Assembly: GCF_008086175.1 (NCBI RefSeq)
Contig: NZ_VSKM01000007.1
Coordinates: 1 to 64,000 of the forward strand
Source: Bizionia saleffrena
GTDB taxonomy: Bacteria; Bacteroidota; Bacteroidia; Flavobacteriales; Flavobacteriaceae
Length of the DNA: 64,000 nt
Reading direction: 5' to 3'
Positions 1 to 64,000 of the stretch are shown piece after piece. Both the position numbers and the translations under genes were made by a program. Numbering within the stretch: the first letter of the stretch is position 1; each line of letters begins with the position of its first letter. The notes below the pieces were generated by a model. The model was not told the origin of the DNA. It was given only the letters and a program-made list of their open reading frames with translations, and searched no databases.

Positions 1-1
1 A

Positions 2-127
2 ACAGGAGAAGGCAAAGGAGAAAGTGAGCCTGCAGTGCAGTGCGGTACAAACTGTACTGAAGCGCAACATCAACAAAACAGACGTTCTCAATTCACTATT
101 AAAAGTGGTGGACCTAACAGTAATTAA
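2..127 (+). CDS. C-terminal tail of an OmpA-family protein (partial)
   Basis: An open frame enters at the left edge and runs 41 codons to TAA. Its end contains two cysteines four residues apart followed by EAQHQQNRRSQFTI, which resembles the last strand region of flavobacterial OmpA-like peptidoglycan-binding proteins (the family usually shows an NRRSEF-type ending). That would make it the periplasmic, peptidoglycan-binding end of an outer-membrane-associated protein. Only the tail is visible, so the domain composition upstream is unknown. A strong hairpin terminator follows about 35 bases later, supporting this as a real gene end. Family call is by recalled resemblance and is moderately sure. 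Confidence 0.6.
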   Translation, partial: TGEGKGESEPAVQCGTNCTEAQHQQNRRSQFTIKSGGPNSN

Positions 128-161
128 GTACTACTTTAACCAACAATAAAATCAAAAAACC

Positions 162-194
162 AAAAAGCCACATCTTAATTGATGTGGCTTTTTT
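162..194. terminator. Rho-independent terminator
   Basis: A 13-bp perfect stem (AAAAAGCCACATC pairing with GATGTGGCTTTTT) with a six-base loop, A-run on the left and T-run on the right. It lies between the converging OmpA-like gene (plus) and the CYTH gene (minus) and can act in both directions. Confidence 0.85.
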
Positions 195-239
195 ATTATT
201 AAGTACTGCAAAACCTATATAGTTATAAAAATCAAAACG

Positions 240-707
240 CTACCAATTACAAAACGGATGATTACTTAATTGCGAATTGTAATATTTTATATCTCCTGTC
301 ACTTCCGCTCCTAACCACTCCGGTTTTGTAAAGGATTCTGTTTCTGAATTTAATTCAACTTCGGCAATTACCAATCCTGAATTAGCACCAGAAAACTCGT
401 CAATTTCGTAGATATGGTTACCCACGTTTACCTCGTATCTTACTTTACTAATCACGCCGTCCTCACATAACTGTAAAAGAGACTCGGCATCCGGTTTAGA
501 AATTTCTTTCTCCCATTCAAAACGCGATAATCCATTGCTTGAAGACGTTCCTTTAACTGTAATAAAGCCGACATCGCCTTTTAACCTAACACGCACCGTT
601 CGCTCTTTATGGGTGTTTAGAAACCCTTGAATAATTTGTGTTTCCTTAAACGCTTCGGCCTTATAAGCTAAAGAATTAACTAAAAATTTACGTTCTATTT
701 CTATCAT
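240..707 (-). CDS. CYTH domain protein (triphosphate tunnel metalloenzyme)
   Basis: 155 residues beginning MIEIERKF, the ExExK motif (E3, E5, K7) that opens the CYTH/triphosphate-tunnel fold. Later alternating charged strands (VRVRLKG near 40, EIDEF near 100, IAEVEL near 115) fit the eight-stranded tunnel that binds triphosphate and metal ions. Small stand-alone bacterial CYTH proteins of this length are mostly inorganic triphosphatases; adenylate cyclase or thiamine-triphosphatase activity cannot be distinguished from sequence. It is cytoplasmic, with no signal peptide. It is a single gene, divergent from dinB with about 106 bases between the starts. Confidence 0.8.
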   Translation of the reverse strand: MIEIERKFLVNSLAYKAEAFKETQIIQGFLNTHKERTVRVRLKGDVGFITVKGTSSSNGLSRFEWEKEISKPDAESLLQLCEDGVISKVRYEVNVGNHIYEIDEFSGANSGLVIAEVELNSETESFTKPEWLGAEVTGDIKYYNSQLSNHPFCNW

Positions 708-788
708 TATAATATCATTTTAGCCTTTAAAAGGTGATAAATACTCTTCTAAATAAGCGCACTTTTCGTATTTGAACCAAAGATATAG

Positions 789-796
789 TATTTTTG
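789..796 (+). promoter_or_regulatory. Putative -7 box for dinB
   Basis: TATTTTTG fits the Bacteroidota -7 consensus TAnnTTTG and lies 17 bases before the dinB ATG. A TTTG at 771-774 could serve as the upstream element but its spacing is shorter than usual. Confidence 0.35.
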
Positions 797-813
797 AGTT
801 TTAATATTTAATT

Positions 814-1914
814 ATGGCCGAAGCCTTACCACTCAGAAAAATTATTCATGTCGATATGGACGCCTTTTATGCCTCTGTCGAGCAGATGGATAATCCTGAA
901 CTACGCGGTAAACCATTGGCGGTTGGCGGTAGCGGTACACGAGGTGTAGTTGCGGCAGCCAATTATGAAGCTAGAAAGTATGGCGTTCGCAGTGCGATGA
1001 GTGGTGTAATGGCTAAACGTAATTGTCCCCATCTCATATTTGTTCCACCACGCTTCGATCGCTATAAAGAGATCTCCTCTCAAGTACGCAAAATCTTTTA
1101 TGAGTATACTGATTTAGTAGAGCCACTATCTTTAGATGAGGCCTATTTGGATGTTACCGAGAATAAAAAAGGAAATCCAAGCGCGTCTCTTATTGCTGAA
1201 GAGATTAGAGCCCGCATTTTAAATGACGTGGGCTTAACAGCATCGGCTGGGATTTCCATTAATAAATTTATTGCCAAAGTGGCTAGTGATTATAATAAAC
1301 CTAACGGACAAAAAACGGTTAATCCAGAGGAAGTTTTAGACTTTTTGGAAACTTTAGATATCCGTAAATTTTATGGTATTGGAAAAGTTACTGCCGAAAA
1401 AATGTACCAAAAAGGCATTTTTACTGGCACGGATTTAAAAACAAAAAGCCTAGAGTTTTTACACTCTCATTTTGGTAAATCGGGACGCTATTACTACTAT
1501 GTAGTTCGCGGTATTCATAATAGCGAAGTAAAGCCAAATAGAACACGAAAAAGTTTAGCTGCAGAACGCACTTTTAGCACTAATTTATCGTCAGAAATAT
1601 TTATGCTTGAAAAATTAGAACATATTGCTGAGGAAGTTTCTAAGCGTTTAAAAGCGAATAAAGTGGCTGGAAAAACAATTACGCTTAAGATTAAATACAG
1701 TGATTTCTCTCTACATACGCGCAGTAAAACACTGCCTTATTTTATCAGCGATAAGCACTTACTTTTAGAAACCGCGAAGGAACTTTTATATCAAGAAAAA
1801 TTAGATAATTCGGTGCGTTTATTAGGTATTTCATTATCTAATTTAAACACAGAAAAAACTAAAAAAGAACCCGAATCTAAAACGGTAAGTGTACAGCTTA
1901 AATTCGGGTTTTAA
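814..1914 (+). CDS. dinB: DNA polymerase IV (Y-family)
   Basis: 366 residues. The N-terminus HVDMDAFYASVE holds the first catalytic aspartate (D14) and the steric-gate aromatic Y19; SLDEAYLDV gives the second acidic pair D108/E109. The GIGKVTAEKMY stretch near 190 is the helix-hairpin-helix of the thumb, and a little-finger domain covers roughly 245-350. The C-terminus ends VQLKFGF, compatible with a beta-clamp binding motif. It performs error-prone translesion synthesis in the cytoplasm. Length is typical for DinB. It stands alone, divergent from the CYTH gene and convergent to pyk. I see no LexA-type operator that I could defend. Confidence 0.95.
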   Translation: MAEALPLRKIIHVDMDAFYASVEQMDNPELRGKPLAVGGSGTRGVVAAANYEARKYGVRSAMSGVMAKRNCPHLIFVPPRFDRYKEISSQVRKIFYEYTDLVEPLSLDEAYLDVTENKKGNPSASLIAEEIRARILNDVGLTASAGISINKFIAKVASDYNKPNGQKTVNPEEVLDFLETLDIRKFYGIGKVTAEKMYQKGIFTGTDLKTKSLEFLHSHFGKSGRYYYYVVRGIHNSEVKPNRTRKSLAAERTFSTNLSSEIFMLEKLEHIAEEVSKRLKANKVAGKTITLKIKYSDFSLHTRSKTLPYFISDKHLLLETAKELLYQEKLDNSVRLLGISLSNLNTEKTKKEPESKTVSVQLKFGF

Positions 1915-1918
1915 TTGA

Positions 1919-2013
1919 TTTGCGTTAGCGATAGTAACGGCATCCTTTTGCTTTTTCTGCAAAAGATATAGTGTATAGCGCGGTCCAGTTTAAGTATTAA
2001 AATGGAAACGCCC
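1919..2013 (-). repeat. Dispersed intergenic repeat, copy 1
   Basis: Read on the minus strand this segment begins GGGCGTTTCC, then CACTATATCTTTT, AAAAGGATGCCGTTACTA and ends TCGCTAACGCAA. The same ordered blocks occur at 15108-15219 on the plus strand, and the two ends also at 44587-44675. It fills the convergent dinB/pyk gap and may form the terminator for both. It contains a TTTTGCxxxxxGCAAAA hairpin. Confidence 0.75.
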
Positions 2014-2021
2014 TAATACTC

Positions 2022-3449
2022 CTAAATTTCGGAAACACGCAACGTATTTACCATTCCCTTATCTTGAATTGGCATTGCCGCTAGACTTACCAACATATCG
2101 CCTTTGCTAACAAAGCCTTGGTCTAAGGCAAAATTATTAACGTCTTCGATTGTTTCGTCGGTGCTTACAAATTTTTCGTAATGGAACGCTTTAACACCCC
2201 AAAGCAAGCTTAATTGTGTTAAAATACGCTTGTTGGACGTAAACACCAATATGTGCGCACTTGGTCTCCATGCAGAAATTTGAAACGCCGTATACCCACT
2301 GTTTGTAAGGGTTGTAATCGCTTTTGCATTGATATCGTTCGCCATTAAAGCCGCGTGATAACAGATGGATTTTGTAATGAATCGCTTAGTACGTATGTGT
2401 GGTGGCGATTGCGGCACTTTAATTAAATCTGAGTCTTCGACACTGGTGATTATATTGGTCATTTGCTGAATAACCTCCACTGGGTATTGACCAACGCTGG
2501 TTTCGCCAGATAACATTACGGCATCGGCGCCATCCATTACAGAGTTGGCAACATCGTTAACTTCAGCACGGGTTGGCGTTAAGCTAGTAATCATTGTTTC
2601 CATCATTTGTGTGGCAATAATTACTGGAATTCTAGCACTTTTTGCCTTACGCACCAGTTTCTTTTGAATTAACGGGACTTCTTCCGCTGGAATTTCAACT
2701 CCTAAATCACCTCTTGCAACCATTAACCCGTCGCAATAGGCCACAATTTTATCTATATTTTCTACCGCTTCCGGTTTTTCGATTTTAGCTATAATAGGTA
2801 TTTTATGAGCGCTGTGCTTTTTGATTAACTCTTGCAGTAACATTAAATCTTCGGCGTGACGCACGAAAGATAAGGCCATCCAATCGACTTCCAATTCGCA
2901 CGCAAAAATGGCGTCTTCAATATCTTTTTCTGTTAATGCGGGCTGAGAAATATTTGTATTTGGCAAGTTTACACCTTTACGAGAACGCAATGGTCCTCCT
3001 TGAATTACTTTGGTTAGCACTTCGTCCACGCCGTTTGTAGACACGACCTCAAAAATGAGTTTACCGTCGTCTAAAAGAACACGTTCTCCTGGGTTTGCAT
3101 CTTGGGGAAACTTATCGTAGGTCATATACACACGTTTTTTAGTGCCTACAAATTTCTTTCCTGTAGCAAAAACTATTTCGTCTCCCGGATTTACAAATAC
3201 TTCACCTTTCATAATACCTACACGCAGTTTTGGGCCTTGTAGATCTCCCAAAATAGAAGCGTTATAGCCAAACTCATCGTTTAACTCCCGAATCATTTTA
3301 ACGCGTTCTTTTACGTCTTCGTAATCTGCATGCGAAAAGTTTATTCTAAATACATTTGCTCCGGCATCTAACATTGCCTTTAGCACCGTTTTATTGCTTG
3401 TCGCTGGACCTAAAGTGGCAACAATTTTCGTCTTTTTTCTTTTCAACAT
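2022..3449 (-). CDS. pyk: Pyruvate kinase
   Basis: 475 residues, usual length for bacterial pyruvate kinase. It catalyses phosphoenolpyruvate plus ADP to pyruvate plus ATP in glycolysis. Visible landmarks are R35-I-N-F-S-H40 (substrate and K+ site), GDLQGPK near 68-74, the AKIEKPEAVENID signature with catalytic K222 and metal ligand E224, and ARGDLGVEIP with metal ligand D248. The B domain spans about 75-160 and the C-terminal regulatory domain starts near 345. Its ATG overlaps the stop of the upstream IPExxxVDY gene by one base (ATTA on the plus strand), so the two are translationally coupled, a pairing common in Flavobacteriia. Confidence 0.97.
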   Translation of the reverse strand: MLKRKKTKIVATLGPATSNKTVLKAMLDAGANVFRINFSHADYEDVKERVKMIRELNDEFGYNASILGDLQGPKLRVGIMKGEVFVNPGDEIVFATGKKFVGTKKRVYMTYDKFPQDANPGERVLLDDGKLIFEVVSTNGVDEVLTKVIQGGPLRSRKGVNLPNTNISQPALTEKDIEDAIFACELEVDWMALSFVRHAEDLMLLQELIKKHSAHKIPIIAKIEKPEAVENIDKIVAYCDGLMVARGDLGVEIPAEEVPLIQKKLVRKAKSARIPVIIATQMMETMITSLTPTRAEVNDVANSVMDGADAVMLSGETSVGQYPVEVIQQMTNIITSVEDSDLIKVPQSPPHIRTKRFITKSICYHAALMANDINAKAITTLTNSGYTAFQISAWRPSAHILVFTSNKRILTQLSLLWGVKAFHYEKFVSTDETIEDVNNFALDQGFVSKGDMLVSLAAMPIQDKGMVNTLRVSEI

Positions 3450-3934
3450 TAGTTAAATATTAAATTTTCTTTTGATTTAAGTAGATCGGCATCAATAAAA
3501 TGAGCCATCACGACTTGCTTGATATCTTGAATTGTGTTTAATATAAGCTTTTGTGCTTGTTCGGGCAGTTCGCTTTCTATTTTTAAGACATAATTAACAC
3601 GCTTAAATTCGGGCAGTAAATGATACGTTTTGGTAGTTTTACTTGTGCCAAATAGAGAGTCTCTAGTATCAGGTTGTTGTTGTATTTCAACCTTACACGT
3701 GTTAGATACTAAATTCCACACCCTAAGTTGCTCTTGATCCTCCCATTCAAAAATGGAATAATGCGCCGCCAAATTATCACTTTTTATATCGTACGGCTTT
3801 CTATACAGGTGTGATTGAAGATGTTTATTGATTAGATAAGCCAACCGGAAGTCTTCTAAACTGGAATGAATACCTATAAGTGTAAATTCTTCGTCATCGA
3901 AAAAATCATCTAAAACTAATTTTTTATTGGCCAT
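3449..3934 (-). CDS. IPExxxVDY family protein
   Basis: 161 residues, cytoplasmic, no signal peptide. It begins with an acidic stretch (LVLDDFFDDEEF) and carries LLPEFKRVNYVLKIE near 120-134, a variant of the IPExxxVDY motif that names the family. The function of the family is unknown. It is wedged between rnc and pyk on the minus strand and overlaps pyk by one base; this gene order is recurrent in Flavobacteriaceae, which supports the family assignment more than the degenerate motif does. The 138-base gap to rnc suggests it may have its own promoter. Confidence 0.75.
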   Translation of the reverse strand: MANKKLVLDDFFDDEEFTLIGIHSSLEDFRLAYLINKHLQSHLYRKPYDIKSDNLAAHYSIFEWEDQEQLRVWNLVSNTCKVEIQQQPDTRDSLFGTSKTTKTYHLLPEFKRVNYVLKIESELPEQAQKLILNTIQDIKQVVMAHFIDADLLKSKENLIFN

Positions 3935-4072
3935 TTGTTTACACTATTTTGCAGCGTAAATATAATGTTATTAGCTTTTAGACCCTATTAATATATGTAA
4001 TCTTATCGTTAAACTTAAACGGTAGTAAACAATATGTTTTTATAAATAGATACACCGGAATAGACTACAACA

Positions 4073-4819
4073 TTACTCGTGTAATGCATTTGTAATGGCT
4101 TCCTGAAAAACAAAAAAGGCTCGTTTTGAAGCTTTTTCTTCGGCTTTCTTTTTCGACGTCGCGCGTGCTTTTGCTATGACTTTATCGTCTATAGATAATT
4201 TTACAGAAAAATGTTTAACCTCATCATTACCAGTATCTTCGTAGACATTGTAATTAAAGGTTTTCTTCTCTTTCTGACACCATTCTATAAGCAGACTTTT
4301 GTAACTAATTACTTTACCTTCGAGTTTTTCGATGTCTACAAAAGGATCAATCACTTTATCGTAAATAAACTTTTCACAATACAAATAACCACGATCCAAT
4401 AAAATAGCGCCTACAATAGACTCGAATAAGTTACCGTGGATATTGTCACCGAATTGACCTTTAGGTATTTTACTTTCGACTAACTTTATCAGTTTTAATT
4501 CTTTTCCGATTTCGTTTAAGTGCTCCCGACTTACAATTTTAGAGCGCATCTTGGTTAAATAACCTTCGTCTCCACTTGGAACCTCTGTATACAGATGATG
4601 TGCAATTACAGACCCCAACATAGCGTCTCCTAAAAACTCTAAACGCTCGTAATTTACCGTATGCCCCTTATTGTTTTTAAGGTTCATAGAGCGGTGCGTA
4701 AATGCGGTTTGGTAATACTCTAGGGTTTTAGGTTTAAATCCTATTATTTTTGAAATTGTCGTAAAAAAAATCCCGTTGTCTTTAGAACGGGAATTGAATA
4801 TGTTACGAATACTTTTCAT
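4073..4819 (-). CDS. rnc: Ribonuclease III
   Basis: 248 residues. The catalytic signature YERLEFLGDAML occupies about 57-68 (E61, D65), and the second acidic site is in NLFESIVGAIL (E133). A double-stranded-RNA-binding domain follows from about 176 to 243 with the typical KKKAEEKASKRA helix. The enzyme processes rRNA precursors and double-stranded RNA. It is followed 253 bases upstream of no other gene; it sits seven bases after fabF in the same direction, so acpP-fabF-rnc form one operon, an order also known from many other bacteria. Confidence 0.96.
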   Translation of the reverse strand: MKSIRNIFNSRSKDNGIFFTTISKIIGFKPKTLEYYQTAFTHRSMNLKNNKGHTVNYERLEFLGDAMLGSVIAHHLYTEVPSGDEGYLTKMRSKIVSREHLNEIGKELKLIKLVESKIPKGQFGDNIHGNLFESIVGAILLDRGYLYCEKFIYDKVIDPFVDIEKLEGKVISYKSLLIEWCQKEKKTFNYNVYEDTGNDEVKHFSVKLSIDDKVIAKARATSKKKAEEKASKRAFFVFQEAITNALHE

Positions 4820-4826
4820 TGAGAAT

Positions 4827-6077
4827 TTAATCTAATTTTTTAAACAGTACGCAAGCATTGTGCCCACCAAACCCGAAGGTATTGCTCATTGCGACTTTAA
4901 CGTCTCTTTTTTGAGGTGTGTTTAAGGTTAGGTTTAATTCTGGGTTTATATTCTCGTCTACCGTCGTGTGGTTAATTGTAGGAGGCACAATACCGTGCTT
5001 AATAGATAATATAGAGGCAATAGCTTCTATAGCTCCAGCGGCTCCTAACAAGTGCCCTGTCATAGACTTTGTAGAGTTAATATTTATGTTTTTAGCGTGC
5101 GCACCAAACACTTCGGTAATTGCTTTTAATTCTGCAACATCTCCCAATGGTGTAGATGTACCGTGCGTGTTAATGTGGTCTACTGCTTCAGGTTCTAAAC
5201 CTGCGTTTTCTAGACAATTTTTCATCACAGCGATAACACCAATTCCTTCTGGGTGTGGTGCGGTCATGTGATAAGCGTCTGAAGACATACCACCACCTAA
5301 AACTTCGGCATAAATAGTAGCCCCTCTAGCTTTAGCATGTTCGTACTCTTCAAGAATTATTGCTCCTGCTCCTTCTCCCAAAACAAATCCATCTCGTGTC
5401 GCATCAAAAGGTCTCGATGCCGTTTCAGGACTGTCATTTCTAGTTGATAAAGCATGCATTGCATTAAACCCACCCATTCCTGCAATAGTTACTGCGGCTT
5501 CACTTCCTCCAGTTACTATAACGTCGCACTGTCCTAAACGAATATAGTTTAAGGCATCAATCATAGCATTTGCAGAAGAGGCACAGGCCGAAACTGTTGT
5601 GTAATTAGGCCCCATAAATCCATTTTTAATAGATATGTTACCCGGTGCAATGTCTGCAATCATTTTAGGAATAAAGAACGGATTAAATCTTGGTGTTCCA
5701 TCGCCTTCAGAGAAGTTCAACATTTCGTTCTGAAACGTTTCTAAGCCTCCAATTCCTGCTCCCCAAATCACTCCAACTCGCAGTTTGTTTACGGTTTCTA
5801 AATCTAGTTTAGAGTCCGCAATAGCCTCATCAGATGCGACCATTGCGTACTGCGTAAACCTGTCCATTTTACGAGCCTCTTTTCTATCAAGAAAATCGGT
5901 CGCTTTGAAGTTTTTTAATTCACAAGCGAATTTCGTCTTGAACTTTTCAGTATCAAAATAGGTTATTGGTGCAGCACCACTTTTACCAGTTAATAAAGCG
6001 TCCCAAAATTCATCTTTGGTATTCCCTATCGGCGTTAATGCTCCTAACCCCGTTACTACAACTCGCTTTAATTCCAT
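4827..6077 (-). CDS. fabF: 3-oxoacyl-ACP synthase II (KAS II)
   Basis: 416 residues. The condensing-enzyme triad is complete: C165 in VSACASSAN, H305 in NTHGTSTP and H342 in TGHLLGAAG, with K337. It elongates acyl-ACP with malonyl-ACP in primary fatty acid synthesis. It is 13 bases downstream of acpP and 7 bases upstream of rnc, the classical housekeeping arrangement, so it should not be confused with the three ketosynthase-like genes of the pigment locus at 27-32 kb. Confidence 0.96.
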   Translation of the reverse strand: MELKRVVVTGLGALTPIGNTKDEFWDALLTGKSGAAPITYFDTEKFKTKFACELKNFKATDFLDRKEARKMDRFTQYAMVASDEAIADSKLDLETVNKLRVGVIWGAGIGGLETFQNEMLNFSEGDGTPRFNPFFIPKMIADIAPGNISIKNGFMGPNYTTVSACASSANAMIDALNYIRLGQCDVIVTGGSEAAVTIAGMGGFNAMHALSTRNDSPETASRPFDATRDGFVLGEGAGAIILEEYEHAKARGATIYAEVLGGGMSSDAYHMTAPHPEGIGVIAVMKNCLENAGLEPEAVDHINTHGTSTPLGDVAELKAITEVFGAHAKNININSTKSMTGHLLGAAGAIEAIASILSIKHGIVPPTINHTTVDENINPELNLTLNTPQKRDVKVAMSNTFGFGGHNACVLFKKLD

Positions 6078-6090
6078 AAATTTCTAATGC

Positions 6091-6324
6091 TTATTTTGCA
6101 GCTTCAATATACGATACTGCTTGACCAACTGTTGCAATGTTTTCTGCTTGATCGTCTGGAATTTGAATATCAAATTCTTTTTCGAATTCCATTATTAGTT
6201 CTACAGTGTCTAATGAATCTGCTCCTAAATCGTTTGTGAAGCTCGCTTCAGTTACAACTTCGTTTTCATCAACACCTAATTTGTCTACGATGATCGCTTT
6301 TACTCTTGATGCAATGTCTGACAT
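6091..6324 (-). CDS. acpP: Acyl carrier protein
   Basis: 77 residues, acidic. [12 protein letters not shown] contains the phosphopantetheine-accepting serine S37. It is the central acyl carrier of fatty acid synthesis and opens the acpP-fabF-rnc operon. It is more canonical (DSL) than the pigment-locus ACP at 29938 (DSI). Confidence 0.97.
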
Positions 6325-6355
6325 AATTTTAATTTTTTTAGTTTTAATTAAGAGG

Positions 6356-6363
6356 CAAAAATA
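6356..6363 (-). promoter_or_regulatory. Putative -7 box for acpP-fabF-rnc
   Basis: On the minus strand the bases read TATTTTTG, matching TAnnTTTG, 31 bases upstream of the acpP ATG. No convincing upstream TTG element is visible at the expected spacing. Confidence 0.4.
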
Positions 6364-6506
6364 AAAAACTTTATTTTAAAACACATCTTTCTTTCGAAAA
6401 TGTGGTGGTAATTTAATAAATAAACTTTAACTATTTGATATTTACCCTATAATTGTTAATAATTATTCTTTTTTTTGTGGTCACAATTTAAACATTATAT
6501 CTGTAA

Positions 6507-7079
6507 ATGAAACGTATTGTAATTTTTGCTTCCGGGGGCGGAACTAATGCTGAAAATTTGATCACTTTTTTTCACAACAGCGATAATGCTTCTGTTATTC
6601 AAGTGCTTACGAACAATCCTTGTGCCAAAGTTTTAGAACGCTGTAAAAAATTGAAAATTAGCGCTTTATCTTTTAATAAAATTGCTTTTACTGAAACCGA
6701 AGACGTCCTTAATATTTTAAAAGCATCGCAACCAGACCTAATTGTACTCGCTGGTTTTTTATGGAAATTCCCAGAAAATATCATCGCAGAATTCCCCGAT
6801 AAAGTGATTAATATCCACCCTGCTTTACTCCCAAAATATGGCGGAAAAGGGATGTTTGGAAAACACGTTCATGAGGCGGTTGTAAAGAACAAAGAAATTG
6901 AAACTGGCATCACAATTCATCACGTAAACGAGAATTATGACGATGGAGCGATCATTTTTCAGGCAAAATGCGAAGTAAAAACGACAGATTCGGCGAATGA
7001 TGTTGCTGAAAAAATCCACAATTTAGAAATGAAACACTTTCCTTTAGTTGTAGAAAAACTTTTAACTTCAGAAAAATAA
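6507..7079 (+). CDS. purN: Phosphoribosylglycinamide formyltransferase
   Basis: 190 residues. It transfers the formyl group from 10-formyl-tetrahydrofolate to GAR, step three of purine synthesis. VIFASGGGTNAENL (5-18) is the phosphate-binding loop; INIHPALLPKYGG carries catalytic N102 and H104, and NYDDGAII carries D145, matching the N/H/D triad of the family. The start gives the usual N-terminus. A TATATCTG box ends only three bases before the ATG, which would give a leaderless or nearly leaderless message. It faces away from acpP, a frequent divergent pair. Confidence 0.95.
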   Translation: MKRIVIFASGGGTNAENLITFFHNSDNASVIQVLTNNPCAKVLERCKKLKISALSFNKIAFTETEDVLNILKASQPDLIVLAGFLWKFPENIIAEFPDKVINIHPALLPKYGGKGMFGKHVHEAVVKNKEIETGITIHHVNENYDDGAIIFQAKCEVKTTDSANDVAEKIHNLEMKHFPLVVEKLLTSEK

Positions 7080-7198
7080 CACGTCCTTTAAATATTTTAG
7101 TGCCCTGTATTTACTTTTATTGGCTCCAAAAAACTATAATTATTTTTTTTTAAACCAACTAACGCTTTCTCTCTTTTCTGAGAGGCTCTAAACTACAA

Positions 7199-7840
7199 AT
7201 GAGTACAAAGAAAAAAAAATACTACACCATTTGGAAAGGTCACAAAACAGGTGTTTTTGACTCTTGGAATGTGTGTAAAAAACACATTAAAAATTTTGAA
7301 GGCGCTCAATATAAATCCTTCCCGACTCGTGCTGCTGCAGAAAAAGCATTAGAAGGTAATTATTTCGATTATATAGGAAAAAGTAAATCGTTTAAAAGTG
7401 AGTTGTCCGGACTTGATCTTAAAAAAATCGGCCTGCCCAATTACAACTCCATTGCTGTGGATGCGGCATCGAGTGGAAACCCAGGTATTATGGAATATCG
7501 TGGCGTCGACACCAAATCGAAAAAACAATTATTTATACAAGGGCCTTTTGCTCAAGGCACCAATAATATAGGGGAGTTTTTAGCACTTGTACACGGCTTA
7601 AGCTTTCTTAAAAAGCATAATAGTGATCGCATTCTATATACAGATTCGAAAACGGCTATGAGTTGGGTACGTAAAAAAACCTGCAATAGTAAGCTAGAAC
7701 GTACCAGCAAAAACAAGCCTGTTTACGATTTAGTAGATCGTGCTGTAATTTGGTTAAAAAATAACGACTATAATACCACCATAGTAAAATGGGAAACAAA
7801 GGCCTGGGGTGAAATCCCTGCAGATTTTGGCAGAAAATAG
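7199..7840 (+). CDS. rnhA: Ribonuclease H with N-terminal viroplasmin (RNHCP-like) domain
   Basis: 213 residues. Residues 7-60 (YYTIWKGHKTGVF, W-N-V-C-K, F-P-T-R-A-A-A-E-K-A) form the small RNA/DNA-hybrid binding viroplasmin-like domain seen in eukaryotic-type RNase H1. The RNase H fold follows with a full acidic set: D88 (VDAASSGNPG), E126 (NIGEFLAL), D149 (YTDSKT) and D209 (IPADFG). It removes RNA from RNA:DNA hybrids. The symbol is by function. It is 119 bases downstream of purN with no obvious shared operon. Confidence 0.9.
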   Translation: MSTKKKKYYTIWKGHKTGVFDSWNVCKKHIKNFEGAQYKSFPTRAAAEKALEGNYFDYIGKSKSFKSELSGLDLKKIGLPNYNSIAVDAASSGNPGIMEYRGVDTKSKKQLFIQGPFAQGTNNIGEFLALVHGLSFLKKHNSDRILYTDSKTAMSWVRKKTCNSKLERTSKNKPVYDLVDRAVIWLKNNDYNTTIVKWETKAWGEIPADFGRK

Positions 7841-7894
7841 TTTTGGCAAAATAGTCTTTTAAAATCCATTGTTTCAGTAAGAAAAAAAAAGACG

Positions 7895-7902
7895 TAACTT
7901 TG
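7895..7902 (+). promoter_or_regulatory. Putative -7 box for the PfkB kinase gene
   Basis: TAACTTTG fits TAnnTTTG and lies 22 bases before the ATG. A TTG at 7869-7871 is a possible upstream element 23 bases away, separated by an A-tract. Confidence 0.45.
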
Positions 7903-7924
7903 CAAAAAATATAGAATACAATTT

Positions 7925-8851
7925 ATGAGTAAATTAGTTGTAGTAGGAACAGTCGCTTTTGATGCTATTGAAACTCCTTTTGGTAAAACAGACAAAATTC
8001 TTGGTGGTGCTGCCACTTACATTGGCTTATCGGCTTCCAATTTTAATATAGATGCCACTTTAGTTTCTGTTATTGGTGGCGATTTCCCTAAAGAGCACTT
8101 AGATTTGTTAGAGAGCAAAAACCTTGATCTTTCTGGAATTGAAACTGTAAAAGATGGTAAAACATTCTTTTGGAGTGGAAAATACCACAACGATATGAAC
8201 TCTAGAGACACTTTAGTTACAGAGCTAAATGTTTTAGAGCACTTTAAACCTGTTGTACCCGAAGCGTATAAAGATGCTGAAATAGTGATGCTAGGTAACT
8301 TACATCCTTTAGTACAACAAGGTGTTTTAGACCAAATGAATAAAAAGCCCAAGCTTGCCATTTTAGATACTATGAATTTCTGGATGGATATTGCTTTAGA
8401 GGATTTATTGTCTGTCATTAAAAATGTAGATGTTATCACTATTAACGATGAAGAAGCACGACAACTAACAGGAGAATATTCTCTAGTTGTAGCCGCAAGA
8501 AAGATTCACGAAATGGGCCCTCAATACGTGGTTATTAAAAAAGGAGAACACGGCGCATTATTGTTTCATAAAGACGATGTGTTTTACGCCCCTGCGCTAC
8601 CCTTAGAAGCTGTTTTCGACCCAACGGGAGCTGGAGACACTTTCGCTGGTGGTTTTGCTGGCTATTTAGCAAAAACCGAAGATATTTCTTTCGAAAACAT
8701 GAAAAATGCGGTCATTTATGGCTCGACGTTAGCCTCCTTCTGCGTCGAAAAATTTGGTACAGAACGTATGGAAAATCTAACCGATAAAGAAATACACGAA
8801 AGACTGCTACAGTTTAAAGACTTAACACAATTTGAAATTAAATTAACATAA
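7925..8851 (+). CDS. PfkB-family carbohydrate/nucleoside kinase
   Basis: 308 residues of the ribokinase fold. GGAATYIGLSASN (27-39) is the N-terminal substrate loop and DPTGAGDTFAGGFAGYL (232-248) is the PfkB signature with catalytic base D238. It phosphorylates a sugar or nucleoside with ATP in the cytoplasm; the exact substrate cannot be read from sequence. It is followed by a terminator and then by the long PurF-like amidotransferase; with purN nearby, a purine nucleoside or ribose-linked substrate is an inference only. Confidence 0.88.
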   Translation: MSKLVVVGTVAFDAIETPFGKTDKILGGAATYIGLSASNFNIDATLVSVIGGDFPKEHLDLLESKNLDLSGIETVKDGKTFFWSGKYHNDMNSRDTLVTELNVLEHFKPVVPEAYKDAEIVMLGNLHPLVQQGVLDQMNKKPKLAILDTMNFWMDIALEDLLSVIKNVDVITINDEEARQLTGEYSLVVAARKIHEMGPQYVVIKKGEHGALLFHKDDVFYAPALPLEAVFDPTGAGDTFAGGFAGYLAKTEDISFENMKNAVIYGSTLASFCVEKFGTERMENLTDKEIHERLLQFKDLTQFEIKLT

Positions 8852-8854
8852 ACT

Positions 8855-8884
8855 AACGCGCTCTTAAAAGGAGCGCGTTTTTTA
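8855..8884 (+). terminator. Rho-independent terminator
   Basis: AACGCGCTC pairs with GAGCGCGTT across a seven-base loop, followed by a T-run. It begins four bases after the PfkB kinase stop, separating it from the following amidotransferase gene. Confidence 0.85.
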
Positions 8885-8940
8885 ATTTCCCGTAACACAG
8901 GAAGTAAAACTTAATAAACAACTACTACAACAACTACACA

Positions 8941-10839
8941 ATGAGTGATGCTTTAAAACACGAATGCGGTATTGCAATGGTTAGACTTTTAAAACCATTA
9001 GAATTCTATAAAGAAAAATATGGGACTGCATTTTACGGCGTAAATAAAATGTATCTATTAATGGAAAAACAACACAATCGTGGTCAAGATGGTGCTGGTT
9101 TTGCAAGTATAAAATTAGATACTAAACCTGGAGAACGCTATATAAGTCGCGTGCGCTCTATAGAGCAGCAACCTATACAGGATATTTTTGCTCAAATTAA
9201 CGACCGTATTAATACAGAGCTTACAACACATCCAGAATATAATGACGATGTTGCGTTACAAAAAAGAAACATACCATACATTGGCGAGTTGTTTCTAGGG
9301 CACGTGCGTTACGGTACCTTTGGTAAAAATAGTGTAGAAAGTGTACATCCGTTTTTAAGACAAAACAACTGGATGCACAGAAACCTTATTCTTGCCGGAA
9401 ACTTTAATATGACGAATGTTAAAGAATTGTTTCAAAACCTTATCGACTTAGGTCAGCATCCTAAAGAGTATACCGATACCATAACTATTATGGAAAAAAT
9501 CGGACATTTCTTAGACGATTCTGTAGATAAAATTTATAAAAAACTAAAAAAAGAAGGCTACAAGAAAGTAGAATGTTCCCCTTTAATTGCGGACCGTTTA
9601 AATGTGGCTAAAATATTAAAACGAGCTGCTAAAAACTGGGATGGTGGTTATGCTATTGCAGGATTATTAGGACATGGTGACTCTTTTGTACTAAGAGATC
9701 CAGCAGGAATCCGACCAGTGTATTATTATAAAGACGACGAGGTTGTTGTAACCGCTTCAGAGCGTCCTGTAATTCAAACAGCATTTAATGTAGAGTTTGA
9801 CGATGTTAAAGAATTACCCCCTGGGCACGCTATTATTACCGAGAAATCTGGTAAAGTATCTATTAAAAAAATATTAGAACCCTTAGAACGCAAATCGTGT
9901 TCTTTCGAGCGTATCTATTTCTCTAGAGGTAGTGATGCAGAAATATATCAAGAACGAAAAAAATTAGGAAAACTATTAATGCCGAAAGTTTTAGAGGCTA
10001 TTGATGATGATACCAAAAACACAGTATTTTCGTTTATTCCAAACACGGCTGAAACCTCATTTTTTGGAATGATAGAATCGGTTGAAGAGCATTTAAACAA
10101 GAAAAAAACAAAAGCTATTTTAGCTGGAAATGGCGGTTTAAGCGCGCAAGCGGTAACCGATATCTTATCAGAAAGACCACGTATAGAAAAAATAGCCATA
10201 AAAGATGCTAAACTAAGAACGTTTATTACAGAAGACAGTAGTCGCGATGATTTAGTAGCACACGTTTACGATGTTACTTATGGCGTTATTAAACCCACCG
10301 ACAATCTTGTAATTATAGACGATAGTATTGTACGCGGAACGACGCTTAAAAAAAGTATTATTAAAATGATGGACAGACTACATCCTAAAAAGATAGTTGT
10401 TGTGTCGTCTGCGCCACAAATACGTTATCCAGATTGCTACGGTATAGATATGGCTAACTTGGAGAGTTTAGTCGCCTTTAACGCTGCTTTAGAACTTTTA
10501 AAAGATAATAATAAATGGCATATTGTTAAAGACGTTTACGAAAAATGTTTACAACAAGTAGAGCTAAAAGATACAGAGATTAAAAACTTTGTTAAGGATA
10601 TTTACGATTCTTTTACACCCGAAGAAATTTCAGCTAAAATATCCGTGCTCTTAAGCGATGATACTGTTAAAGCTGAAATTGATATTATTTTTCAACCCGT
10701 AGAAAATCTTCATATTGCTTGTCCAGATCATTTAGGTGATTGGTACTTTACAGGAGATTACCCTACACCAGGAGGAAACAGAGTAGTAAACAGAGCGTTT
10801 ATTAATTTTTATGAAGGCAATAAGGAAAGAGCGTATTAA
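8941..10839 (+). CDS. Amidophosphoribosyltransferase-like protein, long form
   Basis: 632 residues. The N-terminus HECGIAM puts a glutaminase-type cysteine at position 9 after a short eight-residue leader, as expected for an Ntn amidotransferase processed to Cys1. NRGQDGAGFAS (about 46-56) and HVRYGTFG (near 121) are further glutaminase motifs. A PRPP-binding loop VIIDDSIVRGTT lies near 455-467. It would make phosphoribosylamine from PRPP and glutamine. It is about 120 residues longer than ordinary PurF, with extra sequence between domains and a tail ending TGDYPTPGGNRVVN. Flavobacteria often carry this longer paralogue beside a normal purF, so primary purF function is not certain. Confidence 0.85.
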   Translation: MSDALKHECGIAMVRLLKPLEFYKEKYGTAFYGVNKMYLLMEKQHNRGQDGAGFASIKLDTKPGERYISRVRSIEQQPIQDIFAQINDRINTELTTHPEYNDDVALQKRNIPYIGELFLGHVRYGTFGKNSVESVHPFLRQNNWMHRNLILAGNFNMTNVKELFQNLIDLGQHPKEYTDTITIMEKIGHFLDDSVDKIYKKLKKEGYKKVECSPLIADRLNVAKILKRAAKNWDGGYAIAGLLGHGDSFVLRDPAGIRPVYYYKDDEVVVTASERPVIQTAFNVEFDDVKELPPGHAIITEKSGKVSIKKILEPLERKSCSFERIYFSRGSDAEIYQERKKLGKLLMPKVLEAIDDDTKNTVFSFIPNTAETSFFGMIESVEEHLNKKKTKAILAGNGGLSAQAVTDILSERPRIEKIAIKDAKLRTFITEDSSRDDLVAHVYDVTYGVIKPTDNLVIIDDSIVRGTTLKKSIIKMMDRLHPKKIVVVSSAPQIRYPDCYGIDMANLESLVAFNAALELLKDNNKWHIVKDVYEKCLQQVELKDTEIKNFVKDIYDSFTPEEISAKISVLLSDDTVKAEIDIIFQPVENLHIACPDHLGDWYFTGDYPTPGGNRVVNRAFINFYEGNKERAY

Positions 10840-10961
10840 ATATCTTACGCTATTTTTACAACACGATATAACTGATTTATAGCGCTTTGCATTTTATCGG
10901 ATATATTAACCCTTAAACTAAAAAAAGATAAAAAAGATAAAACATTTATTATATTTGAACT

Positions 10962-11033
10962 TACCATAACATAAGTAGGTTAAGTTCATGGTAGATTTGG
11001 GGCAAAAAAGGTGAACTCTCGTTCACCTTTTTT
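10962..11033 (+). ncRNA. Candidate small RNA or conserved terminator leader
   Basis: A TATATTTG box at 10950-10957 is followed by about 70 bases ending in a strong hairpin with T-run. GAACTTACC (10957-10965) can pair with GGTTAAGTTC (10978-10987, one bulge), while TACCAT (10962-10967) can instead pair with ATGGTA (10988-10993); the two pairings exclude each other. An eight-codon frame (MVDLGQKR, 10988-11014) runs into the terminator stem. No long gene lies here. It could also be just a 3' untranslated region of the amidotransferase gene, so confidence is modest. Confidence 0.4.
11004..11033 (+). terminator. Rho-independent terminator
   Basis: AAAAAAGGTGAAC pairs with GTTCACCTTTTTT across a TCTC loop, a 13-bp perfect stem with T-run. 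It ends either the amidotransferase transcript or the candidate small RNA. Confidence 0.85.
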
Positions 11034-11044
11034 ATTTAAAAAAA

Positions 11045-11094
11045 CGACATAAAAAAAGCAGACTTTAAATTTAAAGTCTGCTTTTTTTATGTCG
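11045..11094. terminator. Bidirectional terminator, perfect 50-base palindrome
   Basis: Bases 11045-11069 are the exact reverse complement of 11070-11094: CGACAT, seven A, GCAGACTTTAAA and its mirror. The A-run and T-run make it a terminator on either strand, placed between the plus-strand unit and sodA on the minus strand. It follows another terminator after only 11 bases. Confidence 0.88.
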
Positions 11095-11120
11095 CCTATT
11101 CAGGCTAGAATTCAAACTGC

Positions 11121-11729
11121 TTATTTAGCGTTTGCGAAGCGTTTCTCTACTTCATTCCAGTTAATTACATTAAAAAATGCTTCAATATAATCTGGTCTTC
11201 TATTTTGGTAGTTTAAATAGTAAGCGTGTTCCCATACATCCAATCCTAAAATAGGAGTTCCGCCACAGCTAACGTCTGGCATTAATGGATTGTCTTGATT
11301 TGGTGTTGAGCACACTTCAACTTTTCCGCCTTTATGTACACAAAGCCAAGCCCAACCAGAACCAAACTGAGTAGCAGCAGCTTTACTAAATTCATCTTTA
11401 AACGCATCAAAAGATCCAAAAGCAGCTTCAATAGCTTCTTTTAATTCTCCAGACAAACGTCCTCTACCTTCTGGATTCATAACCTCCCAAAATAAAGAGT
11501 GGTTATAAAAACCTCCACCATTATTTCGTACTGCTTTATTGTCCATATCTAAATTAGATAGAATATTTTCTATTGTTTTCCCTTCTAAATCTGTGCCTAC
11601 AATTGCAGAATTTAATTTAGAAGTATATCCTCCATGGTGTTTAGAGTGGTGTATTTCCATTGTACGCGCGTCTATGTTTGGTTCTAAAGCGTCGTATGCG
11701 TATTTTAATTTCGGTAATTCGAAAGCCAT
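11121..11729 (-). CDS. sodA: Superoxide dismutase, Fe/Mn family (Mn-type signature)
   Basis: 202 residues, no signal peptide, so cytoplasmic. Metal ligands are visible: H27 (MEIHHSKHH), H77 (FYNHSLFW), D164 and H168 (LDVWEHAYY). Gly at 73 together with Gln at 145 (TPNQDNPLM) is the arrangement of Mn-type enzymes, where Fe-type enzymes carry the Gln near position 70. Bacteroidota enzymes of this group can be cambialistic, so metal use remains inference. It is a single-gene unit ending in the 50-base palindrome. Confidence 0.95.
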
Positions 11730-11929
11730 AATTGTATGTTTTTTGGTTAATAATCCTTAAAAGTAAATTTAACAATTTAACACTTCAATAAAAAATTTAA
11801 ACACCCCTATCCCTTTGTTTTAATAATACTTTAACACCCGTAAATTAAAATCCTTTCATTTTACGGTAAAAACAGAAGGTCTTGAGCTTATAAAATGATT
11901 ATTGTTTTTATCTTGTAACAAAAAACTGC

Positions 11930-14900
11930 ATGAGTACTCTACAGCCTTTTACGGTATATAATGCTTCGGCCGGAAGCGGTAAAACCTTTACACTCGTAAA
12001 AGAATATCTTAAAATCCTTTTTGCGTCTGCGACTAAAGATCAGTTTAAACATATATTGGCCATTACGTTTACTAACAAAGCGGTTGCCGAAATGAAAGAA
12101 CGTATTGTCGATACTCTAAAAGAGTTCTCTGATCCTTTAATTATCAGCGAACCTTCAACCATTTTTTCACTTATTTCTGAAGAATTAAATATAGAACCGG
12201 AGGTACTTCATCTTAAATCAAAAAAAATATTGAATACCATAATGCATAATTATGCGGCGTTTGATATTTCTACGATTGACGGATTTAATCATCGCTTGAT
12301 TAGAACGTTTGCTCACGATTTAAAATTACCCTTAAATTTTGAAGTCGATTTAGACTCCGAAACCTTACTAAACGAAGCCGTAGACCGCTTAATCTCTAAA
12401 GCCGGAACCGATAAAGCCCTTACCAAAGTACTCATTGATTTTGCTCTTGAAAAAGCAGACGACGATAAAAGCTGGGATGTTGCTCGCGATTTTAATACCA
12501 TTGCGAAGTTATTAATTAACGAAAACGATTTAAAATACGTAAAAACACTGGAAGGAAAAACCTTAGCAGATTTCAGCAAACTTAAAACCGATTTAATACA
12601 CGCCATCGCCACCGCCGAAAACAACATACAAAGCAAAGCCGGCTCTGTTTTAGATAGCATTGCGCATAATAATTTAGACACTAAAGATTTTTCTCGTGGC
12701 ACGTTGCCCAACCATTTTATAAAAGCGAAAGCTTTAAACTTAAACGGACTTTACGATAATCAATTACAGAGCAACATTGCTGAAGGTGTAAAAATTTACA
12801 CTAAAACGTTAGCTGCCGATAAAAAAGATAGCATCGATAGTTTACTACCAAGAATTGGAGAATTATACGGCGAGATAAAAAAGGAAGTCTATAATTTAAA
12901 ATTCCTAAACTCTTTTTATAAAAACAGCACACCGCTATCGGTTTTAAATGCCATTAATAACGAACTAAACGCGATAAAAACGGAGCAGAATAAAATGTTG
13001 ATTTCAGAATTCAATGCTATAATTAGTGACGAATTAAAAAATCAACCCACGCCCTTTATTTACGAACGCATGGGCGAAAAATTCCGCTATTATTTTATAG
13101 ACGAGTTTCAAGACACTTCCGAAATGCAATGGAGCAATCTCGTGCCCTTAATAGATAATACGTTATCTGGCCAAAATTTAAAAGGCGAGCAAGGCACTGC
13201 AATGTTGGTTGGCGATGCGAAACAAGCCATTTACAGATGGCGCGGCGGAAAAGCCGAGCAGTTTATAGACTTGTTTAATGCCACGAGTAAACCTTTTCAA
13301 GTGGCCCAAAAACTAGAAAATCTACCGGCAAATTACCGCAGTTACCAAAATATTATTACGTTTAATAATGGTTTTTTTAAATACTTATCGGCGCACGCTT
13401 TTAGTCATTTAAACTACGCTAATCTCTACGAAATTGCCCACCAAGATAGCATCAAAAAAGAGAAAGGCTACGTTAATATTGACTTTATAGATTTTGAAGA
13501 CGGCGATGATAAAAACGAGTTATACCCAGAGTACGTTTTAAATACAATTACCAGCTGTTTAGAAAACGGGTTTACCTTAAAAGAGATCTGTATCATTGTC
13601 AGAAAAAAAGACGAAGGCGTTGCTATTGCTCAATATTTAAGTGCTAACGGTATAAAAATAACCTCGTCACAAACGATGTTGATTAATAATTCGCCAGAAG
13701 TCCAAGTTGCTAATAGTGTTTTAACGCTGCTTACCAATCCCAATAACGACGAGGCGCGTATTACTATTCTCGATTTTATTGCTCATAAATATAATATTAA
13801 CGATAAGCACGAATACTACAAACACCATATTAAATTACCTATAAACGAGTTCTTTAAGAGCTTTGAATATTTCGGTATTATTGCAGATCCCAAACAAATA
13901 ATCCAGTTAGGGCTTTTTGATGTTGCAGAATCTATTGTGCGAACCTTTAAATTAGCTGCTGTTTCGAATGCTTACATTCAGTTTTATTTAGATATTGTTT
14001 TAGAATACACGCAAAAAAACATCTCGGATATCTCAGGCTTCTTAGACTATTTCGAAAACAAAAAAGACAAACTGAGTATTGTATCTCCAGAGAATCAAGA
14101 TGCCGTGCAGATTATGACCATTCACGTATCTAAAGGACTAGAGTTTCCGGTGGTTATTTTTCCTTATGCGCAACAAAACGTCTATGGTGAAGTCGACCCT
14201 AAAGAGTGGTTTAAATTAGAGCCGGAGCACTTCAATAATTTCGAATACACTTTATTAAACTATAATAAAGATTTCGAGTTTTACGGGGACGAAGGTTTGC
14301 GAATTCACGAAAAACACCAAGCCGAATTAGAACTCGATAACATCAATCTATTATACGTTACACTTACCCGTGCCGTAGAACAACTGTATATTATTGCTAA
14401 AAAAGATATTAGTAAAAAGGGCGAAATTAACGAGAAATCGTATTCAGGATTACTCATCAACTATTTATTAAACATTAGCGAATGGCAAGACAACCAGCTC
14501 TCCTACAGTTTTGGGAGCCCCACGCGAGAACATATACCAAAGCTAAAAGAGAATAATACAATACAACAACCGGAGTTTATATCTACCGCCAAAGAAGACC
14601 ACAACATTAACATTGTTACCAACGCGGGGTATATGTGGGACACCAAACAGCAAGACGCGATAGAAAAAGGGAATTTAGTGCACGATATAATGGCTCAAAT
14701 TGACTCCGAAATCGATATAGAAAACGTAATGCACCAATTTTTAACCTCCGGCACTATTAACGCATTGCAATCGCAAGAATTAAAAAACACGATAGACAGC
14801 ATTATAAACCATCCAGAATTAAAGTCTTACTTTAGCACAACGCACACCATTTATAACGAACGCGATATTATCACCAAAACGGGTAAACTCGTGCGTCCCG

Positions 14901-15082
14901 ATCGTTTGGTTATTAATACAAATAACGAGGTTGTAATAATAGATTATAAAACAGGGTTGTTTAATCCAAAACATCAGCACCAGTTGCAAGACTACCAAGA
15001 TGTTTTAGAAGAGATGCAGTTCAAAGTAACAAAGAAAATATTAGTTTATATAAACGAAAGTATTTCAATTAAAACCTATTAA
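11930..15082 (+). CDS. AddA/RecB-like UvrD-family helicase-nuclease
   Basis: 1050 residues. NASAGSGKTFTLVKEYL (11-27) is a Walker A loop of SF1 helicases, ITFTNKAVAEMKER is motif Ia, YYFIDEFQDTSEMQW (near 387-401) is Walker B, and MTIHVSKGLEFPVVIF near 730 is motif V/VI-like. The C-terminus has an exonuclease-type RPDRLV...VVIIDYKTG (near 984-1010), a PD-(D/E)XK core. It would unwind and resect double-strand breaks with an AddB-like partner. That partner is at 18080, with kbl and an OmpA gene in between, so the pair is split but close and co-directional. Confidence 0.9.
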   Translation: MSTLQPFTVYNASAGSGKTFTLVKEYLKILFASATKDQFKHILAITFTNKAVAEMKERIVDTLKEFSDPLIISEPSTIFSLISEELNIEPEVLHLKSKKILNTIMHNYAAFDISTIDGFNHRLIRTFAHDLKLPLNFEVDLDSETLLNEAVDRLISKAGTDKALTKVLIDFALEKADDDKSWDVARDFNTIAKLLINENDLKYVKTLEGKTLADFSKLKTDLIHAIATAENNIQSKAGSVLDSIAHNNLDTKDFSRGTLPNHFIKAKALNLNGLYDNQLQSNIAEGVKIYTKTLAADKKDSIDSLLPRIGELYGEIKKEVYNLKFLNSFYKNSTPLSVLNAINNELNAIKTEQNKMLISEFNAIISDELKNQPTPFIYERMGEKFRYYFIDEFQDTSEMQWSNLVPLIDNTLSGQNLKGEQGTAMLVGDAKQAIYRWRGGKAEQFIDLFNATSKPFQVAQKLENLPANYRSYQNIITFNNGFFKYLSAHAFSHLNYANLYEIAHQDSIKKEKGYVNIDFIDFEDGDDKNELYPEYVLNTITSCLENGFTLKEICIIVRKKDEGVAIAQYLSANGIKITSSQTMLINNSPEVQVANSVLTLLTNPNNDEARITILDFIAHKYNINDKHEYYKHHIKLPINEFFKSFEYFGIIADPKQIIQLGLFDVAESIVRTFKLAAVSNAYIQFYLDIVLEYTQKNISDISGFLDYFENKKDKLSIVSPENQDAVQIMTIHVSKGLEFPVVIFPYAQQNVYGEVDPKEWFKLEPEHFNNFEYTLLNYNKDFEFYGDEGLRIHEKHQAELELDNINLLYVTLTRAVEQLYIIAKKDISKKGEINEKSYSGLLINYLLNISEWQDNQLSYSFGSPTREHIPKLKENNTIQQPEFISTAKEDHNINIVTNAGYMWDTKQQDAIEKGNLVHDIMAQIDSEIDIENVMHQFLTSGTINALQSQELKNTIDSIINHPELKSYFSTTHTIYNERDIITKTGKLVRPDRLVINTNNEVVIIDYKTGLFNPKHQHQLQDYQDVLEEMQFKVTKKILVYINESISIKTY

Positions 15083-15107
15083 AATATCAGGTTTACAGTT
15101 AAAATTA

Positions 15108-15219
15108 TGGCGTTCCTATAAATTACCAAAAAATAATTTATAGGCGTGTCATTCACTATATCTTTTTTTAACGCAAAAGGCGCTAAAAAAAAGGATGTCG
15201 TTACTACCACTAACGCAAA
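15108..15219 (+). repeat. Dispersed intergenic repeat, copy 2
   Basis: Begins TGGCGTTCC, contains TCACTATATCTTTTTTTAA, GCAAAAGGCGCTAAAAAAAA and GGATGTCGTTACTACC, and ends ACTAACGCAAA. The same blocks occur inverted at 1919-2013. An internal ATAAATTA...TAATTTAT hairpin near 15117-15142 is specific to this copy. It lies between the AddA-like gene and kbl. Confidence 0.75.
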
Positions 15220-15253
15220 AACATTATTAAATTTGTAAAAATATCTAAAAGAC

Positions 15254-16447
15254 ATGTACGGTAAAATTCAACAACATTTGCAAAACGAAATTAAAGAGAT
15301 TAAAGATAATGGTCTTTTTAAAACGGAACGTATTATTACATCTCCTCAAGGTGCAGAAATCACTTTAAATACAGGAGAAAACGTATTAAATTTTTGTGCT
15401 AACAATTATTTGGGCTTGTCCTCACATCCCGACGTTATCCAAGCCGCCAAAGATACTATGGATACGCACGGATTTGGTATGTCTTCAGTGCGTTTTATTT
15501 GTGGTACTCAAGACATTCATAAAACATTAGAACAAAAAATAGCCGATTTCTACGGTACCGAAGACACTATTTTGTACGCCGCTGCTTTCGATGCTAACGG
15601 AGGTGTTTTCGAACCGCTTTTAGGAAAAGAAGATGCTATTATTTCAGATTCTTTAAATCACGCTTCCATTATAGACGGTGTTCGTTTATGTAAAGCAGCA
15701 CGATATCGCTACGAAAACAGCAATATGGAAGATTTAGAAAAGCAACTTATTGCAGCCAACGAAAACGGAGCACGGTTTAAAATCATCGTTACCGATGGTG
15801 TATTTTCTATGGACGGTATTGTAGCGCCATTAGATAAGATTTGCGATTTAGCAGATAAGTACGATGCTTTAGTAATGATCGACGAATGCCACGCCACAGG
15901 GTTTATTGGCGATACAGGTATTGGAACCCTTGAAGAAAAAGGTGTTTTAGGACGTATCGACATTATTACAGGAACACTTGGCAAAGCTATGGGTGGTGCT
16001 ATGGGAGGTTATACAACCGCTAAAAAAGAAGTTATTGAATTATTAAGACAACGTTCTAGACCGTACTTATTTTCGAACTCCTTGGCCCCGGCAATTGTAG
16101 GCGCCTCTATAAAAGTATTCGATATGCTAGCTAACGATACTAGTTTATTAGAGCAACTTAAATGGAATACAACTTATTTAAAGAAAGGATTAAAGGACGC
16201 TGGTTTCGATATTATCGATGGCGACTCGGCAATTGTACCCGTTATGCTTTACGATGCTAAATTAGCTCAAACAATGGCAAACAAACTTTTAGAAGAAGGT
16301 ATTTATGTTATTGGCTTTTTCTTCCCCGTTGTACCAAAAGATAAAGCAAGAATAAGAGTACAACTATCGGCTGCGCATACTAAAGAACATTTAGATAAAG
16401 CACTCACTGCCTTTATTAAAGTTGGAAAAACATTAGAACTTATTTAG
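15254..16447 (+). CDS. kbl: Glycine C-acetyltransferase (2-amino-3-ketobutyrate CoA ligase)
   Basis: 397 residues, typical alpha-oxoamine synthase length. It interconverts glycine plus acetyl-CoA and 2-amino-3-ketobutyrate plus CoA in threonine catabolism. [12 protein letters not shown] (48-59) is the family start motif; [13 protein letters not shown] (210-222) lies in the PLP site and K244 in [10 protein letters not shown] is the Schiff-base lysine. No tdh gene is visible nearby, so the threonine dehydrogenase partner would be elsewhere. Relatives such as BioF or serine palmitoyltransferase are less likely given the close match to Kbl landmarks. Confidence 0.92.
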
Positions 16448-16573
16448 AACCATTCATTATAAATCAATAAATAGTTGCTTTAAACAATATTTTTATATAT
16501 TTGTCTTTGTTAATAATATATAACAACTTATTTTCGCTTCTTAATTAACACTTAAAATTAAAATTTTTTGAAT

Positions 16574-18007
16574 ATGAAAAATCTTAGCAGATTATTATTT
16601 ACACTGATGCTTTTAGTAAGCTTTTCTAATGTAAATGCACAAGACGAAAACAATCCTTGGGCTATCAGTTTTGGTATAAACGCTGTAGACGTTTATCCAG
16701 TTGGAGAAGACGCTCCACAAGGAGATTACTTCGACGAATTCTTCAATGCATCAGGCCACTGGAGTATTTTACCTTCTTTATCAACAGTTTCTGTTTCTAA
16801 TTATGTAGGTAATAACTTTACAGTTCAAGCTGGTGGATCTATCAACAAGATCACTAACTGGGGACAATTTGAAACTAACGCAGGTGATGTTGATGTTCAT
16901 GTAAATGACTTATCTTACTACGCTGTGGACGGAAATGTAAAATATAACTTCGCTGATTTATTAAACAGCAAAAGATTGGAGCCAGCTATCGGAATCGGTG
17001 GTGGTTACACTTGGATCGAAGAAGGAAAATACAATGACAATAACGCAGGTGGTAAAGAAGCTATCGGTGCAGGAACATTAAATGGGTCTTTAGGTTTAAC
17101 GTATTGGTTTACTGAAAATTTAGGTTTCTTTGTAGAGTCTAAATACAAACATTCTTTCGAAGATTACTTAACTAAACATTTCCAACACTCTGCAGGTTTT
17201 ACTGTTAAGTTTGGTGGAACAGATAGTGATGGTGACGGAATCTACGACAAAGACGACGCTTGTCCAGAAGTTTTTGGATTAGAAGCTTTCAACGGTTGTC
17301 CTGATACTGATGGTGATGGAATTGAAGACAGTAAAGATGCGTGTCCTAACGAAGCTGGTTTAGCTGAGTTAAACGGTTGTCCTGATACTGACGGCGACGG
17401 TGTAATTGACAGTGAAGATGATTGTCCAGAAGTAAAAGGTCTTAAATCTTTAAACGGATGTCCTGATGCTGACGGTGATGGTGTTGCTGACAAAGATGAC
17501 AAATGTCCTAACGAAGCAGGTGCTGTTGCAAACGACGGATGTCCTTGGCCAGATGCTGACGGTGACGGTGTTGCTGATAAAGATGACAAATGTCCTAACG
17601 AAGCTGGTACTGTTGCTAATAACGGTTGTCCTGAAGTAGTATTACCTACTCAAGAAGTTATGGATAAATTAAATAGCTACTCAAGAACTATTTTATTTAA
17701 CACAGGAAAATCTAACTTCCAAAAACAATCTTTCGAAGTGTTGCAAAACATCACAGCGATATTAAAAGAATATCCAGATGCTTCTTTCTCTTTAGAAGGT
17801 CACACTGATAGTGTTGGCGCTAAATCTTCAAACCAGATATTATCTGAAAGAAGAGCTAACTCAGTAAGAGATTACTTAATCGCTAACGGAATTGCTGCTA
17901 AAAGATTAACAGCAAAAGGTTTCGGTGAAGTTGCTCCTATAGATTCTAACGCTACAAGAAGTGGTAGAGCAAACAACAGACGTACAGATATTAAACTTGT
18001 AAAATAA
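16574..18007 (+). CDS. OmpA-family outer-membrane protein with thrombospondin type 3 repeats
   Basis: 477 residues from the ATG at 16574 (a TTG two codons earlier is less likely). A signal peptide ends near VNAQ. Residues about 25-215 are a beta-barrel-like N-terminal domain, then calcium-binding TSP3 repeats of the form DxDGDGxxDxxDxCP cover about 217-355, and an OmpA peptidoglycan-binding domain (LEGHTDSVG, RRANSVRDYL, RRTDIKLVK) fills the end. It anchors the outer membrane to peptidoglycan. The last two TSP3 units are nearly identical at DNA level. A terminator follows directly. Confidence 0.92.
   Translation: MKNLSRLLFTLMLLVSFSNVNAQDENNPWAISFGINAVDVYPVGEDAPQGDYFDEFFNASGHWSILPSLSTVSVSNYVGNNFTVQAGGSINKITNWGQFETNAGDVDVHVNDLSYYAVDGNVKYNFADLLNSKRLEPAIGIGGGYTWIEEGKYNDNNAGGKEAIGAGTLNGSLGLTYWFTENLGFFVESKYKHSFEDYLTKHFQHSAGFTVKFGGTDSDGDGIYDKDDACPEVFGLEAFNGCPDTDGDGIEDSKDACPNEAGLAELNGCPDTDGDGVIDSEDDCPEVKGLKSLNGCPDADGDGVADKDDKCPNEAGAVANDGCPWPDADGDGVADKDDKCPNEAGTVANNGCPEVVLPTQEVMDKLNSYSRTILFNTGKSNFQKQSFEVLQNITAILKEYPDASFSLEGHTDSVGAKSSNQILSERRANSVRDYLIANGIAAKRLTAKGFGEVAPIDSNATRSGRANNRRTDIKLVK
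17220..17635 (+). repeat. Coding tandem repeats (TSP3)
   Basis: Five units encode D-x-DGDG-x-x-D-x-x-D-x-CP with a trailing NGCP or DGCP. The units starting near 17466 and 17553 (GATGCTGACGGTGA) share long identical stretches, pointing to a recent internal duplication. Confidence 0.85.
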
Positions 18008-18034
18008 GTTTATCTTACATTCTCAATAAGTTTT

Positions 18035-18069
18035 AAAAAAAACGCTTCGGTTATCCGAAGCGTTTTTTA
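18035..18069 (+). terminator. Rho-independent terminator
   Basis: CGCTTCGG pairs with CCGAAGCG across a four-base loop, extended by A-run and T-run to 14 bp. It follows the OmpA gene by about 28 bases and ends 11 bases before the AddB-like start, so the latter probably needs its own promoter or read-through. Confidence 0.88.
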
Positions 18070-18079
18070 TTTTTATACA

Positions 18080-20830
18080 ATGAAAAGTTTTATTTTTGAT
18101 GTGTTAAATGACTTAAATAATAGAGATGCAGATTTCTCAAATCTCACCTTTATATTACCTAGCAAAAGAGCTGGTGTATTTTTAAGACAAGAACTTTCTA
18201 CACTGGTAGAAAAAACTATATTTTCCCCTAAAATTATTAGTATCGAAGAGTTCGTAGAAGAACTTGCAGAACTAAAAACTATAACCAATACAGAGCTCTT
18301 ATTCGAGTTCTATAATAGCTACTTAGAACTCACACCGAGAAGAGAGAGAGAAGCCTTTGAGTCCTTCTCTAAATGGGCGCAAATACTACTTCAAGATTTT
18401 AATGAAATTGATCGCTATCTTATTCCTCAAAAAGAGATATTCGATTATCTAAGCGCCATAAAGAAATTAGACCATTGGTCACTAGAACCAGAAAAAACAG
18501 AGTTTGTAAGTAACTATCTTAAGTTCTGGGATAAACTAAAAGTATATTACAACCACTTCAATACGTCCTTAATGGCAAGGAAATCGGGATACCAAGGTTT
18601 GGTATACAGAGAAGCTGCCAATAATATTGACGCGTACTGTGCCGCTAACCCAAACAAATCACATATATTTTTAGGATTTAACGCGCTGAACACTGCCGAG
18701 GAAACCATTATACAAAAGCTACTAGATAGTACAATGGCAGAAATTTTCTGGGATATCGATACTTCCTTCTTAGAAAACCCTATTCATGATGCTGCCTTAT
18801 TCACCAGGAAACACAAAAAGAATTGGCCGTACTTTAAATCCCACCCTTTTAATTGGGTCACTGAAAACTATAAAAAAGAGAACAACATAACGTTGTATGG
18901 CGTACCTAAAAACATAGGGCAGGCTAAAACAGTAGGGGCAATTTTAGATACGATTATAATTGAAAATCCCGAACTAAAAAGTACAGCCGTGGTTTTAGGA
19001 GATGAAAATTTACTTATCCCAATTCTTAATTCCATACCTAAAAAGATCGATGCTCTCAATATTACGATGGGATTTCCGTTACAATCCATTCCTTTGGCCT
19101 CACTATTCGAACTGCTTTTTACCATTCATAAAAAAGGGCAGCAAACCTTTTATTATAAAGATGTTATTAGCGTATTATCGCATCAGTTTATAAAACCACT
19201 TTTCGAAAACGATGACAATAACGAGGCTTCAAAAATTATTGAAGCTATTAAAATCAATAATCTTGTTTATCTCTCACTCGAAGATTTAAAAACATACAGT
19301 TCTAACCCACTAACTACACTTCTATTTTCTAATTGGCAAAACAATTCGCAACAAGCCATTTCTAATTGTTTTAATATTATTACGACAATAAAAGAACATC
19401 TTTCAGAAAATAAAAGTAATAATCTATTATCCTTAGAGCACCTATTCCGCTTTAACACCTTGTTTAACGAATTGTACCGCTTAAATGAAAGCTATAACCA
19501 TATCAAAGATATTTCGGCGTTATATAGCATTTATAATGAATTACTAAGTTCTGAAACGCTAGATTTTAAAGGAGAACCGTTACAAGGTTTACAAGTTATG
19601 GGAATGTTAGAATCTCGTGTTTTAGATTTTGAAACCGTAATTTTAACGTCGGTAAACGAAGGGATACTACCCTCGGGAAAAAGCAATAATTCGTTTATTC
19701 CATTCGACGTAAAAATTGAGAACAACTTACCAACCTATAAAGAAAAGGATGCCGTTTACACGTATCACTTTTACAGATTATTACAACGAGCAAAAAATAT
19801 TTATATACTCTATAATACAGAACCTGATGCTTTGACTGGTGGTGAAAAAAGCAGATTCATCAACCAGCTGCAACTAGAGAATATTCACCAGATTAAACAT
19901 CATATAGTGGTACCGCAAGTGCCGACTTTAGATATTAGTCTAAAAGAGGTGTTAAAGACAGATAGCGCCATTGTAAAGCTTAAAGAGGTCGCTAAAAACG
20001 GGTTTTCGCCATCTTCGCTAACCAGTTATATGAGAAATCCCTTAGCCTTCTACTATCAAAAACTATTAGGTATTAAAGATCTTGAGGATGTCGAAGAAAC
20101 AGTGGCAGCGAACACCTTAGGAACCGTTGTTCACGATACATTGGAGGCGCTCTACGAACCGTTTATAAATGTACTTTTAACGGTGGACAATATTAAAGAA
20201 ATGAAGTCTAAAATTGAAGATTTAATTACACATTTCTTTAAAAAGCAATACAAAGATGGCGATTTAACCAAAGGTAAAAACCTCATCATATTCGAAATTG
20301 CAAAACGTTATGTGCTAAATTTCTTAAACATCGAAATAAAAGATTTAAAACAAGGCAATACCATAAAAATTATCGCCTTAGAGCAGAAAAGTGATATCCC
20401 AATCGATATTCCAGAACTGGGCTTTAAAGTAGCACTTCGCGGTACTGTAGATCGTGTGGACGAATATAATGGCGTAACGAGAATAATCGATTATAAAACA
20501 GGAAAAGTAACCCCTGGGGAAGTGAGTATTCTCGATTGGGAAGACATTACCACCGATTATAAAAAATACAGCAAAAGTTTTCAAATATTGACATATGCGT
20601 ATATGATACACGCGCAAAAACCCTTAAACTTTCCTGTTGAAGCCGGTATCATTTCATTTAAAAATTTGAGTTCAGGCGTTATGAAATTTGGAGTAAAAGA
20701 GTCTCCTTATGCCAAAACAAAAGACTCTTTAATTACACAAGACACGCTAAACCATTTCGAAAAAGAACTAAAGAAACTTATTATTGAGATTTGTAATCCA
20801 GAGATTCCATTTATTGAAAAAGAAGTGTAG
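18080..20830 (+). CDS. AddB-like PD-(D/E)XK nuclease
   Basis: 916 residues. It begins with a degenerate helicase fold (TFILPSKRAGVFLRQEL near 24-40, an inactivated Walker A region) and ends with a RecB-type nuclease: GTVVHDTLEALYEP near 677-690, then VDRVDEYNG...RIIDYKTGK near 792-812, where the aspartate and DYK form the metal site. AddB partners AddA in end resection. The distribution of a helicase-active subunit at 11930 and an inactive-helicase nuclease here matches the AddAB plan. The alpha/beta hydrolase starts two bases after its stop. Confidence 0.87.
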   Translation: MKSFIFDVLNDLNNRDADFSNLTFILPSKRAGVFLRQELSTLVEKTIFSPKIISIEEFVEELAELKTITNTELLFEFYNSYLELTPRREREAFESFSKWAQILLQDFNEIDRYLIPQKEIFDYLSAIKKLDHWSLEPEKTEFVSNYLKFWDKLKVYYNHFNTSLMARKSGYQGLVYREAANNIDAYCAANPNKSHIFLGFNALNTAEETIIQKLLDSTMAEIFWDIDTSFLENPIHDAALFTRKHKKNWPYFKSHPFNWVTENYKKENNITLYGVPKNIGQAKTVGAILDTIIIENPELKSTAVVLGDENLLIPILNSIPKKIDALNITMGFPLQSIPLASLFELLFTIHKKGQQTFYYKDVISVLSHQFIKPLFENDDNNEASKIIEAIKINNLVYLSLEDLKTYSSNPLTTLLFSNWQNNSQQAISNCFNIITTIKEHLSENKSNNLLSLEHLFRFNTLFNELYRLNESYNHIKDISALYSIYNELLSSETLDFKGEPLQGLQVMGMLESRVLDFETVILTSVNEGILPSGKSNNSFIPFDVKIENNLPTYKEKDAVYTYHFYRLLQRAKNIYILYNTEPDALTGGEKSRFINQLQLENIHQIKHHIVVPQVPTLDISLKEVLKTDSAIVKLKEVAKNGFSPSSLTSYMRNPLAFYYQKLLGIKDLEDVEETVAANTLGTVVHDTLEALYEPFINVLLTVDNIKEMKSKIEDLITHFFKKQYKDGDLTKGKNLIIFEIAKRYVLNFLNIEIKDLKQGNTIKIIALEQKSDIPIDIPELGFKVALRGTVDRVDEYNGVTRIIDYKTGKVTPGEVSILDWEDITTDYKKYSKSFQILTYAYMIHAQKPLNFPVEAGIISFKNLSSGVMKFGVKESPYAKTKDSLITQDTLNHFEKELKKLIIEICNPEIPFIEKEV

Positions 20831-20832
20831 TT

Positions 20833-21675
20833 ATGATTAAAAAAAACCAGGTATTAGATAGAAACAATCAGAAACCTATTGTTTACGACACGTTTAACAA
20901 AACACCAAACACGAAAAAACCGTTAGTTATTTTCTGCCACGGCTACAAAGGCTTTAAAGATTGGGGTGCTTGGAATCGTGTTGCGGAACAATTTATGACT
21001 GCTAATTTATTTTTTGTTAAGTTCAATTTTTCTCATAATGGTGGCACGACAGAAAACCCTATTGACTTCCCCGATTTAAACGCGTTTGCAGAAAATAATT
21101 ACACAAAGGAATTAGACGATTTAGAAGCGATTTTATCGTATTTCACTCAAACCGATACTCCGTATTCTAAAGAAATAGACTTAAATAATATCACTGTTAT
21201 CGGTCATTCTCGTGGTGGTGGAATAGCCATTCTAAAAGCCGCAGAAAACACTAAAATCACCAAACTTATTACGTGGGCGAGTGTTAGCGATTTTAGCACG
21301 CGCAGTTCTACAATTGGCAATTTAGAACAATGGAAAAAAGACGGTGTGAAATATGTTCTAAACGGAAGAACACATCAGAACATGCCCCATAATATTCAGT
21401 TTTATAATGATTTTTTAGACAATAAAGAACGTTTAAATATAGAAACGGCCGAAAAAGCACTTAGTATCCCGCATCTTATTATCCATGCAGAAAACGATCC
21501 CTCAGTAGCCTTTAAAGAAGCCCGACAATTACACAAATGGAATACAAATAGTGAACTTGTACCCCTACACAATAGCGATCACGTATTTGGAGCAAAACAC
21601 CCTTGGGAGCAACAAGCACTTCCTGAAGCTTTACAAACTGTCGTGTCTAAAAGCATCGCATTTATAAAAAGCTAA
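20833..21675 (+). CDS. Alpha/beta hydrolase
   Basis: 280 residues. VIFCHGYKGFKDW (32-44) is the oxyanion region and IGHSRGGG (123-130) is the nucleophile elbow with S126. The end holds IHAENDPSV and SDHVFG, which can supply the acid and histidine. It is a serine hydrolase of unknown substrate, with no signal peptide. It is two bases behind the AddB-like gene and converges on the halogenase gene with a three-base gap, so it probably belongs to the recombination transcript rather than to the pigment locus. Confidence 0.85.
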   Translation: MIKKNQVLDRNNQKPIVYDTFNKTPNTKKPLVIFCHGYKGFKDWGAWNRVAEQFMTANLFFVKFNFSHNGGTTENPIDFPDLNAFAENNYTKELDDLEAILSYFTQTDTPYSKEIDLNNITVIGHSRGGGIAILKAAENTKITKLITWASVSDFSTRSSTIGNLEQWKKDGVKYVLNGRTHQNMPHNIQFYNDFLDNKERLNIETAEKALSIPHLIIHAENDPSVAFKEARQLHKWNTNSELVPLHNSDHVFGAKHPWEQQALPEALQTVVSKSIAFIKS

Positions 21676-21678
21676 TCT

Positions 21679-22932
21679 CTATGTCGACTTAGAATCGTTC
21701 GATTTCTCCATATCAATTAAATAGGCTAAAGACTTTACCAAACGGTCGTGTTTACTTACGAAAGGATTACTTTTATCCCAAACATACCCAGCTAAAACAG
21801 CACAAATCTGCTCTTTATTCGCTTTATTTTCTGGCTGATGAAAAAATAAGGTTTGCAAATTACCAGTATACCATTCTTTCACATACGTTGAAAATACAGA
21901 AACACCATATTTAATATAATCCGAGTATTCAGTTTCCCAATTTACCGACTCATTATTTAATTCTTTTACAATAAGTTTTGAAGCCAACAACGCCGATTCT
22001 GTAGCGAAAGTCACGCCCGAAGAAAAAACAGGATCTAAAAACTCCGCGCTATTACCAGTTAGTGCATAACCCTTACCATATAATTGCTTTACGGCTTTAG
22101 AATAATTTTTAATTTCTTTGGGTTCGAAAAGTAATGGCACATCTTCAAATCTTTCAGAATAATGTTTTGATAATTTAAGCATCTCACGAATACGCTCCGT
22201 AGTACTTCCTTTAAAGGATTCTATAAAATCGATAGGGCCCACAAATCCAATACTCGTTACGCCATTAGAAAAAGGAATCACCCAAAACCAAGACTCGGTA
22301 TTAATAATATCGAATGTAATTAAAGTGCCTTCCTTACCTTCCGGCCTATTACTATCGTTAACGTGGGTGAATATAGAGGCGTGTTTTGCTAAGCTTGATG
22401 GCTTCTCTAAATCTAATAATCGTGGCAATACACGACCATAACCACTAGAATCTATAATATACTTTGCATAAATAGAAGACTCTTCTCCATCTTTGCTTAT
22501 TACTGTTGTTTTAGAGCTTCCGTCGGTATTAAAAATGACATCAATGACTTCATTTTCGAAAGCTATATTCACCCCTTTTCGCGTCAACTCATCGGTTAAA
22601 AGTTTATCGAAATCGGCTCTCGGTAATTGCCATGTCCAATTCCAACCTTCTGTAAACTTCTCTTTGAAATCGAACTCACATACAGCGTCACCTTTAATAA
22701 ACCGCGCACCAGTTTTCACTTCAAAATCACCTTGTTTTATAACGTCTAGCAGGCCAACTTCATCAAAATGATCCATACAACGTGGAATTAAGCTTTCCCC
22801 AATTACAAATCTTGGAAACTTACTTTTTTCAATGACTTTTATAGATATCCCTTGGTTAAAAAGGTAAGCTGCCGCGACGCTACCCGAAGGTCCAGCTCCT
22901 ATTATTAAAACATCGATATTAATATCGTCCAT
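21679..22932 (-). CDS. Flavin-dependent halogenase-like oxidoreductase (pigment locus)
   Basis: 417 residues. IGAGPSGSVAAAYL (11-24) is the FAD-binding GxGxxG, FPRFVIGESLIP (39-50) is typical of the halogenase group, and WFWVIP near 207-212 resembles the WxWxIP motif of flavin-dependent halogenases. K73 in FEVKTGARF is a candidate for the catalytic lysine. It would chlorinate or otherwise oxidise the phenolic head group, as flexirubin-type pigments can be halogenated. A geranylgeranyl-reductase-type oxidoreductase is the alternative. It is the only minus-strand gene of the locus and is divergent from the ammonia-lyase with 101 bases between. Confidence 0.75.
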   Translation of the reverse strand: MDDINIDVLIIGAGPSGSVAAAYLFNQGISIKVIEKSKFPRFVIGESLIPRCMDHFDEVGLLDVIKQGDFEVKTGARFIKGDAVCEFDFKEKFTEGWNWTWQLPRADFDKLLTDELTRKGVNIAFENEVIDVIFNTDGSSKTTVISKDGEESSIYAKYIIDSSGYGRVLPRLLDLEKPSSLAKHASIFTHVNDSNRPEGKEGTLITFDIINTESWFWVIPFSNGVTSIGFVGPIDFIESFKGSTTERIREMLKLSKHYSERFEDVPLLFEPKEIKNYSKAVKQLYGKGYALTGNSAEFLDPVFSSGVTFATESALLASKLIVKELNNESVNWETEYSDYIKYGVSVFSTYVKEWYTGNLQTLFFHQPENKANKEQICAVLAGYVWDKSNPFVSKHDRLVKSLAYLIDMEKSNDSKST

Positions 22933-23033
22933 CGCTATTTAGTATAGAATAATTAATTATTATAAATTTACGTCCAAAAATAACTACTTTGCGATTGGTT
23001 ATGACATTATAATTAACATTCTTAACAAAAGAA
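22933..23033. promoter_or_regulatory. Divergent promoter region of the pigment locus
   Basis: 101 AT-rich bases between the halogenase and ammonia-lyase starts. On the minus strand TATTTTTG fits the -7 consensus for the halogenase; on the plus strand ACTACTTTGC is a near match for the lyase. Placement means both arms can be controlled together. I see no clear operator palindrome. Confidence 0.45.
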
Positions 23034-24557
23034 ATGCTCACATTAAAGGGAAACTTAACTATTGAAGACTTTAAAGCCGTTATTTTTGATTGTAAAAACA
23101 TTGAAATAGACGCATCGGTTTATACCACCGTAGAGCAAAGCTTCAACTTTCTTAAAGAGTTTTCAGAGAACAAAGTGATTTATGGCGTAAACACGGGTTT
23201 TGGGCCTATGGCTCAGTATAAAATTGCCGATTCTGATCGCATTGAACTTCAATATAATTTAATACGAAGTCACGCTTCGGGAACTGGAAATATCATTCCT
23301 GAAGCCTATGTAAAAGCAAGTATGCTAGCGCGTTTAAAAACGTTATCGCTAGGGTATTCTGGCGTTCATAGATCGGCTATAGAATTAATGTCTAGTTTAA
23401 TAAATAAAGACATCACGCCTCTTATTTTCGAACACGGCGGCGTTGGTGCTAGTGGGGATTTAGTGCAATTGGCACATTTAGCATTAGTTTTAATTGGGGA
23501 AGGAGAAGTGTTTTATAAAGGGATACGACAAGACACTGCAACCGTTTTTAAAGCTGAAGGTCTAAAACCAATGCAAATAGAATTGCGAGAAGGTTTAGCT
23601 TTAATGAATGGCACCTCGGTAATGACGGGCATCGGGATGCTAAATACAATTAATACTAAAACACTTTTACAATGGATGGTAGTCTGCTCATCGGCAATAA
23701 ATGAAATTGTTGAAGCTTACGATGATCATTTATCATTAGAATTAAACCAATCTAAAAGACATAAAGGACAGCGCGCTATTGCAGAAATGATGCGTTCTCA
23801 TTTATCCGACAGCAAATTAACACGTAAAAGAGAACATCATTTATATAAAGAACACCACACCGAAGACGATGTGTTTACCGATAAGGTTCAAGAATATTAT
23901 TCGTTACGCTGCGTACCGCAAATTTTGGGACCTGTTTTAGACACTCTGAATACTGTAGAATCGGTATTAACGCAAGAGGTGAATTCGGCTAACGACAACC
24001 CCATTACAGACGTAAAAAGTAGAAGTGTATATCACGGCGGCAATTTCCACGGTGATTATGTCGCTTTAGAAATGGATAAGCTTAAAATTGTCGTGACAAA
24101 AATGAGTATGCTCGCAGAACGCCAATTAAACTACCTATTAAATCCGCAGTTAAACAATAAACTTCCAGCCTTTGTAAACCTTGGAAAATTAGGTTTAAAT
24201 TTCGGAATGCAAGGTGTACAATTTACAGCAACCTCAACAACTGCAGAAAATCAGATGCTTTCGAACCCTATGTACGTGCACAGTATTCCTAACAATAACG
24301 ACAATCAAGATATTGTGAGTATGGGAACAAATGCCGCATTAACGACAAAAAAAGTTATAGAAAACGGTTTCGAAGTGGTCGCAATAGAGTTAATGACCAT
24401 TGTACAAGCCATAGACTATTTAAATATACAAAACGATGTGTCTTCAAAAACAAAAACGATATATAGTCAAATACGTAAATTAGTACCTGCCTTTACAAAA
24501 GACCCTATTATGTATCCCTATGTAAATGCGGTCAAAAAATTTATAATGAAACCCTAA
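23034..24557 (+). CDS. Aromatic amino acid ammonia-lyase (HAL/PAL/TAL family)
   Basis: 507 residues. GGVGASGDLVQLAH holds A139-S140-G141, which cyclises to the MIO cofactor; Y50 in IYGVNTGFGP is the catalytic tyrosine loop. The substrate-selectivity pair is S79-H80 (IRSHASGTG). In a pigment locus the expected role is deamination of tyrosine to 4-coumarate, the aryl starter of the polyene. Histidine ammonia-lyase activity cannot be ruled out by the SH pair alone, but no hut genes are near, and the protein opens a long biosynthetic operon. Length is normal. Confidence 0.88.
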   Translation: MLTLKGNLTIEDFKAVIFDCKNIEIDASVYTTVEQSFNFLKEFSENKVIYGVNTGFGPMAQYKIADSDRIELQYNLIRSHASGTGNIIPEAYVKASMLARLKTLSLGYSGVHRSAIELMSSLINKDITPLIFEHGGVGASGDLVQLAHLALVLIGEGEVFYKGIRQDTATVFKAEGLKPMQIELREGLALMNGTSVMTGIGMLNTINTKTLLQWMVVCSSAINEIVEAYDDHLSLELNQSKRHKGQRAIAEMMRSHLSDSKLTRKREHHLYKEHHTEDDVFTDKVQEYYSLRCVPQILGPVLDTLNTVESVLTQEVNSANDNPITDVKSRSVYHGGNFHGDYVALEMDKLKIVVTKMSMLAERQLNYLLNPQLNNKLPAFVNLGKLGLNFGMQGVQFTATSTTAENQMLSNPMYVHSIPNNNDNQDIVSMGTNAALTTKKVIENGFEVVAIELMTIVQAIDYLNIQNDVSSKTKTIYSQIRKLVPAFTKDPIMYPYVNAVKKFIMKP

Positions 24558-24572
24558 GATTACTTTAAAAAA

Positions 24573-25301
24573 ATGAAATACGCTTTAGTAACAGGAGGAT
24601 CCCGTGGTATAGGTAAAGCCATTTGCTTACAGTTGGCAAAAGATACAGAGTACCATATTTTAATAAATTACAAAACAAATAAAGAGGCCGCTTTAGAGAC
24701 TTTAAATGCTATTGAAGCCTTAGGAGGAAAAGCGACTCTTTTACCATTTGATGTTACGAACTACGCTGCTGTAAAAACGGCATTAAACGAATGGAAAATC
24801 GTCAACGAAAACTCAGTTATTGAGGTGTTAGTCAACAACGCAGGTATTACAAAAGACAATTTATTTTTGTGGTTATCGCCTAACGATTGGTCTCAAGTCA
24901 TAAACACCTCGGTTAACGGCTTCTACAACGTTACACACAATCTTATACAAGAGATGCTTCTTAATAAATTTGGACGTATTATTAATATGGTTTCCGTTTC
25001 TGGTTTAAAAGGCACACCGGGACAAACAAATTATTCAGCCGCGAAAGGGGCAATAATTGCTGCTACCAAAGCTTTGGCGCAAGAGGTTGCAAAGAAAAAA
25101 ATAACAGTAAATGCAGTCGCACCGGGTTTTATTAGAACAGATATGACGAGCGCTTTAGACGAAAAAGAACTTAAAAAAAGTATTCCAGCGCATCGTTTTG
25201 GTGCTCCAGAGGAAGTTGCACATTTGGTTTCATTTTTAGCTTCCGAAAAAGCATCCTATATTACCGGCGAAACCATAAGCATTAACGGCGGTATTTACTA
25301 A
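24573..25301 (+). CDS. 3-oxoacyl-ACP reductase (FabG/ApeQ-like)
   Basis: 242-residue short-chain dehydrogenase. TGGSRGIG (7-14) binds NADPH, NNAG is at 88-91, and the catalytic set S141, Y154, K158 is complete. In this operon it would reduce the beta-keto group after each condensation of the polyene chain. It sits 15 bases behind the lyase gene. Primary fatty acid synthesis is possible but the context argues for pigment synthesis. Confidence 0.88.
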   Translation: MKYALVTGGSRGIGKAICLQLAKDTEYHILINYKTNKEAALETLNAIEALGGKATLLPFDVTNYAAVKTALNEWKIVNENSVIEVLVNNAGITKDNLFLWLSPNDWSQVINTSVNGFYNVTHNLIQEMLLNKFGRIINMVSVSGLKGTPGQTNYSAAKGAIIAATKALAQEVAKKKITVNAVAPGFIRTDMTSALDEKELKKSIPAHRFGAPEEVAHLVSFLASEKASYITGETISINGGIY

Positions 25302-25325
25302 AATAAGATTTTTAATTTTTAAATA

Positions 25326-26207
25326 ATGGCAACAAAATGGGATGGTAAATCAAGAGGAACCGTTTTGGGTTTTAAAGTATTTATCTTTTTTATAAAAAAC
25401 TTTGGTATTAATGCTGCTTATGTATTAATGCATTTACCGGTACCTTATTTTTGCTTATTTTCCAGAAAGAATGTTCGCGGTTTACAGTATTACTTCAATA
25501 AAAGATTACAGTATTCTTGGCTTAAAAGCTCGCTAAGTATTTACAAAACGTATTTTGTTTTCGGACAAACCTTAATAGATAAAGTAGCTATTTCTGCGGG
25601 ACTACGAGAAAATTATACTTACGAGTTTGATGGCGAACATCGTATTGAAGAGGTTTTAGCGCAAAAAAAAGGAGGTATTCTTATTAGTGCGCATATTGGT
25701 AATTTCGAATTGGCGCAGTTTTTTTTTAGAGAGCGTTTAGCAGATCAATCCATAAGCATTGTTATTACCGATCAAGACCATCAGGAAATAAAAGATTATC
25801 TCGATCAATTCCTGAAAAAAAATGAGATAAAATTCATTATTGTAAAAGAAGATATGTCGCATGTTTTCGAAATTAATGCGGCTTTAGCTCAAAATAGAAT
25901 TATTTGTATTTCAGGCGATCGTTATTTGCAAAACAACAAATATATGGAAGAGGAATTGCTTGGTAAAACAGCAAAATTCCCTATGGGCCCTTTTCATTTA
26001 GCGAGTCGTTTAAAAGTGCCTGTTTTATTTGTTTACGTTTTACGAGAACCTAAAAAGCATTACCATTTATATGCCAGCCATGTCGACGTTAAAGCACAAG
26101 ACGCTAAAGATTTACTTAAAAAATACACGACTAATTTAGAAAAGGTTATTAAGAAATATCCGTTGCAATGGTTTAACTTTTACGATTTCTGGGATGACGT
26201 TAAATAA
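25326..26207 (+). CDS. LpxL/HtrB-like lysophospholipid acyltransferase
   Basis: 293 residues with a hydrophobic N-terminal stretch (about 14-45) and the acyltransferase motif HIGNFE (H123 to E128), an HX4E variant of the HX4D/E motif of the LpxL family. FPMGPFHLASRLKVPVLFVYV near 218-238 is also family-like. Aryl-polyene loci commonly carry such an enzyme, thought to attach the polyene acyl group or a fatty acid to a lipid carrier at the inner membrane. True lipid A acylation is less likely in this context. Confidence 0.82.
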   Translation: MATKWDGKSRGTVLGFKVFIFFIKNFGINAAYVLMHLPVPYFCLFSRKNVRGLQYYFNKRLQYSWLKSSLSIYKTYFVFGQTLIDKVAISAGLRENYTYEFDGEHRIEEVLAQKKGGILISAHIGNFELAQFFFRERLADQSISIVITDQDHQEIKDYLDQFLKKNEIKFIIVKEDMSHVFEINAALAQNRIICISGDRYLQNNKYMEEELLGKTAKFPMGPFHLASRLKVPVLFVYVLREPKKHYHLYASHVDVKAQDAKDLLKKYTTNLEKVIKKYPLQWFNFYDFWDDVK

Positions 26208-26208
26208 G

Positions 26209-26652
26209 ATGAAAGACCACGATTTTATATTACCCATTTCGAATATAGACGTAATAAAACAACTTATTCCGCATCGTGAACCTATGATAATGGTGGATGG
26301 TTTACTGCATTTTGAAGGCCGAATGGCACGTGCAACATTAACTATTTTAAAAGAGAATATTTTTATTGAAAACAATAGATTATCTGAAACCGGCCTACTA
26401 GAACATATGGCGCAAACAGCAGCTTTGCATACCGGTTACAAGTTTAAATCTAAAAATAAAAATGTAAAAGAAGGAATGATTGCCGCTATTAAATCGGCTT
26501 CCATTTTAAATGTACCACAAGTAAATGACACCATAATAAGTGAAGTTTATATAACTTACGAGGCTGAAATGCTATCAATGGTTTCTATAACTACTACTTT
26601 ACACGATGACATTATTGCCTCGGCACAAATGAATACCGTTTTAAAAGATTAA
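26209..26652 (+). CDS. Hotdog dehydratase, ApeI/FabZ-like
   Basis: 147 residues from the ATG at 26209, which starts one base after the preceding stop; an ATG 15 bases upstream would overlap it. It reads PHREPMIMVDG near 21-31 and GLLEHMAQTAA near 63-73, the hotdog central helix with acidic residue E65. The HFP histidine segment of FabZ is missing (IFIENNRLSE instead). With the dehydratase at 33801, which has the histidine but not the glutamate, it probably forms the heterodimer that dehydrates polyene intermediates. Confidence 0.78.
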   Translation: MKDHDFILPISNIDVIKQLIPHREPMIMVDGLLHFEGRMARATLTILKENIFIENNRLSETGLLEHMAQTAALHTGYKFKSKNKNVKEGMIAAIKSASILNVPQVNDTIISEVYITYEAEMLSMVSITTTLHDDIIASAQMNTVLKD

Positions 26653-26660
26653 TTATAATA

Positions 26661-27107
26661 ATGACGTACAAAACACAAGTCCCCTCTCATTTAACACATA
26701 AACACAGTCTTCGCGTGCGTTTTAGCGAGGTTGATTCGTTACAAATTGTTTGGCACGGACATTATATAAACTATTTTGAAGATGGCAGAGAAGCATTTGG
26801 GCGTCAATTTGGCTTATCCTATTTAGAGATCAAAAAAGAAGGTTACGCCACGCCCATTGTAAACACAAATACGTCGCACAAACTACCGCTGCGTTATGGA
26901 GATATCGCATATATTGAAACGACGTATATTAATACAGCTGCCGCAAAACTGCAGTTTTCTTATTGTATTAAAAATGAAGCGAACCAAATTATTTGCACAG
27001 GAGAAACCATCCAAGTATTTACCAAATTAGATAACGGAGAAATGGCATTATTACATCCTGAGTTTTATAAACAATGGAAAACTAAACACAACCTTTTAAA
27101 TGTCTAA
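26661..27107 (+). CDS. Acyl-CoA/acyl-ACP thioesterase (4HBT family)
   Basis: 148 residues of hotdog fold. VRFSEVDSLQIVWHGHYINYFEDGREAF (20-47) carries the family pattern D...WHxxYxxxxE; the aspartate D26 is at the position of the catalytic Asp of 4-hydroxybenzoyl-CoA thioesterase. It could release aryl or polyene acyl chains or edit stalled ACP intermediates, like ApeK. It ends eight bases into the next gene. Confidence 0.8.
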   Translation: MTYKTQVPSHLTHKHSLRVRFSEVDSLQIVWHGHYINYFEDGREAFGRQFGLSYLEIKKEGYATPIVNTNTSHKLPLRYGDIAYIETTYINTAAAKLQFSYCIKNEANQIICTGETIQVFTKLDNGEMALLHPEFYKQWKTKHNLLNV

Positions 27108-28263
27108 AGTATATCTCTCACATCATAATATTGTTTCTGCTTTAGGTTTTACTGCCGAAAGGGTAGTACTAAATATAAAAAATAAAGTTTCTGGAATTTT
27201 CTTAATAGATGATCCAGCGTATTTACACATCCCGTTTTATGGTTCGGTAATTCCTCCAAACGATTTAGAAGCAGCTTTCAAACCTTTAGAAACAACAAAA
27301 AAATACACGAAACTTGAAAAAATGATGTTGCTCTCGCTGCAGCGAACAATTGAAGCTTCAAATGTTTCTTTAGATAAAAATGTCGGACTTATTATTTCTT
27401 CAACAAAAGGAAATATCGACGTGTTAAACAACTCTTCATTTCCTGAAGACCGCGCCTATTTAAGTACTTTAGGCACTGAAATTAAAGACTATTTCGGATT
27501 TAAAAACGAGGCTATTGTATTGTCTAACGCTTGTGTTTCTGGGCTTTTGGCAACCGCCATTGCAAAACGCTACATTAAAGAAGGTGTTTACAATCACGTT
27601 TTTATTGTCGGTGGTGACACGGTAAACCCTTTTGTCTTATCTGGATTCAATTCGTTTCAAGCAATGGCCGATTCGCCATGTAAACCTTACGACAAAAATA
27701 GAACAGGAGTAAATTTAGGCGAAGCAGCTGCTAGTGTTTTGGTGACCTCGCAACGAGAATATTTATGCCCTGAAGCTGTAGAAATTTTAGGTGATGGATC
27801 ATGTAACGATGCCAACCACATTTCTGGACCATCTCGTACAGGCGAAGGATTATTTAGATGTGTAAGCGCTGCCATTGCAGAAGCTAATATAGCAACTCAA
27901 GACATCGATTTTATTTCTGCTCACGGTACCGCAACTCTTTTTAATGACGAAATGGAAGCTATCGCTTTTAACCGATTAAGTTTATGTACCACTCCTATTC
28001 ACAGTTTAAAAGGTTACTTTGGGCATACTTTAGGGGCTTCAGGCCTAATAGAAACACTTGTTGGGATGCATAGTTTACATCAAAACACCTTATTTAAATC
28101 TTTGGGATACGATACACTGGGTGTTTCAAAATCTTTAAATATTATAGAAAAAACCATCTCCAACACTAATACCATATTTTTAAAAACAGCATCAGGTTTT
28201 GGAGGGTCCAATACCGCTGTTTTATTTAAAAAAGCACAGACAGAAAAATTAACAAATGACTAA
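27100..28263 (+). CDS. Beta-ketoacyl synthase (pigment locus, ApeR-like)
   Basis: 387 residues. The catalytic set is complete: C145 in SNACVSGLL, H275 in SAHGTAT, K304 and H309 in GHTLGASG. It has the FabF/KAS I fold but is divergent at the N-terminus (SHHNIVSALG). By analogy with aryl-polyene systems it may perform the first condensation on the aryl starter or a subset of extensions; this is inference. Overlaps of eight bases at both ends show tight translational coupling. Confidence 0.83.
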   Translation: MSKVYLSHHNIVSALGFTAERVVLNIKNKVSGIFLIDDPAYLHIPFYGSVIPPNDLEAAFKPLETTKKYTKLEKMMLLSLQRTIEASNVSLDKNVGLIISSTKGNIDVLNNSSFPEDRAYLSTLGTEIKDYFGFKNEAIVLSNACVSGLLATAIAKRYIKEGVYNHVFIVGGDTVNPFVLSGFNSFQAMADSPCKPYDKNRTGVNLGEAAASVLVTSQREYLCPEAVEILGDGSCNDANHISGPSRTGEGLFRCVSAAIAEANIATQDIDFISAHGTATLFNDEMEAIAFNRLSLCTTPIHSLKGYFGHTLGASGLIETLVGMHSLHQNTLFKSLGYDTLGVSKSLNIIEKTISNTNTIFLKTASGFGGSNTAVLFKKAQTEKLTND

Positions 28264-29317
28264 AAAAACAACTAGCGCAATCAATGCATTAGAGGAAGCT
28301 CATAAAATTGCTTTTGCACCCTTCGTATTTCAATCTTCGGTGTCATTAAAAAAGCTAGGCGTTTTAACACTAATTTTCGAACATCGAAAAAAAGGAGGTC
28401 TCTCGATAGAAGAAATTTCTGAGCAATTATCTATTAGCACGTATGGTCTTGGCGTTTTATTAGAAATTGCAGAAAGCGCAAACCTTGTAGAAAAAACAAA
28501 AGAGAAATACAGTCTCACAAAAACTGGATATTTTCTAAATTTTGATAAAACAGTTGCCGTTAACCTCAATTTTACAAACGATGTGTGTTACGAAGGTTTA
28601 TACCATTTAAATGAGGCTATAAAAAACGAAAAACCTGAAGGTTTAAAAGTCTTTGGGGACTGGGATACTATTTACGAGGGGCTTTCGGAATTAGAGCCCG
28701 AAACACAAAAATCGTGGTTTGAATTCGATCATCATTATTCTGATGGTATTTTTGAAGAAGCCTTGGATTACGTTTTTAGAAATAACCCGAAAACTATTTT
28801 CGATATTGGAGGTAATACAGGAAAATTTGCTTTGCATTGTTTACGCACTAATCCTTCAGTCGCGATTAAAATATTCGATTTACCAGGACAATTAAATAAA
28901 GCATTAAAGACAATTGAAGCTGCAGGTTTTAAAAATCGCGTTTCAGGACAAAGTATTAATTGGCTACTTCCTACCCCCGAAATTAAGGGTTCTCCAGATG
29001 TTATTTGGATGAGCCAATTTCTAGATTGCTTTTCAGAATCTGAGATCATTACTATTTTATCGACGTGTGTAAAAGCAATGACTGCCAAAACAGAACTTAT
29101 AATTGTTGAAACATTTACCGACAGACAAAAATTTGAAAAGGCTAAATTTGCTTTAGAAGCCACATCTCTTTACTTTACAGCCTTGGCCAACGGAACCAGT
29201 AAAATGTATCCTGCCAATGTGTTTAAAAAATTAATTGAGAAAGCAGGTTTAACCCTAACAGAAGACCATCCGCTTGGCGATTACCATACACTGCTCGTTT
29301 GTAAAAAAAGAGATTAA
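28256..29317 (+). CDS. SAM-dependent methyltransferase with winged-helix dimerisation domain
   Basis: 353 residues. The N-terminal third (LTLIFEHRKKGGLSIEEISEQL) is a winged-helix dimerisation domain as in plant-type O-methyltransferases, and FDIGGNTGKFALH (about 181-193) is the SAM-binding loop. WMSQFLDCFSESEI near 248-261 resembles the region that aligns the acceptor. It probably methylates the aryl ring or its hydroxyl; C- and O-methylation cannot be told apart here. Confidence 0.82.
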   Translation: MTKKTTSAINALEEAHKIAFAPFVFQSSVSLKKLGVLTLIFEHRKKGGLSIEEISEQLSISTYGLGVLLEIAESANLVEKTKEKYSLTKTGYFLNFDKTVAVNLNFTNDVCYEGLYHLNEAIKNEKPEGLKVFGDWDTIYEGLSELEPETQKSWFEFDHHYSDGIFEEALDYVFRNNPKTIFDIGGNTGKFALHCLRTNPSVAIKIFDLPGQLNKALKTIEAAGFKNRVSGQSINWLLPTPEIKGSPDVIWMSQFLDCFSESEIITILSTCVKAMTAKTELIIVETFTDRQKFEKAKFALEATSLYFTALANGTSKMYPANVFKKLIEKAGLTLTEDHPLGDYHTLLVCKKRD

Positions 29318-29320
29318 CCT

Positions 29321-29941
29321 GTGACTAAAAATATTTACATAGAATCGTATTGCACCATAAAAAATAAAGTGGTGTCTTTAAACGGTACCCCTATTTTTTC
29401 TGACGATACACCAGAGTTTTCAGCATTTATAAAACAAGCCGCAAAGCAATTAAACACGAACTATCCTAAGTTTTTTAAAATGGATAATTTGAGTAAACTG
29501 GCTTTTTTGACTGCCGATATTCTATTAAAAAACGCCAATTTATCACCCACCAAAGAACACAATATTGCGTTGCTTTTATCTAATAAAGCGTCGAGTTTAG
29601 ATACCGATAGAAAGCATCAAAATACCATTATAGATCCGGATAATTATTACCCAAGTCCGTCGCTATTTGTGTATACACTCCCAAATATTTGCCTTGGAGA
29701 AATAAGTATTAAGCACAAGTTACTTTCTGAAAATAGTTTTTTTATCTTTGAGCGCTTTAACGCAGACCATTTACACCTTAATTCAAGCTACTTATTAAAC
29801 ACTAACAAAGCAGAAAAAACACTTTGCGGTTGGGTAGATTTCGACGGAAACAACTATGATGCCTTTTTGTACATAGTAGGAAAAAATGGTACTATTAATC
29901 ACAATACAGAAGAAATAACAAGACTATACAATACCCCATGA
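29321..29941 (+). CDS. Short ketosynthase-like protein without catalytic residues
   Basis: 206 residues starting at GTG. NIALLLSNKASSLDTD near 87-102 and a YPSPSLFVYTLPNICLGEIS segment near 110-130 resemble the N-terminal half of ketosynthases, but the cysteine of the nucleophile motif aligns with C125 only loosely and the C-terminal half with the two histidines is missing. It is about half normal length. It may be a structural or docking partner for the ACP next to it, with which it overlaps by four bases. The family link is by eye. Confidence 0.65.
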   Translation: MTKNIYIESYCTIKNKVVSLNGTPIFSDDTPEFSAFIKQAAKQLNTNYPKFFKMDNLSKLAFLTADILLKNANLSPTKEHNIALLLSNKASSLDTDRKHQNTIIDPDNYYPSPSLFVYTLPNICLGEISIKHKLLSENSFFIFERFNADHLHLNSSYLLNTNKAEKTLCGWVDFDGNNYDAFLYIVGKNGTINHNTEEITRLYNTP

Positions 29942-30195
29942 GCAACTTAATACAAGAACTGAAAGAAAATATTATAGAGCTTCTAAATTTAGAAGAGTTT
30001 TCTGTTGAAGATATAAATGATGACGATGCCCTTTTTGGAGACGGCTTAGGACTCGATTCTATTGATGCTTTAGAATTAATGGTAATGTTAGATAAAGACT
30101 ACGGTATTAAATTAACAGACCCAAAAGAAGGAAAAGAGATTTTTCAATCTATTGCGGTTTTAGCTGATTACATTGAAAAAAACAGAGCAAAATAA
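29938..30195 (+). CDS. Acyl carrier protein (pigment locus)
   Basis: 85 residues, acidic. GLGLDSIDALELMVML carries phosphopantetheine serine S41 in a DSI motif that differs from the housekeeping DSL ACP at 6091. It should carry the growing aryl polyene. It is the only ACP in the locus. Its 3' end overlaps the next ketosynthase by 23 bases. Confidence 0.88.
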   Translation: MSNLIQELKENIIELLNLEEFSVEDINDDDALFGDGLGLDSIDALELMVMLDKDYGIKLTDPKEGKEIFQSIAVLADYIEKNRAK

Positions 30196-31393
30196 CGCCA
30201 TAAACTCAAAAATCGCAATTACCGGAATGGGAATAATTTCGGCAATTGGCAATTCTGTATGTGAAAATCTAGAGGCTTTATTAGCTTCAAAATCTGGTAT
30301 TTCGTCCCTTTCATCACTGCAAACGCATCACGCTAATTCTATAAAAGTTGGCGAGGTTAACTTAACGAACACCCAACTTAGCGACGTTTTGAACCTTCCT
30401 AAAAACAATGCGTTCACACGAACCGCTTTATTAGGATTACACGCGGCTAAACAGGCGTTGTTAAATGCAAATATCACCGATGTAAACGCATATAAAACAG
30501 GTTTTATCTCTTCGACTTCGGTTGGCGGAATGGATAAAACAGAAATGCATATTAAAGAGTACTGCTCTAATAAAGAAGCTCAAAAATATATTAACAGTCA
30601 TCATGCCGGCGATAGTACTCAGAAAATGGCAGATGCTATTGGCATCACCGGTTTTGTGACTACAATTAGCACCGCTTGCTCATCGGCAGCAAATGCAATT
30701 ATGTTGGGTGCACGATTAATAAAAGCAGGCACTTTAGATCGTGTTATTGTTGGTGGTGTAGACCCACTTTCGAAGTTTACTATTAACGGCTTTAAAACCT
30801 TAATGATTCTTTCCGATTCTAATTGTCGTCCTTTTGATGCCAACCGCACTGGTTTAAATTTGGGTGAAGCCGCCGCTTATTTGGTCTTAGAATCTCAAGA
30901 AATTGTAGACAAAGAAAATAAAAAAGTGTTGGGCTATTTGGCAGGTTACGGCAACGCTAACGATGCTTTTCATCAAACGGCTTCGTCACAAAACGGCGAA
31001 GGGGCTTATTTAGCGATGCAAGACGCTTTAAAAAAAGGACATTTAGTGCCTTCAGATATTAGTTATATTAATGCACACGGCACAGCAACAGCAAACAATG
31101 ATATAACGGAAAGCATTGCTATAAGACGTGTTTTTGGAAACACTGTTCCCGACTTCAGTTCTACTAAAGCATTTACGGGTCATACACTGGCAGCAGCAGG
31201 AGCAATTGAGGCTGTCTATGCCGTTTTAGCCCTTCAGGAAAACGTTATATTTCCTAATCTAAATTTTAAAACGCCAATTGCAACGACTCATTTACATCCA
31301 GTAACGACTGTAAAAAGAAAAGAGATTCATAACGTGCTGTCTAATTCTTTCGGATTTGGTGGCAATTGTTCAACTTTAATTTTTTCAAAATAA
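30173..31393 (+). CDS. Beta-ketoacyl synthase (KS subunit, ApeO-like)
   Basis: 406 residues from TTG at 30173, inside the ACP gene; no ATG exists upstream in frame after the stop at 30161. C169 (STACSSAAN), H302 (NAHGTAT), K332 and H337 (TGHTLAAAG) are all present. Paired with the following chain-length-factor-like protein, it should be the main elongating enzyme of the polyene. The one-base overlap (TAATG) with the next gene supports equal production of the two subunits. Confidence 0.87.
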   Translation: MKKTEQNNAINSKIAITGMGIISAIGNSVCENLEALLASKSGISSLSSLQTHHANSIKVGEVNLTNTQLSDVLNLPKNNAFTRTALLGLHAAKQALLNANITDVNAYKTGFISSTSVGGMDKTEMHIKEYCSNKEAQKYINSHHAGDSTQKMADAIGITGFVTTISTACSSAANAIMLGARLIKAGTLDRVIVGGVDPLSKFTINGFKTLMILSDSNCRPFDANRTGLNLGEAAAYLVLESQEIVDKENKKVLGYLAGYGNANDAFHQTASSQNGEGAYLAMQDALKKGHLVPSDISYINAHGTATANNDITESIAIRRVFGNTVPDFSSTKAFTGHTLAAAGAIEAVYAVLALQENVIFPNLNFKTPIATTHLHPVTTVKRKEIHNVLSNSFGFGGNCSTLIFSK

Positions 31394-32412
31394 TGAAAGC
31401 CTGTTACATTCATAGCGCAGTTTCTATTTCGGCTCAAAATACGTTTGAAACGGACTTAAATCTTTCAGAAAGCAACCCTATAACTTCAAAAAAAGCAAAC
31501 GCTAATCACCCACAATACAAAACATATATTGCACCTGGAGCGTTACGCCGTATGGCCACAGGAGTAAAAATGGGCGTTACCGCAGGTAAAAAAGCATTAG
31601 AAAAAGCAAATATTACAAATCCTGATGCCATTTTAACGGGTACTGGAATGGGCTGTATTGAAGACACAGAAAATTTCTTGAATGCCTTAATTGCAAACGA
31701 CGAAGCGTATTTAACACCAACATCTTTTATACAATCCACTCACAATACGGTGGGTGCGCAAATTGCTTTGGCCTTACAATGCAACGCCTATAATAACACG
31801 TATGTACACGGCGCTTTATCCTTCGAATCGGCATTGTTAGACGGTCAATTATTAATTAAAAATGACGACTCCCGGTCTGTTTTAGTAGGAGGAATCGATG
31901 AATTAGGAAAGGAGTTTATAGATTACACCCTACTAGTAGAAGATAAAAAGCACGGCGTACAGGTCCCGTTTAGTGAAGGTGCCTCCTTTTTTGTATTATC
32001 TTCAGAAAAGCAAGAAAAAGCCATTCAGCTTAATGACATAAAAACATTTAGCAACATTACAGAACAAGAGGTGCCCACAGTTTTAAATGAGTTTTTAGCT
32101 GAAAACAATTACAAACCCAAAGACATTGACGCTGTAATTTGTGGTAATAATGGCTCTGTTTATGATTCTTATTATTCTAAAGCTCGTGCTATTTTTCCAA
32201 TAACAACGTCTCAGTTACATTACAAACATCTTTTCGGCGAATATTTTACGGCATCGGCTATGGCGCTATATTTAGGTGTTTACATCTTAAAAAACCAACA
32301 AATTTACGATACGTTAATAATAGGAGATAATTCTAAAAATTCCATAAAAACCATTTTGCTATACAATCAATTTAACGGTCGAGATCATAGTTTTATCTTG
32401 CTCTCACTATGA
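31393..32412 (+). CDS. Chain-length-factor-like ketosynthase (ApeC-like)
   Basis: 339 residues from the ATG in TAATG. It has the ketosynthase fold, but an ungapped alignment with its partner places Ala141 where the cysteine should be (VHGALSFESALL), CGNNGS in place of the first histidine motif, and FGEYFTASA in place of GHTLAAAG. All three catalytic residues are thus lost, as in chain-length factors of type II polyketide synthases. It probably sets polyene length as heterodimer with the preceding KS. Confidence 0.8.
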   Translation: MKACYIHSAVSISAQNTFETDLNLSESNPITSKKANANHPQYKTYIAPGALRRMATGVKMGVTAGKKALEKANITNPDAILTGTGMGCIEDTENFLNALIANDEAYLTPTSFIQSTHNTVGAQIALALQCNAYNNTYVHGALSFESALLDGQLLIKNDDSRSVLVGGIDELGKEFIDYTLLVEDKKHGVQVPFSEGASFFVLSSEKQEKAIQLNDIKTFSNITEQEVPTVLNEFLAENNYKPKDIDAVICGNNGSVYDSYYSKARAIFPITTSQLHYKHLFGEYFTASAMALYLGVYILKNQQIYDTLIIGDNSKNSIKTILLYNQFNGRDHSFILLSL

Positions 32413-33173
32413 TAAATTTTAAACTATACGTCAGTTTTTTTTCACTATTTTGTTGCCTTATTATTGTTTTTATAACCTTAGAACTTATTTCTATTTGGTG
32501 GCTCGTTTTATATCTATTTTTTGGTTTTATAATACTAGGCATCGCCTCTCTTACAATGCGTTGGGATTGGTTTACAAAAGCATTTATCCATCTTAAAACC
32601 ACAAAAAAAGTTATTGCTATCACCTTCGATGATGGTCCGAATCCGGAATTTACACCACAAGTATTAGCGCTTTTAAAACAATACAACGCCAAAGCTACTT
32701 TTTTCTGTATTGGGCGGCAAATAGAAAAACATCCAGACCTTTTAAAAGCCATTACAATCGATGGCCACGCTATCGGGAATCACTCGTATTCACATAGTAA
32801 AACGATTGGTTTTAGCACTAAAAAATCGTGGTTAAAAGAAATAGAACGTACCGATGCACTCATTAAACAAACTACCGGGAGACAAACCAAACTATTTAGA
32901 CCGCCCTTTGGAGTTACAACACCGCATTTAGCATCGGCTTTAAAAACGACGAACCATACTTGTGTAGGATGGAGTAATCGCTCATTCGACACTTTTTTTA
33001 AATCTCCAAAAACCATTTCGAAACGTGTTTTAAAACGGATTAAACCCGGTGGAATTATATTATTACACGACAACCAAGTAACCTGTATTCCTGTTTTGGA
33101 ACACATATTGCAAGTGTTACAGTCTGAGCATTACACTCTGGTCACAACTAACGATTTACTCCATGAAAAATAA
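32409..33173 (+). CDS. Membrane-anchored polysaccharide deacetylase (NodB domain)
   Basis: 254 residues. Two hydrophobic segments (about 5-25 and 30-49) anchor the protein, then the NodB domain: AITFDDGPNPEF with D74 and D75, and GNHSYSHS with metal ligands H125 and H129. RPPFGVTTP near 160 and LLHDN near 223 complete the motif set. It would remove acyl groups from an amino sugar or similar amide/ester facing the periplasm. Its part in pigment synthesis is not obvious; it could modify the acceptor. Confidence 0.82.
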   Translation: MINFKLYVSFFSLFCCLIIVFITLELISIWWLVLYLFFGFIILGIASLTMRWDWFTKAFIHLKTTKKVIAITFDDGPNPEFTPQVLALLKQYNAKATFFCIGRQIEKHPDLLKAITIDGHAIGNHSYSHSKTIGFSTKKSWLKEIERTDALIKQTTGRQTKLFRPPFGVTTPHLASALKTTNHTCVGWSNRSFDTFFKSPKTISKRVLKRIKPGGIILLHDNQVTCIPVLEHILQVLQSEHYTLVTTNDLLHEK

Positions 33174-33792
33174 AATTCTAGTCTTAGTATGTCTCGTATT
33201 CTATTTTACGCTGAACACCCTTTCGGCGCAAGAAAAACTATCAATTACTGAAGCCCTTGCGTTTAAAAAACAAGTGAAGCATACTGCTAAAAAAACGACA
33301 AGTATTGTAAGCGGTTTTATACAAGAAAAACACTTGAGTATTTTAGAGAACACGATTATTTCCGAAGGGATTTTAAAGTTTAAAGCTCCAAACAAAGTAC
33401 TTTGGGAATACACGAAACCTTACGAAAACACCGCTATCTTTAAGGGAGATAAACTATTTGTTTCTAATGAAGGCAAGACCGCTGAAATTAATCTAAACTC
33501 GAATAGATTATTTAGAAGCTTAAACGCCTTAATTGTTAATAGTGTAAAAGGTGATATGTTTGATGATGAAGAGTTTGCCATTACTTATTTCAAACATCCC
33601 AACGGTTTTATGGTTACGTTTCAACCTAACAATAAAAGATTAAGTAAATTCATCAATACTTTCGAGCTTCAATTCTCTAAAAATGGGGAAGTGAATAGCG
33701 TAAAGTTAATTGAGCCTAATGCCGATTTTACGACCATTTCCTTTATTAATAAACAGATAAATGTTCCGGTTCTTAACGCTGCCTTTTTATAA
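33163..33792 (+). CDS. LolA-like outer-membrane lipoprotein carrier
   Basis: 209 residues with a signal peptide ending LSAQ (cleavage near 21/22). The body has the LolA beta-sheet pattern, with SGFIQEKHLSILENTIISEG near 46-65 and APNKVLWEYTKPYENTAIF near 69-87. Aryl-polyene loci carry such a protein, presumed to move the lipid-linked pigment across the periplasm. It overlaps the deacetylase gene by 11 bases. Confidence 0.84.
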   Translation: MKNKILVLVCLVFYFTLNTLSAQEKLSITEALAFKKQVKHTAKKTTSIVSGFIQEKHLSILENTIISEGILKFKAPNKVLWEYTKPYENTAIFKGDKLFVSNEGKTAEINLNSNRLFRSLNALIVNSVKGDMFDDEEFAITYFKHPNGFMVTFQPNNKRLSKFINTFELQFSKNGEVNSVKLIEPNADFTTISFINKQINVPVLNAAFL

Positions 33793-33800
33793 AAACCCCT

Positions 33801-34172
33801 ATGTTATTTTCAGATTTCTATACTATTTTAGACGCACATAAAACCAGCGCTTTTTCGTTTGGAAACTGTGTAGAATTAAATAAAAATCACAGTATTTTTA
33901 GCGGTCATTTTCCAGAAAACCCAATTACTCCTGGTGTGATAATGCTTCAAATTATTAAAAACAGTTTAGAACAAGCGCTGCAGTGTAATCTTAAATTACA
34001 AGCGCTTTCTAATCTTAAGTTTCTTCAAGTAGTAGACCCGAATAGAAATAATATCCTTCATTTTCAGATGGATATTAAAAAAGAAAATGATATCATTAAG
34101 ATAAAAAGTAGTAGTTCTTTTCCAGACCACACCTTAGTGTTAAAATGTAATGCTACATTTGTAAAATATTAA
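33801..34172 (+). CDS. Hotdog dehydratase, ApeP/FabZ-like
   Basis: 123 residues. FSGHFPENPITPGVIMLQI (33-51) keeps the catalytic histidine H36 of the FabZ GHFP motif, but the acidic residue expected about 14 residues later is Gln50. Its proposed partner at 26209 has the acid but no histidine. Together they would make one composite active site per heterodimer. Confidence 0.78.
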   Translation: MLFSDFYTILDAHKTSAFSFGNCVELNKNHSIFSGHFPENPITPGVIMLQIIKNSLEQALQCNLKLQALSNLKFLQVVDPNRNNILHFQMDIKKENDIIKIKSSSSFPDHTLVLKCNATFVKY

Positions 34173-34207
34173 ATGGCACCGTGCCCGTCGCTAGCAAGAA
34201 ATTATAA

Positions 34208-35407
34208 ATGAACTTAGATACCGTAAAATCTCATTTTAAAAGTTACAATTGTTGTGTTATTATACCCACGTATAACAACCAGAACACGCTAAAGCGCGTT
34301 TTAGATAGTGTTTTAAATTTTACAGATTCTATTATTGTTGTTAACGACGGATCGACTCAAGAAACGTCGGATATTCTTAGTAAATATCCACAGATAGACC
34401 ACATTAAAAAACCTAAAAACACAGGAAAAGGCACCGCCTTAAAAACAGGTTTTAAACACGCGGTAGACCAAGGTTTCGACTATGCGATTACTTTAGATAG
34501 TGACGGCCAACATTTCGCGAAAGATATTCCTGTTTTTATCGAGGCCTTAGCCGCTGCAGAAAATAAAAACCTGCTTTTAATTGGTGACAGGAATATGAAT
34601 GAAGCCAATGTTTTTGCGGCTAGTGCAAAAGGAAATCGCATATCGAGTTATTGGGTTCGTGCTGTTACCGGCTTGGACTTACGCGACTCGCAATCTGGTT
34701 TTAGATTGTATCCTGTTAAGGCGATGGCCGCATTTAGATATTTAAAAAGCACCAAAAAATTTGAGTTTGAAGTCGAAGCTATTGTGAAATCGCATTGGGC
34801 AGGTATTTCCATTGGCCACGTACCTATTCACGTACTTTACGACGAAAATGAACGCGTCTCGCACTTTAGACCCTTTATGGATATTGCACGTATTGTCGTG
34901 CTTATTATTTGGTTTTTGTTAGTCCGTTTATTTTATATTACTCCGAGAGACTTTTTCAGGAAATTAAAAAAAAAAGGACTGAAACGATTTCTCATTGAGG
35001 ACTTTTTACAACACGGCGATTCTCCAAAAAAGAAAGCGTTCTCCATTGCTTTAGGCGTTTTTATAGGCTTATCGCCGCTTTGGGGATTTCATACCGTCAT
35101 CGTTTTGTTTTTAGCCGTAGTTTTTAAATTAAATAAAGTGATTGCTTTTGCCTTTTCTAACATTAGTTTACCACCCTTAATTCCTTTTGTACTCTTAATT
35201 AGTCTGCAAACTGGAAATTGGATTTTAGGGAAGCGAACAGCTTATTCTCTGCAAGATTTTACAACGCAATTGGATCTTTTAGATCACTTAGAAACCTATA
35301 TTATTGGCAGTATTACATTATCGCTTTTAGCAGCGATTTCTTGTGGACTTTTAGGCTATATCGTTTTGTCTTTTTTTAATCAGAAAAAAGAAAATGTTTA
35401 TGGATAA
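34208..35407 (+). CDS. Family 2 glycosyltransferase fused to DUF2062
   Basis: 399 residues. The N-terminal GT-A domain has VIIPTYNNQNTL (17-28), VVNDGS and LDSDGQHF (DxD-type, near 96-103). From about 225 the protein has membrane helices and a DUF2062 module (LQHGDSPKKKAFSIALGVFIG near 270). It probably adds a sugar or processes a polyprenyl-type carrier at the membrane. GT2-like enzymes are standard in aryl-polyene loci. It starts 35 bases after the dehydratase, the largest internal gap of the operon. Confidence 0.83.
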   Translation: MNLDTVKSHFKSYNCCVIIPTYNNQNTLKRVLDSVLNFTDSIIVVNDGSTQETSDILSKYPQIDHIKKPKNTGKGTALKTGFKHAVDQGFDYAITLDSDGQHFAKDIPVFIEALAAAENKNLLLIGDRNMNEANVFAASAKGNRISSYWVRAVTGLDLRDSQSGFRLYPVKAMAAFRYLKSTKKFEFEVEAIVKSHWAGISIGHVPIHVLYDENERVSHFRPFMDIARIVVLIIWFLLVRLFYITPRDFFRKLKKKGLKRFLIEDFLQHGDSPKKKAFSIALGVFIGLSPLWGFHTVIVLFLAVVFKLNKVIAFAFSNISLPPLIPFVLLISLQTGNWILGKRTAYSLQDFTTQLDLLDHLETYIIGSITLSLLAAISCGLLGYIVLSFFNQKKENVYG

Positions 35408-37838
35408 TATATTCATTTCTCTATGTCATTTTTTTAATAAGAAGAAAGTCCTCTTTGCGATTATTATTGCTGTTTTCAGTTTAGTGTTGATGGCAGTGGC
35501 ATCTCAAATTACGTTTGAAGAAGACATTTCTAAACTAATTCCAGAAAACTCAGAGAACAAACAACTTCAAAAAGTATTACAAACTGCCCATTTTTCAGAT
35601 AAAATTGTGGTAATCGTAAACCGAAAAGACAACGGCACACTTAATGATTTAACACAATATGCTGAAGCATTTATAGACAGTGTAAATCTGAATTTATCTG
35701 AATACACAAAAGCTATTCAAGGACAAGTAGGCGACGATACTATTTTTGAAACTTTAAACTTTGTTTACGAGAATGCGCCTTTATTTTTAACAGATTCCGA
35801 TTATAAAATACTAGAAAACCGTCGCCAAAAAGACTCAATTTTAAAACGTACCGAAGCGAATTATAAAACCTTAATATCACCTTCGGGGCTTATTGCTAAA
35901 CAAACTATTGTTAAGGACCCCTTAGGTATCTCACTGCTAGCCGTTAAGCATTTGCAAAAACTTGGCATACATAAAGACTTCCAGCTTAAGAACGGGTTTA
36001 TAGTTAGCAAAAACGAATCGCACTTGTTACTATTTATCACTCCCCAATACGGATCGAGTGAAACCAATAAAAATGTTGCCTTTGCCAACGGACTTTATAA
36101 CATTCAAGACGAATTAAATATCAGTTTTTCAGACACTGTTTCTAGCGAATATTTTGGCGGAACCCTTATTGCTGTGGCCAATGCACAACAAATAAAAAAA
36201 GATATTCAGCTTACCATTAGTATTGCACTTACTGTCTTAATGATTTTGTTTATCGTCTTTTATAAGAAACTTAGTATTCCGCTTATTTTATTTACGCCGA
36301 CACTTTTTGGAGGGTTATTATCGGTGGCTATTCTCTTTTTAATTCGCGAGACTATTTCGGCCATTTCTTTAGGGATTGGAGCGATTTTACTTGGGGTAAC
36401 TCTCGATTATTCGTTACATATTTTAACCCACATTAGAAATAAAGAAGACACGACGGCGCTCTATAAAAGCGTTACAAAACCTATTTTAATGAGCAGTTTA
36501 ACAACAGCTCTAGCTTTTTTATGTTTGTTGTTTATAGACTCGCAAGCGCTACAAGATTTGGGGATATTTGCCGCCATTAGCGTACTAGGCGCTTCAGTAT
36601 TTGCCTTAATATTTATTCCGCAAGTATACACCGTTAAAAACAATGCTTCAGCACATCGAAAAACATTTATCGATGCAGTTGCAAGCTATCCGTTTCATCG
36701 TAATACATTTATTATTGGCGCCGTTATTTTGTTGTGCATTACAAGCCTATTCACCTATAACAACGTACAATTCAATCAAGACATTTCGAAATTGAATTAT
36801 ATGCCCCCAGCTATTAAAAACGCCGAAAACCGACTTGAAAAACTAACTAATGCCGCTTCAAAATCCTTATATATTGTAACCTATAGCGACACGCTTCAAG
36901 TGGCTTTAGAAGCTAACGATAACATTGTAAAGAGATTAACCACTTTAGAACAGCAACAACAAATTAGCAGTTTTAATTCGGTGGGGGCTTTAGTCTATTC
37001 TGAAAAAAAACAACGAGAAAAAATTAACCAATGGCAGGCGTTCTGGTCTCCGGAACACGTAGGTTTTACTAAGCAGCAATTAATAACTAGCGGCACACAA
37101 TTTGGCTTTAAACCCGAAACATTTAATGCGTTTTACCAATTATTAGAAAAATCTTTCACTCCACTAGAACTTAACGATTACAGGACATTAAACACGATTT
37201 CTATCGACGACTTTATAGCGAGTGAAAATGGTTTTAATGCCGTATCCTCTTTAGTAACTCTTGAAGACAATCAAGTAGCACGACTTAAAACATCGTTTAA
37301 AAACACACCAAACACATTGGTTATCGATCGTCAAGCGATAAATGAAACGCTACTCGGCAATTTAAAAAACGATTTTAACCAACTTATAATATATTCCTTC
37401 GCCGTTGTAGTCGTGTTGCTACTGTTGTTTTACAGAAACGTAAAACTGACCTTAGTAACGTGTATACCCATTATGCTAACATGGTGTATTACTATCGGTA
37501 TAATGGGTCTGTTTTCTATTGAATTCAATATTTTTAATATCATAATTTCAACATTTATTTTTGGTCTGGGCATAGATTATAGTATTTTTATAACGAATGG
37601 ATTACTCCAAGAGCAAAAAACTGGAATAAACACGTTACCTATGTATAAGACGTCAGTAATTCTATCGGTTATCACTACAATTTTTGGCGTTGGGGTTTTA
37701 GTTTTCGCCAAACATCCGGCATTATACTCTATTTCAATTGTTACAATAATCGGAATAACGTCGGCTTTAGTGGTGGCATTTACCATTCAACCAATATTAT
37801 TTAATGTATTCATATTAAAGAAACGAAGTCTTAATTAA
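35394..37838 (+). CDS. MMPL/RND-type exporter
   Basis: 814 residues in two halves. Each has one transmembrane helix, a large periplasmic loop, then five helices: helix near 18-38, bundle near 272-420, second bundle near 660-808. IGAILLGVTLDYSLHIL near 329-345 and FIFGLGIDYSIFIT near 719-732 carry the paired aspartates of the proton relay. It should export the pigment or its lipid-linked form from the inner membrane to LolA. It overlaps the glycosyltransferase by 14 bases. Confidence 0.88.
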   Translation: MFMDNIFISLCHFFNKKKVLFAIIIAVFSLVLMAVASQITFEEDISKLIPENSENKQLQKVLQTAHFSDKIVVIVNRKDNGTLNDLTQYAEAFIDSVNLNLSEYTKAIQGQVGDDTIFETLNFVYENAPLFLTDSDYKILENRRQKDSILKRTEANYKTLISPSGLIAKQTIVKDPLGISLLAVKHLQKLGIHKDFQLKNGFIVSKNESHLLLFITPQYGSSETNKNVAFANGLYNIQDELNISFSDTVSSEYFGGTLIAVANAQQIKKDIQLTISIALTVLMILFIVFYKKLSIPLILFTPTLFGGLLSVAILFLIRETISAISLGIGAILLGVTLDYSLHILTHIRNKEDTTALYKSVTKPILMSSLTTALAFLCLLFIDSQALQDLGIFAAISVLGASVFALIFIPQVYTVKNNASAHRKTFIDAVASYPFHRNTFIIGAVILLCITSLFTYNNVQFNQDISKLNYMPPAIKNAENRLEKLTNAASKSLYIVTYSDTLQVALEANDNIVKRLTTLEQQQQISSFNSVGALVYSEKKQREKINQWQAFWSPEHVGFTKQQLITSGTQFGFKPETFNAFYQLLEKSFTPLELNDYRTLNTISIDDFIASENGFNAVSSLVTLEDNQVARLKTSFKNTPNTLVIDRQAINETLLGNLKNDFNQLIIYSFAVVVVLLLLFYRNVKLTLVTCIPIMLTWCITIGIMGLFSIEFNIFNIIISTFIFGLGIDYSIFITNGLLQEQKTGINTLPMYKTSVILSVITTIFGVGVLVFAKHPALYSISIVTIIGITSALVVAFTIQPILFNVFILKKRSLN

Positions 37839-37843
37839 AACCA

Positions 37844-38728
37844 ATGGGAACACTAAAAACCAAACCTATTACTAGAGTTAAGTCCTTGACAAAAGAAGAA
37901 TTTATAACAGAGTATTATAAAAAACAACGTCCTGTTTTAATTGAGGACTTATCTAAAGATTGGCCGGCATACACTAAGTGGAACCTCGATTACATCCAGA
38001 GTTTGGCCGGTGACCAAATTGTACCATTGTATAATAACGAACCTACAAAAGGGAGACAAAACTCGGTGGCGCCCGCTAAAAAAATGAAGCTGTACGATTA
38101 TATCGATATTTTAAAAACGCAGCCTACCGATTTGCGTATGTTCTTTTACAATGTGCTTCAAAAAATGCCAGAACTCCTTAAAGATTTCAGCTATCCCGAC
38201 ATCGGATTAAAATTCTTTAAAAAATTACCAGTTATGTTTTTTGGTGGGAAGGGATCGAAAGTTCTAGCACATTACGATATGGATTTGGCAGATTTGGTTC
38301 ATTTTCATTTTCACGGCACAAAAAAAGTGACGCTTTTTGCTCCCGATCAAGCCAAGAATTTATACAAAGTTCCGTTTACGGTTCATAATTTGGAGACGAT
38401 AGATATGGACAATCCAAATTTTGAAAAATATCCTGCTTTACAATTAGCGGAAGGCATTTCGGTTACAATGAAACATGGTGATGCCCTTTATATGCCAAGT
38501 GGCTATTGGCATTACATTACTTATGACAATGGCGGATTCTCTATAACACTACGCGCGTTTCCAAGACAATTTAAACAGTTTACAGAACTTGTAATTAATA
38601 TCGTTTTTATGCGAACTTTCGAAAACGTGATGCGTAGAACCGTTGGGCAATCGTGGGTAGATTATAAAGAAGAAAAAATGGTGAAACGTGTTAATAAAAA
38701 GTATAACAAAACCTATAATCATGGGTAA
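37844..38728 (+). CDS. JmjC/FIH-like cupin (putative Fe(II)/2-oxoglutarate dioxygenase)
   Basis: 294 residues. The cupin core carries HYDMD with H143 and D145 and GYWHYIT with H223, a full 2-His-1-carboxylate iron site, plus K161 for the 2-oxoglutarate carboxylate and the FxFHGTKKVTLFAP strand. PVLIEDLSKDWPA near 30-42 is the usual N-terminal motif. It could hydroxylate the pigment or a protein. No signal peptide is visible, so it acts in the cytoplasm. It overlaps the following lipoprotein gene by eight bases. Confidence 0.82.
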   Translation: MGTLKTKPITRVKSLTKEEFITEYYKKQRPVLIEDLSKDWPAYTKWNLDYIQSLAGDQIVPLYNNEPTKGRQNSVAPAKKMKLYDYIDILKTQPTDLRMFFYNVLQKMPELLKDFSYPDIGLKFFKKLPVMFFGGKGSKVLAHYDMDLADLVHFHFHGTKKVTLFAPDQAKNLYKVPFTVHNLETIDMDNPNFEKYPALQLAEGISVTMKHGDALYMPSGYWHYITYDNGGFSITLRAFPRQFKQFTELVINIVFMRTFENVMRRTVGQSWVDYKEEKMVKRVNKKYNKTYNHG

Positions 38729-40403
38729 GCTACAATCGTTTTATAGTCTATGTTTAATCTCTATTTCACTATGTGTTTTAAGCTCTTGTGGCATTAATAA
38801 ATCGGTTAATAACCGACCAGAAATTATTAAATATAAAACCGTAATACCAGAAAAACAAATCATAAATGATTCTACTTTTTTTGCAGGAAATAATTTCTTA
38901 ATAAAAAACAAACAAGGCCTTTGGGAATTATATATCGAAGGAAATCCGTTGGAAATAGGCTTAATCACAGGGCTTTTATCAGATAGCTTAATGTATAAAC
39001 AAGAAGCCATTTTTTTTAATAAAATAAGAGAATTAGTACCTTCTGAAGGTAAACAGAAGTTTTTACGTAAGTTTTTATCGTGGTACAATCGTAAAATGTA
39101 CAAACATGTTCTTGAAGAGTTTAAAACCGAGATTTATGGACTTTCAAATTATGCCTCTCCCGAATTTAATGGGATCGCACCGCCTTATTTAAGAACACTC
39201 TATTTACAAGGCGCACACGATATAGGCCACGCTTTACAAGATTTAGCTCTGGTTGGTTGCACCTCGTTTGCAGCTTGGGGAGAAAAAACAGAGGACAAAA
39301 AGCTACTTATTGGACGTAATTTCGATTTTTATGCTGGTGATGATTTTGCTGAAAATAAAATAATTGCCTTTATAAACCCAACTGCTGGTCACCCATTTGT
39401 ATCGGTAACCTGGGGCGGAATGATAGGAGTGGTTTCCGGAATGAATACACAAGGTTTAACTGTAACTATTAACGCTGGAAAATCTAAAATTCCTTTGGTG
39501 GCCAAAACACCAATTTCTATAGTTACACGAGAAATTTTGCAATATGCTTCGACTATAGACGAAGCGATTGCAATTGCAAAATCGCGAGAAGTTTTCGTTT
39601 CAGAGTCTATAATGGTGGGAAGTGCCAAAGATAAACGCGCAGTCATAATTGAAGTCTCACCTAAAAAATTTGGTGTTTACGACGTTCAAAATAACAATCA
39701 ATTGGTATGCTCTAATCATTTTCAAAGCAATACGTATGTTTCAGATAAACGGAATTTAAAAGCTATAGAAGAAAGCCATTCTGCTTACAGATTTAATAGA
39801 ATGGAGACCCTTTTAAATCAAAATACGACTCTTAATCCAACTCGAGGTGTTTCGATTTTAAGAAACAAAAAGGGACACAATGACCATGCCATCGGGTATG
39901 GCAATGAAAAAGCTTTGAATCAGTTATTGGCGCATCACGGTATCGTGTTTCAGCCTGAAGATTTAAAGGTTTGGATTTCTTCAAACCCGTATCAGTTGGG
40001 AGAATTTGTTGCTTACGATTTAAATACAGTGTTTAATAACCGCGATCAAAATCCTTCGGCGCAATCACTTCAAAACACATCTTTAAATATTGCTAAAGAT
40101 CCTTTTTTAGACACCAAAGCCTATGCTAATTATGAAGCGTATAGAATTCTAGAACGTCAAATCGAGCACGCTATCAATAACAATGTATCTCTCGACAACG
40201 CTGTATTAAATAAGGCCATCGTATTAAACCCAAACTATTGGAAAGCATACGCTTTGGCGGGCAATTATTACTACAAACACAAAGAGTATAGTGCTGCAGC
40301 AGAAGCTTACGAAAGCGCTCTAACTAAAGAAATACCAACGCTTTTAGATACTGAACATATTACAAAATATTTAAAAAAAGCCACTCGAAAATCGAACAAA
40401 TGA
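38721..40403 (+). CDS. C45-family Ntn hydrolase/acyltransferase lipoprotein with TPR
   Basis: 560 residues from the ATG at 38721; an in-frame start 33 bases upstream would break the lipoprotein signal. LCVLSSCG gives a lipobox with C23, so the protein is exported and lipidated. ALVGCTSFAAWG supplies the self-processed nucleophile C181, and LIGRNFDFY near 197-205 is the C45 (acyl-CoA:6-APA acyltransferase-like) motif. A TPR-like repeat (NYWKAYALAGNYYYKHKEY) is near 507-525. It could transfer the polyene acyl group onto a surface lipid or sugar. Exact role unknown. Confidence 0.8.
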   Translation: MGKLQSFYSLCLISISLCVLSSCGINKSVNNRPEIIKYKTVIPEKQIINDSTFFAGNNFLIKNKQGLWELYIEGNPLEIGLITGLLSDSLMYKQEAIFFNKIRELVPSEGKQKFLRKFLSWYNRKMYKHVLEEFKTEIYGLSNYASPEFNGIAPPYLRTLYLQGAHDIGHALQDLALVGCTSFAAWGEKTEDKKLLIGRNFDFYAGDDFAENKIIAFINPTAGHPFVSVTWGGMIGVVSGMNTQGLTVTINAGKSKIPLVAKTPISIVTREILQYASTIDEAIAIAKSREVFVSESIMVGSAKDKRAVIIEVSPKKFGVYDVQNNNQLVCSNHFQSNTYVSDKRNLKAIEESHSAYRFNRMETLLNQNTTLNPTRGVSILRNKKGHNDHAIGYGNEKALNQLLAHHGIVFQPEDLKVWISSNPYQLGEFVAYDLNTVFNNRDQNPSAQSLQNTSLNIAKDPFLDTKAYANYEAYRILERQIEHAINNNVSLDNAVLNKAIVLNPNYWKAYALAGNYYYKHKEYSAAAEAYESALTKEIPTLLDTEHITKYLKKATRKSNK

Positions 40404-41689
40404 TCCCCAAATTAGAAATAGCATCGTTAAGTGAAATCAAATCTCTTCAAGAAAAAAAACTAAGAGAATTAATGGTGTATTTAAACGAAAAATCTCCGTA
40501 TTACCAAAACCTATTTAGAGCGAAAAATATTGCGATAGATAGCATACAGACACTGGAAGATTTAGCCACTTTACCGTTAACGACAAAAGAAGATTTACAA
40601 CAGCATAACGACGATTTTTTGTGTGTTCCAAAACACGCTATTATCGATTATGTCACAACTTCAGGTACACTTGGTGATCCTGTAACGTTTGCATTAACAG
40701 ATAACGATTTGGAGCGTTTAGCCTATAACGAAGCTATTTCTTTTGCATGTGCAGGTGTAAAAAAAGAAGATGTTTTACAACTTACCACCACTATAGATCG
40801 CCGTTTTATGGCAGGTTTAGCTTACTTTCTAGGTGCTCGTAAATTAGGAGCAGGAATTATTCGTGTAGGCGCCGGAAGCCTAGAATTGCAATGGGACTCC
40901 ATTATAAAATTTAAACCGACCTATTTAATAGCTGTACCCTCGTTTTTATTAAAACTGATTGAATATGCCAATGTAAACGGAATTGATTTAAAAAAATCCG
41001 GCGTTAAAGGTGCTATTTGCATTGGCGAACCGCTGCGCAACCAAGACTTTTCAGAAAATGTTTTATCAGAAAAAATTAAGGCAAGTTGGGCTATTGACCT
41101 ATTTTCAACCTACGCTTCAACCGAAATGAGCACGGCGTTTTCAGAATGTGAAATGCAAAATGGTGGTCATCATCATCCAGAACTTATTATCATTGAAATC
41201 TTAGATCATAATAACACCCCTGTAACAGAAGGAGAAGTTGGTGAATTAACCATTACCTCACTCGGTATTGAAGCAATGCCATTGTTACGTTTTAAAACAG
41301 GAGATATGGTTATTGCTCACACAGAACCGTGTAGTTGTGGCAGAAACACAATGCGTTTAGGTCCTGTTGTAGGCCGTAAAAAACAAATGATTAAATACAA
41401 AGGCACTACTTTATATCCACCAGCACTACAAAATGTTTTAAATGAATTTAGCGCCGTTGAGAATTTTGTAATTGAATTGTATCACAATAGTATTGGTACT
41501 GACGAAATTTCTATAAAAATAGGAACCAACACCCCAACTGAAGCGTTATTACAAAACATTAAAGATCACTTTAGAGCCAAATTAAGAGTCTTACCAAGTA
41601 TTGAATATCTGGATATTGAAGATATCCGTGCCCTTCAGTTTCCGAAACTTAGCCGGAAACCCGTTATAATTATTGATAAAAGGCCGTGA
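40400..41689 (+). CDS. AMP-forming aryl-CoA/ACP ligase (phenylacetate-CoA ligase-like)
   Basis: 429 residues. VTTSGTLGDPVTF (85-97) is the AMP-binding loop, YASTEMSTAFSE near 238-249 is the adenylate motif, and LLRFKTGDM near 295-303 is the core hinge region. The C-terminal subdomain contains GRKKQMIKYKG near 327-337. It would activate 4-coumarate or a hydroxybenzoate for loading onto CoA or the ACP, the ApeH-like role. It overlaps the C45 gene by four bases (ATGA) and is the last gene of the locus. Confidence 0.83.
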   Translation: MIPKLEIASLSEIKSLQEKKLRELMVYLNEKSPYYQNLFRAKNIAIDSIQTLEDLATLPLTTKEDLQQHNDDFLCVPKHAIIDYVTTSGTLGDPVTFALTDNDLERLAYNEAISFACAGVKKEDVLQLTTTIDRRFMAGLAYFLGARKLGAGIIRVGAGSLELQWDSIIKFKPTYLIAVPSFLLKLIEYANVNGIDLKKSGVKGAICIGEPLRNQDFSENVLSEKIKASWAIDLFSTYASTEMSTAFSECEMQNGGHHHPELIIIEILDHNNTPVTEGEVGELTITSLGIEAMPLLRFKTGDMVIAHTEPCSCGRNTMRLGPVVGRKKQMIKYKGTTLYPPALQNVLNEFSAVENFVIELYHNSIGTDEISIKIGTNTPTEALLQNIKDHFRAKLRVLPSIEYLDIEDIRALQFPKLSRKPVIIIDKRP

Positions 41690-41691
41690 TT

Positions 41692-42489
41692 TTATTTTAA
41701 TTCTTTAAGTACTAAAACCGGCAAGTTAGTTGAATGAAAATCTCTCTTCAAAATAACGTTCTTTTCCCAAAGCTTATTAAAAAAACCGCGTTTACGTCGT
41801 ACCACACATAACATATCAGGATTGTTTTCTTTATAATGTTCTAAAACACCTTGAAATGTGGTTCCGTTCTCAGACTCGGTCACTGAATTCACTAACGCTT
41901 TTAAATCGGTCGTAATATCAAAATCGCCAGGCTTATAAAACGGTGTTTTTACTAGTAGTAAGCTTACGTTTGCTTTAAAATCGTCTTTAATTATCTTCAA
42001 AGGATCTAAAGCATCTCCTTTTTTTATAATGGCCGATTTAAGTGCCAATAAAATGGTCTGTATTGGCCTAAACTTATAATCTTCAGGGACTATTAAAGCA
42101 GGAATTTTAGTCTGTTTTATAATTTTTCCTGAGGTTTTTCCTAAAAACACTTCATTTTTAGTCGAACTAATTCTAGGCTCTAAAACTATTAAATCAATAT
42201 CTAGAGAAGCACTAACCAATTCTAAGGTTTCAATTAGAGTCCCTTTAAATGTTTTAGCGACAATATCTACCCCTTTGGTGTCTACTTTAGAGATGTGCTC
42301 TTTTAAAAACAGTAAACTTTCACGCTCTAAAATGTCGTCAATTTTAATCATAGCCCCCGCTTTCGAGTAGATATTATAAATTTGAACCACGTAAAGTCTT
42401 GCTCCGGTTGCTCTCGCAAAATCTACAGCATATTGTAAGTGAGATATTGCATTTTTCGAGGATCCGACTGGAACTAAGATATTTTTCAT
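41692..42489 (-). CDS. Universal stress protein, UspA family
   Basis: 265 residues, cytoplasmic. The first half (MKNILVPVGSSKNAISHLQYAVDFA) is a regular Usp domain, with VLEPRISST...GKTSGKIIKQTKIPALIVPE covering the nucleotide-binding loop. The second half is a divergent Usp-like domain (about 145-262). It is a two-domain stress protein of unknown partner. It converges on the pigment operon with only two bases between the stops. Confidence 0.85.
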   Translation of the reverse strand: MKNILVPVGSSKNAISHLQYAVDFARATGARLYVVQIYNIYSKAGAMIKIDDILERESLLFLKEHISKVDTKGVDIVAKTFKGTLIETLELVSASLDIDLIVLEPRISSTKNEVFLGKTSGKIIKQTKIPALIVPEDYKFRPIQTILLALKSAIIKKGDALDPLKIIKDDFKANVSLLLVKTPFYKPGDFDITTDLKALVNSVTESENGTTFQGVLEHYKENNPDMLCVVRRKRGFFNKLWEKNVILKRDFHSTNLPVLVLKELK

Positions 42490-42578
42490 AACTATTAATA
42501 TAACGATTTCGAGAACAAAAATACAGATTATTATCCTAAAAATTTCACACCTTTGCCCTACTCTTAAAATATAAAATA

Positions 42579-43901
42579 GTGTCTGTAGATATTAGCATAA
42601 AAACAATTAACCGATTAGCGATTCCAGCTTTAATAGCGGGCGTTGCCGAGCCTATATTATCGCTAACCGATGCTGCAATTGTTGGCAATGTCGACCTCAA
42701 CGCGACCGAATCTCTAGCTGCCGTTGGTATCGTAACCACGTTTTTATCTATGCTTATCTGGGTCTTTGGGCAAACCCGAAGTGCCATTTCTTCTATTGTC
42801 TCACAATATTTAGGCGCCAATAAATTAGACCAAGTAAAAAATTTACCAGCACAAGCCATCGTTATTATTACCTCTTTAAGCGTGTTAATTATTTTAGCAA
42901 CTTTTCCTTTTGCTCGGTCTATTTTTAAACTCTATAATGCGACAGACTTAATTTTAGATTATACCGAAGTCTATTATAAAATTAGGGTCTTTGGTTTCCC
43001 GTTTACACTGTTTACTATTGCTGTTTTTGGTGCTTTTAGAGGTTTACAAAACACCTATTACCCCATGATTATAGCCATTATTGGGGCGACAACAAATATT
43101 ATTTTAGACTTCGCTTTGGTGTACGGTATTCCGGGTTGCATACCGGCAATGCATATTGAGGGCGCAGCTTATGCCAGCGTCATTGCACAGGGAATAATGG
43201 CTGCTTTATCGGCTGTATTGTTACTAAAAAAAACACCTATTCCCTTACGATTTACCTTGCCTTTTAATCACGAAATCGGTAAGTTTTTAACGATGATTGG
43301 TAATTTAGTCATTAGAACAATTGCGTTAAACGTTACCCTGTATTTCGCGACGACTTTTGCTACTGGCTATGGCCCCGAATATATTGCAGCTTACACTATC
43401 GCCATAAACTTATGGTTTTTTGGGGCTTTTGTTATCGATGGTTATGCCAGTGCCGGAAATATATTATCGGGTAAACTCTATGGCGCTAATGCCTTTAATA
43501 AATTAATTTCATTAAGTAATACACTTATAAAATACGGTATTGTTTTAGGAGTTATTTTAGCCATTTTAGGAACTCTTTTTTATTATAGAATTGGTGATAT
43601 TTTTACCGATTCCCCCGAAGTTTTAACTCAGTTTTATTCTGTTTTCTGGATTGTTTTAGCAATGCAACCGCTATGCGCTTTGGCCTTCATTTTCGACGGT
43701 ATGTTTAAAGGCCTCGGAAAAATGAAATCACTTAGAAATTTATTATTAATGTCTACAAGCCTTATTTTTATTCCAATTTTATTACTTTTAGACCATTATA
43801 ATCTCAAACTTCAAGGTATTTTTATCGCCTTAACCTTTTGGATTATTGCACGCGGCGTTCCCTTAATTGTTCTCTTTAGAAAAGAATTTTTAAACCGCTA
43901 A
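42579..43901 (+). CDS. MATE-family efflux transporter
   Basis: 440 residues, starting GTG; no in-frame ATG is better placed. Twelve hydrophobic segments are visible, and the start (INRLAIPALIAGVAEPILSLTDAAIVG) has the MATE N-terminal pattern with P16 and D28-like residues. It exports cationic drugs or metabolites driven by Na+ or H+. It lies next to, but is not co-transcribed with, the pigment operon, since the Usp gene between them is antisense. Confidence 0.9.
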   Translation: MSVDISIKTINRLAIPALIAGVAEPILSLTDAAIVGNVDLNATESLAAVGIVTTFLSMLIWVFGQTRSAISSIVSQYLGANKLDQVKNLPAQAIVIITSLSVLIILATFPFARSIFKLYNATDLILDYTEVYYKIRVFGFPFTLFTIAVFGAFRGLQNTYYPMIIAIIGATTNIILDFALVYGIPGCIPAMHIEGAAYASVIAQGIMAALSAVLLLKKTPIPLRFTLPFNHEIGKFLTMIGNLVIRTIALNVTLYFATTFATGYGPEYIAAYTIAINLWFFGAFVIDGYASAGNILSGKLYGANAFNKLISLSNTLIKYGIVLGVILAILGTLFYYRIGDIFTDSPEVLTQFYSVFWIVLAMQPLCALAFIFDGMFKGLGKMKSLRNLLLMSTSLIFIPILLLLDHYNLKLQGIFIALTFWIIARGVPLIVLFRKEFLNR

Positions 43902-43936
43902 CCAAAACTCAATATTAACACCATAAAATAAACGCA

Positions 43937-44038
43937 ATGGATTTTTTTAAATTTTTAGGAGGTAACGGTATTTTTCTACTCTTAGGCTTAGCATTAATTA
44001 TTATTTACATCGTAAACAGAAATCGTAACAAGCGCTAA
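43937..44038 (+). CDS. Small single-pass membrane protein (33 aa)
   Basis: An ATG-to-TAA frame of 33 residues, 35 bases downstream of the MATE gene. It starts MDFFKFLGGNGIFLLLG, continues with a pure hydrophobic helix (about 12-26) and ends NRNRNKR, the positive-inside pattern of a small membrane protein. No known family is recognised. The strong amphipathic-free helix plus charged tail make a chance frame unlikely. It could be an accessory to the MATE transporter or independent. Confidence 0.55.
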   Translation: MDFFKFLGGNGIFLLLGLALIIIYIVNRNRNKR

Positions 44039-44102
44039 AACGCGACTACAACACCAAACCCACTTAATAGCATTTATAGGCTAATCGCTTTTGTAAAATT
44101 GG

Positions 44103-44110
44103 TATATTTG
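44103..44110 (+). promoter_or_regulatory. Putative -7 box for queD
   Basis: TATATTTG fits TAnnTTTG, 20 bases before the queD ATG. It lies downstream of the small membrane protein gene. Confidence 0.45.
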
Positions 44111-44130
44111 CAACGAAAAATAAGGACTTC

Positions 44131-44580
44131 ATGAGTAATATTCGAATTACAAAGCTATTCTCTTTCGAAACCGGTCACGCCCTTTACGGTTACGACGGAA
44201 AATGCAAAAACGTACACGGCCACAGTTATAAGCTATCGGTAACCGTTATCGGTAAACCTATTAAAGACAACAGCAATGTAAAGTTTGGAATGGTTATAGA
44301 TTTTGGCGATTTAAAAAAAATAGTAAAAGAAGAAATCGTAGATGTTTTCGACCACGCCACCGTTTTTAATAAAAACACGCCACACGTCGAGCTCGCCAGA
44401 GAGTTACAAAAAAGAGACCACAACGTTTTATTGGTAGATTACCAACCAACAAGCGAAATGATGGTGATTGACTTTGCCCAAAAAATAAAACAACGCTTAC
44501 CAGAAAACATACAATTATACGCGTTAAAATTACAAGAAACCGATTCGTCTTATGCCGAATGGTACGCCGCAGATAATTAA
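44131..44580 (+). CDS. queD: 6-carboxytetrahydropterin synthase / 6-pyruvoyltetrahydropterin synthase-like
   Basis: 149 residues. Zinc ligands H16 (ETGHALYG), H29 and H31 (NVHGHSY) and the catalytic C25 (GKCKN) are present; VIDFGDLKK and the late DHATVFN and LKLQETDSSYAEW motifs follow. It makes 6-carboxytetrahydropterin from dihydroneopterin triphosphate for queuosine. queC/queE are not in the window, so the queuosine role is by family. Confidence 0.9.
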   Translation: MSNIRITKLFSFETGHALYGYDGKCKNVHGHSYKLSVTVIGKPIKDNSNVKFGMVIDFGDLKKIVKEEIVDVFDHATVFNKNTPHVELARELQKRDHNVLLVDYQPTSEMMVIDFAQKIKQRLPENIQLYALKLQETDSSYAEWYAADN

Positions 44581-44586
44581 TAATTT

Positions 44587-44675
44587 GGGCGTTACCCTGC
44601 AGGTCAGGCTTTCAGCAGTCGCTTCCCGATACCCATCGGGAGAGCTCCAACAAAGCTTCAATCCTTAACGCAAAC
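44587..44675 (+). repeat. Dispersed intergenic repeat, copy 3
   Basis: Begins GGGCGTTACCC and ends CTTAACGCAAAC, the same borders as copies 1 and 2. The middle differs: GGTCAGGCTTTCAGCAGTC and a CCCGATACCCATCGGG hairpin replace the TATATCTTTT...AAAAGGATG core. It is probably a sub-type of the same family. It lies between queD and lpxH. Confidence 0.65.
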
Positions 44676-44693
44676 CCATTACTCCATTTAAAT

Positions 44694-45446
44694 ATGCACA
44701 TTCCCGAAGGAAAAAAAATATACTTCGCTTCCGATAATCATTTGGGAGCTCCAACCAAAGAAGCCTCTTTTGTGCGAGAAAAGAAGTTTGTGGCGTGGTT
44801 AGACGAAATTAAAGAAGATGCAGCCGCTATTTTTTTATTGGGTGATTTATTCGATTTCTGGGCCGAATACAAAACGGTAATCCCGAAAGGATTTACGCGA
44901 ACATTGGGCAAACTTGCCGAAATTACCGATTCTGGAATTCCTGTCTATTTCTTTGTAGGAAATCACGATCTTTGGATGAACGGCTATTTCGAAGACGAAT
45001 TAAACATTCCGGTTTACCACAAACCTAAAGAATTTGTATTTAACGACAAAACGTTTTTTATTGGCCACGGCGACGGGTTAGGACCTGGCGACAAAGGCTA
45101 CAAACGAATGAAAAAGGTGTTTTCAAACCCTGTTTCAAAATGGTTGTTTCGCTGGTTACATCCAGATATTGGTGTGCGCGTTGCACAATATCTATCGGTA
45201 AAAAACAAACTGATCTCAGGAGATGACGATGCTATTTTTCTAGGAGAAGATAACGAATGGCTCGCGCAATATTGTAAGCGCAAATTAGAAACAAAACACA
45301 GGGATTATTTTGTGTTTGGCCATCGCCATTTACCTTTAGAAATAAACCTCAACGATAATTCTAAGTACGTTAATTTAGGCGATTGGATTATTTATTACAC
45401 GTACGCCGTTTTTGACGGTAAAACATTGGAACTAAAAACGTATTAG
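44694..45446 (+). CDS. lpxH: UDP-2,3-diacylglucosamine diphosphatase
   Basis: 250 residues of calcineurin-like fold. Metal motifs are in order: ASDNHLG (D14, H16), LLGDLFDFW near 43-51, FVGNHDLWM near 88-96, FIGHGDGLG near 122-130 and FGHRHLP near 205-211. It hydrolyses UDP-2,3-diacylglucosamine to lipid X in lipid A synthesis at the inner membrane. Conservation of all five motifs supports the LpxH call over a generic phosphoesterase. Confidence 0.92.
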   Translation: MHIPEGKKIYFASDNHLGAPTKEASFVREKKFVAWLDEIKEDAAAIFLLGDLFDFWAEYKTVIPKGFTRTLGKLAEITDSGIPVYFFVGNHDLWMNGYFEDELNIPVYHKPKEFVFNDKTFFIGHGDGLGPGDKGYKRMKKVFSNPVSKWLFRWLHPDIGVRVAQYLSVKNKLISGDDDAIFLGEDNEWLAQYCKRKLETKHRDYFVFGHRHLPLEINLNDNSKYVNLGDWIIYYTYAVFDGKTLELKTY

Positions 45447-45501
45447 CACCTCACAATGCTTAAGAGGTCGCTCTGTCTTTTCCGAATTAAAAACCAAGCT
45501 C

Positions 45502-45855
45502 TTATTCTTCTTTTTCAACCTCACGTTGCCATGGGAATCGACCTTCTAATTCCACTTGTAACGACAGACTTAAAACGGTTCTAATAAGTACAATTACACA
45601 TAAAATTAAGACCGATCTTAAGGTGGGTTCCGTAACTATAGTCGCCATGATATCGGCAGCAATTAAAATTTCTAATCCTAATAAAATCGATTTACCTAGA
45701 GCTTGCCTCAAATCGATATATGTAAATATTTTTGGCTGTTTTAAATAGTACAAATACTTCAAAAGCGAATACACAATACCAATTAAAATAGTAAGTACTC
45801 CAATCATTTCAACAGCATTCGCGATATAATCAACATAAATTTTTAAGTACTCCAT
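45502..45855 (-). CDS. DUF1622 membrane protein
   Basis: 117 residues with three hydrophobic helices (about 10-33, 52-70 and 78-98). LRQALGKSILLGLEILIAADIM near 49-70 and a conserved-looking late RTVLSLSLQVELEG near 92-105 match DUF1622. Function is unknown. It is 72 bases upstream-facing of recJ in the same direction and may share its transcript. Confidence 0.85.
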   Translation of the reverse strand: MEYLKIYVDYIANAVEMIGVLTILIGIVYSLLKYLYYLKQPKIFTYIDLRQALGKSILLGLEILIAADIMATIVTEPTLRSVLILCVIVLIRTVLSLSLQVELEGRFPWQREVEKEE

Positions 45856-45927
45856 ACCTGTTTATAATTTTAAAAGCGAAAGAGTGAGATTGTATTTTTC
45901 AGTTTAAAACCCAAAAAATTAAACATA

Positions 45928-47619
45928 TTATCCTTTAATATCTTGTAATTTCAGTTGTAGCGATATGTTTCCTTGCCAATGGTTTTCATCTATAGAATAC
46001 GCGGCTTTAAAGGTTGTATTATTTTTAATCACGTCCAGTTTATCACCGAGACCAAAACCGATACAAACCAATTGCTGACTTTCATCTTGTTTAACCGTAA
46101 GGCGTAAATGCGATTTATCTTCTCCCACACATTTCCCGTAGCCCGTGTCTTTTAAATAATCAGACATAAAAACAGGAGCCATATTACTCGGTCCAAAAGG
46201 GGCAAACTGACTTAGTATACGGTAAAATTTAGGCGTGATATCGTTTAAATTAATTTCGGTATCTACAATAATTTCTGGTGTTAGTAACCGCTTATCTATA
46301 GTGGCTAAAACAACTTCCTCGAATTTTCGTTTAAACCCATCGTAATTTTTCTCCTCTAAAGTTAATCCCGCAGCATATTTATGTCCTCCAAACTGCTCGA
46401 TAAATTCTGAGCATGCCTCGAGCGCATTATACACATCAAATCCTTTTACAGACCGAGCTGAAGCAGCTAATTTGTTTCCGCTTTTGGTAAACACCAACGT
46501 TGGGCGGTAATAGGTTTCTATTAATCGAGACGCGACAATACCAATAACGCCTTTGTGCCAACTTTCGCTGTAAACTACCGTCGTTATTCGATCTTGATCT
46601 TTTAAATCTTCAATTTGCTGTAACGCTTCTTGCGTTATCTGTTTATCGGTTTCTCGTCTGTCTAAGTTAAACGCTTCAATTTCTGCGGCATATTGCTTCG
46701 CTATGGCCACATCGCTTTCAGTTAATAAATTAACCGCATATTGCCCGTGTTTCATTCTTCCCGCAGCATTTATACGCGGTGCGATAATAAAAACAACATC
46801 GGTAATAGTTAATGTATCCTTCTTAATCTGATTTATTATGGCTTTAAACCCCGCTCTGGGTGCACTATTTATAACTTGCAATCCAAAATAAGCGAGAATC
46901 CGATTTTCGCCAATTATAGGAACAATATCCGCTCCAATAGCCGTCGCTACCAAATCTAAATACGGGATTAAATCGTCAATGGTTTGTCCTTTTTTTGAAG
47001 CCAACGCTTGTATTAATTTAAAACCAACGCCACACCCACAAAGCTCATCGAAAGGGTAATTACAATCGTCTTGCTTGGGATCTAGAATAGCAACAGCATC
47101 GGGAATTTGAGCGCCTGGTCTGTGGTGATCGCAGATAATAAAATCAATGTTCTTTTCTTTAGCATACGCGACTTTATCGATGGCTTTTATACCACAATCG
47201 AGTGCAATAATTAGAGAGAAATCGTTATCGTTTGCAAAATCTATTCCTTTAAAAGACACGCCATAACCTTCGTCGTAACGGTCCGGAATATACGTCGCAA
47301 CATTTGGGTAATCGGTAAGCAAATAAGAGGACATTAACGATACGGCGGTCGTACCGTCCACGTCATAATCGCCATAGACCAAAATATTTTCGTTATTTAC
47401 AATCGCGTGCTCTATGCGCTGCACCGCCTTCTCCATATCTTTCATTAAATATGGATCGTGCAAATCGCTTAAAATTGGTCTGAAAAAGTATTTAGCTTGC
47501 TCGAATGTTTCAATTCCACGTTGCACCAAAAGTGAAGCGATAGCAGGCTCTACCTGCAAAGCATTTTGCAAAGTAGCTACGGTTTCACTGTTTGGGATAG
47601 GCTTTAATGTCCAACGCAT
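45928..47619 (-). CDS. recJ: Single-stranded-DNA-specific exonuclease RecJ
   Basis: 563 residues. VYGDYDVDGTTA (81-92) supplies metal ligands D84 and D86, ALDCGIK near 139-145 gives the next aspartate, CDHHRPG (163-169) is the DHH motif, and the DHHA1 domain follows with QFGGHKYAAGLTLEE near 413-427. It degrades single-stranded DNA 5' to 3' in recombination and mismatch repair. Length is typical. Confidence 0.96.
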   Translation of the reverse strand: MRWTLKPIPNSETVATLQNALQVEPAIASLLVQRGIETFEQAKYFFRPILSDLHDPYLMKDMEKAVQRIEHAIVNNENILVYGDYDVDGTTAVSLMSSYLLTDYPNVATYIPDRYDEGYGVSFKGIDFANDNDFSLIIALDCGIKAIDKVAYAKEKNIDFIICDHHRPGAQIPDAVAILDPKQDDCNYPFDELCGCGVGFKLIQALASKKGQTIDDLIPYLDLVATAIGADIVPIIGENRILAYFGLQVINSAPRAGFKAIINQIKKDTLTITDVVFIIAPRINAAGRMKHGQYAVNLLTESDVAIAKQYAAEIEAFNLDRRETDKQITQEALQQIEDLKDQDRITTVVYSESWHKGVIGIVASRLIETYYRPTLVFTKSGNKLAASARSVKGFDVYNALEACSEFIEQFGGHKYAAGLTLEEKNYDGFKRKFEEVVLATIDKRLLTPEIIVDTEINLNDITPKFYRILSQFAPFGPSNMAPVFMSDYLKDTGYGKCVGEDKSHLRLTVKQDESQQLVCIGFGLGDKLDVIKNNTTFKAAYSIDENHWQGNISLQLKLQDIKG

Positions 47620-47680
47620 TACACAATATAAGTTTTAATAATTTAAAAAAATGAAAAGAAGATTTTAACAGACTCTCTTC

Positions 47681-48109
47681 TTAAGAATTAACAGCGTGTA
47701 AGTGGATGTTTGTTTTTACGGTTGCAAACTTTCGAAACATCTCCATTACACCGCAATATTTATCTACAGACAAACTTACAGCTTTATTAATTTTTGACTC
47801 ACTTAGATTAGCGCCATAAAAATGGTAATCGACCGTTACCTTATGGTAATACTTCGGGTGCTCGCTGGTTAACTCGCCTTCTACCTCCATTTTAAACGTA
47901 TAGTCGTCAACCTTCATTTTTTCTAAAACAGAAACAACGTCCAAACCAGAGCAACCAGCTAGAGACGATAACATCATCGCTTTTGGAGACAGGCCAAAAC
48001 GCTCTGTGCTGCCTTCAACATCTGTGTCCATTACGACTGTTTTACCGCTTGGGTTATCCGATTCAAACTGCATTCCACCAATCCAATTCGTTGTAATTTT
48101 ATTTGTCAT
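47681..48109 (-). CDS. OsmC/Ohr-family protein
   Basis: 142 residues. The redox pair is visible: C53 in LAGCSGLDVV and C119 in DKYCGVMEMF. OsmC-family proteins reduce organic hydroperoxides with a thiol reductant in the cytoplasm. The SPKAMMLSSLAGCSG pattern fits the YhfA-like OsmC subgroup rather than Ohr. It is a single-gene unit between recJ and the disulfide reductase. Confidence 0.9.
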   Translation of the reverse strand: MTNKITTNWIGGMQFESDNPSGKTVVMDTDVEGSTERFGLSPKAMMLSSLAGCSGLDVVSVLEKMKVDDYTFKMEVEGELTSEHPKYYHKVTVDYHFYGANLSESKINKAVSLSVDKYCGVMEMFRKFATVKTNIHLHAVNS

Positions 48110-48283
48110 TTTTCTTGAGTTTTTTATTTTTTATTAATGTAAAAATACCATTTAAAATTGTAAAAAAAGAGTCGTCTCAAGGCTTTAATGGTTACTTTAC
48201 ATTAAAAAAGGGGTGTTTTTCTTGTTTTTAGAGCGCTTTGTAAATTGAACAAAATTAAACCGGAATGTTAAGACCATTTGCCG

Positions 48284-49639
48284 TCAGTTTTTTAACATAT
48301 ATTTTAAATCGATGCTATAAGACGGATACGTAAAAATTAGTCTTTTGAATTCTGAAACTGTCATTTCTTGAGCCATTGCCATTACAAAAATATTAATGGT
48401 TTCATTAGCTTCAGCACTTAGCAAATGGGCACCCACAATAGTTTCGGTTCTTTTGTTTACCAAAATTTTATACGCGTATACCGCCGCGTTTTCCTTTTTC
48501 GCATTATAACCGTGCGATAAATTACCTTTATACACAATAATATCTTTGTAGCGTTTTTTGGCGTCATCTTCCGATAAACCTACCGACGCTATATTAGGCT
48601 GTGTAAAAACCGTTGAAGGCACAATAGGAAATTGAAATGCTTTGACATTGCCATAGGTAATATTCTTTCCTACAATACTGCCTTGCAAACCGGATAATGG
48701 TGTTAATGGCAATGAAGCATTAGACACATCGCCGCACGCATAAACACGCGCATTAGTTTTACTTTGAAGATGTGCATTCACTATAATTCCGGAGTCGTCA
48801 TAATCTATATTAGCACTCTCAAGATTTAGCATTCCTATTGAAGGCACGCGACCAGCTGTATTAAATACGTTTCGACTTTTATGAGTGTGTTTTTTCCCAC
48901 TTAACGTGTAATGGAGTCTTAGATTTTTATTCAATTTCTCTATGGCCGTTACCTCAGCATTGAATACGAATGTAACACCCAGCTCTTCCATTTTAAGCTG
49001 TAATTGTGCGACTAAAAAAGGATCGAAATGGCTTAATGCACTACTATTATAGTCAAAAACAGTGATTTTACACCCCAAAATAGATAGCATAGTTGCAAAT
49101 TCCATCCCAATATATCCCGACCCTATAAAACTTGCGGATTTTGGAATAGCTTCCAAATCTAAAATAGCATCGCTAGTTTCCAAATACTCATTACCCGGTA
49201 TTGGCAATTCGCGAGGAATGTTTCCGGTAGCGATTACAAAATAATCGGCCGTGATGCTTTTACCTTCCACTAAGATTTCGTTTTCATTAACAAACTCTGG
49301 AGATTGATGGTATAAATCGATGTTTAAATCCTTCAAATTTGTTTCTGTGTTTTTAGGAATAGCATCTACGAATTGAGATTTAAAATTTTGAACAGCCTTC
49401 CAGTCTATTTCTGGCAATTTGGAAACCCCTAAACCTTTTAATCGCTGCGTTTGTTCTAGCAAATCTGAAAACTGAATTAATACTTTTTTTGGATCGCAAC
49501 CACGATTTGCGCACGTACCACCAAACTCTCTATTATCGGAGATGGCGACAGACAAGCCTTTTTCGGCACAGGCTATTGCTGCAGTTTGCCCGGCAATTCC
49601 AGAGCCAATTACAAATACATTATAGTGTTTAGATTTCAT
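48284..49639 (-). CDS. Pyridine nucleotide-disulfide oxidoreductase (glutathione reductase-like)
   Basis: 451 residues. FVIGSGIAGQTAA (9-21) is the FAD loop, FGGTCANRGCDPKKVL (39-54) the redox pair C43/C48 with the four-residue spacing of glutathione and related reductases, SFIGSGYIGMEFA near 176-188 the NAD(P) loop, YACGDV near 288-293 the second FAD motif. The usual catalytic HPT/E motif near the C-terminus is degenerate (FTYPSYSID), so a normal disulfide reductase mechanism is not assured. Substrate unknown. Confidence 0.83.
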   Translation of the reverse strand: MKSKHYNVFVIGSGIAGQTAAIACAEKGLSVAISDNREFGGTCANRGCDPKKVLIQFSDLLEQTQRLKGLGVSKLPEIDWKAVQNFKSQFVDAIPKNTETNLKDLNIDLYHQSPEFVNENEILVEGKSITADYFVIATGNIPRELPIPGNEYLETSDAILDLEAIPKSASFIGSGYIGMEFATMLSILGCKITVFDYNSSALSHFDPFLVAQLQLKMEELGVTFVFNAEVTAIEKLNKNLRLHYTLSGKKHTHKSRNVFNTAGRVPSIGMLNLESANIDYDDSGIIVNAHLQSKTNARVYACGDVSNASLPLTPLSGLQGSIVGKNITYGNVKAFQFPIVPSTVFTQPNIASVGLSEDDAKKRYKDIIVYKGNLSHGYNAKKENAAVYAYKILVNKRTETIVGAHLLSAEANETINIFVMAMAQEMTVSEFKRLIFTYPSYSIDLKYMLKN

Positions 49640-49939
49640 CGTTTTCGGTTTAAAACCTTAAGTTAATAAACTAAAAACAGCTTTCTATTAATGAAACATT
49701 AAAGTTTAATCTGAAAGCACATATAACCGTTATTGTCTGATAAATGACACAAGACCGTCTCACTTCTAGAAGTAAGAAGCAAAACTTAATACTAACGAAC
49801 TAACGCCCCTATAGATTTGAAAACAAGAAAAACCGTGACCTAGATAAAATTCTTTACTGGAAAGCCAGTGAACACTTTTATGTTGAAAAGATGCATAACA
49901 TTAGTAAAAAACATTACTAAGTTATAAACATAAATACAA
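49640..49939. other. 300-base intergenic region
   Basis: This region lies between the reductase start and the end of the glycosylase-like gene, both on the minus strand. No open frame worth calling is present on either strand. A weak hairpin (TTAGTAA at 49901-49907 with TTACTAA at 49914-49920) may end the glycosylase message. An ACTGG/CCAGT hairpin near 49857-49870 and a ten-base palindrome CTTCTAGAAG near 49765 are of uncertain meaning. Confidence 0.4.
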
Positions 49940-50515
49940 TTATTTACCGATAATTTCTGCCACTCTTTCTTTTAAAACAGGTAACACATCGGTTGTAAAC
50001 CACGGGTTTTTAGATAGCCAAAACCGGTTTCTTGGCGACGGATGCGGTAATGGTAAATAATGTGGTAGATAGTCGTTGAAATTAGCGACCGTTTCTGTGA
50101 GTGTTCTTTTAGCGTCTTTTTTTAAGTAATACTTTTGAGCATACAACCCTATTAGTAACACCAACTTTACATTGGGCATGCGCTCTAACAAAGTATCGTG
50201 CCATTGTGGTGCACATTCGGGACGAGGCGGCAAATCTCCAGACTTTCCTTTTCCCGGATAACAAAACCCCATAGGAACGATGGCAAAATTTTTGGTGTCG
50301 TAAAACGCTTCCTTAGTAACGTCCAACCATTTTCGCAATTGGTTTCCGCTAGGATCGCCCCAAGGAACTCCAGATCTGTGCACACGTATTCCCGGTGCTT
50401 GCCCAATAATAATAATTTTAGACGCTTTATGAGCCGTCACCACTGGACGCGGCCCAAGTGGCAAATGCGCTGAGCAAATGGTGCAATCTTTAATATGATG
50501 AAGGAGCGTCTTCAT
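49940..50515 (-). CDS. Uracil-DNA glycosylase family protein
   Basis: 191 residues. IIGQAPGIRVHRSGVPWGDPSGNQLRKWL is the family start region (GQAPG at 38-42) and LPLPHPSPRNRFW near 153-165 the closing HPS motif with histidine. Two cysteines (C11, C14) at the start resemble part of a metal cluster but a full Fe-S set is not evident. It is likely a uracil or related base excision enzyme. It is eight bases behind rsmI. Confidence 0.82.
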   Translation of the reverse strand: MKTLLHHIKDCTICSAHLPLGPRPVVTAHKASKIIIIGQAPGIRVHRSGVPWGDPSGNQLRKWLDVTKEAFYDTKNFAIVPMGFCYPGKGKSGDLPPRPECAPQWHDTLLERMPNVKLVLLIGLYAQKYYLKKDAKRTLTETVANFNDYLPHYLPLPHPSPRNRFWLSKNPWFTTDVLPVLKERVAEIIGK

Positions 50516-50523
50516 TTATAGAC

Positions 50524-51198
50524 TTATTTACTTTTTCCGCCCACTACAATTACAATTTCACCCTTTGGTGGCTTGTTCGTGTAATGTTCTAAAACCTCTT
50601 TTACTGTTCCGCGAATGGTTTCTTCATACATTTTTGTAAGTTCTCGAGACACTGAAACCGGTCTGTCTTCACCAAAATACTCACAAAAATGGCCTAAGGT
50701 TTTAATAAGTTTATGTGGTGATTCGTAAAATATAATGGTTCGCGTTTCTTCGGCTAAAGTTAGCAATCTAGTTTGGCGTCCTTTTTTAACTGGCAAAAAA
50801 CCTTCAAAAACAAACTTATCATTTGGCAATCCGCTATTTACTAAAGCAGGAACAAAAGCGGTGGCACCCGGAAGACAATCGACTTCAATACCGTTTTCTA
50901 CACACGCTCTGGTAAGTAGAAACCCAGGGTCTGAAATAGCAGGTGTGCCTGCGTCGCTAATTAACGCTATCGTTTCACCTCCTTTAATACGCTCTACAAT
51001 ACGCTCTGTCGTTTTATGCTCGTTATGCATATGGTGACTTTGCATGTGTGTTGTAATCTGGAAATGCTTTAATAGTTTTCCGGAGGTACGCGTATCTTCA
51101 GCCAAAATACAATCGGCAGCTTTTAAAACAGTTAATGCTCTCAGGGTAATGTCTTCTAAATTTCCAATGGGTGTAGGAACGATATATAATTTACTCAT
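50524..51198 (-). CDS. rsmI: 16S rRNA (cytidine-2'-O)-methyltransferase
   Basis: 224 residues. YIVPTPIGNLEDITLRA (5-21) is the RsmI/cobalamin-methylase type SAM start, ILAEDTR near 32-38, and LISDAGTPAISDPGF (79-93) a signature region. It methylates C1402 of 16S rRNA. Length is slightly short of the E. coli protein, normal for Bacteroidota. It is followed by the glycosylase-like gene in one transcript. Confidence 0.95.
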   Translation of the reverse strand: MSKLYIVPTPIGNLEDITLRALTVLKAADCILAEDTRTSGKLLKHFQITTHMQSHHMHNEHKTTERIVERIKGGETIALISDAGTPAISDPGFLLTRACVENGIEVDCLPGATAFVPALVNSGLPNDKFVFEGFLPVKKGRQTRLLTLAEETRTIIFYESPHKLIKTLGHFCEYFGEDRPVSVSRELTKMYEETIRGTVKEVLEHYTNKPPKGEIVIVVGGKSK

Positions 51199-51303
51199 AT
51201 AAAAAGGCTATATTGAACATCAAATTTACAATCTTTTAATTGAGTTTGACGCACCCTTTTAGATTTTAAGTATCTTTAAAGAACCAGCCTAACCACACTC
51301 TTT

Positions 51304-54300
51304 ATGTTTAAATTTACTTTTTGTTTTGTTTTCTTGTCGTTATTCGTCGTACAAACCAATGCCCAATCTGCCGACTTATCTATCGTTATCGCAGCACAAA
51401 ACACTTCTGGAACACCTATTTCTCAAGCCTCTATTTATCAAGATTTTCAATATATAATTACCATTATAAATTCTGGTGCTACTGTTAACAATGCCTCATT
51501 TTCGCAAACATTAAATGGAAATTTAACGTATATAAATGCCGAAAGTTTTAATAATAACGGGGGAGCATCGCTAGTAAGTAATTTAAATTATTTCTTTGGA
51601 ACACTTACAGGTACAATCGCCTCTTTGCCTTCAAATTCTAGTGTTCAGATTAGAGTTTCGGTAAAAGCACCAACATCTCCCGGAGGGATAGCCTCGAATG
51701 CCGTTGTTTCTCCTCCCGATGGTACAACAGATAGTAACACCTCAAATAACACTTCTATAATTTCTATAGACATCACCGATTTACCTATAGACTTTTCAGT
51801 TACACAATCTCAAATAGCGCCACCTGAAAACACCGGAATTTCAGCTTGGAATGACACCGTTACCTACACCTTTACAATTACCAATAATAGTAGTATTGCT
51901 TTTCCGTTAGAAAGTTTTTCTAGCGCACTGCAATTAGCCTCGCCATTATCTTACGGCTTTCCAAACGTACAACTCCAATCGCTGATTTGTATTGATGCTA
52001 CCAACGGAACACTTTGCCCAATTATTCCAAGTTTAGACCCATCAATAATTAATTTAATGGGGAGTCATACTTTTATAAATATGACTACACCGATAGAGTT
52101 TACCGTAGGCGGATCGTTAACTTTTGAGGTGATTTACAAATTTTTAGATCCTAATTGCGGTATGAATATGCAACCCTTAGCGGTAGAAAGCACTTCGACC
52201 ATAGCTATAAATCATGCCAACGAATCTCCAAATACGTCCAATAGTGTTTTAACGCCATTATTAGAATCTACTTTATGTCCTGTTGCCGATGTTTGCATAG
52301 AAACCATCCAATTAAATCCAGACCCAAACTCATCACTAGAATGGGGGGAGCTAATCACTTTAGAAACTACACTGTGTAATAACGGGCCTTTAGAAGCTCC
52401 TGTAAAAGCATTTCTTCAGAATATATCGTCAAACATTAATTGGTCTATTACTTCTGTCACCTGCGATAGCAACACAGGATCAGTTTTATGTTCCGATTTC
52501 ACGATTAACCTTTCAAGCCAGCTTTGGGAAACCAGTGTTTTTAATTTGCCCGCAAATAGCACAGTAACCTTTACAACTATTGTGAGTTTCTTAGAGCCTA
52601 ATTCGTGTGTTGTATCACCGCCAAATAATTCTGAAGGCCATATTAGAAGTGCTATAAATATAGTGTCGAATGAAATAACTGACAGTAACTTAGATAATAA
52701 TTATGAAAGTGACTACGTCATTCTTCCCGGAATTGATGCTTGCGAGCCAGAAGATTTTATTGATTTAGCCATTACGAAAACACAAATAAGCCCAGCATTA
52801 CCTCAAGGAGAAGATGCGCTAAACACCACAGGCTGGGGGCCTGTAACGTATACCATTACAGCCTTTAACACCAGTGCTGAAGATACTCCTGTAACTATAA
52901 GAGATTTTATGCCGCAAGGCGCAAACGCTTTAGCTTCAGCATCGTTACTTTCTGTAGACTGTATTGCAACCACTGGAAACGCCTCATGTATTACAGTTAC
53001 TAATGCGAATATTAATGTACTTTTAGATGGCGAACCAGAAGAGGGAATTGAAGATGTGTTTTGGTCTATTGGTGCAGAAGACAATTATATATTACCAGCT
53101 CAAAGCTCGGTTACTTTTAGCGTGGTCGTTCACTGGGAACCTGAATGCTCAAATAACGCCATTGCTGTTACAAATGCCGCTTCTATTGCTAATGTAAATG
53201 CCGAACCCGACAATAATATGTCTAATAACCTCGCCATTGCAACCACCTATTTCGCGCCGTGTGTGGATTTAATAGTTCAAACTTATCCGCAATTTACTAC
53301 CGTTGGTGTAAACCAAAACTTTAATTGGATTGTAGATATTACTACTAGCAGCACAAGTTCTAATGCTATCAATATTGATTTTACAAGTGTACTGGGTTCA
53401 GAATTCACAATAACCGGCACACCAACGTGTACCGTTACAAACGGGAATGCCACTTGTACCCAAAATATGACTGTAAATGGCACGACGGTTAGCGGCCTCA
53501 TAACGAGTATGGATACGGGGTCGACCATACAACTTATAATACCAACCCAAGCCCCTAATTTTGGAGGTGCCTTTACAAACATCGCAGAAGCCATCCCAAA
53601 CCCTAGTGATAATGAAGAGTTGACACCAGAAACAAACATTTCTATTAGCAATATTCAAGTTATTGCACCAACAGTAACAAAAGTTTTTATACCAGATAGT
53701 ATTATTGTTGGCGAACAAAGTGTTTTAGAATTTACTGTCACTAATATTTCTGGTAACCCTGCTCAAAGTGCTATTTCATTCACAGATAATCTACCAAATG
53801 GCATTGTAATTAACGGCACTGCAAATTGGATTGAAGATAATGGTTGTACGGCAACATTTTCTGTAAACCCAGAAGAAACAGCCTTTAGCGTAACAAACTT
53901 AACGTTTCCGGAAGGGGTATCGCATTGTACGTTTGCTATTCCGGTGACCTCACAGACGCCTGGTCTTTATTTAAATAATACTGCTAATTTCTCTAATCAA
54001 AACAACATTGATTCCTCGCAAGCTAGTGCAACTTTAACTGTTATTGAAGACCCTACAGATGTCGATATTGAGATCTCAAAATCGGTAACCCCAGCTGAAG
54101 CTTCTATTGGCGACACCGTAGAATTTACAATTACAGTGACTAATATAGGCACTACAGCAGCACATTCTATTTCCGTACTAGAAGAACTCCCTGAAGGCTA
54201 TAGTTATAATTCGCATACGACAACTAATGGTACTTATAGTATAGAAAACTCCCTTTGGCTTATAGAGACTTTAAATGCCAATAGCACAGAAACATTAACA

Positions 54301-54702
54301 GTATATGCCACGGTAGTATCTTCTATTAACCTTTTAAATACAGCTATTTTAATAGATCTTAATGAAACAGATAATGATAGTGCCAATAATGAAGATTCGA
54401 CAGCTGTTTTGGTAGATGATTGTTTAAGTATTTCGCAAGGGTTTTCTCCTAATGCTGACCAGCGAAACGATACCTTTACAATAAAGTGTATTGAAGATTA
54501 CACCAACAATACACTTAAAATATATAACAGATATGGAACACTTGTTTATGAGGCGGTCAATTATAAAAATCAATGGAATGGTATTCCTAATAAAGGATTC
54601 CCAAAATCAAATAGTCTTTTACCTGTGGGCACCTATTATTACGTACTTCACATTAAATCTTTACAAAAGCCTTTAATTGGTTGGGTCTATCTTAATTACT
54701 AA
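51304..54702 (+). CDS. Secreted DUF11-repeat surface protein with T9SS type B sorting domain
   Basis: 1132 residues. A signal peptide ends NAQS (about 21). The body is built of DUF11/Ig-like repeats, each with a VTYTFTITNNS or EFTITVTNIGT strand and a DSNxxNN closing motif (near 150, 640, 1040). The last 90 residues (SQGFSPNADQRNDTF, LKIYNRYGTLVYE, GTYYYVL) are the gliding-motility CHU_C/type B sorting domain for type IX secretion. It is probably an outer-surface adhesin or structural protein. No partner PorP/SprF-like gene is adjacent. Confidence 0.9.
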   Translation: MFKFTFCFVFLSLFVVQTNAQSADLSIVIAAQNTSGTPISQASIYQDFQYIITIINSGATVNNASFSQTLNGNLTYINAESFNNNGGASLVSNLNYFFGTLTGTIASLPSNSSVQIRVSVKAPTSPGGIASNAVVSPPDGTTDSNTSNNTSIISIDITDLPIDFSVTQSQIAPPENTGISAWNDTVTYTFTITNNSSIAFPLESFSSALQLASPLSYGFPNVQLQSLICIDATNGTLCPIIPSLDPSIINLMGSHTFINMTTPIEFTVGGSLTFEVIYKFLDPNCGMNMQPLAVESTSTIAINHANESPNTSNSVLTPLLESTLCPVADVCIETIQLNPDPNSSLEWGELITLETTLCNNGPLEAPVKAFLQNISSNINWSITSVTCDSNTGSVLCSDFTINLSSQLWETSVFNLPANSTVTFTTIVSFLEPNSCVVSPPNNSEGHIRSAINIVSNEITDSNLDNNYESDYVILPGIDACEPEDFIDLAITKTQISPALPQGEDALNTTGWGPVTYTITAFNTSAEDTPVTIRDFMPQGANALASASLLSVDCIATTGNASCITVTNANINVLLDGEPEEGIEDVFWSIGAEDNYILPAQSSVTFSVVVHWEPECSNNAIAVTNAASIANVNAEPDNNMSNNLAIATTYFAPCVDLIVQTYPQFTTVGVNQNFNWIVDITTSSTSSNAINIDFTSVLGSEFTITGTPTCTVTNGNATCTQNMTVNGTTVSGLITSMDTGSTIQLIIPTQAPNFGGAFTNIAEAIPNPSDNEELTPETNISISNIQVIAPTVTKVFIPDSIIVGEQSVLEFTVTNISGNPAQSAISFTDNLPNGIVINGTANWIEDNGCTATFSVNPEETAFSVTNLTFPEGVSHCTFAIPVTSQTPGLYLNNTANFSNQNNIDSSQASATLTVIEDPTDVDIEISKSVTPAEASIGDTVEFTITVTNIGTTAAHSISVLEELPEGYSYNSHTTTNGTYSIENSLWLIETLNANSTETLTVYATVVSSINLLNTAILIDLNETDNDSANNEDSTAVLVDDCLSISQGFSPNADQRNDTFTIKCIEDYTNNTLKIYNRYGTLVYEAVNYKNQWNGIPNKGFPKSNSLLPVGTYYYVLHIKSLQKPLIGWVYLNY

Positions 54703-54721
54703 TTTTTAAACTGGAATTAAC

Positions 54722-55459
54722 TTAATTAAATTTCGCTTCAACAATTTCCATAAAGCGCGTTTCGTACTCTTCTTTTCCTGTCCAATGATTATAATCTGGT
54801 TTAACCACGTCAATAATAAATGCTGAGGCTTCAGAGTAAGATCCAACGGTGTTTAATTGAGAAATGACGCGAAGATAATCGTCACTTTCACCCTCAAATA
54901 AGTGTTTGATAAAAGCGAGTTTATCATTCAATCCTATAGAAAAGGCCTTGTCTTTTAATTTATCATTTAGCGATTTTTTTTCATCACTAAGAGATGTTCC
55001 CGTTACTTTATCGAAAATAGGCATGGTATTAAAGTCGGCCGTAATATCATCAAAATCGGTTTCATGCTGTTTCATTTGCTTGTTTACGGAGTCCACAAGA
55101 TCATCAACTTCTTGAGATTCTTCCGGCATTTGGGCTACCATATCTTTAATTTTCTCCATTACAGGCTCCATAATCCCATCATCTTCATTCTCATCTAAGT
55201 TAATATAGGTTCGGTTTTCAACTTCAATATTATCACTTACCTTATTATTAAACGCCACATCTAACATATCAAAAAACGACGAATCGTTACCAATGGTTGG
55301 CAGCGTGTCTTCAAAATTATGTTGTGCAAATTTTAAAACCGTTAGTTTTTCGTATAATTCTGCGACTTCTTTATGTAATCTATCTATGTCTTCTTTTCCT
55401 TTTAACTTTAGAATCCTGTGCGCAATGCTTATTAATTCTGATTCCAACTTCTTCTTCAT
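54722..55459 (-). CDS. Conserved hypothetical protein, coiled-coil N-terminus
   Basis: 245 residues, cytoplasmic, acidic. Residues 1-45 (LKLKGKEDIDRLHKEVAELYEKL) are a likely coiled coil; the middle is rich in D/E/N; the end (DKLAFIKHLFEGESDDYLRVIS, near 178-199) is well structured. I do not assign a function. Such a gene is often found next to tdk in Flavobacteriaceae, but that gives no role. It is divergent from tdk. Confidence 0.75.
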   Translation of the reverse strand: MKKKLESELISIAHRILKLKGKEDIDRLHKEVAELYEKLTVLKFAQHNFEDTLPTIGNDSSFFDMLDVAFNNKVSDNIEVENRTYINLDENEDDGIMEPVMEKIKDMVAQMPEESQEVDDLVDSVNKQMKQHETDFDDITADFNTMPIFDKVTGTSLSDEKKSLNDKLKDKAFSIGLNDKLAFIKHLFEGESDDYLRVISQLNTVGSYSEASAFIIDVVKPDYNHWTGKEEYETRFMEIVEAKFN

Positions 55460-55514
55460 AATTAAAAATTTTATAATTTTTGAATTTAATGCAATTTAGG
55501 CTTTTGATTTTTAA

Positions 55515-55522
55515 TAAATTTG
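55515..55522 (+). promoter_or_regulatory. Putative -7 box for tdk
   Basis: TAAATTTG fits TAnnTTTG and lies 54 bases before the tdk ATG. It would give a leader that contains the hairpin at 55537-55559. Confidence 0.4.
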
Positions 55523-55536
55523 AGCCACCTTTATAG

Positions 55537-55559
55537 AGAACGAAAATTCATTTCGTTCT
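55537..55559 (+). promoter_or_regulatory. Leader hairpin of tdk
   Basis: AGAACGAAA pairs perfectly with TTTCGTTCT around a five-base loop (ATTCA), ending 17 bases before the tdk ATG. It could affect translation of tdk or be an operator; no T-run follows, so it is not a terminator. Confidence 0.45.
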
Positions 55560-55576
55560 TGAGTTAAAATTACAAA

Positions 55577-56218
55577 ATGTTTCTCGAAAATACAGTAAAT
55601 CAAAAAGAACAATTTGGTTGGATAGAAGTTATTTGTGGATCTATGTTTTCTGGTAAAACCGAAGAACTTATCCGCAGACTAAAACGCGCCCAATTTGCAA
55701 AACAACGTGTGGAAATTTTTAAACCTACCGTCGATGTTCGCTACGATGAAGATCTGGTCGTATCGCACGACGCTAACCAAATACGGTCTACACCTGTTCC
55801 TGCGGCCGCAAACATTCCTATTCTAGCCGATGGCTGTGATGTGGTTGGTATTGACGAGGCTCAGTTTTTTGATGACGAAATTGTACGTGTCTGTAACGAT
55901 CTAGCCAATAAAGGCATTCGTGTTATTGTGGCTGGTTTAGATATGGATTTTAAAGGCAACCCCTTTGGGCCAATGCCTAACTTAATGGCGACTGCCGAAT
56001 ACGTTACTAAAGTGCATGCTGTTTGTACAAAAACAGGGAATTTAGCACAATTTAGCCATCGTAAAGCAAGCAGTGAAGCCTTAGTTTTAATAGGAGAAAC
56101 CGAAGAGTATGAGCCTTTAAGTCGTGCCGCTTACTATAAAGCTATGGAACGTGAGAAATTAAAGGCCTTAAAAGTAACTGCTGTCGAAGAAATAAAACAA
56201 AACAAACTTGATGTCTAA
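55577..56218 (+). CDS. tdk: Thymidine kinase
   Basis: 213 residues. [11 protein letters not shown] (21-31) is the Walker A loop and [10 protein letters not shown] (near 94-103) holds the catalytic glutamate. The C-terminal region has the zinc-ribbon area with cysteine near 155 (VCTKTG), only partly conserved, as in many Bacteroidota enzymes. It phosphorylates thymidine. Its stop overlaps the start of alr by eight bases. Confidence 0.95.
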
Positions 56219-57317
56219 AGCACAAGGAACCGTTTTAGAAATAGATTTAAAAGCTTTAAAACATAATGTTGCGTTTTTGAAATCGCGCTTACAACCCAAT
56301 ACTAAATTTCTTGCGGTAGTAAAAGCATTTGCTTATGGAAGCGATAGTGTTGAAATAGCTAAGTATCTTGAAGAATTACACGTTGACTACTTTGCTGTTG
56401 CTTATGTTAGCGAAGGTGTTGTATTGCGTGAAGCGGGTATAACTACCCCTATTTTGGTGTTGCACCCATTGCCAGAATCTTTCGAAACGATTATAGAACA
56501 TTGCCTAGAACCGAGCCTGTATTCCACGCGTGTTTTACAAGCGTTTATAGCTGTTGCTGAAGACAAAAAACAATCTAATTATCCCATACATTTAAAGTTT
56601 AATACGGGATTAAATAGGCTGGGTTTTGCTGAAGCTGATATACCCAATGTACTTTCAATAATACAAGACAAAAGAGCCATTAACGTCACTTCCTTATTTT
56701 CTCATTTGGCAGCCAGTGAAGACTTAAAGGAAAGCGCATTCACATTACAACAAATTGAGCAGTTTATAAGCATCGCATCTACAATGGTTAACGGCTTAGG
56801 CTATACACCGTTGTTGCACCAGTGTAATACTTCGGGAATCTTAAATTACCCAAATGCCCATTTTGATATGGTAAGAAGTGGTATAGGCTTGTATGGTTAT
56901 GGTAACGACCCAAAATTCAATAGTTATTTAAAGCCCATTGCGACATTAAAAACGATCATTTCGCAAATACACACCTTAAAAAGTGGCGATAGTTTAGGTT
57001 ATAACCGGGCATTAAAAGCCACCGAAACGTTGCGAACGGCAACTTTACCTATTGGTCATGCCGATGGCATTGCGAGAGCTTATGGCAATAGAAAAGGCTA
57101 CGTTATTATAAATAACCAAAAGGCACCTATTTTAGGCAATGTGTGTATGGATATGATAATGGTAGATGTAACTACTATTAAATGTAACGAAGGCGACGAA
57201 GTTATCGTTTTTGGAGCCCAACATACGGCCGAACAATTTTCGGAAACCATCTCATCTATTTCTTACGAAATATTAACAGCCATCTCTCAACGTGTAAAAC
57301 GCGTGTTTTATAGATAA
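56211..57317 (+). CDS. alr: Alanine racemase
   Basis: 368 residues from the ATG at 56211 (the TTG one codon earlier is less likely). [13 protein letters not shown] carries PLP lysine K38; the catalytic tyrosine is in SLGYNRAL near residue 264. It makes D-alanine for peptidoglycan. The eight-base overlap with tdk gives translational coupling. Confidence 0.95.
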
Positions 57318-57370
57318 ATTCAGTTTATAGGTTAATCTTTTCGTTTTTTCATCAAAAAATTAACTACTTT

Positions 57371-57395
57371 GTTAGTTGTTTATTCAATAACTAAC
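57371..57395 (+). promoter_or_regulatory. Leader inverted repeat of mscL
   Basis: GTTAGTT (57371-57377) and AACTAAC (57389-57395) form a seven-base inverted repeat 14 bases before the mscL ATG, right after an ACTACTTTG box that is a near match for the -7 element. It may be an operator or a leader hairpin. Confidence 0.35.
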
Positions 57396-57409
57396 TTAAA
57401 ACACCACTT

Positions 57410-57811
57410 ATGTTTAAAGAATTTAAGAAATTTATAATGACTGGAAATGTCATTGATTTGGCGGTTGCCGTTTTATTAGCTGGCGCAATGGGGCTCGTTG
57501 TGAAAGGTTTTGTTTCTGATATTATGATGCCAATAATTGGTCACTTTGCTAGTGGTTTAGATTTTGCAGATATGAAAATCGTTCTCGACCAAGCCATATT
57601 TGCTGCCGATGGAACGGTTATAAAAGCAGAAAATGCTATTATGTACGGACAATGGATTAACACCATTATTAATTTAATCATTGTTGGTTTTGTATTGTTC
57701 CTTATAGTAAAAGCTTACAATAAAACAAAAACACCACCAGCGCCTGCAGCGCCTAAAGGCCCTACAGAATTAGACATTTTGAAAGAAATTAGAGATGCTT
57801 TAAAAAAGTAA
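57410..57811 (+). CDS. mscL: Large-conductance mechanosensitive channel
   Basis: 133 residues. FKKFIMTGNVIDLAVAVLLAGAMG (5-28) is the gating helix TM1, followed by DIMMPIIG and a periplasmic loop, TM2 near 82-103 and a C-terminal bundle (PTELDILKEIRDALKK). It releases solutes under osmotic downshock. Length and topology are those of MscL. Confidence 0.95.
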   Translation: MFKEFKKFIMTGNVIDLAVAVLLAGAMGLVVKGFVSDIMMPIIGHFASGLDFADMKIVLDQAIFAADGTVIKAENAIMYGQWINTIINLIIVGFVLFLIVKAYNKTKTPPAPAAPKGPTELDILKEIRDALKK

Positions 57812-57832
57812 TTTAAAAAGAGTTATTACCCT

Positions 57833-57866
57833 AAGCCGCTTTATTTGTTAGAGCGGCTTTCCTTTT
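57833..57866 (+). terminator. Rho-independent terminator
   Basis: AAGCCGCT pairs with AGCGGCTT over an 11-base loop, followed by TCCTTTT. It ends the mscL transcript. Confidence 0.75.
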
Positions 57867-57942
57867 ATGAAAAAATTAGAACTTTTATAAATAACAAGAG
57901 TTGTAAATAGCATAAGTTTGTAAGATTAAATGTTATAAAAAA

Positions 57943-58932
57943 ATGAAATTAGCAGTTGTTGGAGTAACCGGAATGGTTGGAGAAGTTATGCGTAAAGTTC
58001 TAGACGAGCGCCAATTTAAAATCACAGAATTTATTCCTGTGGCCTCACAAAAGTCCGTTGGAAAAACAGTCGATTTTAAAGGTAGAACATACACTATTGT
58101 TAGTTTGGCAGATGCGGTGGCTATGCAACCAGATATTGCTTTATTTTCGGCAGGCGGAGACACCTCTTTAGAATGGGCTCCAAAATTTGCCGACGTCGGC
58201 ACAACGGTAATCGATAATTCTTCAGCTTGGAGAATGGACGCTTCAAAAAAATTAATTGTTCCCGAAATTAATGCCACAACCTTAACGAAAACCGATAAAA
58301 TTATAGCGAATCCTAATTGCTCAACTATTCAAATGGTGATGGCATTGGCGCCGCTTCATAAAAAATATAAAATTAAACGCATTGTAGTATCGACGTACCA
58401 ATCTATTTCTGGAACAGGTGTTAAGGCGGTTAAACAATTAGAAAACGAATTGGCAGGTATTAAAGGAGAAATGGCGTATCCTTATCCAATACACAAAAAT
58501 GCTATTCCACATTGCGATGATTTTGAAGATAACGGTTACACGAAAGAAGAAATGAAACTGATTCGTGAAACACAAAAAATTCTAGACGATAAAACAATTG
58601 CCGTTACCGCAACAGCAGTGCGCATTCCAACTTCTGGAGGACATAGTGAAGCGGTAAATGTTGCGTTCGAAAATGACTTTGATATTTCTGAAGTTAGAAA
58701 GTTATTACACGCCACTCCCGGGATTATTGTACAAGATAATCCCGATGTAAATGTGTATCCAATGCCTATTTACGCGAATGGTAAAAACGATGTGTTTGTG
58801 GGTAGAATAAGACGCGACGGTTCGCAACCTAACACATTAAACCTTTGGGTGGTAAGTGACAATTTACGCAAAGGTGCGGCAACCAATACGGTGCAAATCG
58901 CAGAGTATTTAGTTGAAAATAATCTGGTGTAA
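57943..58932 (+). CDS. asd: Aspartate-semialdehyde dehydrogenase
   Basis: 329 residues. VVGVTGMVG (5-13) is the NADP-binding start, IIANPNCSTIQM gives catalytic C126, and SGGHSEAVNV near 227-236 gives the active histidine. It makes aspartate semialdehyde for lysine/diaminopimelate, threonine and methionine. A terminator follows. Confidence 0.96.
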   Translation: MKLAVVGVTGMVGEVMRKVLDERQFKITEFIPVASQKSVGKTVDFKGRTYTIVSLADAVAMQPDIALFSAGGDTSLEWAPKFADVGTTVIDNSSAWRMDASKKLIVPEINATTLTKTDKIIANPNCSTIQMVMALAPLHKKYKIKRIVVSTYQSISGTGVKAVKQLENELAGIKGEMAYPYPIHKNAIPHCDDFEDNGYTKEEMKLIRETQKILDDKTIAVTATAVRIPTSGGHSEAVNVAFENDFDISEVRKLLHATPGIIVQDNPDVNVYPMPIYANGKNDVFVGRIRRDGSQPNTLNLWVVSDNLRKGAATNTVQIAEYLVENNLV

Positions 58933-58999
58933 CTTCAATCTCGGACAGATTGCTGTCTTTTAAAACTATAATTCGTGAAAACGATATAACTATACTATT

Positions 59000-59036
59000 A
59001 AAAAAGGGTTTGTTTATCTAAAACAAGCCCTTTTTT
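59000..59036 (+). terminator. Rho-independent terminator
   Basis: AAAAAGGGTTTGTTT pairs with AAACAAGCCCTTTTT (one G-U pair) around a TATCT loop, with T-run. It ends the asd transcript. Confidence 0.85.
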
Positions 59037-59073
59037 CATTATTTTTGAGATCACTCTATAAACACATCGTATA

Positions 59074-61230
59074 ATGAAAAAATTAGCGCTTTGCTTATTA
59101 ACCCTTTCAATGCTTATGTCTTGTAAAAACGAACAGCAAGAAGAAAAAAAAGAAATCACGGTTAACTACCCGGAAACCAAAAAAGTAGATACGGTATCTA
59201 ACTATTTTGGAACTGAAATAAAAGATCCATACCGTTGGTTGGAAGATGACATAAGTGCCGAAACTGGTGAATGGGTAACACAACAAAACGAAACAACTTA
59301 TGGCTATTTAGATAATATTCCGTATCGTGCAGACTTAAAAAACCGCTTAGAAACACTTTGGGATTACGAAAAAGTAGGCGCGCCTTTTAAAGAAGGCAAA
59401 AATACTTATTTCTATAAAAATGATGGTATACAAAACCATTATGTAGTCTACAAAAAAGACGGCGATAAAGAGGACGTGTTTTTAGACCCTAACACGTTTT
59501 CTAAAGATGGCACAACCTCTTTAGCAGGATTAAGTTTTACTGAAGATGGTACCCTTGCCGCATATTCTATTTCTGAAGGTGGTAGCGATTGGCGCAAAGT
59601 AATCGTTATTAAAACAGAAACTAAAGAAGTTATCGAAGACACTCTTCAAGACGTGAAATTTAGTGGTGTGTCGTGGAAAGGAAACGACGGCTTTTACTAT
59701 TCTAGTTACGACAAACCAAAAGGAAGCGAGTTGACTGCTAAAACAGATCAGCACAAGGTGTATTACCATAAATTAGGAACAGCCCAAAAAGAGGATGTTA
59801 TTGTTTACGGTGCAACACCTGAAGAAAAACACCGTTATATTACGGCCTCAGTGACTAAAGATCAGAAATACGTAGTGTTATCGGCTGCTGTTTCCACCTC
59901 CGGAAACAAACTTTTTATAAAAGATTTAAGTAAGCTCGATGCGCCTTTAGTGCCCATTATTAATAACACAGATTCTGATACGCGCTTAGTTGAAAACGTG
60001 GGTAGCACACTGTACTTATACACTAATTTAAACGCTTCAAACGGAAAAATTGTGACTGTGGACGCTTCAAATCCTTCAGCAGAAAACTGGAAAGATTTTA
60101 TTCCTGAAACTAAAAACGTACTATCCATCTCTAAAGGAGGCCATAATTTCTTTGCCGAATATATGGTAGATGCCGTATCAAAAGTAACGCAATACGATTA
60201 CGATGGTAAGTTAATTCGTGAGGTAGATTTACCAGGCATTGGTACTGTGGGATCTATTGGAGGAGACAAAGAAGAGACAGAATTGTACTATTCCTTTACA
60301 AATTACAATACGCCAGGAAGTATTTATAAATATAACGTGGAGACTGGAGAATCTGTAAACTACTGGAAACCATCCATAGATTTTAAAAGTGAAGACTTCG
60401 AGTCTAAACAAGTGTTTTACACCTCTAAAGATGGCACGAAAATTCCAATGATTATTACCTACAAAAAAGGTCTTAAATTGGACGGAACCAACCCAACAAT
60501 GCTATACGGCTATGGTGGTTTCAACATAAGCGTACAACCTAGTTTTAGCATTACAAATGCCGTTTGGTTAGAGCAAGGTGGCGTGTATGCCGTTGCTAAT
60601 TTACGTGGTGGTGGTGAATATGGTAAAGAATGGCACAAATCGGGAACGAAAATGCAAAAGCAAAATGTATTTGACGATTTTATCGCTGCCGCGGAATACC
60701 TAATCGATAAAAAATACACAACCTCTAAACGCTTAGCGATCTCAGGCCGCTCTAATGGTGGTTTATTGGTTGGCGCTACAATGACGCAACGACCAGACTT
60801 AATGGCCGTAGCGCTACCAGGTGTTGGCGTGTTGGATATGTTACGCTACCATACGTTTACTTCAGGGGCCGGTTGGGCTTACGATTATGGAACAGCTGAA
60901 GATAGTAAAGAAATGTTCGCATATTTATTGGCATACTCTCCAGTACATAACGTTAAAGAAAACGTAGAATACCCAGCCACTATGGTGTTAACAGGCGATC
61001 ACGATGATCGTGTGGTACCTGCACATAGTTTTAAATTCGCTGCCGAATTACAAGCGAAACAATTTGGAAGCAATCCGAGATTAATTAGAATTGATGTTAA
61101 CGCAGGTCATGGGGCAGGAAAACCAGTAGATATGCAAATCGAAGAATGGGCAGATATTTACGGCTTTACCCTTTTTAATATGGGTTACGAAACGTTACCG
61201 AGTACACATCAAGAAAATACAAAAAGTTAA
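59074..61230 (+). CDS. Prolyl oligopeptidase family lipoprotein (S9A)
   Basis: 718 residues. SMLMSCKN is a lipobox (C17), so it is exported and lipid-anchored. A seven-bladed beta-propeller covers about 80-440, followed by the hydrolase domain: YGYGGFNIS near 483, ISGRSNGGLL with S560, DHDDRV with D645 and NAGHGAG with H679, the full triad. It cleaves peptides after proline in the periplasm or at the cell surface. The N-terminal DPYRWLEDD near 50 is family-typical. Confidence 0.95.
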   Translation: MKKLALCLLTLSMLMSCKNEQQEEKKEITVNYPETKKVDTVSNYFGTEIKDPYRWLEDDISAETGEWVTQQNETTYGYLDNIPYRADLKNRLETLWDYEKVGAPFKEGKNTYFYKNDGIQNHYVVYKKDGDKEDVFLDPNTFSKDGTTSLAGLSFTEDGTLAAYSISEGGSDWRKVIVIKTETKEVIEDTLQDVKFSGVSWKGNDGFYYSSYDKPKGSELTAKTDQHKVYYHKLGTAQKEDVIVYGATPEEKHRYITASVTKDQKYVVLSAAVSTSGNKLFIKDLSKLDAPLVPIINNTDSDTRLVENVGSTLYLYTNLNASNGKIVTVDASNPSAENWKDFIPETKNVLSISKGGHNFFAEYMVDAVSKVTQYDYDGKLIREVDLPGIGTVGSIGGDKEETELYYSFTNYNTPGSIYKYNVETGESVNYWKPSIDFKSEDFESKQVFYTSKDGTKIPMIITYKKGLKLDGTNPTMLYGYGGFNISVQPSFSITNAVWLEQGGVYAVANLRGGGEYGKEWHKSGTKMQKQNVFDDFIAAAEYLIDKKYTTSKRLAISGRSNGGLLVGATMTQRPDLMAVALPGVGVLDMLRYHTFTSGAGWAYDYGTAEDSKEMFAYLLAYSPVHNVKENVEYPATMVLTGDHDDRVVPAHSFKFAAELQAKQFGSNPRLIRIDVNAGHGAGKPVDMQIEEWADIYGFTLFNMGYETLPSTHQENTKS

Positions 61231-61252
61231 GTTTTCTTTTTTATAAATTACC

Positions 61253-61280
61253 AAACCGCTTGTTTTCAAGCGGTTTTTTT
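61253..61280 (+). terminator. Rho-independent terminator
   Basis: AAACCGCTTG pairs with CAAGCGGTTT around a TTTT loop, followed by a T-run. It ends the oligopeptidase transcript. Confidence 0.88.
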
Positions 61281-61309
61281 ATTCTTATTTTTACACTTAA
61301 ATTGAGACA

Positions 61310-62227
61310 ATGCTTCAAGTACAACATCTTTCATTTGGCTATACCACAAACCCCATCTTAAAAGACATATCTTTTTCGGCGCAGGCAGGCGATTATATTG
61401 CTGTTATTGGAGAAAGTGGCTCTGGAAAAAGCACCCTTTTAAAGCTCATTTACGGAGAGTACGATTTAGATAGTGGGAATTTATCTTGGAACAATGAAGC
61501 GATCCTCGGACCAAAATACAATTTAGTAGTTGGTACTGATTTTATGAAATATGTCGCTCAAGAATTCGAACTAATGCCCTTTATTTCGGTTGAAGAAAAT
61601 ATAGGGAAATTCTTGTCTAATTTTTTTCCCGATGAAAAAAAAGAACGTACCGCAGCGCTTTTAGAAGTTGTAGAATTAACTGCGTTTGCCAAAACAAAAG
61701 TAAAATTATTAAGTGGCGGACAAAAACAGCGAGTGGCTTTAGCGCGAGCGTTAGCCAAAGCACCCGAAATTATACTATTAGACGAGCCATTTAGTCATAT
61801 CGATAATTTTAAGAAACAATCGCTAAGACGCAATGTTTTTGAATACTTAAAGAAGCAAAATATCACCTGTATTGTGGCGACGCACGACAAAGAAGATGTT
61901 TTAGGTTTTGCCGATAGAATTTTGGTTTTAGACCACGCTAAAATTATTGCCGATAACACCCCTGAAAACCTTTACAAAGCACCAGAAACCGCTTTAATAG
62001 CTTCCTTTTTTAGTGAGTTTAGTGTTATAAACGAAACCTTTATTTACGCGCATCAATTGCACGTTGTTGCCCATTCTCCTCTCAAAGCTATAATTACTAA
62101 CAGCTATTTTAAAGGTGCTTATTATTTACACCGCGCCGATATAAACGGAAACAGTGTGCTTTTCGAGCATCCTTCATCCATAACCATTGGCGAGTCTGTG
62201 TGTTTACAGATTACAAAACCTGAATAA
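61310..62227 (+). CDS. ABC transporter ATP-binding protein
   Basis: 305 residues. IGESGSGKST (33-42) is Walker A, LLSGGQKQRVALARA near 132-146 the signature, IILLDEPFSHID near 155-166 Walker B, VATHDKED near 191-198 the switch histidine. A C-terminal extension of about 80 residues resembles the regulatory domain of FbpC/PotA-like importers. No permease or binding protein is next to it, so the cargo is unknown. Its stop overlaps the convergent GreA-like gene by 17 bases. Confidence 0.88.
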   Translation: MLQVQHLSFGYTTNPILKDISFSAQAGDYIAVIGESGSGKSTLLKLIYGEYDLDSGNLSWNNEAILGPKYNLVVGTDFMKYVAQEFELMPFISVEENIGKFLSNFFPDEKKERTAALLEVVELTAFAKTKVKLLSGGQKQRVALARALAKAPEIILLDEPFSHIDNFKKQSLRRNVFEYLKKQNITCIVATHDKEDVLGFADRILVLDHAKIIADNTPENLYKAPETALIASFFSEFSVINETFIYAHQLHVVAHSPLKAIITNSYFKGAYYLHRADINGNSVLFEHPSSITIGESVCLQITKPE

Positions 62228-62672
62228 TAGTACTTTTTATATCCCTAAACACAATACTATCTCCCACTGTTTTACCCATTAATAATTGTCCCATAGGCGT
62301 ACTTGGAGAAATAGCGTAAAACACCGTGTTATTCCATTCTAAACGTCCCGCACTAATGGCGATGTAGTAATTAACATTCGTTGTAATAACCATACTTCCT
62401 AACCGAATCGTAGCACCTATGATTTTTGAATCCATTTTTGAAAGGTGCTCTTGTAGTTTTTGAATTTCAGCCAACTGCTGCCCTGCTTTTTCACGTTCTA
62501 TTTGAAGCATCGCTCTGCCCGTTTCGTGTTTATCGCCAGCACTACTTTTAGTTTCCGAGGTTAATGACTGCTGAATTTCGAAGATGGTATGTTGAATGGT
62601 TTGTCGTTTTGCTTCAATAAACGCGGCACATAAGTTATAAAGCGCTTGTTTAGACTCTTTATTTTGATTCAT
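62211..62672 (-). CDS. GreA/GreB-like C-terminal domain protein
   Basis: 153 residues from the ATG at 62672; longer starts would overlap mtgA too far. The start has a helical segment (NKESKQALYNLCAAFIEAKRQ, then a coiled coil near 60-90), and the end a GreA/B C-terminal-like fold (AISPSTPMGQLLMGKTVGDSIVF near 124-146). It could bind RNA polymerase or be a Rnk-like regulator. Genes like this are at times mis-annotated as 3-oxoacyl-ACP synthase. It overlaps mtgA by 14 bases. Confidence 0.72.
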   Translation of the reverse strand: MNQNKESKQALYNLCAAFIEAKRQTIQHTIFEIQQSLTSETKSSAGDKHETGRAMLQIEREKAGQQLAEIQKLQEHLSKMDSKIIGATIRLGSMVITTNVNYYIAISAGRLEWNNTVFYAISPSTPMGQLLMGKTVGDSIVFRDIKSTIIQVL

Positions 62673-63354
62673 TGTCAGTTTTAAATTCAAGCCGTCCAAA
62701 ATAGCCCATTTGTTTAACAATCCAATTTTTTCGTCCTTGAATGTAAGTCGATGCCGGATGTGCACGATAGCGTAACGGACTTGGTAAAATGGAAGCTATA
62801 GCAGCAGCTTCATACGTCGTTAATTTAGCAGCCGATTTTTTAAACCAATAGTTGGCGGCGGCTTCTGCACCATAAATGCCATCCCCCATTTCTATACTGT
62901 TTAAATACACTTCTAGAATGCGTTCTTTACTCCAAATAATCTCTATTAAAAAGGTGAAATAGACTTCGAAACCTTTACGCACCCAAGTTCGTTGTGGCCA
63001 AAGAAAAACGTTTTTTGCCGTTTGCTGACTTATAGAACTAGCGCCTCTACTCTGTTTTCCTTTTTGATTGCGCTCGAAGGCTTTTCCAATCGCTTTGATA
63101 TCGAAACCATTATGGTTTAAAAAATTTTGGTCTTCACTACAAATTACCGCTAATTGTAACTTTTTGGATATGGCTTCCATAGGCACCCAGTCGTGTTTCC
63201 ACAACGTTCTGTTAGTCTCCTCGTTTTCGAAATATCGAATAACCATTAAAGGCGTTGCAGGCACAGGCACAAATTTGTACAAAACAACACTGGCGATGGA
63301 CACTACAAAACACCAAAAAATAAGCTTAAGAAAAAATCGAAATATGCGTTTCAT
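62659..63354 (-). CDS. mtgA: Monofunctional biosynthetic peptidoglycan transglycosylase
   Basis: 231 residues. A transmembrane helix (about 10-28) is followed by the GT51 domain: ICSEDQNFLNHNGFD with catalytic E74, then RGASSISQQTAKNVFLW near 102-118 and a lysine/arginine-rich RKGFEVYFTFLIE near 125-137. It polymerises lipid II into glycan strands in the periplasm. Its ATG overlaps the upstream oxidoreductase stop by one base. Confidence 0.94.
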   Translation of the reverse strand: MKRIFRFFLKLIFWCFVVSIASVVLYKFVPVPATPLMVIRYFENEETNRTLWKHDWVPMEAISKKLQLAVICSEDQNFLNHNGFDIKAIGKAFERNQKGKQSRGASSISQQTAKNVFLWPQRTWVRKGFEVYFTFLIEIIWSKERILEVYLNSIEMGDGIYGAEAAANYWFKKSAAKLTTYEAAAIASILPSPLRYRAHPASTYIQGRKNWIVKQMGYFGRLEFKTDNESK

Positions 63355-64000
63355 TATGTTGTTAATTCTGCTAACTGTTTACCAATTAAACTACCAATAG
63401 CTATTCCCATTCCGCCTAATCTTACGCCGCAATATACGTTATTACTCACTTGTTTTAATAGTGGTTTTTTCTTATTTCCCACGCCCATTATTCCACTCCA
63501 ACGCATATCAATTTCAAAAGCTGTTGTGGGTAAAATAACTCTTTTTAATAGGCTATCTAAGGTGTTTTGGATTAAAGGTGTTTGTCCGAATCGGGTCGTT
63601 TCTTCTGTTTTAAAATCTAAATGTCTGCCGCCGCCAAACAACACGCGATCGTTTATGGTTCTAAAATAGTAATAGCCTTTATCTATATGAAACGTGCCCT
63701 TAAAAGGCAAATTTGCTATGGGTTTAGTAATTAACACTTGTGCTCTTGCTGGTTTTACGACATCGGTTTGAAGAATTTTTGACGCAAATCCGTTTGTGGC
63801 AATACATACTTTTTGCGATGAAAACTCGAAACTATTGGTTTTTAGGCTTACCTTATTTCCGCAATCGCTTATTACTTCAACCGTAACACTATTTAAAATT
63901 TTTATGCCAGAAGCCTGTACTTTATGTAGTAATGTTGTCATTAATTTCCCGGTATTCAACTGACCTTCAAAAGCATTAAATACATAGTGATTTTTAATAT
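63354..64000 (-). CDS. FAD-dependent oxidoreductase (DAO family), partial
   Basis: The frame remains open to the right edge, continuing upstream as ...FEGQLNTGKLM, so the start is outside the window. The visible part has the second half of a DAO-type flavoprotein: KVCIATNGFASKIL near the middle, GYYYFRTINDRVLFGGGRH (glycine-oxidase-like), then a closing GVRLGGMGIAIGS FAD-binding segment. It probably oxidises an amine or glycine derivative. Substrate is unknown. Confidence 0.82.
   Translation of the reverse strand, partial: IKNHYVFNAFEGQLNTGKLMTTLLHKVQASGIKILNSVTVEVISDCGNKVSLKTNSFEFSSQKVCIATNGFASKILQTDVVKPARAQVLITKPIANLPFKGTFHIDKGYYYFRTINDRVLFGGGRHLDFKTEETTRFGQTPLIQNTLDSLLKRVILPTTAFEIDMRWSGIMGVGNKKKPLLKQVSNNVYCGVRLGGMGIAIGSLIGKQLAELTT

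Follow-up and report, generated by a model that had tools for sequence, protein, structure and literature searches.

Organization of the locus

The window analysed, a stretch of 64,000 nucleotides from Bizionia saleffrena, contains an unbroken pigment locus at positions 21679-41689, composed of a divergent halogenase-like gene and 19 genes lying on the same strand (23034-41689). The predicted products are listed in Table 1, together with the matches supporting each assignment. The halogenase-like gene and flxA are separated by a gap of 101 bp, in which no match to a Bacteroidota-type promoter consensus was found by a regular-expression scan; no consistent motif was found across loci.

Table 1. 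Predicted genes of the B. saleffrena pigment locus. Matches to Ape proteins are those of family HMMs; numbers without units are E-values.
Predicted product	Position	Strand	Evidence
Flavin-dependent halogenase-like oxidoreductase	21679..22932	-	Pfam Trp_halogenase; PDB 3nix 3e-135, then halogenases including PltA
FlxA, tyrosine ammonia-lyase (tyrosine to 4-coumarate)	23034..24557	+	NF053541, 871.5 bits (cut-off 700); Ala-Ser-Gly motif
FlxB, ketoreductase, ApeQ-like	24573..25301	+	NF053542, 404.1 bits (cut-off 340); ApeQ 3e-77
LpxL/HtrB-like acyltransferase (acyltransferase half of ApeJ)	25326..26207	+	PF03279; ApeJ 9e-32
DH1, FabZ-like dehydratase subunit, ApeP-like	26194..26652	+	FabZ model 7e-9, far under cut-off; ApeP 1e-8
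4HBT thioesterase, ApeK-like	26661..27107	+	PF13279; ApeK 2e-28
KS1, Cys-His-His ketosynthase, ApeO-like	27100..28263	+	PF00109/PF02801; ApeO 1e-54; motif starts 143, 274, 308
FlxJ-family methyltransferase, ApeB-like, probable ring methylation	28256..29317	+	NF053543, 433.2 bits over full length, below cut-off (560); ApeB 4e-135
206-aa ketosynthase-fold protein, proposed short chain-length-factor-like partner of KS1	29321..29941	+	Structure model
Sole ACP of the cluster, ApeE-like	29938..30195	+	PF00550; PRK09184 over cut-off; ApeE 1e-28 vs ApeF 9e-11
KS2, elongating ketosynthase, ApeO-like (start codon uncertain)	30173..31393	+	PF00109/PF02801; ApeO 3e-74; 6qsp_A 4e-55
KS3, chain-length-factor-like, without catalytic Cys, ApeC-like	31366..32412	+	PF13723; weak match to ApeC (5e-8), barely ahead of ApeR (1.5e-7); 6qsp_B only 0.015
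NodB-type polysaccharide deacetylase	32409..33173	+	PF01522 1e-36; occurs in full flexirubin loci
LolA2, periplasmic carrier	33163..33792	+	NF053544, 203.9 bits (cut-off 125); ApeL 4e-13
DH2, dehydratase subunit, ApeI-like	33801..34172	+	PF07977; ApeI 2e-11
Glycosyltransferase of family GT2 carrying DUF2062 (corresponds to the glycosyltransferase half of ApeJ)	34208..35407	+	PF00535, PF09835; ApeJ 2e-43
ApeM-like transporter of the MMPL/RND type, lacking the acyltransferase domain that full loci have at the C-terminus	35394..37838	+	PF03176; ApeM 3e-40
JmjC-like cupin, predicted Fe(II)/2-oxoglutarate oxygenase	37844..38728	+	PF13621; JMJD5 structures 3e-24
C45 Ntn-hydrolase lipoprotein (acyltransferase/hydrolase)	38688..40403	+	NF040521, 232 bits (cut-off 85); lipobox-like start, GCTS
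FlxY, 4-coumarate-CoA ligase	40400..41689	+	NF053551, 723.6 bits (cut-off 520)

A previous sequence-only reading had described a continuous locus with an ammonia-lyase, a ketosynthase pair, a ketoreductase, two half-dehydratases, an ACP, an aryl ligase, a methyltransferase, LpxL-like, GT2, LolA and MMPL proteins, a deacetylase, a cupin and a C45 protein. All of these are recovered by Pfam and NCBIfam, the dehydratases as small FabZ/FabA-like proteins, the ligase as a coumarate-CoA ligase and the GT2 protein with a DUF2062 domain; the 4HBT thioesterase and the divergent halogenase-like gene had gone unnamed. The assignment to the aryl-polyene/flexirubin type is supported by curated flexirubin models, whose NCBIfam cut-offs are passed by four proteins (FlxA, FlxB, LolA2 and FlxY), and by homologies to Ape proteins: when family HMMs were compared with ApeA-R, 13 of the 20 genes paired with an E. 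coli Ape protein. The FlxY family HMM gave no ApeH match at E 1.

The halogenase-like protein shows the motifs GxGxxG and WFWVIP (215), and a lysine, Lys-73, aligned with a Lys of the halogenases shown; the gene is matched in 79 of the 80 loci compared, with no match in L038. The cupin HxD motif (143-145) and a later His align with the JMJD5 structures. The MMPL protein is 814 aa long, versus about 1226 aa in full loci. For the C45 lipoprotein, an internal ATG 33 bases downstream may be the true start. PDB sequence searches with DH1 and DH2 returned weak matches only, mostly to FabZ.

Ketosynthases and the 206-aa protein

The ketosynthase pair reported for the locus is found as KS1 and KS2, both with Cys-His-His, but it is not the whole set, as a third ketosynthase-like protein without the catalytic Cys (KS3) and a 206-aa protein with a ketosynthase fold are also there. 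The latter has no match in Pfam or NCBIfam. Its AlphaFold model (pLDDT 83.4, pTM 0.82) was compared with known structures by Foldseek, which returned 6kxe_B (6e-5) and 6qsp_B, corresponding to ApeC (1.5e-4), with probability 1.00, TM 0.54-0.56 by query and rmsd 7-9, and by VIA, with Z 14.4 to 1e5m (193 residues, rmsd 4.7) and Z 12.7 to 6kxd_B (188 residues, rmsd 4.2). The predicted fold is that of a thiolase-type ketosynthase/chain-length factor along the whole length of the protein. In a distant relative, G495, KS1 and the 206-aa protein are fused (E 5e-59, residues 400-578; one genome); the family HMM of the short protein was built from 30 loci, some of them entered twice. We propose that KS1 and the 206-aa protein form a heterodimeric pair.

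DarA and DarB in the source genome

The locus had been described as free of darA and darB. This holds at the locus and is extended to the whole source genome (G000, a draft of 67 contigs, 99.5% complete) by a homologue search, in which darA had no match anywhere and no DarB exceeded the cut-off, all matches being FabH-like and the best of them scoring 39.6 bits (cut-off 550). A KAS III protein at G000:C66:101672 (L003) was considered as DarB and rejected: it adjoins a gcvP-like gene (named by eye), and a KAS III of similar score and length, as judged by these two values alone, occurs in 20 of 20 genomes, whether darAB-bearing or not. The sequence-only reading had left the product as either an aryl polyene free of dialkylresorcinol (DAR) or a flexirubin with its resorcinol half encoded elsewhere. 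The former stands as the best reading; the latter is unlikely, as no such genes were found in the genome. A resorcinol might also be supplied by a route that is not homologous.

A reduced class of clusters

DarB is missing from 13 of the 56 FlxA-bearing Flavobacteriaceae genomes. With small exceptions, the arrangement in the window is common to 8 of these 13 and to 2 MAGs; the resulting 10 genomes, all in one clade, were named class III. DarA was found in none of the 10, and no DarB over cut-off was found in 7 of them besides the source genome; the same DarA query gave full-length matches in G013, G468 and G364, as the maps show, and in G285. These results bear on the possibility of an ordinary flexirubin locus with darA and darB unlinked, an arrangement documented in the available text of PMC3992019 for Chitinophaga pinensis, where flx genes are Cpin_1853-1877 and dar genes Cpin_6850-6851. 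With neither gene recovered from the source genome, DarA absent from the 9 other class III genomes and DarB below cut-off in 7 of those, we consider this possibility very remote.

Genome-wide searches for the ApeR-like KS, the ApeF-like ACP and the CrtD-like gene gave only distant matches in all 10 class III genomes and in both class IV genomes (G131 and G120, also darAB-free and early-branching), and true matches in 6 control genomes. LolB2 was detected in 0 of these 12 genomes and in 6 of 6 controls, one being the genome of the query itself. At the locus, the ApeD-like domain is also missing from class III. According to family HMMs, the genes lost in class III match E. coli ApeR (8e-103), ApeF (2e-21) and ApeD (2e-16). 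The count of one ACP was correct: the protein is ApeE-like and the genome has no ApeF-like ACP, the cluster having a single ACP because class III lacks the ApeF-like one.

NodB, C45 and cupin had been regarded as unusual additions, a view which does not hold. Bizionia echini and Flavobacterium sp. SLB02 both have NodB and C45 in their full loci, and the available text of PMC3992019 and PMC5932025 lists, for known loci, a polysaccharide deacetylase as well as an acyltransferase group of C45 type. The cupin is found in 10 of 10 mapped class III loci; outside this class it occurs in G247 and G256, both full darAB loci, and in G107 and G059, two loci of a different type that have no darAB. Its constancy in class III, with metal ligands kept, could suggest a different product, with cupin, C45 and NodB acting on a peptide or glycan partner; since all three occur in ordinary flexirubin loci, the cupin in some of them, they do not by themselves indicate a new product class, and we regard this alternative as improbable. 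What is distinctive is the set of missing parts (ApeR-like KS, ApeF-like ACP, acyltransferase domain, LolB2, CrtD-like gene and darAB), and a pattern common to a clade of 10 genomes.

No description of the reduced class was found in the literature searched, which mostly did not include subscription journals. In the available text of PMC7440613 (Table 4), 'aryl polyene' is counted apart from 'aryl polyene-resorcinol' in Flavobacteriaceae, and in that of PMC5932025 darA/darB are scored separately from APE genes; DAR-free Flavobacteriaceae aryl polyene clusters are already implicit in these two reports.

Phylogeny and origin

Trees were built from 28, and then 26, of the mapped loci under LG+G4, with no mixture model; G127 and L009 duplicate G008, and L012 duplicates G003. 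Class III forms a single clade with support 100/100. Its nesting among darAB-bearing loci has support 100/100 when two sparse rows, Tenacibaculum L054 and G007, each filling less than half of the columns, are left out, and 83/100 and 80/100 when they are kept. L054 takes one place in the quick tree and another in the careful one. By parsimony, the DAR state changes about 4 times, gain and loss not being told apart.

The same loci could instead go back to a simple APE cluster as the ancestral state, with darAB and its companions inserted later in other lineages. Such an origin would agree with the outgroup G495, which has no DarA, with the early branching of darAB-free class IV, with the lack of ApeR-like KS, ApeF-like ACP and CrtD-like gene in G364, likewise an outgroup, and with a parsimony count that fits gain and loss alike. 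It is nevertheless unlikely, because class III sits inside darAB-bearing loci, darAB is linked to the cluster in G364, and G495 as well as classes I and II have ApeR-type, ApeF-type, CrtD-like and LolB2-like genes. As G495 lacks DarA and G364 the other three parts just named, the ancestral state of any one part depends on a single outgroup together with classes I and II. In addition, remnants of P41 and DarA, and of the second dehydratase and P67, persist in the relative G208, which shows the loss in progress.

Proposed pathway

Gene content, absences and phylogeny are computational results, from which we infer the chemical steps and the anchor. Very probably, the locus is a reduced, dialkylresorcinol-free descendant of a flexirubin gene cluster, and its product is most likely a tyrosine-derived aryl polyene without dialkylresorcinol. 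It would have arisen from a fuller locus by loss of darAB and companions and, in the class III clade, also of the ApeR-like KS, the ApeF-like ACP, the ApeD-like domain, LolB2 and the CrtD-like gene.

By analogy with the C. pinensis proteins, for which these activities were shown biochemically, FlxA would convert tyrosine to 4-coumarate and FlxY would activate it. The starter would be loaded on the single ApeE-type ACP, and malonyl units added by ketosynthase/chain-length-factor pairs: KS2 with KS3, as in ApeO:ApeC, and presumably KS1 with the 206-aa short factor. Reduction by FlxB and dehydration by DH1/DH2 would yield the aryl polyene, whose ring may be methylated by the FlxJ-family enzyme and possibly halogenated by the flavin enzyme. 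Attachment of the polyene to an anchor, either a lipid or a sugar-lipid, would fall to the LpxL-like and GT2 proteins, which together correspond to E. coli ApeJ, one to each half; transport to the outer membrane would be the task of MMPL and LolA2. Since DarA/DarB are missing, a resorcinol ester of the known type cannot be made, and therefore an APE-type pigment is expected.

In E. coli, according to the available text of PMC8253772, strains deleted for apeF or apeD stay partly pigmented, and an apeR deletion still yields APE-lipid. The same text describes an apeN (LolB-like) mutant as unpigmented, possibly through polar effects; loss of LolB2 would therefore need a substitute. More tentatively, at somewhat short of an even chance, the clade may run a naturally minimised tyrosine-primed aryl polyene synthase, with one ACP, no ApeR-type initiator and the pairs KS2:KS3 and KS1:206-aa protein, making a resorcinol-free outer-membrane pigment of undescribed structure, possibly modified by the 2-oxoglutarate oxygenase and handled without LolB2.

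Flexirubin, scored by the KOH colour test, serves as a taxonomic marker, and gene-based calls on FlxA or flexirubin-like clusters would label the DarB-free organisms as flexirubin producers. The staged gene loss separates companions of the resorcinol half from genes belonging to the polyene half, and shows which of the latter can be lost in nature. Three of the lost genes match E. coli ape genes whose deletion, in the above report, spares at least part of the pigment, which defines a testable minimal polyene synthase set.

Comparison with known systems

With gammaproteobacterial APE clusters (apeA-R of E. coli CFT073; Xenorhabdus doucetiae, source of the ApeO:ApeC structure 6qsp) the locus shares homologues of ApeB, ApeC, ApeE, ApeI, ApeJ (split into two proteins), ApeK, ApeL, ApeM, ApeO, ApeP and ApeQ. 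The E. coli pathway starts from 4-hydroxybenzoate via ApeH, whereas the start here would be tyrosine via FlxA/FlxY; the present locus has one ACP instead of two, no counterpart of ApeR, ApeF or ApeD, and none seen of ApeN. Compared with APE clusters, it has in addition KS1, the 206-aa protein, NodB, C45, the cupin and the halogenase-like gene.

The DAR-free loci of class II (Winogradskyella thalassocola (G003), Algibacter miyuki, Tenacibaculum caenipelagi, G059, G107 and G208) resemble the window locus in having no intact darA and a tyrosine-type start, but retain the ApeR-like KS and the ApeF-like ACP; G003, G059, G107 and G208, the four whose loci were followed to their end, also keep P63, which is LolB2-like, as well as the CrtD-like gene and the fusion of MMPL with an acyltransferase.

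With respect to flexirubin clusters (Flavobacterium johnsoniae UW101, 37 kb; Chitinophaga pinensis flxA-flxY and darAB; available text of PMC3992019), the window locus is without darA, darB, DarH, the ABC-type transporter genes (named by eye, in full loci, from a Walker motif), the second FabZ-like dehydratase, the ApeR-like KS, the ApeF-like ACP, LolB2, the CrtD-like gene and the MMPL-fused acyltransferase. It is like them in FlxA, FlxB, FlxY, LolA2, the LpxL-like protein, GT2, MMPL, the NodB-type deacetylase, C45, ACP, the KS set, the dehydratases and, with a score below the model cut-off, the FlxJ-type methyltransferase, and its genes keep the relative order seen in the full locus of Bizionia echini, the one mapped for this comparison.

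Gene content of the locus

The coordinates discussed here are collected in the table. The assembly holding the window (G000; 3.28 Mb, 67 contigs, 99.5% complete) carries a compact locus, most genes of which were named by Pfam and NCBIfam. Scores exceeded the cut-offs of the curated flexirubin models for FlxA (871.5 bits, cut-off 700), FlxB (404, cut-off 340), LolA2 (204, cut-off 125) and FlxY (724, cut-off 520), while the FlxJ methyltransferase remained under its own (433, cut-off 560). The gene list of the sequence-only reading was correct in substance, two further ketosynthase (KS)-like proteins having been overlooked.

Coordinates of the features (G, genome; C, contig within the genome; L, locus)
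Feature	Sequence	Positions	Remarks
Flavin enzyme gene	window	21679-22932	divergent; precedes the nineteen-gene run
Nineteen genes	window	23034-41689	+ strand; small gaps/overlaps
206-aa protein	window	29321-29941	
KAS III, 352 aa	G000:C66 (L003)	101672	
FlxA-type lyase	G285:C1	662512	
P41, DarA, second dehydratase and P67 fragments	G208:C6 (L125, L126)	~315300-327300	at full-locus positions
Tamlana agarivorans, other flexirubin genes and darAB	G007:C20	40001-60000	

The same reading had taken the NodB-type deacetylase, the cupin and the C45 lipoprotein for unusual additions. At least 80 named FlxA loci were retrieved, six extended loci being mapped first and further ones later. Both the deacetylase and the C45 lipoprotein occur, together with the LpxL-like, GT2, MMPL, LolA and 206-aa proteins, in the full loci of Bizionia echini and of Flavobacterium sp. 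SLB02, and the full loci of G247 and G256 carry the cupin next to a CrtD-like gene; the window's locus is therefore not unusual on their account. The window's own cupin retains its metal ligands by comparison with JMJD5. Flavobacterial aryl polyene (APE) genes are also described as including a C45-type group, GT2, LolA and a group of lipid A acyltransferases (PMC5932025), and a putative polysaccharide deacetylase is mentioned among flxP-flxU (PMC3992019).

Search for darA and darB

Since flx genes and darAB are described as far apart in C. pinensis (PMC3992019), absence of darAB from a locus proves little. The whole genome was searched with queries from the full locus of B. echini: DarB, which scored 676 bits with the curated model NF053539, and DarA, identified without a curated model by position and a flavodoxin-like start. 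DarA had no match in G000, DarB matched only two FabH-type proteins (25-29% identity), and the best score for the curated DarB model was 39.6 bits against a cut-off of 550. The same DarA query found full-length matches of 38-60% identity in G013, G468 and G364, also seen on their maps, and in G285, so the search is sensitive to distant DarA. Neither darA nor darB, initially noted as missing from the locus, was found elsewhere in the genome.

G000 encodes a KAS III, and one of similar score and length occurs in 20/20 genomes examined, darAB-bearing or not. In G285 no flexirubin cluster occurs within the 60 kb read around a FlxA-type lyase, and DarA lies on a different contig.

A reduced class of loci in Flavobacteriaceae

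FlxA was above cut-off in 56 of 249 genomes evenly drawn from the family, and DarB in 42, all FlxA-positive. Among the other 14, DarB is interrupted at a contig end in G057, leaving 13 without it. Locus maps show the window's arrangement in eight of these (G000, G113, G117, G264, G033, G098, G174, G213), G174 differing by an ORF on the opposite strand ahead of FlxY. Three (G059, G107, G208) retain a FabB-like KS, a second ACP, the P63 lipoprotein, a CrtD-like gene and an MMPL-acyltransferase fusion; two (G131, G120) form a separate type, class IV. The window's type, class III, comprises 10 genomes once two MAGs to which named loci led, G001 and G002 (the latter without the thioesterase ORF), are included.

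Dialkylresorcinol (DAR)-free APE clusters of Flavobacteriaceae are already implicit in the literature: 'aryl polyene' is tabulated separately from 'aryl polyene-resorcinol' (PMC7440613), and darAB is handled as separable (PMC5932025). Flexirubin cluster diversity is reported as taxon-driven (PMC10734526). Our literature search found no description of the reduced class or the clade it forms, of the correspondence between the lost genes and ApeF, ApeR and ApeD, or of the KS1-206 fusion.

Lost genes and the single ACP

E. coli CFT073 has 18 Ape proteins, with which family HMMs were compared. The window's ACP family matches ApeE (1e-28) better than ApeF (9e-11), and the lost second ACP the reverse (ApeF 2e-21, ApeE 1e-6); the lost KS is ApeR-like (8e-103) and the lost MMPL-fused domain ApeD-like (2e-16). 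Bizionia queries were then run on the whole genomes of the 10 class III and two class IV members, and on six possessing each gene. In none of the 12 was the ApeR-like KS found (best matches ordinary FabF-type, 30-37% identity, against 67-81% in possessors), nor the ApeF-like ACP (26-35% against 56-85%), nor the CrtD-like protein (no score above 32 bits, compared with 371-817 in possessors). For the single ACP noticed in the locus, no ApeF-like companion was found elsewhere in the genome. P63, named LolB2 by its position next to LolA2, as in F. johnsoniae (PMC11885536), was found in 0/12 genomes and in 6/6 controls, one being the query's own genome; its HMM did not match ApeN in the E. coli set.

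In E. coli, deletion of apeF partly retains pigmentation, that of apeR still allows APE-lipid production, and that of apeD gives partial pigmentation with late intermediates (PMC8253772). Class III has thus lost the equivalents of genes whose deletion E. coli tolerates in part, and by this analogy one ACP may suffice. The match is not neat, however: apeA and apeJ deletions are likewise tolerated, at least partly, and the mutant of the LolB-like apeN is unpigmented, possibly by polarity (PMC8253772).

Phylogeny and direction of change

A tree covering 28 loci, built from 16 concatenated cluster proteins (IQ-TREE, LG+G4), shows class III as monophyletic (bootstrap 100, SH-aLRT 100), and the branches placing it among darAB-bearing loci received 83/100 and 80/100. 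Both rose to 100/100 with 26 loci, after removal of two rows with under half of the columns filled; here class III adjoins G059, G003 and L034, of class II (DAR-free, retaining the ApeR-like KS and ApeF-like ACP), with darAB-bearing loci on both sides. Loss and nesting of class III are reinforced by the genome-wide searches and by this tree.

Outgroup G495, like classes I and II, possesses the ApeR-like KS, second ACP, P63 and CrtD-like gene. The second outgroup, G364, is without the KS, second ACP and CrtD-like gene, which slightly weakens the inferred ancestral gene set. G208 keeps a DarA remnant of 49-59 residues with one in-frame stop, and in-place fragments of its neighbours; its resorcinol arm is decaying where full loci carry it. 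Judged from these sequences, class III is best read as a reduction of a fuller locus, not an ancestral form. The genome of G495 gave no DarA match, and parsimony counts four changes of DAR state without separating gain from loss; darAB may therefore have been present or absent at the base.

Tenacibaculum caenipelagi (L054) keeps a full-length P41 gene, with no darA between LpxL and DH1 or elsewhere in its genome (G006). The flexirubin genes of Tamlana agarivorans apparently lie in two places, flxA/flxB, MMPL, cupin and C45 being in L038; this may reflect rearrangement or an assembly effect, and the contigs of the two sources differ in size.

Proposed product

FlxA would convert tyrosine to 4-coumarate, which FlxY would activate for ACP loading; the chain would be extended by KS pairs, reduced by FlxB and dehydrated by DH1/DH2, then released by the thioesterase, with methylation of the ring. 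Halogenation by the flavin enzyme is possible: it retains Lys-73 and WFWVIP, which we take to have a role in that reaction. The LpxL-like and GT2 proteins would serve attachment, MMPL and LolA2 export. Such a pathway should yield an APE that lacks dialkylresorcinol, and this product is assumed to protect against light and oxidants, as reported for such pigments (PMC5932025, PMC8253772).

The 206-aa protein

This protein has no Pfam or NCBIfam match but was found in 30 of the mapped loci, some of which are entered twice. Its HMM matches the family of KS3, the ApeC-like KS without catalytic Cys (best 1.8e-9; the window's own KS3, 4e-5), and in outgroup G495:C1 (L145-L147) a KS1 of 579 aa contains it in frame as residues 400-578 (E 5e-59). 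The AlphaFold model (pLDDT 83, stretch 96-118 of low confidence) is closest by Foldseek to the ishigamide chain-length factor (CLF) 6kxe_B (6e-5), to ketosynthases and to ApeC 6qsp_B (1.5e-4), with rmsd 7-9; VIA gave Z of 12-14 across most of its length, with ketosynthases and CLFs scoring equally. From the fusion and the predicted fold we propose a short CLF-like partner in complex with KS1. Gene order suggests that it may be FlxL, already counted among putative ketosynthases (PMC3992019). If it pairs with KS1, flexirubin-type loci would encode two KS:CLF pairs, whereas the E. coli APE cluster has one.
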